The notes under the pieces: generated by a model
What the model saw: the letters and a program-made list of their open reading frames with translations, nothing else
Told to the model about the DNA's origin: nothing
Databases searched by the model: none
Program-made: the position numbers and the translations under genes
Shown: positions 1 through 37,908 of the stretch, piece by piece
Numbering within the stretch: the stretch's first letter is position 1
Layout of the letters: each line of letters starts with the position of its first letter
Assembly (NCBI GenBank): GCA_024695285.1
Contig: JAILIM010000019.1
Coordinates: 1-37,908, forward strand
DNA length: 37,908 nucleotides
Source: Bacteroidales bacterium
GTDB taxonomy: Bacteria; Bacteroidota; Bacteroidia; Bacteroidales; UBA932
Direction: 5' to 3'

Positions 1-3
1 TTG

Positions 4-92
4 CGGAGAGGACGAGATTCGAACTCGTGGTACGGAATGACCCGTACGTCGGTTTAGCAAACCGGTGGTTTCAGCCACTCACCCACCTCTCC
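4..92 (-). tRNA. tRNA-Ser (anticodon GCT)
   Basis: Read on the minus strand this folds as a class II tRNA. The acceptor stem pairs GGAGAGG (92-86) with CCTCTCC (11-5), the T-loop has TTCGAAT, the anticodon loop TTGCTAA gives GCT, and there is a long variable arm as expected for serine. The discriminator is G at position 4. The next bases on this strand are CAA, so the CCA end does not appear to be encoded. It lies 61 nt beyond the last gene of the large minus-strand cluster and has its own promoter-like sequence. Confidence 0.95.
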
Positions 93-122
93 AATCACAC
101 CACGCTTTGTCAAACGGGACTG

Positions 123-153
123 CAAAGATAAGTATTTTTATATAAATTCCAAA
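123..153 (-). promoter_or_regulatory. Bacteroidetes-type promoter for tRNA-Ser
   Basis: On the minus strand there is TTTG (153-150), exactly 19 nt of AT-rich spacer, then TATCTTTG (130-123). This is a full match to the Bacteroidetes sigma-A consensus TTTG-N19-TAnnTTTG. The -33 box directly abuts the stop codon of the SGNH hydrolase gene, and the predicted start of transcription falls about 20-25 nt before the tRNA. The tRNA is therefore probably transcribed independently of the cluster upstream. Confidence 0.75.
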
Positions 154-951
154 CTATTTGCCGTTGGCGAGGAAAGAGGCCTGGACGGGGCCGATGCGGC
201 GGTAGCCCTCGGTGGTCATGTGGAGCTTGTCGCTCTCGTAGAAGCCGGAATAGTTGTGGATGTCGACGCCCTGCAGGCTGAACTGGTCGAGCACAGGCAC
301 GGCGTGGTAGCGGCAGCACTCAATCTGTGCCTTGACGTAGTCGGCGAAGGTTTTGCCGATGGTGTTGGTGTCCTTCGAGAAGGGATTGTAGCCGGAATCA
401 CGCTTGAAGAAGCGCAGCGAGGTGAAGAAATAAATCTCCGCATCGGGGTTCTTCTCGCGCAGCTTGCGTATGCAGTAGTTGATGCCGCCGCACTGGGTGT
501 CGCGCCGCGACTCGTTGTAGTTGTCGTATTCAGTGTAATCCTTCCAGCTGCCGCATTCCTTGTTGCCCATGAAGTCGTTGGTAGAAGCCCAGAGCACATA
601 GACGTCGTGGACACCCGCCGTATCCACCTGGCGCTGAATGGAATAGCCCTTGCTCAAAGCGAAGCCGGCCCCGCCGACTCCGTAGGTCGTGACCTCAGCG
701 CCCAGCAGGTCTGCCCAGATCTGCTTCGCCGCATCTGACTCCGGCCGCACGGAGAGCGAGCCTCCGAACACGGCGATGTGCTTGCCATAGTTTTTGCAGC
801 CCCAGTATGGACTGATCTTCGGACGGTTGATCGACGGTTTCAGATGGTGCGACGACGGATCGGGCACACGGGAATCGGGGGCGGCGAACGAAAGGGCCGC
901 AGTCAAAAGCAGGAAGCCGAAAAACAGCTTCAGGAAACTAACTCTTTTCAT
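154..951 (-). CDS. SGNH/GDSL-type esterase, secreted
   Basis: A 265-residue protein with a signal peptide (KRVSFLKLFFGFLLL then a small-residue cleavage region). After about residue 55 it shows SGNH hydrolase blocks: FGGSLS with the nucleophilic Ser (block I; the usual GDS Asp is Gly here), VGGAG near block II, STNDF for the Asn block, and SDKLHMT for the Asp-x-x-His block near the C-terminus. The family removes acetyl or acyl groups from sugars and other esters. It is the last gene of the cluster and overlaps the upstream symporter gene by 14 nt, so it is probably co-translated. Its target cannot be read from the sequence; a de-O-acetylase of the polymer handled by the locus is an inference. 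Confidence 0.8.
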   Translation of the reverse strand: MKRVSFLKLFFGFLLLTAALSFAAPDSRVPDPSSHHLKPSINRPKISPYWGCKNYGKHIAVFGGSLSVRPESDAAKQIWADLLGAEVTTYGVGGAGFALSKGYSIQRQVDTAGVHDVYVLWASTNDFMGNKECGSWKDYTEYDNYNESRRDTQCGGINYCIRKLREKNPDAEIYFFTSLRFFKRDSGYNPFSKDTNTIGKTFADYVKAQIECCRYHAVPVLDQFSLQGVDIHNYSGFYESDKLHMTTEGYRRIGPVQASFLANGK

Positions 952-2329
952 ATTCTTTTAAAGCCCGTATTGCCATAGGGCACAATACTATAAGTGCAAT
1001 CACATTTATCCACGCGGTCAGCCCCACCCCGATGTCGCCCATCTGCCAGATAACGCCCGCTTCCTTCAGCGAGCCGAACACCACCATACCCAGCAGCGCA
1101 ATACGGTAGAGCCATATCAGCACCTTCTCCCCCTTCGCCGCGCCGCCCTTCCCGGAGCACAGGTAGATGATGCTGGACTCGCCGTAGAAATAATAAGCCA
1201 TAATCGTCGTGAAGGCGAAAAACAGCAGCGCAATCCCCACGAAAGCGCTTCCGAAGCCCGACACCACCGAATCCACCGCCGCCTGCGTGTACCCCACGTA
1301 GTTGGCGCCCAGTTCCGGGGCGTTAGCCACCAGAACCTCCCCAGTCTTCGCGTCCAGCACGTTATAGTTGCCTGAGCACAGGATCATCAGGGCCGTAGCG
1401 GTGCATATAAGGAGCGTGTCCACATAGACCGAAAACGCCTGCGCGAGCCCCTGCTTGGCAGGATGCGACACCGACGCCGACGCCGACACAATAGCACCGC
1501 CGCCCTGGCCCGCCTCGTTGGAGAAAATCCCCCGCTTCACGCCCATCATAATGGTGGAGCCCAGGATGCCGCCCGCCACCGGCTGAATGCCGAAAGCATT
1601 GGTAACTATTGCTTTAAGCACTCCCGGCACCACTTCGATATGGTTCGCAATCACGATGCACGTAATCACGATATACCCCAGCGCCATGAACGGCGTCACG
1701 ATTGAAGCCACCCGCGAAATGCTCTTGATGCCCCCGATAATCACGAGGCCCAGCAGGAACGCGAGCCCGAGGCCGCAGGCAAGCGGCGGGAAGCTGAAAG
1801 CGTTGCCGAGCGCCGACGTGAGGCCGTTGGACTGCACGGGGCTCAGCAGCAGGCCGTAACCCACCAGCGACAGCACCGAAAACAGCACCGCCAGCCACTT
1901 GCACTTCAGCCCCTTCTCGATGTAGCACGAAGGCCCGCCGCGGTAGCCGGTGTCGTGGTGGAACTTGAACATCTGCGCCAGCGTCGACTCCACGAAAGCC
2001 GTCGAGGCCCCGAAGAAGGCGATAATCCACATCCAGAACACAGCCCCCGGGCCACCCAGGGCGATAGCGGTAGCCACTCCCACGATGTTGCCGGTGCCCA
2101 CGCGCCCGGAAAGGGCCACGCAGAACGCCTCGAACGACGAAATCCCCTTCTTGCTGCCGTCCTCCTCCTTGTGCGCAGGCGCAAACAGCGAGCGCACCAT
2201 CAGCCCGAAACGCCGCAGCTGCACGAAGCGCGTCCGCACGGTGAAATACAGGCCGGCACCGACCAGGAGCACCACCAGTGCGGGGCTCCACACGATGCCG
2301 TTGACGGCTGATATGAAGGACTCAAACAT
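938..2329 (-). CDS. Alanine/glycine:cation symporter (AGCS family)
   Basis: About 463 residues of a polytopic inner-membrane protein. It carries AGCS signatures: GRVGTGNIVGVA, GGPGAVFWMW and KRGIFSNEAGQGGGAI. The family imports alanine or glycine with Na+ or H+. The frame stays open to 2392, but the ATG at 2329 (MFESFISAV) is preferred, since it gives the normal AGCS N-terminus and leaves one base after the upstream stop at 2331. It follows a periplasmic peptidase fusion and a glutamate symporter, which suggests uptake of amino acids released from peptides. The substrate within the family (Ala, Gly or D-Ala) cannot be told from sequence. Confidence 0.9.
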   Translation of the reverse strand: MFESFISAVNGIVWSPALVVLLVGAGLYFTVRTRFVQLRRFGLMVRSLFAPAHKEEDGSKKGISSFEAFCVALSGRVGTGNIVGVATAIALGGPGAVFWMWIIAFFGASTAFVESTLAQMFKFHHDTGYRGGPSCYIEKGLKCKWLAVLFSVLSLVGYGLLLSPVQSNGLTSALGNAFSFPPLACGLGLAFLLGLVIIGGIKSISRVASIVTPFMALGYIVITCIVIANHIEVVPGVLKAIVTNAFGIQPVAGGILGSTIMMGVKRGIFSNEAGQGGGAIVSASASVSHPAKQGLAQAFSVYVDTLLICTATALMILCSGNYNVLDAKTGEVLVANAPELGANYVGYTQAAVDSVVSGFGSAFVGIALLFFAFTTIMAYYFYGESSIIYLCSGKGGAAKGEKVLIWLYRIALLGMVVFGSLKEAGVIWQMGDIGVGLTAWINVIALIVLCPMAIRALKEYEKS

Positions 2330-2330
2330 A

Positions 2331-5006
2331 CTAATAAAGGTTCCAGTAAGGTATAAGCTCAGGTGTGCCGCAGCTAAGGCGTAACTGCTCATCGCTCAGG
2401 TACTTCTTATCCACAGCCATACGGAACATATACATGCGCCACCACTCGGCCTGCATCTGGATGTAGCCGTCCTGCCCGCGTCCGAGGCCGAAGCTGTTCT
2501 CTGCCATCCAGCGCACCACGGAGCCGTCCGGGGCTGTCTCTACGCCGCACATCGCCATGGCGTGGGCCGAGGACACGTTGCGGCTGAGGAACTGTTCCCG
2601 CTTGTCCATGTGCCATGGGCCGCCGTCCTGCGCGCCCTCGATGGCGAGGCGGGTGTCGTAGATACCTTCGTCGGCAAGCGCCTGCTGGTATGTGTCCACG
2701 GTGAAGTAGAACTTGTCGCCGCCCTTCAGCGACGCCTGCCCTATCCTCTCAAGCTCCTCGACCGGCAGGTTCAGGAACACCCACTCGGGCGCGTCTGCAG
2801 CGCTCCTGGAGCCCTGAACGCGGTACACCTTGTTGTAGGGCCGCGTGGGGTCGTTCATCAGCATCACGTAGCGCTCCGACAGGCCGCCGAGGCCCAGAGA
2901 GTCGCGGAACTCGGCCGGCGTCCAGCTGCGGCCGCCGTACTCGAACGAAGCCGGAGGCACCCCGAGGGTCATGGCGAGCACCTTCCAGGCTTCGGAGAGG
3001 GCCTCGGCGCGCACCGACTCAGGATCGGAGGTGTCGCGCATGCGCAGCCCGTAGCAGCGAAGCAGCGCACGGAGCTGCTGCAGCAGAGGCCCGGAGGCCG
3101 TGGAGGTGGGAGTGCCGGGCATGGCCTCCTCAGGCACAATGCCGTATTTTTCAATGAGATAGAGGGCGTTCATGAACTGTCCTCCGTCCCAGGTCGGGCG
3201 CCGGAACGCCGTCTCGTTCCAGCGGCTGTCGAGGGCCTCCCTGCGGTGATCCCAGACGCCGGCCAGGAACAAGTTGGCCTTCTCCATCATGTCGTAGAAG
3301 TAGGCGTAGACCGTGGAGAAACGGAGGTCGCCGCGGAGCACGTTGGCCGTGGAAAAGTACCAGCAGCGGCCGGAAGAGCCCTGGTCGGTGATGCCGGAAG
3401 CGGGCAGGAACACGTCCAAGCCAAGGGTGTCAGCCCGCTCGCTGCCGCCTGCTTCAAGCAGGGCCTTGCGCTGCATATCGGGAATCTCCACGGGAGAGAC
3501 TGCGACCTCGGAAGCGAAAAGTGCAGCGTCCGGCATAGCGGGCGAGAGGCTTGCCGGGGCCTCGAAAGGCGGGCGGCGGCTCCCCATCAGGGGCTCGAAG
3601 CGGAAGTCCGGGCCGCGCCGCTCCTCAAACTCCTTGCGCACGGCGGCGAGCACTTCGGGCTTCGTGTAGAGTTCATAAGCCGAGAGGAAGAGCACACGGG
3701 CAGCCCCGAGGGCGCCCTTGGTGCCTATCGTAGTGCCGCCGGACGCCACCTGCTGCCAGCTGTGGCCGACTCCGCCGGGCGCGAAGCAGGCGTAGCGGAA
3801 ACTGCCCGTGGGCACCGCCCAGGTCACGTTTCCGACGTCGCTGGACACGTAGGCCTCGTAGCCCTCGTCGGCAGGCGGCACCACCACCGAAAGACGGTCG
3901 ATCAGCGCGGCATCGACGCCGGACTCGGCGGCCACGGCACGTGCGAACTCCATTTCGCGGGCATCGAGCTTGATGCCGCCGACGCTCTCCAGGCTGCGGC
4001 TCACCAGCTCCGACATGGCCTCGTTGGGCAGGCGCTCGTAGTTGCCTGACACCAGCTCGTAATCCATGGTCGTGCCGGTGCCCATCGCGGCGCCTTCAGC
4101 GGCAGCGAGGGCGCGCTCCAGCAGCTCCCTGACCACCTCGCGGGAGGGGCTGCGGAAGTAATACTTGACGCTGGCCCTGTCGGGCACCACGTTGGGGGCC
4201 TTGCCCCCGTCGGTAATGACATAGTGGATGCGGCTCGTCTGCGGAACGTGCTCGCGCATCAGATTGATCATATGGTCGAAAGCCTCAACCGCGTCAAGCG
4301 CCGAACGGCCCTCCTCGGGAGCTCCGGAAGCGTGCGAAGCGCGGCCGCTGAATTTGAAAAGCACCTGCACGTTGGCAAGACCACTCTGCTTGTTCACCGT
4401 GTTGCGGGTGTCGGGATGCCAGTCCAGCATAGCGTCCAGGCCTTCGAAAACGCCTGCGCGCATCATGTAGGCCTTGCCGCCCCCTCCTTCCTCAGCCGGG
4501 CAGCCGAAGAGCTTTATCGTGCCCTGGCGGCCTTCGGCGAGCCATTCAGCCACTGCGGCAGCTCCGGCCACCGAGCCGGTGCCGAGCAGGTTGTGGCCGC
4601 ATCCGTGACCGTTTGCCCCGGGCACGAGCGGCTTCCGGTATGGGACCGTGTCCTGCGACATGCCGGCAAGGGCGTCGTACTCTGCCATCATGCCTATGAC
4701 GGGCGCGCCGCTTCCGTAGCTGGCCACGAACGCCGTCGGGATGCCGGCCACACCGCGTTCCACGGTGAAGCCGCGGCTTTCCAGGAAGGACGCCAGCTCC
4801 TCCGCGCTGCGCTCCTCTGTGTAGGCCGTCTCAGCATAGTTCCAGATGCGCTTCTGCAGCGCATCATAGACGGAGAAACTCCTGTCCAGGTACTGCAGGC
4901 CAGCCGCGGGCGTGTTCCGCACGGACTTCTTTCGGGCGGCCAGGCCCTCTGGGGCGGCGGCGCACACCAGCAGCAGCGCCGCGATTATGTATACTATCTT
5001 TTTCAT
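2331..5006 (-). CDS. Secreted M20 amidohydrolase fused to C1B aminopeptidase (bleomycin hydrolase-like)
   Basis: An 891-residue two-enzyme fusion with an N-terminal signal peptide (residues 1-23). Residues about 38-480 are an M20D metallo-amidohydrolase of the AbgB type, with ANGHGCGHN (metal-binding C136/H138), PAEEGGGG (E172/E173) and DWHPDT (H197). AbgB-type enzymes cleave glutamate from p-aminobenzoyl-glutamate and similar amides. Residues about 520-891 match the C1B papain-like family (PepC/bleomycin hydrolase): DQGSSGRCWYFSTAN with C548, SSAHAMAMCG with H815 and MAENSFG with N837, a complete Cys-His-Asn triad. PepC is normally cytoplasmic, so a signal peptide and fusion to M20 are unusual. 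The gene overlaps gltS by 4 nt (ATGA) and abuts the alanine symporter gene. Likely role: periplasmic trimming of Glu/Ala-containing peptides. Domain identities are secure; the substrate is inferred. Confidence 0.88.
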   Translation of the reverse strand: MKKIVYIIAALLLVCAAAPEGLAARKKSVRNTPAAGLQYLDRSFSVYDALQKRIWNYAETAYTEERSAEELASFLESRGFTVERGVAGIPTAFVASYGSGAPVIGMMAEYDALAGMSQDTVPYRKPLVPGANGHGCGHNLLGTGSVAGAAAVAEWLAEGRQGTIKLFGCPAEEGGGGKAYMMRAGVFEGLDAMLDWHPDTRNTVNKQSGLANVQVLFKFSGRASHASGAPEEGRSALDAVEAFDHMINLMREHVPQTSRIHYVITDGGKAPNVVPDRASVKYYFRSPSREVVRELLERALAAAEGAAMGTGTTMDYELVSGNYERLPNEAMSELVSRSLESVGGIKLDAREMEFARAVAAESGVDAALIDRLSVVVPPADEGYEAYVSSDVGNVTWAVPTGSFRYACFAPGGVGHSWQQVASGGTTIGTKGALGAARVLFLSAYELYTKPEVLAAVRKEFEERRGPDFRFEPLMGSRRPPFEAPASLSPAMPDAALFASEVAVSPVEIPDMQRKALLEAGGSERADTLGLDVFLPASGITDQGSSGRCWYFSTANVLRGDLRFSTVYAYFYDMMEKANLFLAGVWDHRREALDSRWNETAFRRPTWDGGQFMNALYLIEKYGIVPEEAMPGTPTSTASGPLLQQLRALLRCYGLRMRDTSDPESVRAEALSEAWKVLAMTLGVPPASFEYGGRSWTPAEFRDSLGLGGLSERYVMLMNDPTRPYNKVYRVQGSRSAADAPEWVFLNLPVEELERIGQASLKGGDKFYFTVDTYQQALADEGIYDTRLAIEGAQDGGPWHMDKREQFLSRNVSSAHAMAMCGVETAPDGSVVRWMAENSFGLGRGQDGYIQMQAEWWRMYMFRMAVDKKYLSDEQLRLSCGTPELIPYWNLY

Positions 5007-6325
5007 TTAAACCAACCTTTGATGCCGCTGAAGAGGAGGATTCCGGCACCGGCGGCAAGGCACACGGCCACGAAAAGCCAGCCGAGCCCGTGGCAGAACG
5101 CCAGCGGCGAAAGGCTCACCAGCGCGATCTCCACCGGCGCGATATACAAATACGCAAACGCATAATCATCCAGGCAGCCGCTCTTCGAATCCGGATCCGT
5201 GATGCGCAGGAGCGCTATGCCCATAGCCATCGTGCCCGTGAACCAGCCCCAGGTGAAGATCGACTTCTCGAAGGGCGCAGTCCTGTGGATGCGGCTGCCC
5301 ACCCAGAACACGTAGAACAACGTCACCACCAGGCCGACGGCCAGCAGTATCAGCAGCGGCACCACGAACTTGCCCACTATCTCCAGCTTGATGGAAGCCA
5401 CGCCGAAGGCCACCAGATAATCCGTAAAAGCGCCGCTGAGGTGCCCCACGATGGGCTTTGAAAGATGCTCCTCAACCTTCACCCTGGCAAGTATCCACCG
5501 CACGAGTATGCCCACGATGAAGGCGCAGCTGAACACCGGCAGCATCAGCGCGGGCCATATCAGCGAGATCAGCTTCGCGAGGCCGTAGCCGCCTAGGGCT
5601 ATCATGGCCACCACTGCGAAGTTGAAGGTCATCGAGTCCAGCGAGATGGCGGAGAACGACGCCTTGCCCATGCTGACGCGCTTGTCGGGCGGCAGGATGC
5701 CCGTCCGCAGTTCCGGCGACAGGTGCTCGAAAGCGCAGATATACTGCGTCTTGCCGCGGGATGCGCCCCACGAAATCAGCCACATTCCTATGACCACGGA
5801 AGCGATTATACCCACGGTCGCGGCCGTCATCGCCAGCGACTGCATCTCTTCGACGCCGTAGGAAGCGAAGGACTCCCCTATCGCCGCCGCCGTGCCGTGG
5901 CCTCCGCAGAATCCGGCGGGCATAGAAAGGCCGAAGGAGCCGTCCACCGGCCAGATGCGGCTGAGCAGCCAGAGCCCGAGCGCGCCGCCGAGCGCCCACT
6001 GCAGCAGCATGCCGGCCTGCGAATAGGCCCACATGCGGCCGATACGGGCCCCGCCGTCGGCCTTGCGCACGCCCCCGGAAGTGAGGGGTATGCAGCTGAA
6101 CACCAGCGCGATGAGTATGCCGGCATAGGTGCCGAGCTTGTCGGAGAGCGGCAGCCAGCCGAGCACCTCCGGGCCAAGGATCAGGCCGAAGAGGCCGGCC
6201 AGCAGGCTGGGCGGTATGAAAAAACGCTGGATAAGGCGCACCTTGGACCTCAGCAGCTTCCCGAGAAGCAGCAGAAGCGACACGATGCCGACATCGACGA
6301 GCAGGGTCCAGGGGGTGAAACTCAT
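5003..6325 (-). CDS. gltS: Sodium/glutamate symporter GltS
   Basis: A 440-residue polytopic membrane protein of the GltS (ESS) family. Two homologous membrane halves flank a hydrophilic loop near residues 180-225. Typical stretches are RFFIPPSLLAGLFGLILGPEV, GFCGGHGTAAAIGESF and GWFTGTMAMGIALLRITDPDS. The family imports L-glutamate with Na+. Both ends overlap neighbours by 4 nt (ATGA), so it is translationally coupled to the Ntn hydrolase upstream and the peptidase fusion downstream. The placement suggests uptake of glutamate freed from the peptide part of the target polymer. Confidence 0.9.
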   Translation of the reverse strand: MSFTPWTLLVDVGIVSLLLLLGKLLRSKVRLIQRFFIPPSLLAGLFGLILGPEVLGWLPLSDKLGTYAGILIALVFSCIPLTSGGVRKADGGARIGRMWAYSQAGMLLQWALGGALGLWLLSRIWPVDGSFGLSMPAGFCGGHGTAAAIGESFASYGVEEMQSLAMTAATVGIIASVVIGMWLISWGASRGKTQYICAFEHLSPELRTGILPPDKRVSMGKASFSAISLDSMTFNFAVVAMIALGGYGLAKLISLIWPALMLPVFSCAFIVGILVRWILARVKVEEHLSKPIVGHLSGAFTDYLVAFGVASIKLEIVGKFVVPLLILLAVGLVVTLFYVFWVGSRIHRTAPFEKSIFTWGWFTGTMAMGIALLRITDPDSKSGCLDDYAFAYLYIAPVEIALVSLSPLAFCHGLGWLFVAVCLAAGAGILLFSGIKGWFK

Positions 6326-7449
6326 AGGGCGAATCTGTGTTTGTGGCGTTTGAAACGATTATCAGACTTGTGGTTGAAGCGCTCTACGGCGGGCCTGTCG
6401 AAGCCGGCGCGGCGCATCCTGCGGTCCAGGCGGCGGCCCTTTCGGAACTCCCGCCCCTCCGCCCTGCGAATGGTGCGCATGACCTTGCGGAGCGATGCTA
6501 TATCGACTTTCTTGAGCTCGTCCCGGTCGGAGTGGATGCTCAGGAAGAGCGCAGCGGCAAGGCGGTTGGCCTCTGAATCGCCTGTGAGGCATTGAGGGAT
6601 ATCCTCCCCCGCCGCCACCCACACGGGGATGGCATAGCAGCACGGCGTGTAGCCCGGCGCGCACCACATCAGGCCGCTGTCAGGAGCGTCCCCTTCTCCG
6701 GGAGCCTCGATGACCACGCAGGCCGTGGTGGTGCTCCTGGGAATGAAGTCGTGCTCGTTGAGCCAGCCGCGCCGGAGCCCCTTGAGGGCATCGTCGCCGC
6801 CGTTGTAGTAGCTGCGGCCGATACGGAAGAAGAACTCCGGATCAAAGGTGCTGCGGGAGGACATCAGGGAGGCCATGGTTTCGTAGCGGGCAAAGCCGCG
6901 GCCGCGCTCCGGGTCGCCTGTCAGCGAGTAGTTCGTGCGGAAAAGGTAGCCGCCCGGCTCCACGTCGAAGCGGGTGTAGTCGTAGTCAGAGACCTCGAAA
7001 TACGCCGCGCCGCCGGCTGCATCGACGACGCCGAAGTTGGTGCTCAGCAGCATCGGGCGCTCTTTTTCCTGCAGCAGCCGCTCAAAATCGTCGACTGTGC
7101 GGCAGCAGCCCAGGGCCTGCGCCATCAGTGGCCCGGCCTTGGTGTCGAAGCCCAGTGAATCCGGGCGCAGGTTGTAGGACAGGTTGTTCATCACCCCGAA
7201 GCCTGCGGCGTTGATGCCGGCGTAGGCAAGGGTGCAGAGGCTGTCGCTGGTCGGAAAAAGCGCCGTGTAGGCTATCTGGACGCCGTCTTTTATGTGGACT
7301 ATCCGGTTGTAGGGATCGGAGGCGTCGCGCTGCTTCCAGAGCATGGGGCGCCCGGACGCGCTGGCCCCGGCCGACACGACGGCTGTCGTGCAGGCAAGCA
7401 GGTCGGCGCCCAGCAGCAGGGCGGCCGCTATGATCCACAACCGTTTCAT
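6322..7449 (-). CDS. Ntn hydrolase, C45/choloylglycine-hydrolase-like amidase
   Basis: A 375-residue exported protein. After a signal-like segment (residues 1-19) comes LLACTTAVVSAGAS with C20, then GRPMLWKQRDAS, the pattern of C45/C59-type N-terminal nucleophile hydrolases. In these the Cys becomes the mature N-terminus and attacks amide bonds (penicillin V acylase, bile salt hydrolase, acyl-CoA:6-APA acyltransferase). Further family-like stretches are YAGINAAGFGVMNN and YFEVSDYDYTRFDV. The same Cys lies in a lipobox-like LLAC, but lipidation would block an N-terminal Cys nucleophile, so cleavage by signal peptidase I is more likely. The C-terminus is basic. The bond cleaved in this locus is unknown; an amide or gamma-glutamyl bond is an inference. 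Confidence 0.75.
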   Translation of the reverse strand: MKRLWIIAAALLLGADLLACTTAVVSAGASASGRPMLWKQRDASDPYNRIVHIKDGVQIAYTALFPTSDSLCTLAYAGINAAGFGVMNNLSYNLRPDSLGFDTKAGPLMAQALGCCRTVDDFERLLQEKERPMLLSTNFGVVDAAGGAAYFEVSDYDYTRFDVEPGGYLFRTNYSLTGDPERGRGFARYETMASLMSSRSTFDPEFFFRIGRSYYNGGDDALKGLRRGWLNEHDFIPRSTTTACVVIEAPGEGDAPDSGLMWCAPGYTPCCYAIPVWVAAGEDIPQCLTGDSEANRLAAALFLSIHSDRDELKKVDIASLRKVMRTIRRAEGREFRKGRRLDRRMRRAGFDRPAVERFNHKSDNRFKRHKHRFAL

Positions 7450-8636
7450 TTGCGTATCTTATAGCCGTAGTAGGCGTAGAACATTATCAGCAGGTAGAAG
7501 GGCAGGCAGATCCAGTAGGCGTTCTGCATTCCCAGCCAGTCCTTCAATGCACCGAAGAGCAGCGGGATGAGGGCGCCGCCGCCGATGGAGGCCACCAGCA
7601 GCGAGGAGCCTTTCTTGGTGAACTTGCCCAGGTCCACGATGGCGAGCGGCCATATAGCCGGATACATCAGCGAGCAGGCGAAGCTCAGCAGCGCTACGCA
7701 CCACACCGACACCTGCGGAGGAGTGAGCACGATCAGCAGCGAATCGATCACGGCCACCCAGGTGCAGATGCGGAGGGCCTTGACCTGCGAAATGACCTTC
7801 GGAATGCACAGGATGCCGATTATGTAGCCCGCCGCCATGCCGATACCTGGCCAGATGGTGTAGCTCTCCGGATTCGGGAGTCCGAGGCCCTGGGCGTAGT
7901 CGAGCACCGTCAGCAGGGCGAGATTCTCCACGCCCACATACACGAAGAGCGCGAGCGCCCCGAGCACGAGGTGCGGGAACTGCCAGATGTTCTTCTTGCC
8001 GGCGGCGTAGGGGCAGTCTTCCTCGTTCTCCTCTCCCTCGGCCTTGATCTCCTCCAGCGGGGCGAAGATGGTCACGATGCCCAGGGCCACCACCACGGCG
8101 ATGATGATAATCAGCGGCTTGTCCAGGTCCACCAGCCCAACGGCCTCGATGGGCTTGCGCGTGACGGCGGCAATGAACACCGACGGCAGCGCGAGGGCGC
8201 AGGAGTTGCAGATGCCCATGATGCTGATGCGCCGGGCAGCGCTGTCTATGGGCCCCAATATGGTCACGTAAGGGTTAATTGCAGCCTGCAGCACCGTATT
8301 GGCCGTGCCGCTGATGAAGCACGCCAGCAGATACAGCGCGAAGCTCTCCAGGCGGGCCGCCGGGATGAAGAGGGCAAACGCCACCGCAAACATGAAGAAC
8401 GACAGCGACATCGTCTTTTTGTAGCCTATCTTCGCAATGATGTTGGATGCCGGAAAACTGAACACCAGGAACGCCAGGAAGGTCGCCGCTATGACCAGAT
8501 AGCTCTGCGCCGAACTCAGGTTCAGGTTATTCTCCAGAAACGGCACGAAATACCCGTTAATCCCCGTGGCAAACCCCACGGTAAAAAACATCATCCCTAT
8601 AAACGCCAGGGGAATTATGTACTTGTTCTTACCCAT
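7446..8636 (-). CDS. FHS-family MFS permease for sugar or amino sugar
   Basis: A 396-residue, 12-helix major facilitator of the fucose/glucose-galactose (FHS) branch. Near residue 115-145 it has TVLQAAINPYVTILGP followed by SAARRI and GICN, resembling the QAAxNPYVTxLGP signature of FucP, GluP and NagP. It begins MGKNKYIIPLAFIGMMFFTVGFATGINGYF, the usual FHS start. The gene lies 8 nt downstream of an amino-sugar kinase gene and overlaps the Ntn hydrolase gene by 4 nt. The pairing with the kinase and two hexosaminidases points to N-acetylglucosamine, N-acetylmuramate or another N-acetyl amino sugar as substrate. Which of these cannot be decided here. Confidence 0.85.
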   Translation of the reverse strand: MGKNKYIIPLAFIGMMFFTVGFATGINGYFVPFLENNLNLSSAQSYLVIAATFLAFLVFSFPASNIIAKIGYKKTMSLSFFMFAVAFALFIPAARLESFALYLLACFISGTANTVLQAAINPYVTILGPIDSAARRISIMGICNSCALALPSVFIAAVTRKPIEAVGLVDLDKPLIIIIAVVVALGIVTIFAPLEEIKAEGEENEEDCPYAAGKKNIWQFPHLVLGALALFVYVGVENLALLTVLDYAQGLGLPNPESYTIWPGIGMAAGYIIGILCIPKVISQVKALRICTWVAVIDSLLIVLTPPQVSVWCVALLSFACSLMYPAIWPLAIVDLGKFTKKGSSLLVASIGGGALIPLLFGALKDWLGMQNAYWICLPFYLLIMFYAYYGYKIRK

Positions 8637-8644
8637 TGTCCGAT

Positions 8645-9496
8645 TTATGCATTCAGATGATACTTGATGAGGCCTTCCATGGGGGCGATGAGGATGTTGC
8701 CCATCTTCATGCCGAATTCTTCAACGACTGGTTGCAGGAGGGGCTTGAAGTAGTAGGCCACGGAGCCGACGGCGTTGAAGGTGTATTTTTGGTAGTCGGG
8801 GTAATGTGTGACTATGAGCTTGAAGAACTGGCGGAAGGCGTCGGTGACGAGGTTCGGGAAGTAGGGGTCGAAGTCCAGGTGCTCGTTGATGAACTTGGCA
8901 TACTGGGCGCAGAAGCGGTTGGGGAAGGGCTTCGTGTAGATGACATCCAGCAGCTCGTCGTTGTTACGGCCCAGTTCCTTGCCCACGAGTTCATAGACTT
9001 TCGGGGGCATATTGCGGCGTATGTAGTCGGTGATCAGACGCTTGCCGAGGTTGCCTCCTGAGCCCTCGTCGCCGAGGATGAAGCCGCAGGAATCGACGTT
9101 CAGGCCCTCGTTGCAGCCGTCGTAGAGGCAGGAATTGGCTCCGGTGCCGAGGATGGCGGCAAAGCCGGGCTCGGTCTGGAGGAGGGCCCGGCAGGAGGCG
9201 AGGGTGTCCATTGCGATGAACACCTTGCCGGCCTTGGTGAACACTTCCCGGAGGGTTTTCTCCATGAAGGGGTACTGGAGGGGGGTGACTCCGGCTCCGT
9301 AGAAGTAGATTTCATCCACGAGGGTGGGGTCGAGTCCGGCCGGAAGGTTGGCGCGTATGTCGGCAACTATCTGGGTGCCGGTGATGTAGTTGGGGTTGTA
9401 GCCCTGGCTGTAGAAGCCGATCCTGGTCATGCCGTCCTTCGACACGCAACCCCATTCGGTCTTCGTCGCCCCGCTGTCTGCTATCAGTATCATCAA
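8645..9496 (-). CDS. BadF/BadG-type ATPase, probable N-acetyl amino-sugar kinase
   Basis: A 283-residue cytoplasmic ASKHA-fold kinase. It shows ADSGATKTEW near the N-terminus (phosphate-1 loop), GTGANSCLYDG (phosphate-2) and CGFILGDEGSGGNLGKRL (adenosine/sugar region), the hallmarks of the BadF/BadG/BcrA family that includes eukaryotic-type GlcNAc kinase and bacterial MurK. It would phosphorylate the amino sugar imported by the adjacent FHS permease. The start could be either of two adjacent ATG codons. It is the first gene after a large hairpin (9538-9643), so it may be read by leftover transcription from upstream or from a separate promoter. I found no TAnnTTTG match in the 40 nt between hairpin and start. 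Confidence 0.85.
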   Translation of the reverse strand: MMILIADSGATKTEWGCVSKDGMTRIGFYSQGYNPNYITGTQIVADIRANLPAGLDPTLVDEIYFYGAGVTPLQYPFMEKTLREVFTKAGKVFIAMDTLASCRALLQTEPGFAAILGTGANSCLYDGCNEGLNVDSCGFILGDEGSGGNLGKRLITDYIRRNMPPKVYELVGKELGRNNDELLDVIYTKPFPNRFCAQYAKFINEHLDFDPYFPNLVTDAFRQFFKLIVTHYPDYQKYTFNAVGSVAYYFKPLLQPVVEEFGMKMGNILIAPMEGLIKYHLNA

Positions 9497-9537
9497 TAAA
9501 GGCCTGAAATTTTATTGTAAAAAAATAATTGTAAAAA

Positions 9538-9643
9538 AATAAAATAAGCTGCTGCTGCCTGCCGGTTACGGCCTTCGGCCTATCCCTCCCACTAACGACT
9601 GCGTGGGCGCAGACGGCCGGCCGGCAGCACAGCTTATTTTATT
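9538..9643. repeat. Large palindromic hairpin element
   Basis: AATAAAATAAGCTG (9538-9551) is perfectly complementary to CAGCTTATTTTATT (9630-9643). Inside these arms, GC-rich segments around TGCCGG and CCGGCAGCA continue the pairing imperfectly, giving a foldback of about 106 nt. It fills most of the gap between the fimbrillin-like gene and the kinase gene. The AT-rich ends make it terminator-like in both directions; it could also be a non-autonomous palindromic element. No transposase is nearby. Confidence 0.75.
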
Positions 9644-9648
9644 CAATA

Positions 9649-11205
9649 CTAATAAAGAGCAAAATCAACAGTAACGCCTTGCAAAGCATCATAAACATTA
9701 TCGTTAATGTTGTTATCAAGCAGATATTTGTAAATGCGTGCAAGAATCAACAGCTCTCGCATAGGGGAAATATATCCCACATAGCCAGAGAGAATCAAGG
9801 TAGAACTACTATTGCCAAATTCCTGAAAATTACCAATAGCTCCAAGAGCTGTATTTCCAGAATTTGTAATTAAGCCACGAACAACGTGCCACGAACAACA
9901 CTTCAAGGTAAACTCAATATCAACTTCGTTAATCTCAGCATTGTTAAACTTAACGGTATTGTTTGATTCGTACCATGGATAAGCATTCCACTTATTATTC
10001 GAGGAATAGGCAGGGATATATGAATCCATACCAAGTCCGTTTGCCTTCGTATACGCCTTATTACGATTAGTCATATTGGTCAGGAACGCTTCTCCTTCAG
10101 TTGTGCAAAGGTTCATAAGACCGCGAATCGCAATCTCCCAGCATTGATTTGATGAATACTCAACATCGCCTACTTTGGCACTCCAGAAAGGAGAATAGAT
10201 AGAGGCGTCATATTGATTGCCAGCATTGGAATAACCTTTATTAGGATTAATAATAGGCAAAAGATGAACATTCGTCCATGCGTTGGCACCATTATGGGTT
10301 CCATCAGCATCAACTTTACCAATCGTGTTCTCCCACACTCTAAGGCAAGTAACGAAAGACTTGGCAAAAGCTTTAAGGGTGTTGTCCGCATCAAAGGTAT
10401 CCACGGGGGTGGGGTAAATACCTCCCTTTTTCAGGTTGGCGGCGCCGACGCGCTTGGTCATGGTCACGCCGTTGACATCAATCACCTTCATTTTGAAACC
10501 ATTGGTAAAATCGATAGCGGGAACGGCAATATAGACACATGTAACATCAGTAGTGCTCAGAGCTTTACCGACGGACACGCGAAGCGTTTTATCGGCAGCG
10601 GCCGAAGACGTGGATGTCAGCGCACCAGTTGCATAGTCAACAGTGAACGCTCCGCTGACCTGCTCGTCATTATTGCCGGAGAATTCAACATAATCAATAT
10701 TGTCGCTTGTGGCACCTTTCTTCAACTGAAGCTTGATGACCGCGGCAGTATGATGGAAGGTCAGTTCATTGCCGGAGGCGGCATAGGCAACCATGGGGAG
10801 GGCATCTGCGGCAAAGGACGCGTCGGTGCCTGCAGCCTGGGTGGCAGAAAGGGTGACAGTGCCGTCAGAAGTCCAGGCAGAGGCGGGATAGACGGCTTTC
10901 TTCTCATCGGAGAGGACAGCATTGAAAGTGAAGGATGCCGAAGCGGCAGGGGCGGCCAGGGCTATAGCCTCAGAACTGACACCGTTAACGCTGATGGCGT
11001 CACCGTCGGTCCAGAATACCTTTTTATCAGGCTGAAGTTCGGTTTTGGAGTTATCGAAACCGGCTGTAATAACAGTGGTTTTCACTTCGGGAGTGTCAGG
11101 ACTGTCAGGTATGACAGGGGTCGGTACCTCTTTCTGGCAAGCAAGGGCCATACAAATGATTGCGCCTGCAATCAGGGTAAAATTGATCTTTTTCATACGG
11201 CTCAT
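9649..11205 (-). CDS. Surface lipoprotein: fimbrillin-like domain plus repeat module shared with the 1456-residue protein
   Basis: A 518-residue lipoprotein (lipobox LAC at C23, followed by QKE). Residues about 41-270 resemble the fimbrillin/Mfa-like fold: VITAGFDNSKTELQPDKKVFWTDGDAISV, then an AVYPASAW segment (quoted in parts only; the longer match spans residues 45-110). Residues about 276-518 are a module repeated in the 1456-residue protein, with VWENTIGKVDADG, WTNVHLLPI, CWEIAIRGLMNLCTTEGEAF, NAYPWYESNNTVKF, GAIGNFQEFG and GYVGYISPMRELL. This back half is AT-rich: two sampled 60-nt rows (9661, 9961) have 19 and 23 G/C bases, unlike the flanking genes. An alternative start is the ATG at 11196. 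It is probably a surface-anchored binding protein. Confidence 0.8.
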   Translation of the reverse strand: MSRMKKINFTLIAGAIICMALACQKEVPTPVIPDSPDTPEVKTTVITAGFDNSKTELQPDKKVFWTDGDAISVNGVSSEAIALAAPAASASFTFNAVLSDEKKAVYPASAWTSDGTVTLSATQAAGTDASFAADALPMVAYAASGNELTFHHTAAVIKLQLKKGATSDNIDYVEFSGNNDEQVSGAFTVDYATGALTSTSSAAADKTLRVSVGKALSTTDVTCVYIAVPAIDFTNGFKMKVIDVNGVTMTKRVGAANLKKGGIYPTPVDTFDADNTLKAFAKSFVTCLRVWENTIGKVDADGTHNGANAWTNVHLLPIINPNKGYSNAGNQYDASIYSPFWSAKVGDVEYSSNQCWEIAIRGLMNLCTTEGEAFLTNMTNRNKAYTKANGLGMDSYIPAYSSNNKWNAYPWYESNNTVKFNNAEINEVDIEFTLKCCSWHVVRGLITNSGNTALGAIGNFQEFGNSSSTLILSGYVGYISPMRELLILARIYKYLLDNNINDNVYDALQGVTVDFALY

Positions 11206-11208
11206 GTT

Positions 11209-11340
11209 TTATTCGAACAACAATTCTTCTTCTTCCGTCATGTTGACGATGGAGGCTTGGCCTTGCCCGGACAGGGCAACCACAGTCTGCATTTCTACCA
11301 TGTAGATTTTGCACTGGGGAGTTAAAAACTCTTGTTTCAT
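11209..11340 (-). CDS. Small protein, 43 residues, function unknown
   Basis: The minus strand reads ATG at 11340 to TAA at 11209. The protein begins MKQEFLTPQCKIYMVEMQ, has a VVALSGQGQ centre, and ends in an acidic tail (TEEEELLFE). It ends 3 nt before the start of the fimbrillin-like lipoprotein gene and begins 12 nt after the GHL10-like gene, so it sits inside the operon. From memory, Bacteroidetes often carry short proteins of this general look, with a K-x-Y-x-x-P/PQ start and an ASG or ALSG motif, before fimbrillin-like lipoprotein genes. No function is known to me. It could also be a translated leader. Confidence 0.55.
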   Translation of the reverse strand: MKQEFLTPQCKIYMVEMQTVVALSGQGQASIVNMTEEEELLFE

Positions 11341-11352
11341 ATTATTTATAAA

Positions 11353-12240
11353 TTAATTAGTATTCTTAAGTCCGTGGAGGTCCGGGAGGTCGCCGAGGCC
11401 GTAGCGGAAGAGGACGACGCCTTCGGCCTTGGTGGAGTCGATGAACATACGGCAGTCTTTGAGGATGCCCTCGGCGTCCATCGGGACGACCTTGGTGGAG
11501 TCGGTGTCGTAGTAGGTGGTAAGGCCGGCCCAGACCTTGGCAGGGGCGCCCTTGGTGGCGAAATGGTCGGCGACCATCTGCGCCCAGGGCCTGCCGCCCT
11601 TGCGGTAGGAGTCGCAGTGGAAGTAGATCATCGGCATCAGGATGTCGATGTACTGCCCCATCTGGGCGGGATCCTGGCCGTAGTAGTACTCGCTGTCGGG
11701 CTCGGGCATAAGGGCTGCCGAAAGGATGATGTCCGGATTGGCGGCCTTGGTGGCGGCGGAAATCTGGCGGCAGAACTCCGTCACGCAGCCGGTGGCGGTG
11801 ATCTCCTCGGAAGGATTGTGCTTCCAGGCCGTGCCGCCGAAACGGATGTAGTCCAGGTGGATGCCGTCAACGCCGTAGCCCACGTACTTCACGGCGCGCT
11901 CTATCACCTCGTCGAAGTACTCCTGGTCGTAGCAGTTGAGTGAATCCTTCACGGGATTGATCCATTTGCCCTCCTTGTAGAAGGCCTGGAACCAGATGTG
12001 GACTTTCATGCCGCGCTTGTGGGCTTCGCTCACGAAATCCAGGGTGGAGTCCACTCCGTGGCGCTCAAAGGCCACTTCATGAAGGATGATGTTCTTTATG
12101 TCCTTGGCGGCAAGGGTGTCGAGGTTGACCTCAGGCATGAACTTGGACCAGAGCCAGATGCCGTTGAAATTGGGCTCCGCAGCCTTCTTGCAGGACGCAA
12201 GCGCGAGCAGGGCCAGTGCAATTACGAAATATCTTTTCAT
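11353..12240 (-). CDS. GHL10-like putative glycoside hydrolase, lipoprotein
   Basis: A 295-residue lipoprotein (LASC, C17) made of a single TIM-barrel-like domain of the glycosyl-hydrolase-like GHL10/DUF4015 type. Visible motifs are FNGIWLWSKF, GMKVHIWFQAFYKEGKWINP (residues 77-96), GIHLDYIRFGGTAWKHN (126-142, candidate Asp130), SAALMPEP (E180), YYYGQD and ILMPMIY. The C-terminal domain of the lamin-tail protein (17832-19172) is a paralogue. I recall similar blocks (IHLDYxRYPGTAYK, SAAVMPE, YYGQD, PMIYK) in proteins of pseudomurein-walled methanogens, which I cannot verify here. It lies directly after the transglutaminase-type gene. A glycan-cleaving role is inferred; linkage and substrate are unknown. 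Confidence 0.75.
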   Translation of the reverse strand: MKRYFVIALALLALASCKKAAEPNFNGIWLWSKFMPEVNLDTLAAKDIKNIILHEVAFERHGVDSTLDFVSEAHKRGMKVHIWFQAFYKEGKWINPVKDSLNCYDQEYFDEVIERAVKYVGYGVDGIHLDYIRFGGTAWKHNPSEEITATGCVTEFCRQISAATKAANPDIILSAALMPEPDSEYYYGQDPAQMGQYIDILMPMIYFHCDSYRKGGRPWAQMVADHFATKGAPAKVWAGLTTYYDTDSTKVVPMDAEGILKDCRMFIDSTKAEGVVLFRYGLGDLPDLHGLKNTN

Positions 12241-12253
12241 ATGTGTGTGATTA

Positions 12254-13360
12254 TCAGAAAGGAAGAGTCTTATAGCGGCCGTTGAACTTATTCATGCCTT
12301 TCCAGACGGGATAGCCGAAAGTGGCGCTGTTGTTGGACGGGTCGCTGACCCACCAGCGGCCGCCGGCCCAGATTTCAGGGATGACGTGGCCGATTACGCC
12401 GGAGCTGAAGTAGCACTGGCCGTGCATGTAGCGGGCCGGGATGCCGGCTGCGCGGCACATTGCGAGGGTGGCGTGGGTGAGGTCGCAGCAGTTGCCGCCC
12501 TTGGCCTGGATGGTCTTCACTGAGCCCTTGTGGGTGTTGGCGTAGTCTTCCCACTCCCACTCGTCGCGGGCATATTCGAAGAGGGCCTTTGCCTTCTGCA
12601 GGTCTGTGGCATTTTCGGGAAGTTTCGCCAGGGCGGCGTCCTTTGCGGCAATGACCACGGGATCGTCGATGGCGCAGTTCGTCACTTTGCGCAGGTAGTC
12701 GGAGCCCCAGGTGCAAACCTTGTCGGGGAACTTCAGGTTGTGCTTGTAATAATGGAAAGCGCGGCAGAGGGCGGCGCCGTAGTCGCGGGAGATGAAATTG
12801 CCTATGTACTTGACGCCGTCCTTGAAAGGAGTGTCGTAGGTGTAGGTGAAGGTGCTGTCAGCGCCGCGGGAAGGGCAGGTTATGAGGCCGAAGGACACAT
12901 AATTGGGCATGGAGCCGTTCTTGATGCCATAGGCGAGGGCCTTGTCGGCTGCCCAGGTCAGGGCCTCAATGGAAATGGAGTCCTGCTCGAAGGTGTTGTT
13001 GCCTTCGGCGCTGCCCCAGGTCATCTTGACCGGCACGTCGACCTCCTCATCCTCCCAGTGTTCGGGATCTTCCTGAATCTTGCGCAAGAGGGCGCATGCG
13101 GCGGCCATGTACTGGCCCTTGCCGTAGAGTATGCCCTCGACGTTGACGGACGCGGGAAGCTCATCCTTCTCCACGAAGGTCTCATAAGCCTTGGCGAATT
13201 CCTCGACGAAGAATCCGTTGTAGCGCTTTGCGACGAACTCCTTGGGGGTGTCGTCCGGCTTATCTTCCGGCTGGTCCGGGTCGGGCTTAGGCTGGCAGGC
13301 ACAGGCGGCGATAAGGCTTGCACAGGCCAGCAGGATAAATGCAAATTTCTTCATAATCAA
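12254..13360 (-). CDS. Lipoprotein with pseudomurein-binding-repeat-like segments and transglutaminase-like peptidase domain
   Basis: A 368-residue lipoprotein (IAAC, C20; alternative start at residue 3), followed by a Pro/Asp-rich linker. Residues about 50-95 (FAKAYETFVEKDELPASV then VNVEGILYGKGQYMAAACA), 130-165 (ADKALAYGIKNGSMPNYVSFG) and 180-222 look like degenerate pseudomurein-binding repeats (PMBR). Residues 228-350 are a transglutaminase-like cysteine peptidase: TNCAIDD, AKALFEYARDEWEWEDYANT, KGGNCCDLTHA (C291), CRAAGIPARYMHGQCYFSSG, GHVIPEIW (H325) and WWVSDPSNN (D340). The Cys-His-Asp triad is complete. This order, PMBRs then transglutaminase fold, is that of the pseudomurein endoisopeptidases PeiW and PeiP from methanogen (pro)viruses, which cut the Ala-Lys isopeptide bond. 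A peptidoglycan or protein target cannot be excluded. Confidence 0.8.
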   Translation of the reverse strand: MIMKKFAFILLACASLIAACACQPKPDPDQPEDKPDDTPKEFVAKRYNGFFVEEFAKAYETFVEKDELPASVNVEGILYGKGQYMAAACALLRKIQEDPEHWEDEEVDVPVKMTWGSAEGNNTFEQDSISIEALTWAADKALAYGIKNGSMPNYVSFGLITCPSRGADSTFTYTYDTPFKDGVKYIGNFISRDYGAALCRAFHYYKHNLKFPDKVCTWGSDYLRKVTNCAIDDPVVIAAKDAALAKLPENATDLQKAKALFEYARDEWEWEDYANTHKGSVKTIQAKGGNCCDLTHATLAMCRAAGIPARYMHGQCYFSSGVIGHVIPEIWAGGRWWVSDPSNNSATFGYPVWKGMNKFNGRYKTLPF

Positions 13361-13419
13361 TGGTTTAAATTGGGAGCAGCAGGGACGGTCAGGTCCCTGC
13401 TGCCAAAAGAGAGTGTCAA

Positions 13420-16400
13420 TTAAAGAACCTCAAAAACAGGGCTGGTCTCCTCAGCACCGGCTATACGACAGGTGCCGCCGTTGGGTTTCTCCAGGGGACC
13501 GTTGCCGCTGGCCTGCTCGATGGTGACGCCGCGCATACGGAACTGAACTTCCTTGACGGCCTTCGCCAAAGTGAAGGTAGCCTCCACTTCAACATTGGTC
13601 TTGCCGTCAGAGTTCATCTGGATGTTGTACTCAGTCTCGCCGTCCTTCTTGACTTCAAGGGCAGGTTTCCATTCGTTGCCGTCGAAGTATTCAGCCATCC
13701 AGTACTTGAGACCCGTCGCGGAAGTGCGGGTGATGTACTTGATATGGGCCTGCTTGCCGGCTGCAATCTCGCTGCCGTTGCCAAGGGTAAAGAGCCAATA
13801 GTCGCCCTTCCAGGCACCGGTCACGTAGGGATGTCCGGTTCCGCCGACAATACGGCTGGCTTTGCCGTCCACGTCAAGTTCGGTCTTGTCGATCTGGACG
13901 TAGGTGATCTTGCCGCCTTCGGAGACATTGGAAGCGACATACATACCGCCGTCGCCGGCCGCCTTGTCCTTAGCTCCTGCAGTGCCACCGAACTTATCGG
14001 CATACTGGGCGAGAGTTTCAGCGGAGAACAGCCACTCAGCCTTCAAGGGGCCGCCGGCAGCGGCTCCCTCTACTCCGAAGAGTTCGGAGCGGATTTCCAG
14101 CTCGGCGCCGAGAGCGTCAGCCTTCTCGAGATTGTGGTCCAGTACGTACTTGAAGAAGTGTGCATAGGTAATCAGAGCGCGCATGGAGCTGAAGCAGCCC
14201 TCATAGTCGCTGATGGGATCACGGGGATATGTGCACATGTTGGTGATGGACTGGCCGTGCTGGAAGTTCACGGAACGCTGTGCCCAGTTGTCCAGGACGC
14301 GCATCTCAACCTTGCGGTAGAGCTTGGTGTCGCCGACCTTCTTGCAGAGGTAGCCTCCGTTGGAAGGCTCTGCATAAGGCAGGCTGCCGAAATAGTACTT
14401 GTGGGTTGCGGGCAGCTTGTCCTTTATGGACGCGGGAGTGGCGGCAGGGATTTTTCCGAAGCCGTTCAGCTCGGTCTCGTTGCCGTCGAAGCCGCGGAGC
14501 AGCAGGAAACTGCGGAGAGCAAGCTCGAGCATGTCGGCGGTGCCGTAGACAGCGTCACCGACATGGATGGTCGTGGCCATAGGCACATAGTGGGCGTTCT
14601 CCACGAGGGTCTGGGAATTGGGATCGAGGCCCTCGGTGTCGCTTGCCTTCACGTAGTCGATGGTGCCGGTGGTGCTCTCCCAGATGTCGAGTATCTTCAC
14701 ATACTCCTTGGCGAAGTCCTCGATGGTGGGCTCTGCAGAACCCTGGCTCTGGCCGTAGAGGTCGAAGTCGAACATCTTGCCCTGGAGGGCGGTGACCACG
14801 TTCTCGTCGATGCCGGAGTCGAGCAAGTACTTGTAGATACGCATCAGCACGAGGAGCTCACGCATAGGGGAAATGTATCCCACATAGCCGTCGAGGTTCA
14901 GGGTGCCGGAGCTGGTGCCGAATTCCTGGAAGTTGCCGATCATTCCGAGAGGGCTGTTGCTGCCCACCTTGATGAATGAACGCACGACGTGCCATGCACC
15001 GACCTTGATCATGAAGTTGAGGTCGACCTCGGTGACATCAAGGCCATGGTTCTTGACAAGGTTGTTGCTCTCATACCAGGGATGCTTGCCCCACTTGTTG
15101 GCCGCACTGGGCTCGGAAACGGGAGCCTTGGACATTGCGAGGCCGTCCTGGAGCGTGTAGGCCTTGTTGCGGTCGGTCATTCCGTCAAGGAATGCCTCGC
15201 CTTCGGCGGTACACATGTTGAGGAGACCGCGGATAGCGATTTCCCATGCCTGGCTGGAGCTGTACTCCTTGCCCTTGACGTTCAGCTTCCAGATCTTGCC
15301 CGCCCACTTGGGATCGTACTGGTTGCCGGGCACCTTGTAGTAATCGGAGTTGGGGTTACCCTCGATGGGGATGAAGTGGACATTCTCCCAGGCATTGCCG
15401 TTGTCGGTGCAGTGCGTGCCGTCAGCGTCGACAGTGCCGATAGTATTCTCCCATACCTGGAGGCCCTTTACGAATTCCTTGGCGAAATCCTTGAGGGTAG
15501 CGCCTTCCTCAATCTGGCTGCCTTCCTCGTTGCCGAAGAGTTCGGAATGGATAGGAGTGTCGCCGGGGATGCCGTCAGCCTTGTCGAGGTTGTTGTCAAG
15601 CATGTACTTGAAGAAGTATGCATAGGTCAGGAGTGCACGGCCGGAACTGAAGCAACCGCTGTAGTTGGTGATAGGATCACGAGGATAAGTACAGAAGTTG
15701 GTGATGTTCTTGCCGTGGTTGAAGTTGATGGAGCGCTGGGCCCAGTTGTCGAGGATGAGAGGATCCACCTGGCAGTGGATTTCCTTCTCGCCTTCAATTT
15801 TGACGAGGTAGCCGCCGTTGCTGGACTCGATAAGAGGTGAGCCGAAGGAGTAGTCGTGGGTGTTCGGGACAATGGCGTTCATGTCGATCGGAGTGGCAGC
15901 CGGGATGTTGCCATAGCCGTTCTTCTCAGTCTCGTTGCCGTCCCAGCCGCGGAGCAGCAGATAGGAACGAAGAGCGGTCTCGAGCATGTCGGCAATGTTG
16001 TAGGTCTTGCCGCCCACGAGGATGGTGTAGTCATTCGGGACATAGTGGACATTCTCAACCACGTCTTCGTCGGTATCCTTTGCAAGCTCCCAGTTGGAGA
16101 GACGGTTGATCTTGCCGACATTCTGTGACCAGACGTCGATGATGTGGACGTACTGCTCGGCGAATTCCTTGATGGTTGCCTGTGCCGGAGGTGTGTACTT
16201 GACCTGGTTGATGGCGATTTCAAGGCCTTCGGTGACGTTGCCGCCCTTGACGATGACCTTGCCTTCACGGGCGTCGCCGGTGTTCTCGGCAACGGTGATC
16301 TTGAGGGTGACGTCGCCGGGTTCGCCGGAGAGCTGGTCAACGGTGATCCAGCTGTCGGATGCGGTGGCGGTCCATGCCTTCTTGGCGGAGAACTTGGCTT

Positions 16401-17790
16401 CCTTGGTCTGCTGGGTGCAGTCGAAGTCGAGGCTCTTTGTCTTGAGCTCGATGTCGGGCATGTCAACACCGTAGAGGTCATAGTTGAGGTGGACGTCCTT
16501 CATGGCATCCCACACATTGTCCTCGATGTTGTTGGCGAGCAGGTACTCGTAGAAGCGGGCCATGATGAGGAAGGTACGCATTGCGGAGATGATACCCTCA
16601 TAGCTGCCGAAATTGATCTTGGCATCGTCTGCACCGAACTCCTGGAAGTTGCCGATGGCCGGAGTATCGAACTGGGTGCAGCGGGTCAGGTACCAGCCAA
16701 GTTCGTGGCAGAGGAATTCGACCGTACAAGGATTGGTGTCGGAGAAGTTGATGATCTTCTTCGTACCACCTTCGGTGTTCTCATACCAGGGATAGGCGTT
16801 GAAGCCGGTTACGGTAGCATACTCGGCAGGAGTAGGATAAGGCTCGTTGAGAGACTTACCGTTGCCCATGGTGTGGATGAACGGGTTACGGGTGGGCTGG
16901 AGGAGGCTGGAGCCTTCCTTGGTCACGAGGTCCATGATACCCTGGGCTGCGATGCTCCAGCACTCGGCTGCAGTGTACTCGTGGCCGTCAAGGTTCACAT
17001 GGTAGTAGGGCTGGTAGTACTCGCTGTACATGGTGCCGTCATTGTAGCCGCCGGAGTACTCGATGGGGATGAAGTGGACGTTCTCCCAGGCGGTGTTGTT
17101 TGCGGTGCAGTGCGAGCCGTCGGCGTCGACGGTACCCACAGTCTTCTGCCAGACGTCGAGATACTTGACGAACTCCTTGGCGAAAGCCTTGAGGGTGTTG
17201 GAAGCGCCCTTGTAGTTGGCTGAGATACTCGCAGGGAGCGAACCGGCAGCCTTGTACTCCTTCAGGGCACGGCTGATCACGATTGTGGCGCGGTCGGTCG
17301 AGAAGGCGATGGCGGCGCCGTTGCGGGTGAAGTTGGTCTGGTTGGGGACCTTGAGGTCATCCTTCATGCGGGAGAGCATACGGGTGGCGACGTTCACGAG
17401 GTCTTCGGTTTCGTCCCCGTTCTTGGGGCCGCCCGCCATCGCGATCTCTTCCTTGTCGTAGCTGTCCCTTTCGGGATGGTCGGCCGGCTTGTAGGACATC
17501 ACTTCGATGTCTTCTTTCTTGCCGGCATTGAGGTTAACCAGTGCGCTGCAGATGGCATACTGGAACTGGGGGACCGTGAAGTCCTTTTCGCCGACCTTGA
17601 AGGTCGTAGGGAAGGCCTCACTGGATTCCCATTCACTGAAGGCAGCTGCTGCCGCATCCACAATCTGGGAGACGGGGAATTTGCCGATGCTGTTCTCATC
17701 GACAGGGCCCTCTTCCTCCTTGGGCTGGCAGGCCGTGAACGCAAGCGACAGGGCCGCTGCGGTCAGCAAAAATAAACGGAATTTTTTCAT
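13420..17790 (-). CDS. Giant modular surface lipoprotein with alternating repeats, candidate wall-binding protein
   Basis: A 1456-residue lipoprotein (C21, followed by QPKEEEG, consistent with surface export in Bacteroidetes). Residues about 38-195 resemble pseudomurein-binding repeats (FTVPQFQYAICSALVNLNAG; ATIVISRALKEYKAAGSLPA). Then come module A1 (199-440), a BACON-like domain (about 445-531, WTATASDSWITVDQLSGEPG), module B1 (539-753), module A2 (765-1013) and module B2 (1022-1240). A C-terminal beta-rich region of about 200 residues is unrecognised. A modules share VDADG, WENVHFIPI and IGNFQEFG. B modules share VENxHYVP, LLLRGxDGNET and DNWAQRS. Both types keep a VNVxGxxY...AxxALRxLL core like that of the PMBR-like region. 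No catalytic motif is seen. It is probably a binding protein holding an insoluble polymer for the neighbouring enzymes. Confidence 0.8.
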   Translation of the reverse strand: MKKFRLFLLTAAALSLAFTACQPKEEEGPVDENSIGKFPVSQIVDAAAAAFSEWESSEAFPTTFKVGEKDFTVPQFQYAICSALVNLNAGKKEDIEVMSYKPADHPERDSYDKEEIAMAGGPKNGDETEDLVNVATRMLSRMKDDLKVPNQTNFTRNGAAIAFSTDRATIVISRALKEYKAAGSLPASISANYKGASNTLKAFAKEFVKYLDVWQKTVGTVDADGSHCTANNTAWENVHFIPIEYSGGYNDGTMYSEYYQPYYHVNLDGHEYTAAECWSIAAQGIMDLVTKEGSSLLQPTRNPFIHTMGNGKSLNEPYPTPAEYATVTGFNAYPWYENTEGGTKKIINFSDTNPCTVEFLCHELGWYLTRCTQFDTPAIGNFQEFGADDAKINFGSYEGIISAMRTFLIMARFYEYLLANNIEDNVWDAMKDVHLNYDLYGVDMPDIELKTKSLDFDCTQQTKEAKFSAKKAWTATASDSWITVDQLSGEPGDVTLKITVAENTGDAREGKVIVKGGNVTEGLEIAINQVKYTPPAQATIKEFAEQYVHIIDVWSQNVGKINRLSNWELAKDTDEDVVENVHYVPNDYTILVGGKTYNIADMLETALRSYLLLRGWDGNETEKNGYGNIPAATPIDMNAIVPNTHDYSFGSPLIESSNGGYLVKIEGEKEIHCQVDPLILDNWAQRSINFNHGKNITNFCTYPRDPITNYSGCFSSGRALLTYAYFFKYMLDNNLDKADGIPGDTPIHSELFGNEEGSQIEEGATLKDFAKEFVKGLQVWENTIGTVDADGTHCTDNGNAWENVHFIPIEGNPNSDYYKVPGNQYDPKWAGKIWKLNVKGKEYSSSQAWEIAIRGLLNMCTAEGEAFLDGMTDRNKAYTLQDGLAMSKAPVSEPSAANKWGKHPWYESNNLVKNHGLDVTEVDLNFMIKVGAWHVVRSFIKVGSNSPLGMIGNFQEFGTSSGTLNLDGYVGYISPMRELLVLMRIYKYLLDSGIDENVVTALQGKMFDFDLYGQSQGSAEPTIEDFAKEYVKILDIWESTTGTIDYVKASDTEGLDPNSQTLVENAHYVPMATTIHVGDAVYGTADMLELALRSFLLLRGFDGNETELNGFGKIPAATPASIKDKLPATHKYYFGSLPYAEPSNGGYLCKKVGDTKLYRKVEMRVLDNWAQRSVNFQHGQSITNMCTYPRDPISDYEGCFSSMRALITYAHFFKYVLDHNLEKADALGAELEIRSELFGVEGAAAGGPLKAEWLFSAETLAQYADKFGGTAGAKDKAAGDGGMYVASNVSEGGKITYVQIDKTELDVDGKASRIVGGTGHPYVTGAWKGDYWLFTLGNGSEIAAGKQAHIKYITRTSATGLKYWMAEYFDGNEWKPALEVKKDGETEYNIQMNSDGKTNVEVEATFTLAKAVKEVQFRMRGVTIEQASGNGPLEKPNGGTCRIAGAEETSPVFEVL
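14071..17196 (-). repeat. Alternating A-B-A-B repeat modules within the 1456-residue lipoprotein gene
   Basis: Four long modules were read from the translation: A1 at 16471-17196, B1 at 15532-16176, A2 at 14752-15498 and B2 at 14071-14727. A1 and B1 are separated by a BACON-like domain (16198-16458). A fifth module, of type A, forms the C-terminal half of the lipoprotein encoded at 9649-11205 (9652-10380). A2 is more like that distant copy (NKAYT, PWYESNN, GYVGYISPMRELL in both) than like A1, which suggests that an A module was exchanged or copied between the two genes. Confidence 0.75.
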
Positions 17791-17831
17791 AAAAATGAAT
17801 TTTGAATGGTTGATAAAGTGTTATATATATG

Positions 17832-19172
17832 TTAGTTCCATAAGTCGTTGATGTCCGGGAAGGTGCCAAGCTGGTAGCGGAAGAGCACGATTCCGGAGGT
17901 CTTGGTCTCGGCCATCAGGTCTATGTCCTTGCGCATTGCTTCGGCAGTCATGCCGTGGGTCGCCGCGTCGTAGGTCTGGATGCCGGACCAGGACACTCCG
18001 CCGCCAATCTTAGCCTGCTCGGCGTAGTAGTCGGAACGCTCCTTGAAGGACTTGTCGCTGAAGTTGTAAGAGCCGTAGCGGTAGATCATAGGCATCAGGA
18101 TGTGGATGTATTTCGCCATTTCTGCGGGCTTCTGGCCATAGGCGGAGCTGGAGTTGGGCTCCGGCATCAGGGCGGCGGAAGTGACGAGACCCTCGTCGAA
18201 ACCGTCGCAGATCTCGCGAATCTCGCGGCAGCAACGGTTCACGGCGTTGACCGAGTTGACGGCGTTCTCGCCGACGCCCCAGTTGTGCTTGGAGGCGGTA
18301 CCGCCGAAGCGGATGTAGTCGAGATGGACGCCCTTGACGCCCCATTCCTCGAGATAATCGGTGGCTTCGTTGCGTATGCGCTCGTAGACTTCTTCCTTAT
18401 AGGCCTTCTTGTCGTCGTCGATGGGGCTGATCCAGCCGCCGTCGTAGAAGCACTGCAGCCACACGTGGACAGAGAGCCCGATTTCGTCGGCTATCTGGAT
18501 GAACTTGATCGCCTGCTGGCGGTAGTTCTTGTTGTGGAAGCCGGCGTAGTTCATGAGGATGTGGTCATAGCCCTTGTCCTTCATCTCGCGCATCTTGGCA
18601 CCGTTGTCGGAAATCAGGTCGCTGAGGTGGGAGCCCCAGGCCCACACGGCGGTAGGCCTCGTCTTGGAGAGGTCGAACACCACGTTCTCGCGGCCGGGGC
18701 TGGAATAGGTGAGCTTGCGCAGTTCGCCGCTGCCGTCGGGTATCCTCTGGTAGCTGGCGAAGGCGCCGAGCGGCTTGGTGTCTTCGGTGCGCTCGAATGA
18801 ATCCACGGCGTTCTGGGCGTCGGGGCCGAGCACCAGGGTGAAGGGATCGGCGGAAGAGATGCCGGTCTTGAGGCCGCGGTCGGAGGAGGAGATGACCTTG
18901 CGCTCCCCTGCCGCCAGGCTGCCGGAAAGGTCGCCGATCTTCTGGCCCTTGAAGTAGGAGTCGGTGATGAAGAACGACAGGCCGTCGAGGGCTATGGACT
19001 TGTCGGTGGTGTTGAGTATCTCCACCCACGTGTCGAATCCGTCGGAATTCTCGTGGGCGGCCACTTCATTGATCACCAGGCCCTTGAATGCCTCCGTGGG
19101 GTCGACCTGCGGAACGGGGTCGCAGGCGGCGAGGCCACAGAGGGCGGGAATCAGGATACGGATCAGTTTCAT
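17832..19172 (-). CDS. Lipoprotein with lamin-tail domain and GHL10-like glycosidase domain
   Basis: A 446-residue lipoprotein (LAAC, C17). Residues about 29-150 form a lamin-tail-like domain (LTD): FKGLVINEVAAHENSDGFD, WVEILNTTDKSIAL and FTLVLGPDA. Residues about 165-446 are a GHL10/DUF4015-type barrel paralogous to the 295-residue protein at 11353-12240. They share SVHVWLQCFYDGGWISP, GVHLDYIRFGGTASKHN (281-297), SAALMPEPN, AYGQKP, ILMPMIY and a final GIVLFRY segment. The start at 19172 gives a 4-nt ATGA overlap with the MurQ-family gene; the frame is open further upstream but would run deep into that gene. It probably cleaves a surface-bound glycan after capture. The substrate is inferred from context only. 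Confidence 0.78.
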   Translation of the reverse strand: MKLIRILIPALCGLAACDPVPQVDPTEAFKGLVINEVAAHENSDGFDTWVEILNTTDKSIALDGLSFFITDSYFKGQKIGDLSGSLAAGERKVISSSDRGLKTGISSADPFTLVLGPDAQNAVDSFERTEDTKPLGAFASYQRIPDGSGELRKLTYSSPGRENVVFDLSKTRPTAVWAWGSHLSDLISDNGAKMREMKDKGYDHILMNYAGFHNKNYRQQAIKFIQIADEIGLSVHVWLQCFYDGGWISPIDDDKKAYKEEVYERIRNEATDYLEEWGVKGVHLDYIRFGGTASKHNWGVGENAVNSVNAVNRCCREIREICDGFDEGLVTSAALMPEPNSSSAYGQKPAEMAKYIHILMPMIYRYGSYNFSDKSFKERSDYYAEQAKIGGGVSWSGIQTYDAATHGMTAEAMRKDIDLMAETKTSGIVLFRYQLGTFPDINDLWN

Positions 19173-19996
19173 AACTTGCCTTGGGCTTTGAGGTACTCTT
19201 CCGCCTTCACGAGCCCGCCGGTCTTCTTGATCACTTCCTCGCAGTATTCGTAGCTGAGCTGCGGGTTGCGCTCCACCATGGTGCGGGTGAGGCGGTCGAT
19301 AACCTTGTTGTTGATAAGATTGGCGCAGACCATGCGGTTGCCCTGCACACGGCCCAGGCGCACCATGATGGTGGTGCTGATCATGTCGCACATGAGCTTC
19401 TGGGAGGTGCCGGACTTCATGCGGGTGCTGCCGGTGATGAATTCGGGACCCATCACTATCTCGATGGGATAGTCCACGTACTGGGAGATGGGGGAACCTG
19501 GGTTGTTGCAGATGCTTCCGCAGGGGATGCCGTGCTCCTTGCAGGCCTTCATTGCGGCCATCACATAGGGGGTATTGCCGCTGGCGGAAATGCCCACCAC
19601 TATGTCCTTGGGGGTGATGTGGTGCTTGTCGCGGAGGGTGACCCAGCCTTCGTCGACGTCGTCTTCGGCCTCTTCGAGGTCGAGCACGAGGTTCTCGACG
19701 CCGCCGGCGAGCACCGCCTGCCAGCACTCGGGATCCACGCCGTAGGTGTTGGGCACCTCGAGCACGTCGAGAACGCCGAGCTTGCCGCCGGTGCCGGCGC
19801 CAAGCCAGAAGAAGCGGCCGCCTGCGCGAAGCTGGTTCTCGATGGCCGTGACCAGTTTTTCGATATCAGGAAGCACGGCCTCGATGGCGAGGGGCACTTT
19901 CTTGTCTTCGGTGTTGATGTCGCGCAGCAGCTCCGCTACGGACTTTGTTTCAAGATGATCATAGAGCGAAGGTTGCTCTGTCAGTCGTACACTCAT
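19169..19996 (-). CDS. MurQ-family SIS-domain protein with altered motifs
   Basis: A 275-residue cytoplasmic protein of the MurQ/GCKR SIS family. MurQ removes the lactyl ether from N-acetylmuramate-6-phosphate to give GlcNAc-6-phosphate. Family features present are TEQPSLYDHLETKSVAELL, INTEDKKVPLAIE, PEFITGSTRMKSGTSQKL and MVRLGRVQGN. Differences from the consensus I remember: GAGTSGRLG is GAGTGGKLG (66-74), DASECPPT is DVLEVPNT (77-84, E80 kept) and AASGRTP is SASGNTP (137-143). These lie at the sugar-phosphate and catalytic region, so the substrate may not be MurNAc-6-P. The start at 19996 follows the upstream GH20 stop by 4 nt; the frame extends further but would overlap that gene by more than 150 nt. 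I withhold murQ as symbol for this reason. Confidence 0.75.
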   Translation of the reverse strand: MSVRLTEQPSLYDHLETKSVAELLRDINTEDKKVPLAIEAVLPDIEKLVTAIENQLRAGGRFFWLGAGTGGKLGVLDVLEVPNTYGVDPECWQAVLAGGVENLVLDLEEAEDDVDEGWVTLRDKHHITPKDIVVGISASGNTPYVMAAMKACKEHGIPCGSICNNPGSPISQYVDYPIEIVMGPEFITGSTRMKSGTSQKLMCDMISTTIMVRLGRVQGNRMVCANLINNKVIDRLTRTMVERNPQLSYEYCEEVIKKTGGLVKAEEYLKAQGKL

Positions 19997-20000
19997 AGCT

Positions 20001-21854
20001 TTATCTGAATTCTTTATATTTGTTTTCACCAATCTGGCGGCCGTCGCGGAAGGCGGCGGCGGTAACTCTCTGCTGGCGGTTGATGGCAAAGGGGCCCTCG
20101 TAGAGCAGCGACGAGGCGGTCGGCCGGCTGCCGTCGAGCGTGTAGCGTATCTCTGCGTCCGGCGCATCGACGCTCATGGTGACCACCTTGCTGTACTCGG
20201 TGTCCTTATGGAAGTCGATGAAGGGGTTCCAGAAGGCCTTGCAATAGCCTACACCGAGGCGGTCGAGGCGGCCGAGGTGCGTTTCGAGGCGGCGGGTGAA
20301 GCCGTCCCAGTCCTTGCCGCCCCTGGTCCAGCCGGCTTCGGCGATGGCGCACATGCGCGGCCAGGCCATGTACTCGACGCGGGCGGGGGTGGGCATGTAT
20401 TCGGTCCACACGCAGCCCTCGACGCCTATGATGTACCTGCGCTCCTCGGGCGTAAGCACCGCGGGCACGGGTTCATATTCATACATTGTGCGGAGCAGGG
20501 TCGGGCCGCCCATTGCCAGCGGCTCGCTGTCCGGGTCGCCCTGCCAGTAATCAAGGTAGTACTTGGGATACGGTGACATGACCACTTCGTGGTGCTGCTG
20601 GGCGGCTTTGATTCCGCCTTCCTCGCCGAGCCAGGACATCACCTTGGCATTGGGCGCGAGGCCGCCTTCGAGAATTTCGTCCCAGCCTATGATCTGGCGG
20701 CCCTTGGAGTTGATGTATTTCTCCATGCGCTGGATGAACCAGCTCTGGAGTTCGTATTCGTCCTTGAGTCCGAGCTTCTTGATGAGGGCCTGGCAGTGGG
20801 GGCACTGCTTCCAGCTGGCCTTGGGGCATTCGTCGCCGCCGATATGGATGAGCTCGGAGGGGAAGAGGTCGATGATTTCGTCGAAGACGTCTTCGAGGAA
20901 CTTGAAGGTCTCTTCCTTAGGGCAGTAGACTTGCTTGAAGATGCCCCATCTGGTGGCGGTCTCATAGTGGTCTTCGAGGCCGCAGCTGAGTTCGGGGTAG
21001 CATGAGATGGCCGCGAGGGAGTGTCCGGGGATTTCGATCTCGGGGATGATGGTCACGTAGCGCTCGGCGGCGTATCTGATGAGGTCACGGGCTTCTTCCT
21101 GGGTGTAGAAGCCGCCGTGGGGCTTGCCGTCGTAGATACCGGAGTACAAGGAGCCTACGACGGTTTCCTTGCGCCACTGGCCTTTTTCGGTGAGCAGGGG
21201 GTATTTCTTGATCTCGATGCGCCAGCCCTGGTCTTCGGTAAGGTGCCAGTGGAATCGGTTGACCTTGTGGAGGGCCATTATGTCGATGTAGCGCTTGAGG
21301 AAGGGGATGTCGAAGAAGTGGAGGCAGCAGTCGAGGTGCATTCCGCGGTAGGGGAAGCGGGGGGCGTCTTCTATGATGCAGCAGGGCACTTCCCAGCGGA
21401 CGCCGCGCTGGAGGCTGTCAGCGAAGATGGCGTCGGGGAGGAGCTGGAATAGAGTCTGGAGGGCGTAGAAGACGCCGGCTCCGGTGCCGTACTCGATGAC
21501 TATGCCTTTGGGGGTGATTTCGAGGTTGTAGGCTTCTTTCATGAGGCCGGCGTCAAGGATGAGGATGGCGCCTTCGTTCCTGTGGTGGAGGGGGTCGTCG
21601 TTGGTGATGACGTTGAGGGTGAAGCCGGCGGCTTTTTGCAGGCGGTCGTTGAGGAAGCCTACGGTGCGGAGGATGGCGGTGTCGGCGATGTCGACATAGA
21701 CAGGGACTTTCTTGTCTATCCTGAAACTGCCTTCTATCCTCTGCAGCGACGCGGGTTCCGGTATCACCTGCGGCTCCCGTACCTCCTGCTTCCCAGTACA
21801 GGCAGCAGCAAGCAGCAGCACAGCAGCAATAAGTATGAATTTATTTCTTGTCAT
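20001..21854 (-). CDS. GH20 beta-N-acetylhexosaminidase, lipoprotein
   Basis: A 617-residue lipoprotein (AAAC, C19). Residues about 30-165 are the GH20 N-terminal (GH20b) domain. The catalytic barrel follows with FPYRGMHLD, RFHWHLTEDQGWRIEIKKYP (200-219), IIPEIEIPGHS and HIGGDECPK with the Asp341-Glu342 pair used in substrate-assisted catalysis. After about residue 540 comes a chitobiase C-terminal-like domain (YTLDGSRPTASSLLYEGPF). It removes terminal beta-linked GlcNAc or GalNAc. It overlaps the other GH20 gene by 14 nt. The two share architecture but differ widely in sequence, so they may differ in linkage or subsite preference. CCxxxED and extra cysteines near 158-177 are notable for an exported protein. 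Confidence 0.92.
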   Translation of the reverse strand: MTRNKFILIAAVLLLAAACTGKQEVREPQVIPEPASLQRIEGSFRIDKKVPVYVDIADTAILRTVGFLNDRLQKAAGFTLNVITNDDPLHHRNEGAILILDAGLMKEAYNLEITPKGIVIEYGTGAGVFYALQTLFQLLPDAIFADSLQRGVRWEVPCCIIEDAPRFPYRGMHLDCCLHFFDIPFLKRYIDIMALHKVNRFHWHLTEDQGWRIEIKKYPLLTEKGQWRKETVVGSLYSGIYDGKPHGGFYTQEEARDLIRYAAERYVTIIPEIEIPGHSLAAISCYPELSCGLEDHYETATRWGIFKQVYCPKEETFKFLEDVFDEIIDLFPSELIHIGGDECPKASWKQCPHCQALIKKLGLKDEYELQSWFIQRMEKYINSKGRQIIGWDEILEGGLAPNAKVMSWLGEEGGIKAAQQHHEVVMSPYPKYYLDYWQGDPDSEPLAMGGPTLLRTMYEYEPVPAVLTPEERRYIIGVEGCVWTEYMPTPARVEYMAWPRMCAIAEAGWTRGGKDWDGFTRRLETHLGRLDRLGVGYCKAFWNPFIDFHKDTEYSKVVTMSVDAPDAEIRYTLDGSRPTASSLLYEGPFAINRQQRVTAAAFRDGRQIGENKYKEFR

Positions 21855-23661
21855 AACTGCTGAAGAAGCGTTTTTCGGTGATGTTGCCGAGGGGTTTGCC
21901 GTCGCGGGCGAAAGCGCGGGCCTTGATGACGTCGTCCTTCCCTACCATGAAGGGGGTGCCGTCATACACCGGGGAAGCGACTGTCGGTTCGCTGCCGTCT
22001 ATGGTGTAGTGGACGACGCCCTCGGGATAGTCGAGCTCGAGGTTCATCGGCTTGGGGAACGGGAGGCGGCGGTCGTAGTCGAAGATGACGTCGTAGTAGA
22101 CCGGACAGTAGCCTATGTGCTTCATGTCCAGGCGCTTGAGTATCTTCGGCATGCGGAGGCGGAAGTTCTCCCAGTCCTTGTTTGGACGGCTGGTCCACGC
22201 CACCTCGGAGGCCGCGACGTTGCGCGGGAAGGCGAACCACTCGGCCGTCTCGTTGTCGGGGATGTACTCCGTCCAGAGGCAGGTCTCGTAGCCGATGATG
22301 TACTTCTTGCTCAGGTCGGGGATGGAATCCACGGCCGGATAGTAATTGTAGACCTTCTTCAGGGGCATGAACACCTCCTGGGCCAGGTCGTCAGGCTGGT
22401 CGTCCTGGTGGTTGTCCAGGTAGCACCAGCGGTTGGGGGTCAGCACCACGCGGATGCCACGGCGTATGCCGCGGGCCGCAGGGGCGTGGCCGCGGTAGGA
22501 CATCGCTATTGGGTCCTCGAGCGCGCCGCCGTCCAGGATCTCGTCCCAGCCGATGCAGGTCTTGCCGTGCTCCTTCAGGAAGTCGCCGATGCGCTTCACG
22601 AAGAAGGTCTGCAGCTCCTCGACGTCCTTGAGTCCCAGCACCTTCATCAGGTCCTGGCAGTACTTGCTCTCGAGGTACACATCCTTCGGAGCCTCGTCAC
22701 CGCCGATGTGGTAGATGGGAGACGGGAATAGCTCGAACAGCTCCATGAACACGTCCTCGAGGAACTGGAAGGTCGTCGCCGTCGGGGCATACAGGTTCTT
22801 CCATATGCCCCAGCGGGTCTCGACTTCATATGAGCGTTCCGGGAAGCAGCTGAGCTCCGGGTAGGCGGCGATGGCGGCGGTGCTGTGGCCGGGGATCTCC
22901 ACTTCGGGAATCACGGTCACGCAGCGCCTGCGGGCGTATTCCACCACCTCGCGGATATCATCCTTGGTGTAGTATCCGCCGTGGGGGATGCCGTTGCCGA
23001 TCCAGCTGTGGAAGGCAGTCTCCTTGCGCCAGGAGCCGATTTCGGTCAGGCGGGGATACTTGTCTATCTGGATGCGCCAGCCCTGGTCTTCGGTCAGGTG
23101 CCAGTGGAACATGTTCTGCTTGTGCATCGCCATGAGGTCGATGAACTTCATCACCTCCTCCTTCGGGAAATAGTAGCGGCCGCAGTCGAAGAGGAAGCCC
23201 CTGTAGGGGAACTCCGGCTCGTCGTCGATGGTGCAGCAGGGCGCCTCCCATTTGATCTTCTTCACCGGTTTGTCGGAGAAAATCTCGGCGGGAAGCAGCT
23301 GCAGCAGGGTCTGGAGGCCGTAGAAGGCCCCGGGGACCTCGCTCGCCTCGACGAGCACGCCGGTGGGCTTCACCGTTAGCCGGTAGGCTTCCTTGGCGAA
23401 GCCGCCGGCCTTGCGCAGCTCGATGGCTGGGCCGGAGCCTGTGAGGCCGAAGCCGGTGGAGGCCTTGACCGTGGCGGCGAAGTCCTCGGCTATCTCGCTG
23501 AAAGCCGGGTCGCCGACCTTGATGCCGGTCGTCTTGCCTATCGTGAACACGCCGTCGGCGGGCTCCAGGCTGCGGGGGGTCGGTACTATGTCATATCTCG
23601 GGGGCTGCGACACGGGCGCAACCACGGTGAGGAGTGCAGCAAGCAGAACAGAAAGAATCAT
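21841..23661 (-). CDS. GH20 beta-N-acetylhexosaminidase, secreted
   Basis: A 606-residue protein with a signal peptide (residues 1 to about 16) and no lipobox Cys, so probably periplasmic. The GH20 barrel has FPYRGFLFDCGRYYFP, MFHWHLTEDQGWRIQIDKYP (184-203), VIPEVEIPGHS and HIGGDEAPK with Asp322-Glu323. The C-terminal segment has the YTIDGSEPTVASPVYDGTPF chitobiase-like domain. The reaction is release of terminal beta-N-acetylhexosamines. With its lipoprotein paralogue downstream it suggests stepwise removal at the surface and in the periplasm. It overlaps the upstream ceramidase-fold gene by 4 nt (ATGA). Confidence 0.92.
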   Translation of the reverse strand: MILSVLLAALLTVVAPVSQPPRYDIVPTPRSLEPADGVFTIGKTTGIKVGDPAFSEIAEDFAATVKASTGFGLTGSGPAIELRKAGGFAKEAYRLTVKPTGVLVEASEVPGAFYGLQTLLQLLPAEIFSDKPVKKIKWEAPCCTIDDEPEFPYRGFLFDCGRYYFPKEEVMKFIDLMAMHKQNMFHWHLTEDQGWRIQIDKYPRLTEIGSWRKETAFHSWIGNGIPHGGYYTKDDIREVVEYARRRCVTVIPEVEIPGHSTAAIAAYPELSCFPERSYEVETRWGIWKNLYAPTATTFQFLEDVFMELFELFPSPIYHIGGDEAPKDVYLESKYCQDLMKVLGLKDVEELQTFFVKRIGDFLKEHGKTCIGWDEILDGGALEDPIAMSYRGHAPAARGIRRGIRVVLTPNRWCYLDNHQDDQPDDLAQEVFMPLKKVYNYYPAVDSIPDLSKKYIIGYETCLWTEYIPDNETAEWFAFPRNVAASEVAWTSRPNKDWENFRLRMPKILKRLDMKHIGYCPVYYDVIFDYDRRLPFPKPMNLELDYPEGVVHYTIDGSEPTVASPVYDGTPFMVGKDDVIKARAFARDGKPLGNITEKRFFSSYDKK

Positions 23662-25013
23662 AGTGCTTTGGTTATGGTCTTTTCAATGGCTCCGGCGAAG
23701 GCCTCGGGCATAGTCTCCGAGAGCGGATAGGGAGCCTTAATATATACATGCATCTGGTCGATTTCATACTCGTAGCCCTTGCGGTATTCGTAGGCATGGG
23801 CGGACGGGAGGTATGAATTCTGGCCGTTGGTGTAGCCGGCGAAGATGACGGTGCGTCCCGGGAATTTCTTCCTGGCTTCCATCTGGTACTCGCAGAACGG
23901 CTCGCCCTGGGTGAAGAAGAACACGATGCCGCGGATGTTGACGGCGCCCATCGTGAAGTCGAGGGTGTTGTGGACCTTGCCCTGGGCGTAGCGCTCCAGC
24001 ATCTGGTCCTTCCAGCCGGCGACGTCGTCTTTCCAGGAGGAAGAGACTGTCTTGTCCCATTTGGAAATCTCTTCGGCGTGGGCCGTTATGGCCTCAGGGG
24101 TCACTTCGGCGATGCGGAACGGGAGCGACACGGTGTCGTTGACCACCTTGAATTCCCCGCTGGATGGCACCTTCTCGAACTTCACCTTCATCAGCGAGTC
24201 CGCCAGGCAGGCGCCGCATTCCTCGGCATAGTCGACCATCTTGCAGCCCTTGGCCGGGTCCATGTTTCCGGCGGCACCGGTCAGCTGGAACACGTCGCCG
24301 CCCCAGGCCTCTTTAAGGATCCTTCCGCAGACGCCCGGATAGTCGGACGACACCAGCAGGCTCTTGTAGCCCATGCACACAGGGTGGCAGGCCAGATTCA
24401 CAACGGACACCACCGGCGCGCCGCTCTTTTCCAGGAAGCGGACCACATAGACGTCGCGGTCCACGGGGCCGGTCTCCTTCTCGCAGCGGTTGCCGTTGAT
24501 GCTGGTCTGAGCCTTGCCGACCTCCATCCTGAAGGGACGGAAGGCCGCCTCGTCGGTGATGGTCTTCACGGCGTTCTCGACGAGCGTCTTGTGGAGGCGT
24601 TCCTTATGCGAGTAGTTGCTTCCGCCCGGCTCGGCGCGCCATCCGCCGTTGCGTGGGGCCGAGTGGGTGTGGATGCAGTGCATGAATATGCGGTCCAGCG
24701 GAAGTCCGCTCTTTTCGGAAATCTCCTTGCGCCACTCCAGCGACAGGTCAGGGGAAATCTCCATCAGGTCGTTGGAAATGATGCACACCTTGTCGGCGCC
24801 GCTGCTGATGACGAGGCAGTGGGTGTTCAGGGGCATGTGCAGGCCGTCCGAGAGCTCGTTGCGGGCCGCGAAACCGGCCAGCATCGTGTGCTCATCGGGG
24901 GTCGTGGAAATGTCGGCGGCGTTGTAGTTGAGTTTCAAAGCCTCCTCCCCGCAGCCGGCGAGGCTGCAGAGGAGAAGGATTGAAAACGCTGCCAGTACGG
25001 GACGGAATCTCAT
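23658..25013 (-). CDS. Neutral/alkaline ceramidase-fold amidase, lipoprotein
   Basis: A 451-residue lipoprotein (SLAGC, C21) resembling the N-terminal catalytic domain of neutral/alkaline non-lysosomal ceramidases. Motifs are IFMHCIHTHSAPRNGG (H115, H117; zinc ligands in the family), NGNRCEKETGPVDRDV, NLACHPVCMG (H210), SSDYPGVCGRIL and LTGAAGNMDP. The immunoglobulin-like C-terminal domain of true ceramidases is missing. Family members hydrolyse N-acyl amide bonds with zinc. Such truncated homologues are common in Bacteroidetes polysaccharide loci without a proven role. Here, between SusD and two hexosaminidases, it may cut an amide between sugar acid and peptide or an N-acyl group; that is inference. 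Confidence 0.75.
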   Translation of the reverse strand: MRFRPVLAAFSILLLCSLAGCGEEALKLNYNAADISTTPDEHTMLAGFAARNELSDGLHMPLNTHCLVISSGADKVCIISNDLMEISPDLSLEWRKEISEKSGLPLDRIFMHCIHTHSAPRNGGWRAEPGGSNYSHKERLHKTLVENAVKTITDEAAFRPFRMEVGKAQTSINGNRCEKETGPVDRDVYVVRFLEKSGAPVVSVVNLACHPVCMGYKSLLVSSDYPGVCGRILKEAWGGDVFQLTGAAGNMDPAKGCKMVDYAEECGACLADSLMKVKFEKVPSSGEFKVVNDTVSLPFRIAEVTPEAITAHAEEISKWDKTVSSSWKDDVAGWKDQMLERYAQGKVHNTLDFTMGAVNIRGIVFFFTQGEPFCEYQMEARKKFPGRTVIFAGYTNGQNSYLPSAHAYEYRKGYEYEIDQMHVYIKAPYPLSETMPEAFAGAIEKTITKAL

Positions 25014-25015
25014 CT

Positions 25016-27070
25016 TTAGTAAATGTATCCGGGGTTCTGGAGTATACGGCCCTTGGTCTTGTCGATTTCGGTCTGAGGAATCGGCATCAGGTAGTTAGGA
25101 TAGTCCTCGGAGTTCTCGACGCCGGGCTTGTTGGAGCACTTGATCACACCGGTCGGACGGACGCGGTTCTTGTTGGGGAACCACTTCTGCGTAGGGGAGA
25201 TGGTCAGGCAGCACTCGCCGTAGTCGACCCTGTAGGTCTTGCCCTTCCACTCGTAGTCGACGAGGTAGAGCACGTCGTTGCCGCGGTTGGAGTCGATGTA
25301 GGAGGTGCGCTCGCTGGTGTTGGCCCAGTAGTAGTTGAGTTCCTTGTTGGAGAGGTCGTACGGCTGGACGCAGCGGTAGAGCGTGTCAGGCTTGCTGCCG
25401 CCGGTCAGGAGCATAGTGCGGGTGCCGGCGAACGGCACGTTCTCATAGCCCACGGCAATCTTGAGACGGCGGGTGTCGAAGTAGCGGAAAGCCTCGTATG
25501 CCAGCTCGACGCGGCGCTCGTTGACGACTTCGTCCCAGAGGGCGTCGCCGGAATCGGTCACTGGAGGCATCTTCACATCCTCGCGGCCACGGACCTTGTT
25601 GAGGTACTCGCGGCACTCGGCTTCCTTGCCGACATGATATGCAGCCTCAGCGGCATTGAGGTACATCTCACCCATGCGGAACCAGGGATACATCACGTTG
25701 CCTATCATGGAGTCGGAGATGTACTTGTCGGGCATGTACCACTTGGTCAGGCCGCTGCCGCCGGTGTTGGTGATGTGGATCTGGTCGCTGGCCTTCTTGG
25801 AAGGGAGCCAGTCGGGCTTGCCCTTCTCGAAGTCGGCACGGGTGCCGGTGGTCACGTAGTCGCCGACCTTCTGGTCTTTCTCGAACAGGAGGTAGAGCTG
25901 GAGCACATCCTCGCGGGACTTGCCTTCCTTATCCACCCAGTAGTAGATCTTCCTCGGATAGATGACGCAGTGGTGGAAACGCGGATCGCGGCCCTTGAAA
26001 GGAAGGGCGGGATTGTAGCCGGAGCCTTCTTCGTAGATCTTCTTGCCGTTGGCCATTTCGTAGTCGAGCCACATTGCCTGTGTGGGGTTGAAGCTCTCCC
26101 AGCCGCCGCCGCCGAAGTCCATCAGACCATAGAGCAACTGAGCCTTGTGGGGCTGGTTACTGCTCTGCACGAAGTACTTGGCCCAGATGACCTCCGGGGA
26201 ATTGATGTCGCGCCAGAAGCCGTCGTAGGTGTCGTCGAGCTGATAGGCTCCGTCCACGTCGGCACGGTCGCATATGGCCTTGGCAGCCGCATAGGCATCT
26301 TCCCACTTCTTCTGGGAATAGGCTCCGCGGAAGACGCCGCCCTCAGGCTGGGTCTGGTCGTTGAACAGGGGGGATGCCACGATGAGCGTAAGACGGCAGC
26401 GGAGTGCGAGGACGCAGTCCTTGTGGACGCGGCCGAGGGCGGTGCCTCCCTTTTCGGGCAAGAGCTCGTAGGCCTTGTCCAGGTCGCCGTTGATGAAGGT
26501 CACGCAGTCGTCGAAATTGGCACGGGTCTCGTCGAAGTCGGCACCGATGTCGTCGTGGGGCTTGTCAACCAGGACCACGCCGCCGTAGCGCTCGATGAGG
26601 TTGGTGTATGCCCAGGCGCGGAGGAAGTAAGACTCACCGAGGAGGCGGGTCTTGGTGCTCTCGGACATGTCGGAGCCCTTCTCCTCAACGTACCTGATGA
26701 AGTAGTTCAGGCGGTAGATGTATTCGTAGGCACGGTTCCAGATGTTGAGGAAAGTGGTACGGGTGTTATGCGCCGGGCCGCCTTCATCCATGGGGATGAT
26801 GGAGCTCGGGGTCATCGAACCGTCGGCGATGTAGCGGGTGGAGGTGCCGCCGTAGCGGAAGAATCCCTCATCCGAAATACAGCCGATGTTGCCCTCGGTG
26901 AACGGGTCGGGCAGGACGGTGTAGATGGCGTTGATGTAGCTCTCTGCAAGGGCGTCGCTGTTGAACACGGCCTCCTCGGAAAGCTTGTCAAGGGGTTTCT
27001 TGTCCAGGAACCCGTCGTTGCAGGCAGTCAGTACTGCGGCAAATGCAAGGATAGAGAATATCTTTTTCAT
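25016..27070 (-). CDS. SusD-like substrate-binding lipoprotein
   Basis: A 684-residue RagB/SusD-family outer-membrane lipoprotein (LTAC, C17, then NDGFLDKKPLDKLSEEAVF, the classic SusD N-terminus). Family segments include AESYINAIYTVLPD, LLGESYFLRAWAYTNLIERYGGVVLVD, GEMYLNAAEAAYHVG, VNERRVELAYEAFRYFDTRRLKIA and IPQTEIDKTKGRILQNPGYIY (in part). Length is at the upper end of the family. It caps the SusC porin and binds oligomers for import. The gene starts 12 nt after susC stops. The ligand is not predictable from sequence. Confidence 0.95.
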   Translation of the reverse strand: MKKIFSILAFAAVLTACNDGFLDKKPLDKLSEEAVFNSDALAESYINAIYTVLPDPFTEGNIGCISDEGFFRYGGTSTRYIADGSMTPSSIIPMDEGGPAHNTRTTFLNIWNRAYEYIYRLNYFIRYVEEKGSDMSESTKTRLLGESYFLRAWAYTNLIERYGGVVLVDKPHDDIGADFDETRANFDDCVTFINGDLDKAYELLPEKGGTALGRVHKDCVLALRCRLTLIVASPLFNDQTQPEGGVFRGAYSQKKWEDAYAAAKAICDRADVDGAYQLDDTYDGFWRDINSPEVIWAKYFVQSSNQPHKAQLLYGLMDFGGGGWESFNPTQAMWLDYEMANGKKIYEEGSGYNPALPFKGRDPRFHHCVIYPRKIYYWVDKEGKSREDVLQLYLLFEKDQKVGDYVTTGTRADFEKGKPDWLPSKKASDQIHITNTGGSGLTKWYMPDKYISDSMIGNVMYPWFRMGEMYLNAAEAAYHVGKEAECREYLNKVRGREDVKMPPVTDSGDALWDEVVNERRVELAYEAFRYFDTRRLKIAVGYENVPFAGTRTMLLTGGSKPDTLYRCVQPYDLSNKELNYYWANTSERTSYIDSNRGNDVLYLVDYEWKGKTYRVDYGECCLTISPTQKWFPNKNRVRPTGVIKCSNKPGVENSEDYPNYLMPIPQTEIDKTKGRILQNPGYIY

Positions 27071-27082
27071 ATCAGGTTCGGA

Positions 27083-30000
27083 TTAGAAGGTTACTTTTAC
27101 ACCGAAGTTGAAGATCTTGACCTGAGGATAGGTCTGGTAGCCTTCGTCACTGGTCTCCGGGTCGATGGTCTTGAGTTCGGAGAATGTCAGGAGGTTGTAG
27201 CCTGCAGCATAGAAGCGGATGTTCTTGATGCCGACCTGGTAACCGAACACGTTGCCGGGCAGGGTGTAGCCCAGCTCGAGGTTCTTCAGACGCAGGAAGG
27301 CTGCGTTCCTGTAGTAGTAAGAAGTACGGTACACACCGCCGTTGCCGATGTTGGAGGCGATACGCGGGTGGTCCGTGTCGGGGTTGTCAAGGGTCCATGC
27401 ATTGACGGCGGCGTCCATCTCGATGTTGCCGGACACGGGGTCGGTCAGAGGTGCGTAGTAGTAGCGCGCAAGGCCCTGGCCCTGGAGGAGAATCGAGAGG
27501 TCGAAGTTCTTCCACTGGAGCTCGCTGTTGAGACCGAAGACTATCTGGGGCACTGCGGTCAGGTCGCAGCGGAGGCGGTCCTGGGAGTCGATGATGTTGT
27601 TGCCGTCAAGATCCTTGAAGTAGAAGTCGCCGAGACCGGCGCCGGCCATCTGGATATGCTTCTCAAGGTCTTCGTTGGAACGGTTGATGCCCTCAACCTG
27701 GTAGATCAGGGTAGCACCCATCGGGTGGCCTGTCCTGTTCATGTACTGGTGTTTCTCGTCGTAGGGGGTCTCATCCATGTACTCGATGGTGTTCTTCGCG
27801 TACATGATGTTGCCGGCCACGCGGTAGCGGAGGTCGCCGCCGAGGGCCTTGTTCTCATGGGTGAGCTGGAGCTCGACACCCTTGTTGGACACGATACCGA
27901 TGTTCTCGTCGGGGAGATTGCCGGTCAGGCCGGTGTAGTACGGAACGGAGGCGTTGCGGGTGCAGAGAATGTTGCTGCGCCGGGTGTGGAAGAATTCGAG
28001 TTCCCATCCGAGGAGGCCGTGGTTGATGTTACCGTCGAGGCCGATGTTCCAGGTGCGGGCGACTTCCCAGGTGATGTTGGCGTTGGGCACGCCGTCCGGG
28101 AGGATGTAGTTAACTTCCTTTTCGCCGTAGAGGGCACGGTAGGCGGTGCCGGTCGTGTAGGCGTAGGTGGCAAGGTACTGGAATGCGTCCACCTGGTCGT
28201 TACCCTGCTCGCCATAGGAGGCGCGGAGCTTGAGGTTGGTCAGCCAGGGCCAGTTGTCCTTGATGAAGGGCTCTTCGGAAATACGCCAGCCGGCGGACAC
28301 GCCCGGGAACACGCCCCAGCGCTTGTCGGCCGGGAAGTTCTCGGAGCCGTCCCAGCGCACGAGGGCCTGGATCATGTACTTGCTCTTGTAGTCGTAGCCG
28401 ACACGGGTGAAGAAGGAGCGGCGGGCAGTCTCGGCCGCATAACCGCCGATCTTGTAGAATGACTTGTCGGCGTTGCCGGCGAAAAACTGGTCAAGGATGT
28501 CGGAGTCGTACTTCTCGATGTTGGCGTTGAAGCGGTCGCGGCGGAAGCTGCTCTGCTCCATACCGGCGAGGGCGGTCACGTGGTGGTCACCGAAAGTGCG
28601 GTCGTAGTTGATGTTCGCGTTAATCGTCAGCGTGTGGTAGTTGTTCTGGGTTTCGCTGAGGGTAGGGGTCGTAAAGACGCCGCTGTCCCTTTCGCGGTAA
28701 GTCTCCGTGATTTCATCGTAGGAGTAGCAGGGCCAGTTCTTCGACCAGTTCTTGTTGAAGTTGTTGTGGACGTCGTAGGCCAGGACTGCGTTGATGGAGA
28801 GTCCCTTGGTCAGGGCGTGGAGGTCGTAGTTGCCGCGGAAGGTGGTGTTGATGGTGTTGTAGGTCGTGCGGTCGTAACCGGTCAGGTCCTGCACCAGGGC
28901 GGCGGGGTTGGAGCCGCTGCGGATGTATCCGTTGGGATAGTAAGGGGCGCTGGAGGCGTAGCGGCGGGTGGTGATGTAGAAGATACCGTAGGAGTCCGAA
29001 GGGTAAGCCGAGTAGTTCTTGTGCTGCTGGCGGACGTTCAGGTCAACCCCGAGCTTGAAGTCGTTGGTCACCTGGATGTCGATGTTGGAGCGGACGTTGT
29101 ACTGGTTGAAGTTGGTGGCGGACTTGTAGTAGATACCATCCTGATACTGGCCGTTGAACTGCACGAAGTAGCTCACCTTGCCGGCGCCGCCCTGCAGGCT
29201 CACTCCGTATTTGTGCTGGGAGGAGAAGGGCTTGATGATTTCCTTGAACCAGTCGGTGTTGGGGTAGTTGATCAGGTCGTCGCCGTCGATGTAGTGCTGG
29301 ATCTGCTCCTCGGTGTAGATCGGGGAAGCGCCGGTGATTGCGCGGGCGGCGTTGTAGGCGCGGGCGAATGACACTGCGTCGGCCATCTTCAGCAGGCGGG
29401 TCGGCGACTGCATACCGTAATCGTAGGTGAAGGTCACCGTCGGGTGGCCGTCGGTGCGGCCGCGCTTGGTCGTCACGAGTATGACGCCGTTTGCGGAACG
29501 GGCACCGTAGATGGCTGCGGAGGCGTCCTTCAGCACGTTGATGCTCTCGATTTCCTCACCGGTGAGGCGGGAGAATTCATCGCCGCGGCCGGGAACGCCG
29601 TCGATGATGATGAGCGGGGAGTTGTTGCCGAGGGTGGAGCGGCCGCGGATGTACATGACGGCATCGTCGCGTCCGGGCTCACCGGAACGGTTGTTGACGA
29701 TGACGCCGGACATACGGCCGGCAAGACCCTGGGAGAGGTTGACTGAAGAGTTCTTCACAAGTTCCTCGCCGGAAGTGGAGGTCACGGAGCCGGTGAGGGT
29801 GATCTTGGACTGCGTACCGTAGCCGATAGCCACGGCTTCGTCGAGCACGAGGGTGTCGTCGGCGAGGGAGAAGTCCACGGTGGTGCGGCCGTCGACTTTG
29901 ACGGTCTTGTCTTCATAGCCCATCAGGCTGGCCGTGATGGTCGCTTTCGGGGAGACGTTGCTCAGGGAGTAGCGTCCTTCCGTATCGGTCATGGCGCCGT

Positions 30001-30166
30001 TCTGGGTGCCGTCGACGATAACCATCGCGCCGGGAAGGGCTTCTCCTTTGCTGTCGGTCACGCGGCCCTGTACTTTGATGCGGGTCTGCTGGGCCAGGGC
30101 ACCGTATGACGGACCGGCCAGCAGCGACAGGACTGCAAGCAGGATAAGGAATAGTTGTTTTTTCAT
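27083..30166 (-). CDS. SusC-like TonB-dependent outer-membrane transporter
   Basis: A 1027-residue SusC/RagA-family protein. It has a signal peptide (1 to about 26), a carboxypeptidase-regulatory-like domain (about 30-110, VQGRVTDSKGEALPGAMVIVDG), the plug (about 118-235, with DEAVAIGYGTQSK, MYIRGRSTLGNNSPLIIIDG and INVLKDASAAIYGARSANG), then a long beta-barrel ending in VKIFNFGVKVTF with the terminal Phe. No long STN domain precedes the regulatory domain, so it is not obviously an anti-sigma signalling type. It is the first gene of the minus-strand cluster and has a recognisable promoter. With the SusD lipoprotein it would import oligomers cut at the surface. Confidence 0.96.
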   Translation of the reverse strand: MKKQLFLILLAVLSLLAGPSYGALAQQTRIKVQGRVTDSKGEALPGAMVIVDGTQNGAMTDTEGRYSLSNVSPKATITASLMGYEDKTVKVDGRTTVDFSLADDTLVLDEAVAIGYGTQSKITLTGSVTSTSGEELVKNSSVNLSQGLAGRMSGVIVNNRSGEPGRDDAVMYIRGRSTLGNNSPLIIIDGVPGRGDEFSRLTGEEIESINVLKDASAAIYGARSANGVILVTTKRGRTDGHPTVTFTYDYGMQSPTRLLKMADAVSFARAYNAARAITGASPIYTEEQIQHYIDGDDLINYPNTDWFKEIIKPFSSQHKYGVSLQGGAGKVSYFVQFNGQYQDGIYYKSATNFNQYNVRSNIDIQVTNDFKLGVDLNVRQQHKNYSAYPSDSYGIFYITTRRYASSAPYYPNGYIRSGSNPAALVQDLTGYDRTTYNTINTTFRGNYDLHALTKGLSINAVLAYDVHNNFNKNWSKNWPCYSYDEITETYRERDSGVFTTPTLSETQNNYHTLTINANINYDRTFGDHHVTALAGMEQSSFRRDRFNANIEKYDSDILDQFFAGNADKSFYKIGGYAAETARRSFFTRVGYDYKSKYMIQALVRWDGSENFPADKRWGVFPGVSAGWRISEEPFIKDNWPWLTNLKLRASYGEQGNDQVDAFQYLATYAYTTGTAYRALYGEKEVNYILPDGVPNANITWEVARTWNIGLDGNINHGLLGWELEFFHTRRSNILCTRNASVPYYTGLTGNLPDENIGIVSNKGVELQLTHENKALGGDLRYRVAGNIMYAKNTIEYMDETPYDEKHQYMNRTGHPMGATLIYQVEGINRSNEDLEKHIQMAGAGLGDFYFKDLDGNNIIDSQDRLRCDLTAVPQIVFGLNSELQWKNFDLSILLQGQGLARYYYAPLTDPVSGNIEMDAAVNAWTLDNPDTDHPRIASNIGNGGVYRTSYYYRNAAFLRLKNLELGYTLPGNVFGYQVGIKNIRFYAAGYNLLTFSELKTIDPETSDEGYQTYPQVKIFNFGVKVTF

Positions 30167-30201
30167 AAATATATTTTGGAAAAGTTATTAGTTTCCAAAT
30201 T

Positions 30202-30232
30202 CAAATATAACGTTTTTTTAGAAAAATCCATA
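30202..30232 (-). promoter_or_regulatory. Probable promoter of the susC-led operon
   Basis: On the minus strand TATATTTG (30209-30202) fits the -7 consensus TAnnTTTG exactly. Nineteen bases upstream lies TATG (30232-30229), three of four matches to TTTG. The expected transcription start is near 30195, giving a leader of about 30 nt before the susC ATG. The region is strongly AT-rich. No operator or regulator gene was recognised nearby. Confidence 0.6.
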
Positions 30233-30263
30233 TATTTACGACTATAATAATTGCCTGCCCGCA

Positions 30264-30319
30264 GCGGGCGTAAATGCTTATACATTTATCCGCTCGCGGC
30301 GGGCGTAAACGCTTACACA
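30264..30319 (+). repeat. 21-nt direct repeat before the msrA start
   Basis: GCGGGCGTAAATGCTTATAC(A) at 30264-30284 recurs at 30299-30319 with two changes (GCGGGCGTAAACGCTTACAC(A)), ending directly before the ATG at 30320. It may be a duplicated leader or regulatory site; it also opens the frame upstream of the true start. Confidence 0.6.
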
Positions 30320-31387
30320 ATGAGTTACAGGAAGATATATTTTGCCGGCGGCTGTTTCTGGGGAGTCGAACATTTCTTCAAGGGAGTGGACGGAGTGCTC
30401 TCCACGATGCCCGGATATGCCAACGGGGACGCTGGCTGGGGCATCCAGACTGGCGGGAGTAGCAGCACCGGCTGGGGCGGCCAAGCTCCTACCTACGAAC
30501 AGGTTTACACCGACACCACAGGCTTTGCCGAGACGGTGGAGGTTATCTACGACCCCGCCCGTGTCAGTCTCAAGAAGCTGGTCCGGCTTTTCTTCGCCAG
30601 CATCGACCCCCTCTCGCTGAACCGGCAGGGACACGACGTCGGCACGCGCTACCGTACCGGCGTGTATTACTGCGATGCTGACGACCGGCTCACGCTCGAG
30701 GAAGCGTTCTCCCTGATGGAGCGGCGCCTGGGCGTGCCGCCCGTGACGGAGCTGGAGCCCCTGCAGCGCTTCTGGCCGGCCGAGGAGCGGCACCGCGACT
30801 ACCTCTCGAAGAACACGTCCGGCTATTGCCACCTACCCTTGAAAGCATTCAAGTATCTTCGTCTGTATCAAGACCTTGAGCTTCTGCTCGGCGACGAGCC
30901 GGACATGGTCGCCCGGCAGGCCCAGACGGCCGCCCTGCTCCAGGAAAGGATGGGATTCTTCTGGACGGGATTCTACAACGTTGCGGACGGTGAACTGGTG
31001 CTGGGGCCCTTCCAGGGGCCGCCGGCCTGCTTCCGCATCGCCCGCGGCCGCGGCGTCTGCGGCACCGCCTGGGCTTCCGGCCGCACCGTCGTGGTGCCCG
31101 ACGTCGAGGAGTTCCCCGGCCACATCGCCTGCAGCTCGGAGTCCCGCTCCGAGATCGTCGTCCCGGTGAGGGGCAACGGAAGCGGCAAGGGAAGAGGGAG
31201 CGGCAAAGGTAGTTGTGAGGCCGGGAGCAGCGAGGGTGCCGGCGCCAATTACAGTGCCGGATGCAGCAACGGAAACGGCAAGGGAAGCGGCAACATCACT
31301 GCTGTACTGGACATCGACAGCACCTTCCCCGGCACCTTCGATGACACCGACGCCACCTGGCTCGAACTCATCACCGAACTGGTGTAG
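30320..31387 (+). CDS. msrA: MsrA fused to free-methionine-(R)-sulfoxide reductase (GAF)
   Basis: A 355-residue fusion. Residues about 4-175 are peptide methionine-(S)-sulfoxide reductase MsrA: FAGGCFWGVEHFF with catalytic C12, GYANG, PTYEQVYTDTTGFAE, GTRYRTGVYY and GYCHLPL. Residues about 180-355 are a GAF-type free-Met-R-sulfoxide reductase: FFWTGFYNVADGELVLGPFQ, PACFRI (C237), GRGVCGTAW (C247), HIACSSESRSEIVVPV (C271) and VLDIDSTFPGTFDDTD; all three family cysteines are present. A Gly/Ser/Lys-rich insert of about 41 residues (285-325) interrupts the GAF domain before the last strand, and about 20 Gly-rich residues follow GYANG in MsrA. The ATG at 30320 is preferred to an upstream in-frame start at 30251, which falls in a non-conserved leader. 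No signal peptide, so cytoplasmic repair of oxidised methionine. Confidence 0.9.
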   Translation: MSYRKIYFAGGCFWGVEHFFKGVDGVLSTMPGYANGDAGWGIQTGGSSSTGWGGQAPTYEQVYTDTTGFAETVEVIYDPARVSLKKLVRLFFASIDPLSLNRQGHDVGTRYRTGVYYCDADDRLTLEEAFSLMERRLGVPPVTELEPLQRFWPAEERHRDYLSKNTSGYCHLPLKAFKYLRLYQDLELLLGDEPDMVARQAQTAALLQERMGFFWTGFYNVADGELVLGPFQGPPACFRIARGRGVCGTAWASGRTVVVPDVEEFPGHIACSSESRSEIVVPVRGNGSGKGRGSGKGSCEAGSSEGAGANYSAGCSNGNGKGSGNITAVLDIDSTFPGTFDDTDATWLELITELV

Positions 31388-31466
31388 GAGGTGTCCCAAA
31401 ATCCCGGACACCTCCACCGGAAACCCCGCATTTTTGACTGAGGTGTCCCAGAATTCCGGACACCTC
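31387..31466. repeat. Two tandem copies of a GGTGTCC/GGACACC hairpin
   Basis: GGAGGTGTCC (31387-31396) and GGACACCTCC (31406-31415) form a perfect 10-bp stem with a 9-nt loop. A second copy follows as GAGGTGTCC (31440-31448) and GGACACCTC (31458-31466). The sequence around them is itself a direct repeat (TCCACCGGA after each). The first copy begins at the last base of the msrA stop codon, so one or both could end its transcription, though no clear T-run follows the first; TTTTTGACTG lies between them. Confidence 0.65.
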
Positions 31467-31558
31467 CACCGGATCCTCCGGCTAAATCCACCGGCCAGGG
31501 CTGTGGCGCAGGTCACCCCCTCTTCCGGCGCAGGTGGCCGCTGTCTCCTCCCCCAGCA

Positions 31559-31643
31559 GACGGACTGGAACCTGGCCGACGGGCCGGAACCTGGCAGACG
31601 GACTGGAACCTGGCAGACGGGCTGGAACCTGGCAGACGGGCCG
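31559..31643. repeat. 19-nt tandem repeat, about 4.5 copies
   Basis: Units of GACGGRCYGGAACCTGGCA start at 31559, 31578, 31597 and 31616, with a partial unit at 31635-31643. Copies differ at one to three positions, mostly A/G and T/C. There is no spacer between units. Confidence 0.85.
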
Positions 31644-31678
31644 TTATTCGTAACCCGCTCTATATCAGCCAGTAGCAC

Positions 31679-31712
31679 AATCTCCTATGCTCCAAACGGC
31701 GCATAGGAGATT
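31679..31712. repeat. Palindromic intergenic element, copy 1
   Basis: AATCTCCTATGC (31679-31690) pairs perfectly with GCATAGGAGATT (31701-31712) around a 10-nt loop. Outside it ATTCGTAAC (near 31646) and GTTACGAAT (near 31735) pair as well, so the whole foldback is about 95 nt. A related copy lies at 33048-33081 on the other side of the next gene. Confidence 0.75.
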
Positions 31713-31878
31713 TATTACATCCTGATTTACAAAGAGTTACGAATCACACCCCAAGGCTTTATTTCACTCCCCGGCAACACCCCTTCAGGGCCGCACCAAG
31801 AGACGCACCAAGAGCCGCACCCATTTTTTGGCACGGGCTTTGCCACACTTTAGTCAAACCATTTAAAATTACTGCCTT

Positions 31879-33009
31879 ATGAAAACGAACATCAAACTTC
31901 TCTCGGCGCTCATCGCAATGGCATTCGTAGCAATGCCTCTCAGCGCACAGCAGTCTGCCCGCCGCAATGGCTCCGACGCTGCAAACCGTCAGGAAGTCAA
32001 AGTGGAAAGGCAGCAGACAAAGGTTGACAAGGTTCAGAAACCTACCAACATCAGCAATCAGAACGCCACCGACCGCAAGGTCCGCGACGCCGGCATCAGC
32101 TCCGGTTCCGTGAACGGAGGCAGCAGCTTCGGCAGCAACTCCGGCTCCGCCAGCAACAGCTTCGGCGGCAACGGAAAAGGTGGTTCGGTCAGCAACGACG
32201 GCGCCCGCAGGCCTTCCGGCGGCTCGATGAACAACGGTTCGTCCAGCAACCACGGCTCCGTGAACAGCGGCTACTCCGGAAAAGTAAACCACGGCGGCTC
32301 CGTGAATAACGGCGGCAACCACGGCAACTCCGGCAGCCACAACAACGGCGGATCGGTGAACAACAGGCCTCCTCAGGGCGGCAACTCCGGTAACCACGGC
32401 GGCTCCGTGAATAACGGCGGCAACCACAACAACGGCAACCACAACAACGGTGGCTCGATGAACAAGCCTCAGGGCGGCGGCGCCGTGAACCACGGCGGCT
32501 CCGTGAATCACGGCGCCAGCAAGAAACCTGACCACGGCGGCCACGTAGAACACCACAGGCGTCCGGCAATGCCGACGGTGAAGGTGTACACCAGGCCTCA
32601 GGTCTATGAGCGTACCAACTCCAACAGCATAGTGGTCAACACCCTCTTCAGCAGCAAGGCTGAAGCCTACGACTACATCGCAACCCTGCTGGACGCCCGC
32701 TACTACACCATCGCCTCCTACGGCAACAACTACAACTGGCTCAAGACTGAAGTCGCCTTCATACCGACTCCTTTCGACTGGACCAACCCTATGACTCACA
32801 ATCAGTTCAGGATGGAATTCGACATCACCCGCAGCCTCTTCGGCACGGTCAAGGTCACAATCACCGCCTACTGGCGCGAGTCGGTACTCTCAACCGGATT
32901 CACGAGGCTCCGCTTCCAGCCGAGCGACCGCTACAGCACCTACTACGCCTGGCGCGTCCTCGAGGACATAGCCTCCAACATACCGAACAGTTCAGTATAC
33001 TACAACTAA
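31879..33009 (+). CDS. Secreted Gly/Asn/Ser/His-rich repeat protein, function unknown
   Basis: A 376-residue protein with a clear signal peptide (MKTNIKLLSALIAMAFVAMP then LSAQ). Residues about 70-235 are low complexity, rich in Gly, Asn, Ser and His, with repeated units such as NHGGSVNNGGNH and GSVNNG; matching DNA repeats are visible near 32287 and 32394. Residues about 245-376 form an ordered, aromatic-rich domain (VYTRPQVYERTNSNSIVV, FSSKAEAYDYIATLLDARYY, LRFQPSDRYSTYYAWRVLEDI). I do not recognise the family. The His-rich part could bind metal, or act as a flexible stalk; both are guesses. Flanked by two copies of a palindromic element. Confidence 0.8.
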   Translation: MKTNIKLLSALIAMAFVAMPLSAQQSARRNGSDAANRQEVKVERQQTKVDKVQKPTNISNQNATDRKVRDAGISSGSVNGGSSFGSNSGSASNSFGGNGKGGSVSNDGARRPSGGSMNNGSSSNHGSVNSGYSGKVNHGGSVNNGGNHGNSGSHNNGGSVNNRPPQGGNSGNHGGSVNNGGNHNNGNHNNGGSMNKPQGGGAVNHGGSVNHGASKKPDHGGHVEHHRRPAMPTVKVYTRPQVYERTNSNSIVVNTLFSSKAEAYDYIATLLDARYYTIASYGNNYNWLKTEVAFIPTPFDWTNPMTHNQFRMEFDITRSLFGTVKVTITAYWRESVLSTGFTRLRFQPSDRYSTYYAWRVLEDIASNIPNSSVYYN

Positions 33010-33047
33010 GCGTTATTCCTAAACCCCTGTAAATCAGGACCCAACAC

Positions 33048-33081
33048 AATCTCCTGTGCTCCGTTTGGCGCACAGGAGATT
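33048..33081 (+). terminator. Hairpin after the Gly-rich gene (palindromic element, copy 2)
   Basis: AATCTCCTGTGC (33048-33059) and GCACAGGAGATT (33070-33081) form a 12-bp stem with a 10-nt loop, 39 nt after the stop codon and followed by CATTTATT. Relative to copy 1 at 31679, an A-T pair in the stem is replaced by G-C, so pairing is conserved. It is suitably placed for a terminator but has only a weak T-tract. Confidence 0.5.
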
Positions 33082-33141
33082 CATTTATTGCTGACACACA
33101 GGGAGATACGGAAAACGGTCCGAGCGGCGGAGGGCCGGCGG

Positions 33142-33173
33142 CTTGCCGTTATTCCGATTATTTCCTAACTTTA
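33142..33173 (+). promoter_or_regulatory. Weak promoter-like sequence before the GH92 gene
   Basis: CTTG (33142-33145), a 20-nt spacer and TAACTTTA (33166-33173) match seven of eight -7 positions and three of four -33 positions of the Bacteroidetes consensus. Transcription would begin around 33180, almost at the ATG (33182), giving a nearly leaderless mRNA. This also argues against a TTG start at 33143. Confidence 0.3.
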
Positions 33174-33181
33174 CCAGCGAT

Positions 33182-35755
33182 ATGCTTAGCTTCCTGACCA
33201 CATTTGCGGCGGCACTCGCCGTCCTGACGCCGTTCGTCAATCCGTTCGTGGGCACCGACGCCCACGGCCACACTTTCCCCGGAGCATGCGTGCCGTTCGG
33301 CATGGTGCAGCTCAGCCCCGACACGCGCCCGAAGGCCGGCGACTGGGACGGCTGCAGCGGCTACCACTACTCCGACAGCCTGATCTACGGTTTCAGCCAC
33401 ACCCACCTCTCCGGCACCGGCTGCGACGACTGGTGCGACGTTCTCGTGACCCCCGGCAGCGGCCCCTGGTCCTTCTCCCACGCCAATGAGAAGGCGGAAC
33501 CGGGCTACTACGAAGTCCTGCTGGAGCGCGGCTCAGAGAAGGTGCTGGCCCGGATGACCGCAGGAAGACGCACCGGAATCCACGAATACACCTTCCGAGG
33601 CGGCACCAAAGCCGTCCTGACGCTGGACCTGCGCCACCGCGACCCGCTCGACAGCTTCGTCATCCACCACGGCCCCGACTGGATCAGCGGCTGCCGCGTC
33701 TCGAGCAGCTGGGCGCGCGGCCAGCACGTCTATTTCTACATAAAGTTCTCATCCAAAGCCGGTTGCGAACTCACGGACGGCGGCCGCAAGGCGACGCTCA
33801 CCTTCGACCGCAGCAAGGTGACCCTCCGCGCCGCCATCTCCAGCGTCTCCGAAGAAGGCGCAAAGGCCAACCTGAAATCCGAATACCCCTGTTCGTTCAA
33901 GGCCGCCCGCAGGAAGGCCGCCCGCGAATGGAACTCATACCTGGGCCTCCTGAAGTGCCCATACAGCGACACCGAACACCAAAAACGCTTCTACACAGCC
34001 CTCTACCACACCGGCATCCACCCGTCCCTCTACTCCGACGCCGACGGCCGCTACCGCGGTATGGACGGCAAGATCCACACGGCGGAAGGCTGGGAGCGCT
34101 ACACCGTGTTCAGCACCTGGGACACCTTCCGCGGCGAGCATCCGCTGCTCTTCGAAATCCAGCCGGAACGCAGCGTGGACTTCATCCGCTCCATGATTTC
34201 GGTTTACGAAGAGAACGGCAAACTCCCCGTCTGGGAGCTCTCCGGCTGGGAAACCGACTGCATGATAGGCTACAACTCCGCCCCCGTGATCGCCGACGCA
34301 GTGGCGCGCGGCCTCAAAGGCTTCGACGTGGAAAAGGCCTATGAAGCCATGGTGGCAAGCTCCCTGCGCCCCGAGTACGGCATGGACAGCTTCCGCCGCA
34401 ACGGCCTCGTGCTGGCGGACGACGAGCACGAGAGCGTATCCAAGACCCTGGAGTTCGCCTACGACGACTGGTGCGTGGCGCAGGTGGCGAAGCATCTTGG
34501 CAAAACCGCTGATTACCAGAAATATATGGAGTCCGCCCAGTACTGGCGCAACGTCCTCGACCCGGAGACCGGCTTCATGCGTGCCCGCCTGAACGGCCGC
34601 TGGTACTCCCCCTTCGACCCCCGCGAGGTCAACAACAACTACACCGAAGCCAACTCATGGCAGTACAGCTTCTTCGTGCCGCAGGACATCCCCGGGCTCA
34701 TCGAGGCCCTCGGCGGCCCGGAAGCCTTCGAGGCCCGGCTCGACGGCCTTTTCTCCGCCCCTGAAGGCACCACCGGCCGCACCCAGGCCGACATCACCGG
34801 CTGCATAGGCCAGTACGCCCACGGCAACGAGCCCAGCCACCACATCCCCTTCCTCTACAACGCCGTCGGCCGTCCCGACAAGGCGCAGGCCACCGTGGAC
34901 CGCATCCTGGAGACCCTCTACACCTCCGCCCCCGACGGCCTCTGCGGCAACGACGACTGCGGCCAGATGTCCGCCTGGTACGTATTAAGCAGCCTAGGCC
35001 GTTACCCCGTCTGCCCCGGCGCCCCGCTCGGCACCATCCCCGAAGGGAAGCACACCATCGTGACCAACCCGTACTTCATATCGGACAGCGACATCTTCAC
35101 GGATTCACTCCTGGTCAAGATAGGCGGCGAAGGTCAGCTGTTCTGGAGAGTTGCGGGAATGAAGGAATTCCGTCCGTACAGCAGCGGAGCAAAGATCATA
35201 GTCAAGCACGGATGCATCCTCGAGGCCTACGCCGAAAGGGACTGCAAACGCAGTTTCACCACCCGCTGCCAGCTGCATAAAGCATTCAGCGACAGGGACA
35301 TCGACATCCATTCCCGCTGCAGCGGACAGTACACCGCCGGCGGCCCGAGAGGCCTTATCGACGACCGCCGCGGCAGCGTGAACTGGCGCACCGGCGGCTG
35401 GCAGGGCTACCAGGGCACCGACTTCGAGGCCGTGGTGGACCTGAGGGAAGAAAAGCTCATCGAAACCGCCTCCGCCGGATTCCTGCAGGACGCCCGTTCC
35501 TGGATCTGGATGCCGAAGGACGTGGAGTTCCTGGTCTCCACCGACGGCTCCGACTGGACGTCCGTCGCCACCATCCCCTCCCCCGTCGCAGAGCGCGACA
35601 TGAAGATACAGACCTGGGAATGCAGCACGCCCGTCGGCCGCCCCGCCCGCTACGTCATGGTCCGCGCCCGCAACTTCGGCACCATCCCCTCTTGGCACCC
35701 CGGAGCCGGCTCCCCCGCCTTCATCTTCATCGACGAAATCACAATTGATATATAA
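33182..35755 (+). CDS. GH92 alpha-mannosidase with C-terminal discoidin-like domain
   Basis: An 857-residue exported protein (short signal segment MLSFLTTFAAALAVLTP). It matches GH92 calcium-dependent alpha-mannosidases: FVNPFVGTDAHGHTFPGACV, PFGMVQLSPDT, GYHYSDSLIYGFSHTHLSGT, VFSTWDTFRGEHPLL, WETDCMIGYNSAPVIADA, GNEPSHHIPFLYN (Glu region) and CGNDDCGQMSAWYVLSSLG (Asp region). Residues about 730-857 look like a coagulation-factor-5/8-type C domain (sugar binding). The family trims alpha-linked mannose from N-glycans or yeast mannan. It is transcribed alone here, away from the susC cluster, so a link to that locus is not evident. Confidence 0.93.
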   Translation: MLSFLTTFAAALAVLTPFVNPFVGTDAHGHTFPGACVPFGMVQLSPDTRPKAGDWDGCSGYHYSDSLIYGFSHTHLSGTGCDDWCDVLVTPGSGPWSFSHANEKAEPGYYEVLLERGSEKVLARMTAGRRTGIHEYTFRGGTKAVLTLDLRHRDPLDSFVIHHGPDWISGCRVSSSWARGQHVYFYIKFSSKAGCELTDGGRKATLTFDRSKVTLRAAISSVSEEGAKANLKSEYPCSFKAARRKAAREWNSYLGLLKCPYSDTEHQKRFYTALYHTGIHPSLYSDADGRYRGMDGKIHTAEGWERYTVFSTWDTFRGEHPLLFEIQPERSVDFIRSMISVYEENGKLPVWELSGWETDCMIGYNSAPVIADAVARGLKGFDVEKAYEAMVASSLRPEYGMDSFRRNGLVLADDEHESVSKTLEFAYDDWCVAQVAKHLGKTADYQKYMESAQYWRNVLDPETGFMRARLNGRWYSPFDPREVNNNYTEANSWQYSFFVPQDIPGLIEALGGPEAFEARLDGLFSAPEGTTGRTQADITGCIGQYAHGNEPSHHIPFLYNAVGRPDKAQATVDRILETLYTSAPDGLCGNDDCGQMSAWYVLSSLGRYPVCPGAPLGTIPEGKHTIVTNPYFISDSDIFTDSLLVKIGGEGQLFWRVAGMKEFRPYSSGAKIIVKHGCILEAYAERDCKRSFTTRCQLHKAFSDRDIDIHSRCSGQYTAGGPRGLIDDRRGSVNWRTGGWQGYQGTDFEAVVDLREEKLIETASAGFLQDARSWIWMPKDVEFLVSTDGSDWTSVATIPSPVAERDMKIQTWECSTPVGRPARYVMVRARNFGTIPSWHPGAGSPAFIFIDEITIDI

Positions 35756-35763
35756 TAGACGAA

Positions 35764-35874
35764 AGAAAGATGGTACCTATTCTGAAAACTGTGCCACCCT
35801 CGGCATCATAAGAGGGAGGGGCCCTTTAGGGAGGGGTCGCGTAGCGACGTTTTCAGAATAGGTACCATCTTTCT
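35764..35874. repeat. MITE-like element with 26-bp perfect inverted ends
   Basis: Positions 35764-35789 are exactly complementary to 35849-35874 (arms begin AGAAAGATGGTACC). The 59-nt interior contains GAGGGAGGGG and AGGGAGGGG repeats and a small GTCGC-GTA-GCGAC hairpin. The total is 111 nt, starting 9 nt after the GH92 stop codon. It could serve as a terminator, but perfect 26-bp ends with a GC-rich centre look like a non-autonomous mobile palindrome. No target duplication was found. Confidence 0.8.
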
Positions 35875-35908
35875 GAGTAAAAAAGTAATTGTTAAAATTT
35901 ATAGTTAT

Positions 35909-36550
35909 ATGGACAAGAAAGTATTGGATTTTATCAGCGGATTGGGAAGAGGGAAGCTGAACCTTGGAGGTTTGATTTCGAAGGCAGTCACGACGGCTGC
36001 GATCAACAAGAAGAAGGAAGAGGTGGAGGCGCAGGTGCGGGCAGCGCAGACCCACACGCAGAGCTACACCTTCCAGACCCTCCCCAAGACGGTCGCGGAG
36101 CTCCAGGCCCTGCCTGAGGCGGCTATGAACGACGTCTATGCCGTTGCAGCCCTCAGCGTCCTCGCGCTGATGCGCTTCGAGGAGAGCCGGGCCGACGCCG
36201 TCGAGATGCTCAACTACCTCAAGGGACCCGACAACGTCTCCCCTACCGAGCTCCAGCAGATCTCCGACCGCTTCATGGACGGCAAGTTCTACAAAGTCCG
36301 CTCGTTCTTCGAAGGCGCCACGCCCGCAAACAACTACACCCCCGCGCTCCCCTACCGCATCCAGGTGAGTTCCAACCCCTATTCCTTCGAAAACGAAGGC
36401 TGGGCCACCCTCTACATGCACTCCGGCGGTGCCGACAACCCCCGTCCCATACGGCTCCGCATGAAGCCCAGCACGGGACAGTGGTTCGTCGTTGAAATCC
36501 AGTATCTCGGCGACATCCGCATCCCAGTCGCCGAAGACAAGTGGGCCTGA
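35909..36550 (+). CDS. Conserved protein of unknown function (DUF6935-like)
   Basis: A 213-residue protein without signal peptide. Residues 1-45 are basic and helical (DKKVLDFISGLGRGKLNLGG; KKKEEVEAQVRAAQTH). From about 55 it has LPKTVAELQALPEA, AALSVLALMRFEESRADAVEML, YLKGPDNVSPTELQQISDRF, FYKVRSFFEGATPANNYTP, SGGADNPRPIRLRMKPSTGQW and RIPVAEDKWA. I associate this pattern with DUF6935, from memory and unverified. Function is unknown. It converges with the GH28 gene, with one base between the stops and no terminator visible. Confidence 0.75.
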   Translation: MDKKVLDFISGLGRGKLNLGGLISKAVTTAAINKKKEEVEAQVRAAQTHTQSYTFQTLPKTVAELQALPEAAMNDVYAVAALSVLALMRFEESRADAVEMLNYLKGPDNVSPTELQQISDRFMDGKFYKVRSFFEGATPANNYTPALPYRIQVSSNPYSFENEGWATLYMHSGGADNPRPIRLRMKPSTGQWFVVEIQYLGDIRIPVAEDKWA

Positions 36551-36551
36551 G

Positions 36552-37908
36552 CTAATAGCCCAGCAGGCGCACGTTTTCGAACTTCAGAAGACCAAGGTCA
36601 GTGAAGTCCGTCAGCGCGGCCGTGGTGCAGAAGAACGTACAGTCACGCAGCACCACGTCGTGGATCATGGCGGGCGTGCCCTGGGCCTTCACACCTATCC
36701 GCGCGTCGCGGCATACCACGTTCTCAATGATGATGTCGCAGAACTCCGGGACGAACTGGTCCGTCTCCTCGCGGGAGCCCTTCTCCCCCACCTGCACGTT
36801 GGTGTAGGTGGTCTCGAACACCACCGCCTGGTCGCGTATGTCGCTCATAATCACGTCGCTGATGCGCACGCGCTCCGTCTTTCCGCCGCGTCCGGGGGCG
36901 CTCTTGAAGCGAAGGCCGGTGTCGGTGCCGGAGAAAGTGTTGCCCTGCACCACCACGTCGCGTATGCCGCCGGAGAACTCAGACCCGATCACGAAGCCGC
37001 CGTGGGCATGGTACACGGTGTTGCCGCAGATGAGCACCCGCTCGGTGGCGCCAGCTTTCAGGGCCGCCTGCCCGCCGCCCGCCTTAAGGCAGATGCCGTC
37101 GTCGCCCACGTCCACCGAGCAGCCCGTCACCAGCACGTCCCTGGACTGCATCAGGTCGATGCCGTCGCCGTTCTGCGCGTTCCAGGGGCAGCGCACCGTC
37201 ACTCCGTCGATGATCACGTCGGAGCAGCGCTGCGGCACCAGGTGGAAGCGCGGGGAGTTCTGGATGGTCACGCCCTTGACGAGCACGCGCCTGCAGTCGG
37301 TGAAGCGGACCAGGTGCACGCGCATCTTCTCCTGCTCCCGGTAGCCCTCGGCAATATTGCCGAAGTGCTTGAGATTGAACGGGTACCACAGGGTGCCGTC
37401 TTCGGCGTCGGTGCCGCCCATCAGGTGGTAGTCCTTCCACTCCACGTCGCTGACCTTGCCGCGCTTAACGGCCCGCCACCACTCGCCGTTGCCGTCGATG
37501 GTGCCCTCGCCGGTGATGCTTATGTCCTCACGCTTGCTGGCGGAGATTCCGGGGGCCGTCTTGCCGTCGTCGCGAAGGTGCAGCGCCTTGTCCGGGGTGA
37601 GCAGCAGCATGGCGTTACGCTCCAGATGCAGGTCGATGCGGTTCTTCAAAGATATAGGTCCGGTCAGCCAGATGCCCGCAGGCACAACCAGATGGCCACC
37701 GCCGCGCTTGTCAATGGAGGCAATTGCCTTGCGGAAGGCCTCCGTGTTCAGGGCAACGCCGTCGCCGACGCCCCCGAAGTCGAGGATGGAGACCGTCAGG
37801 TCGGGAATCGAAGGAGCGGCGGGCTCGGAGAGGGGGACGGGAAGGGCTTCGTAGAAGCGGGCGTAGTCGCCGGCGAAAGCGGGAAAGGCCGCAAGCAGCA
37901 GGAGCGCT
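36552..37908 (-). CDS. GH28 polygalacturonase-like enzyme, 5' end cut by window edge
   Basis: The frame is open through the right edge of the window, so the first codons are missing. The visible part starts with the end of a signal peptide (LLLLAAFPAFAGDYARFYEA) and continues with LDFGGVGDGVALNTEAFRKA, the typical start of GH28 right-handed beta-helix enzymes. Active-site blocks are NGDGIDLMQS, VDVGDDGICLKAG, HAHGGFVIGSEFSGG and GLRFKSAPGRGG, corresponding to the NTD, DD, GHG and RIK motifs. The DDGI-CLK spacing and GG instead of GHG suggest an exo-acting or non-pectin branch of the family. A GTG at 37685 is inside the gene, not its start. Confidence 0.9.
   Translation of the reverse strand, partial: ALLLLAAFPAFAGDYARFYEALPVPLSEPAAPSIPDLTVSILDFGGVGDGVALNTEAFRKAIASIDKRGGGHLVVPAGIWLTGPISLKNRIDLHLERNAMLLLTPDKALHLRDDGKTAPGISASKREDISITGEGTIDGNGEWWRAVKRGKVSDVEWKDYHLMGGTDAEDGTLWYPFNLKHFGNIAEGYREQEKMRVHLVRFTDCRRVLVKGVTIQNSPRFHLVPQRCSDVIIDGVTVRCPWNAQNGDGIDLMQSRDVLVTGCSVDVGDDGICLKAGGGQAALKAGATERVLICGNTVYHAHGGFVIGSEFSGGIRDVVVQGNTFSGTDTGLRFKSAPGRGGKTERVRISDVIMSDIRDQAVVFETTYTNVQVGEKGSREETDQFVPEFCDIIIENVVCRDARIGVKAQGTPAMIHDVVLRDCTFFCTTAALTDFTDLGLLKFENVRLLGY

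Follow-up and report, generated by a model that had tools for sequence, protein, structure and literature searches.

The window analysed here, the whole stretch of 37,908 nucleotides, comes from a gut Bacteroidales bacterium. Open reading frames together with Pfam and NCBIfam matches place a single co-directional cluster on its minus strand (positions 154–30166), and this cluster is conserved in relatives. The sequence-only reading of one co-directional cluster with SusC/SusD, GH20 enzymes, GHL10-like proteins and transporters is thereby upheld, and the genes it named were confirmed, but its list had lacked three genes, those for the C45-type hydrolase, the ceramidase-like protein and the GDSL protein. 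The SusC gene adjoins the SusD gene and is accompanied by co-directional exported enzymes, the arrangement that defines a SusC/SusD-type polysaccharide-utilisation locus. No regulator family was matched among the window proteins scanned, and a sensor-regulator may sit outside the window. The genes are listed below, with lipoprotein signals judged by eye.

27083..30166, minus: SusC-type TonB-dependent transporter (Pfam Plug and CarbopepD_reg_2)
25016..27070, minus: SusD-type surface binding lipoprotein (Pfam SusD_RagB and SusD-like_3)
23658..25013, minus: Ceramidase_alk-like amidase lipoprotein (Pfam PF04734, 33.7 bits, cut-off 32.1)
21841..23661, minus: GH20 beta-N-acetylhexosaminidase b (Pfam PF00728, E 1.4e-103)
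20001..21854, minus: GH20 beta-N-acetylhexosaminidase a, lipoprotein by eye (Pfam PF00728, E 6.7e-120)
19169..19996, minus: MurQ-like SIS etherase, diverged paralogue (NCBIfam MurQ profiles; motif GTGG[KR] ... E-x-PNTYG)
17832..19172, minus: GHL10b, GHL10/DUF4015-like lipoprotein with an LTD domain, predicted glycosidase (sub-threshold Pfam matches to DUF4015 and LTD)
13420..17790, minus: 1456-aa lipoprotein with N-terminal pseudomurein-binding (PMB) domain, BACON domain and four ~240-aa repeat modules (profile and structure; Pfam for BACON)
12254..13354, minus: transglutaminase (TG) lipoprotein, PMB domain and transglutaminase-fold peptidase (Pfam PF01841 65.5 bits, PMBR 18.1 bits; structure)
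11353..12240, minus: GHL10a, GHL10-like lipoprotein, predicted glycosidase (Pfam DUF4015, 32 bits, cut-off 27)
9649..11205, minus: 518-aa repeat lipoprotein with one ~240-aa module (residues 278–519 of the open frame)
8645..9493, minus: BadF/NagK-like amino-sugar kinase (no match in the Pfam scan; weak NCBIfam NagK match, E 6.7e-6, far below cut-off)
7446..8636, minus: FHS/NagP-like permease (NCBIfam NagP 271.6 bits, cut-off 625; gluP above its own cut-off)
6322..7449, minus: C45-type Ntn hydrolase, candidate periplasmic amidase (NCBIfam C45_proenzyme 48.2 bits, cut-off 85)
5003..6325, minus: GltS sodium/glutamate symporter (Pfam PF03616)
2331..5006, minus: exported M20 amidohydrolase fused to a C1_2 peptidase (Pfam and NCBIfam TIGR01891)
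938..2392, minus: Na/alanine symporter, AGCS (Pfam PF01235), a lineage-specific addition
154..951, minus: GDSL gene

In one-per-species genomes, relatives of the TG lipoprotein were found at 61 places, comprising 46 in Bacteroidales, 10 in Clostridia, 4 in Methanobacteriaceae and 1 in Omnitrophota; they also occur in methanogen viruses. Other Bacteroidales species show the same order of genes, so the cluster is not a product of chance. Among the 29 of the 46 Bacteroidales loci with full flanks (each at least 20,900 bases), all 29 combine the TG gene, the repeat protein, both GH20 genes and at least one GHL10-like lipoprotein. The MurQ-like gene and the kinase are each present in 28 of these loci, the permease in 27, the C45-type hydrolase in at least 22, and GltS and the M20-C1 peptidase in at least 18 each, while the 518-aa repeat lipoprotein stands at a separate place in 9. 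SusD is reached in 9/29 and SusC in 2/29, most relatives' loci stopping before SusC. GHL10b has its own place in 27 and GHL10a in 23; both are found, counted at separate places, in 21, and the absence of one or the other in the remaining 8/29 counts against pseudomurein as the substrate. GHL10a or a paralogue occurs in 13/13 genomes with TG (several of the 13 being the longer paralogue GHL10b) and in 2/286 without it; the two GHL10a homologues from TG-less genomes (L146 and L147) have no informative neighbours. The alanine/glycine symporter had been counted as part of the cluster and has to be withdrawn from its core, as it occurs at only 2 of the 46 loci and is absent at 20 loci that extend at least 1.4 kb past the M20-C1 gene. 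The GDSL gene was found at 0/46 loci, though most end too early for this gene to be tested.

The similarity to PMBR proteins proposed for the TG lipoprotein was recovered by HMM in members of its family, by profile comparison and by a structure ranking headed by PeiP, a methanogen-phage lysin, although the window copy itself is sub-threshold in Pfam. PMBR is matched in Pfam at E ≤ 0.1 in 18 of 25 TG family members (best 1.5e-10), and a precomputed PF09373 label is carried by 24 of the 120 relatives listed out of 181 homologues found. Against PMB regions of clostridial, methanogen and virus proteins, the lipoprotein gave a profile-profile probability of 97.8% (shuffled control 0.4). By Foldseek E-value, PeiP ranked first of 350,542 PDB chains for the TG model, over 336 columns, and was again first in the comparison with viral models. 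Several observations on this protein count against pseudomurein: the PMBR match of the window copy scores 18.1 bits, under the cut-off of 24.9; PMBR is matched at E ≤ 0.001 in only 3/299 family genomes, though 13 have TG; TM-scores to PeiP are low (0.31–0.37); for the catalytic fold alone, the generic Cytophaga transglutaminase 3isr equals or beats PeiW and PeiP; and PF12386 (Peptidase_C71) is unmatched at E ≤ 1. Because of this last result the window protein is filed as a PMB-transglutaminase relative only, not as C71. Two alignments were used, A1 (the query plus 24) and A2 (the query plus the 120 listed), both drawn from the 181 homologues, and C291, C292, H325 and D340 are invariant in 121 sequences. 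The catalytic triad is probably Cys291/292-His325-Asp340, the nucleophile being presumptively one of the two cysteines. Pfam and structure together place a Cys-His-Asp triad in a transglutaminase-like fold, as in C71/Pei; the isopeptide bond defining C71/Pei cleavage is epsilon(Ala)-Lys. The available text of PMC4592898 describes E-gamma-A-pNA as a Pei substrate.

To our knowledge, all characterised pseudomurein-degrading enzymes are phage or prophage lysins. The methanogen phage lysins PeiW, PeiP and PeiR share with the TG protein N-terminal PMB repeats and a C-terminal transglutaminase-like Cys-His-Asp domain, whereas the TG protein is a bacterial lipoprotein within a SusC/D locus, matches PF01841 rather than PF12386, and is remote from PeiP in sequence (14% identity in structural alignment). 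A PMBR protein of Methanobacterium virus Drs3 (AXN53416.1) is 34.5% identical to TG over 60% of the query and has the same PMB-TG order and the segments GNCCD..H, GHV and a C-terminal LPF; unlike TG it is viral with no lipoprotein signal seen, and its match to the C71 profile, at 20.7 bits, falls just short of the cut-off of 22. PMBR also stands beside a transglutaminase in the Group-III adhesin-like proteins of Methanobrevibacter smithii and Methanosphaera stadtmanae, as far as the accessible portion of PMC11532034 describes them, and our profile scan found an example of its own (L047). These proteins differ from TG in being longer, membrane-anchored and archaeal, with Big-like domains.

Ordinary Bacteroidota transglutaminases are far from the cluster TG, and no relative was found in any other of the 394 Bacteroidota genomes sampled. 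The nearest non-Bacteroidales relatives include methanogens and a methanogen virus. The trees held 17 (first) and 12 (second) of the 47 Bacteroidales TG proteins (46 loci plus the window), and the remote L064 (vir080) was excluded from the second. A sister relation of the Bacteroidales TG to the viruses, with support 94/84 in the first tree, was lost once an outgroup was added in the second. The Bacteroidales TG proteins are therefore placed only in one clade together with those of methanogens, viruses and Clostridia, and no closer origin is claimed.

Profile comparison and modelling indicate that the 1456-aa lipoprotein also carries a PMB domain. Its profile probability against the same PMB regions is 98.9% (shuffled control 0.1), and PeiP is first of the 350,542 PDB chains by Foldseek E-value, with no match at E ≤ 0.001 and low TM-scores of 0.18–0.24. 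None of 105 homologues of its N-terminus has a precomputed PF09373 label, which counts against pseudomurein. The ~240-aa modules reach 86.6% profile probability against the TG N-terminus over 64 columns; their direct link to PMB regions is weak (10.8%), and PMB is therefore claimed for the N-terminal domain only.

Because two lipoproteins carry PMB domains like those of methanogens and methanogen-virus lysins, and one of the two bears a Pei-like TG peptidase with an intact Cys-His-Asp set, we consider it likely that the cluster is a polysaccharide-utilisation locus whose predicted substrate is the pseudomurein wall of Methanobacteriales. This reading, first made from the sequence alone, draws support from the PMBR similarity, the methanogen and virus relatives, the second PMB lipoprotein and the divergence of the MurQ-like gene, and none of the computable outcomes named beforehand as refuting it, such as a lack of PMBR similarity by HMM or structure, appeared. 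A literature search found no earlier report of bacteria feeding on archaeal pseudomurein, in agreement with the claim that no such locus had been described. At the cell surface, the TG peptidase would cut peptide cross-links and the GHL10-like lipoproteins would open the glycan, after which SusC/SusD would bring the fragments in. In the periplasm, the GH20 enzymes may free GlcNAc or GalNAc, and the ceramidase-like, C45 and M20-C1 amidases and peptidases may strip and split the all-L peptides. Glutamate would be taken up via GltS, and the amino sugar by the FHS permease for phosphorylation by the kinase, with the MurQ-like enzyme possibly taking the 3-O substituent off the amino-sugar phosphate. 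Among the cluster's genes, none could be recognised as coding for an enzyme that acts on talosaminuronic acid or lysine, a point against the pseudomurein reading. If the pseudomurein reading is true, a conserved bacterial locus makes methanogen walls a food for gut bacteria and holds new lytic enzymes, possibly the first pseudomurein glycosidases; it also makes it directly testable whether methanogens are grazed by rumen bacteria, a question relevant to methane emission. A fuller version is rather doubtful: a complete archaeal-wall-eating system in which the GHL10-like proteins are the first known cutters of pseudomurein glycan, the MurQ-like enzyme splits talosaminuronyl-beta-1,3-GlcNAc-6P by MurQ-type elimination, and gut Bacteroidales and, separately, gut Clostridia graze methanogens with a key enzyme acquired from methanogens or their viruses.

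MurQ acts on 3-O-lactyl-GlcNAc-6P by elimination chemistry, and E. coli DigH is a GHL10-like enzyme that cuts bacterial glycan strands. The cluster could serve peptidoglycan or muropeptide scavenging, with the GH20, kinase, FHS and MurQ-like proteins handling GlcNAc and MurNAc, the GHL10-like proteins cutting bacterial glycan and TG cutting peptidoglycan peptides, an explanation that we find unlikely. The MurQ-like gene, cited earlier in its support, is near-constant in the full-flank loci and its product exceeds the cut-off of one MurQ subfamily profile (NF003915, 287.8 bits, cut-off 168), which counts against pseudomurein, but it falls under two others (TIGR00274, 237.3/302; NF009222, 248/255) and lacks the canonical motif. 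Once duplicates among 62 frames were collapsed, 44 distinct rows remained, 32 from the locus and 12 from other places; GTGG[KR] ... E-x-PNTYG was found in 32/32 locus copies and 0/12 canonical copies, and GTSGR ... ASEI-x-PTYG in 0/32 locus copies and in every one of the 12 that these genomes carry outside the locus. These motifs mark the locus gene as a diverged paralogue, and a canonical MurQ lies elsewhere in 11/15 genomes. Further points against scavenging are the distribution of TG (methanogens, viruses, gut Clostridia, one Omnitrophota) and the Pfam scan of 18 cluster frames, which matched no NlpC/P60, amidase, D-amino-acid peptidase, LysM, SLT, GH25, GH73 or DUF1343 family. In the available part of PMC3124540, PMB domains, of which two motifs suffice, also bind lysozyme-treated bacterial spheroplasts; this favours scavenging and counts against pseudomurein.

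A sugar core without TG has the same bearing. The MurQ-like gene was rejected as pseudomurein-specific, being present also in 9 TG-less genomes, and in the 7 of these 9 GH20/MurQ-like clusters examined (L139–L145) the ceramidase-like, GH20, MurQ-like and NagK genes occur in 7/7, C45 and the C1 peptidase in 5/7 each and FHS in 4/7. Unlike in the window, tblastn recovered neither a TG gene nor a PMB repeat protein from these clusters, nor did it find GHL10-like genes as a separate pair.

The cluster might instead serve to hold the bacterium to methanogens for the transfer of hydrogen, in which case TG would trim surface proteins of the adhesin-like type and pseudomurein would not be eaten. This would suit the large PMB-bearing repeat lipoproteins and the pairing of TG with PMBR in methanogen adhesin-like proteins (in the accessible portion of PMC11532034), but it is very unlikely given the stable association with genes for GH20 and GHL10-like proteins, the kinase and the permease, usually joined by GltS and peptidases, which is catabolic. 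Still less probable is a general locus for HexNAc-glycopeptides (chitin, N-glycans, mucin) with TG as an unspecific protease: the GH20/MurQ-like/kinase core is common to the TG-less clusters, one of which (L139) has a GH18-GHL10 fusion not seen in the window, but the window has PMB lipoproteins, GHL10-type proteins of its own and a different SusC, 24–28% identical to theirs.

The window carries a single co-directional minus-strand cluster running from 30166 to 154, with divergent genes on its right side. Pfam and NCBIfam assignments bear out both the cluster and the gene list of the sequence-only reading, although the family matches are weak for several genes. In transcription order the genes are:

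1, minus, SusC
2, minus, SusD
3, minus, ceramidase-like amidase
4 and 5, minus, two GH20 enzymes
6, minus, MurQ-like SIS protein
7, minus, GHL10/DUF4015-like lipoprotein with an LTD domain (GHL10b)
8, minus, 1456-aa BACON/repeat lipoprotein
9, minus, transglutaminase lipoprotein (TG)
10, minus, second GHL10-like lipoprotein (GHL10a)
11, minus, 518-aa repeat lipoprotein
12, minus, BadF/NagK-like kinase
13, minus, FHS/NagP-like permease
14, minus, C45-type Ntn hydrolase
15, minus, GltS
16, minus, M20 + C1_2 peptidase
17, minus, Na/Ala symporter
18, minus, GDSL protein

The locus probably serves the use of pseudomurein, a well supported reading in which the activities are predicted. Homology and gene company are observed, and from these we infer the activity of each enzyme.

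The pseudomurein-binding repeat (PMBR, PF09373), whose likeness the sequence-only reading saw in TG, is sub-threshold in the window copy (18.1 bits against a cut-off of 24.9) but stands in its relatives, being matched in 18 of 25 at E≤0.1 (best 1.5e-10). PF09373 occurs together with the transglutaminase family PF01841 in 24 of the 120 database relatives listed, from 181 found. A pseudomurein-binding (PMB) profile was built from 11 regions with boundaries set by eye (8 clostridial, 2 methanogen and 1 virus). In profile-profile comparison it matched the N-terminus of the Bacteroidales TG proteins with probability 97.8 (E 8e-13, 136 columns) and that of the 1456-aa protein with probability 98.9 (E 3.6e-17, 145 columns). 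In controls with the columns of the repeat protein shuffled, the probability was 0.4 against TG and 0.1 against the PMB profile. The two N-termini are also mutually similar by HMM (window domain E 2.7e-8), a match that holds in 33 of 46 loci. Judged by these profiles, the PMB domain of both lipoproteins is real. According to PMC3124540, PMB domains bind pseudomurein with three motifs, but lysozyme-treated bacterial spheroplasts are bound too, with two, so binding alone does not decide the substrate.

Relatives of TG lie at 61 or more places among one-per-species genomes, a lower bound because the search used two peptide patterns: 46 in Bacteroidales/Bacteroidia, 10 in Oscillospiraceae/Clostridia, 4 in Methanobacteriaceae and 1 in Omnitrophota. 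Many of the genomes come, by record title, from rumen, omasum, reticulum, cecum or feces, RUG codes in the titles being taken by us to mean rumen. Among 50,697 phage records only one match was strong, to a PMB protein from Methanobacterium virus Drs3 (E 1e-22); the next two, from a virus of Methanobacteriales and from an Acinetobacter phage, were weak. With a whole-protein TG profile, methanogen proteins scored 123–145 bits, Drs3 and viral contig L062 123 and 142, clostridial proteins 96–145, the Omnitrophota protein 160 and the remote viral L064 39. Ordinary transglutaminases reached 44–50 bits, over the core region only, in 8 of 395 Bacteroidota genomes, and in these 395 no family member was found outside the query's own genome. 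In trees, the Bacteroidales proteins form a single group (support 100/100) within a clade shared with methanogen, virus and clostridial proteins (91/98), and ordinary enzymes fall outside. The first tree placed the viruses as sister group to the Bacteroidales proteins, a placement lost in the second, which included an outgroup. The Clostridia proteins (L048 and L053–L061) are placed next to or inside Methanobacteriaceae, and Oscillospiraceae/Clostridia constitute a second bacterial lineage with predicted PMB-transglutaminases; L048 and L056 each hold two close together. Viral contig L062 encodes a PG_binding_1 + TG protein (5671-6435) that the first tree places close to the lysin of Drs3, and the Omnitrophota protein (L052:9998-10867) has two transglutaminase stretches and scores 21.2 bits with the C71 profile (PF12386; cut-off 22).

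The locus moves as one unit. About 10 kb was available on each side of 29 of the 46 Bacteroidales loci, and genes were counted at their own place. TG, the 1456-aa repeat protein and both GH20 genes occur in 29/29, as does at least one GHL10-like gene (both in 21, GHL10a in 23, GHL10b in 27); the kinase and the MurQ-like gene occur in 28 and FHS in 27. Because flanks end, the remaining counts are lower bounds: C45 in at least 22, GltS and the M20-C1 peptidase each in at least 18, the ceramidase-like gene in at least 17, SusD in at least 9 and SusC in at least 2. The Na/Ala symporter is found in 2 of the 46 loci and GDSL in none. Within the window's family TG is present in 13 of 299 genomes, and a GHL10a-type protein (GHL10a or a longer paralogue) in all 13 plus 2 others. 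The PMBR profile is positive in 3 of the 299, always within the TG gene, and therefore misses 10 of the 13. One goat-omasum genome has two adjacent TG clusters on a single contig (L015 and L024, 153495-192177), and the second of them includes a separate SusC/SusD pair.

That the locus instead serves peptidoglycan use is unlikely. Its best argument is the MurQ-like protein, which at 287.8 bits exceeds the NF003915 MurQ subfamily cut-off of 168. This protein is, however, under the NCBIfam cut-offs of TIGR00274 and NF009222 (the former is exceeded by a protein in just 2 of 15 genomes), and the motif GTSGR/ASEI-x-PTYG is replaced by GTGG[KR]/E-x-PNTYG in every one of the 32 distinct copies from the loci, whereas 12 non-locus copies from the same genomes keep the canonical motif; both forms occur together in 11 of the 15 genomes examined. 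Glutamates aligned to MurQ's catalytic residues are conserved, which makes an etherase reaction on another 3-O substituent plausible.

Against the 299 family genomes the MurQ-like protein scored ≥373 bits in 22, namely every one of the 13 with TG and 9 that lack it, and ≤280 in the rest. Clusters from seven of the nine were examined (L139–L145); in each, ceramidase-like, GH20, MurQ-like and NagK genes occur without TG and with a SusC only 24–28% identical to that of the window, so this sugar core predates pseudomurein use or extends beyond it. By gene content, what the TG clusters add to the core is TG itself, the proteins with PMB domains and the GHL10-type lipoproteins as separate genes. In L139, the sole TG-less cluster whose extra genes had a Pfam scan, there is a GH18-GHL10 fusion; an N-formylglutamate-amidohydrolase-like gene is also present.

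According to PMC2989375, PMC4592898 and PMC2812497, pseudomurein combines beta-1,3-linked GlcNAc (in M. ruminantium GalNAc) and N-acetyltalosaminuronic acid with all-L peptides that contain isopeptide bonds, of which Ala-epsilon-Lys is cut by the pseudomurein endoisopeptidases (Pei). For pseudomurein use, the two PMB lipoproteins would grip the methanogen wall, TG would open its cross-links and the GHL10-like enzymes would cleave the glycan; SusC/D would bring fragments in, GH20 and the amidases and peptidases would complete breakdown in the periplasm, and GltS, the FHS permease and the kinase would handle product uptake. Titles and passages from openly available literature on pseudomurein with Bacteroidetes, PULs, Bacteroidales, rumen or degradation yielded no report of bacterial pseudomurein utilisation; the TG/PMBR proteins described in PMC11532034 and PMC11915815 belong to methanogens themselves, and PMC2989375 mentions 7 PMBR proteins from bacteria.

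A tRNA-Ser (GCT) at 3-92 on the minus strand lies directly past the 3' end of the cluster and is a possible insertion site. GC content is about 0.53 across 8001-12000 (kinase, 518-aa repeat protein, GHL10a) against 0.57–0.66 in other 2-kb blocks. The right flank (30323-37685) encodes MsrA-GAF, GH92 and DUF6935 proteins, a Ser/Gly/Asn-rich protein matching no Pfam family, and a minus-strand GH28 frame that continues past the window end.
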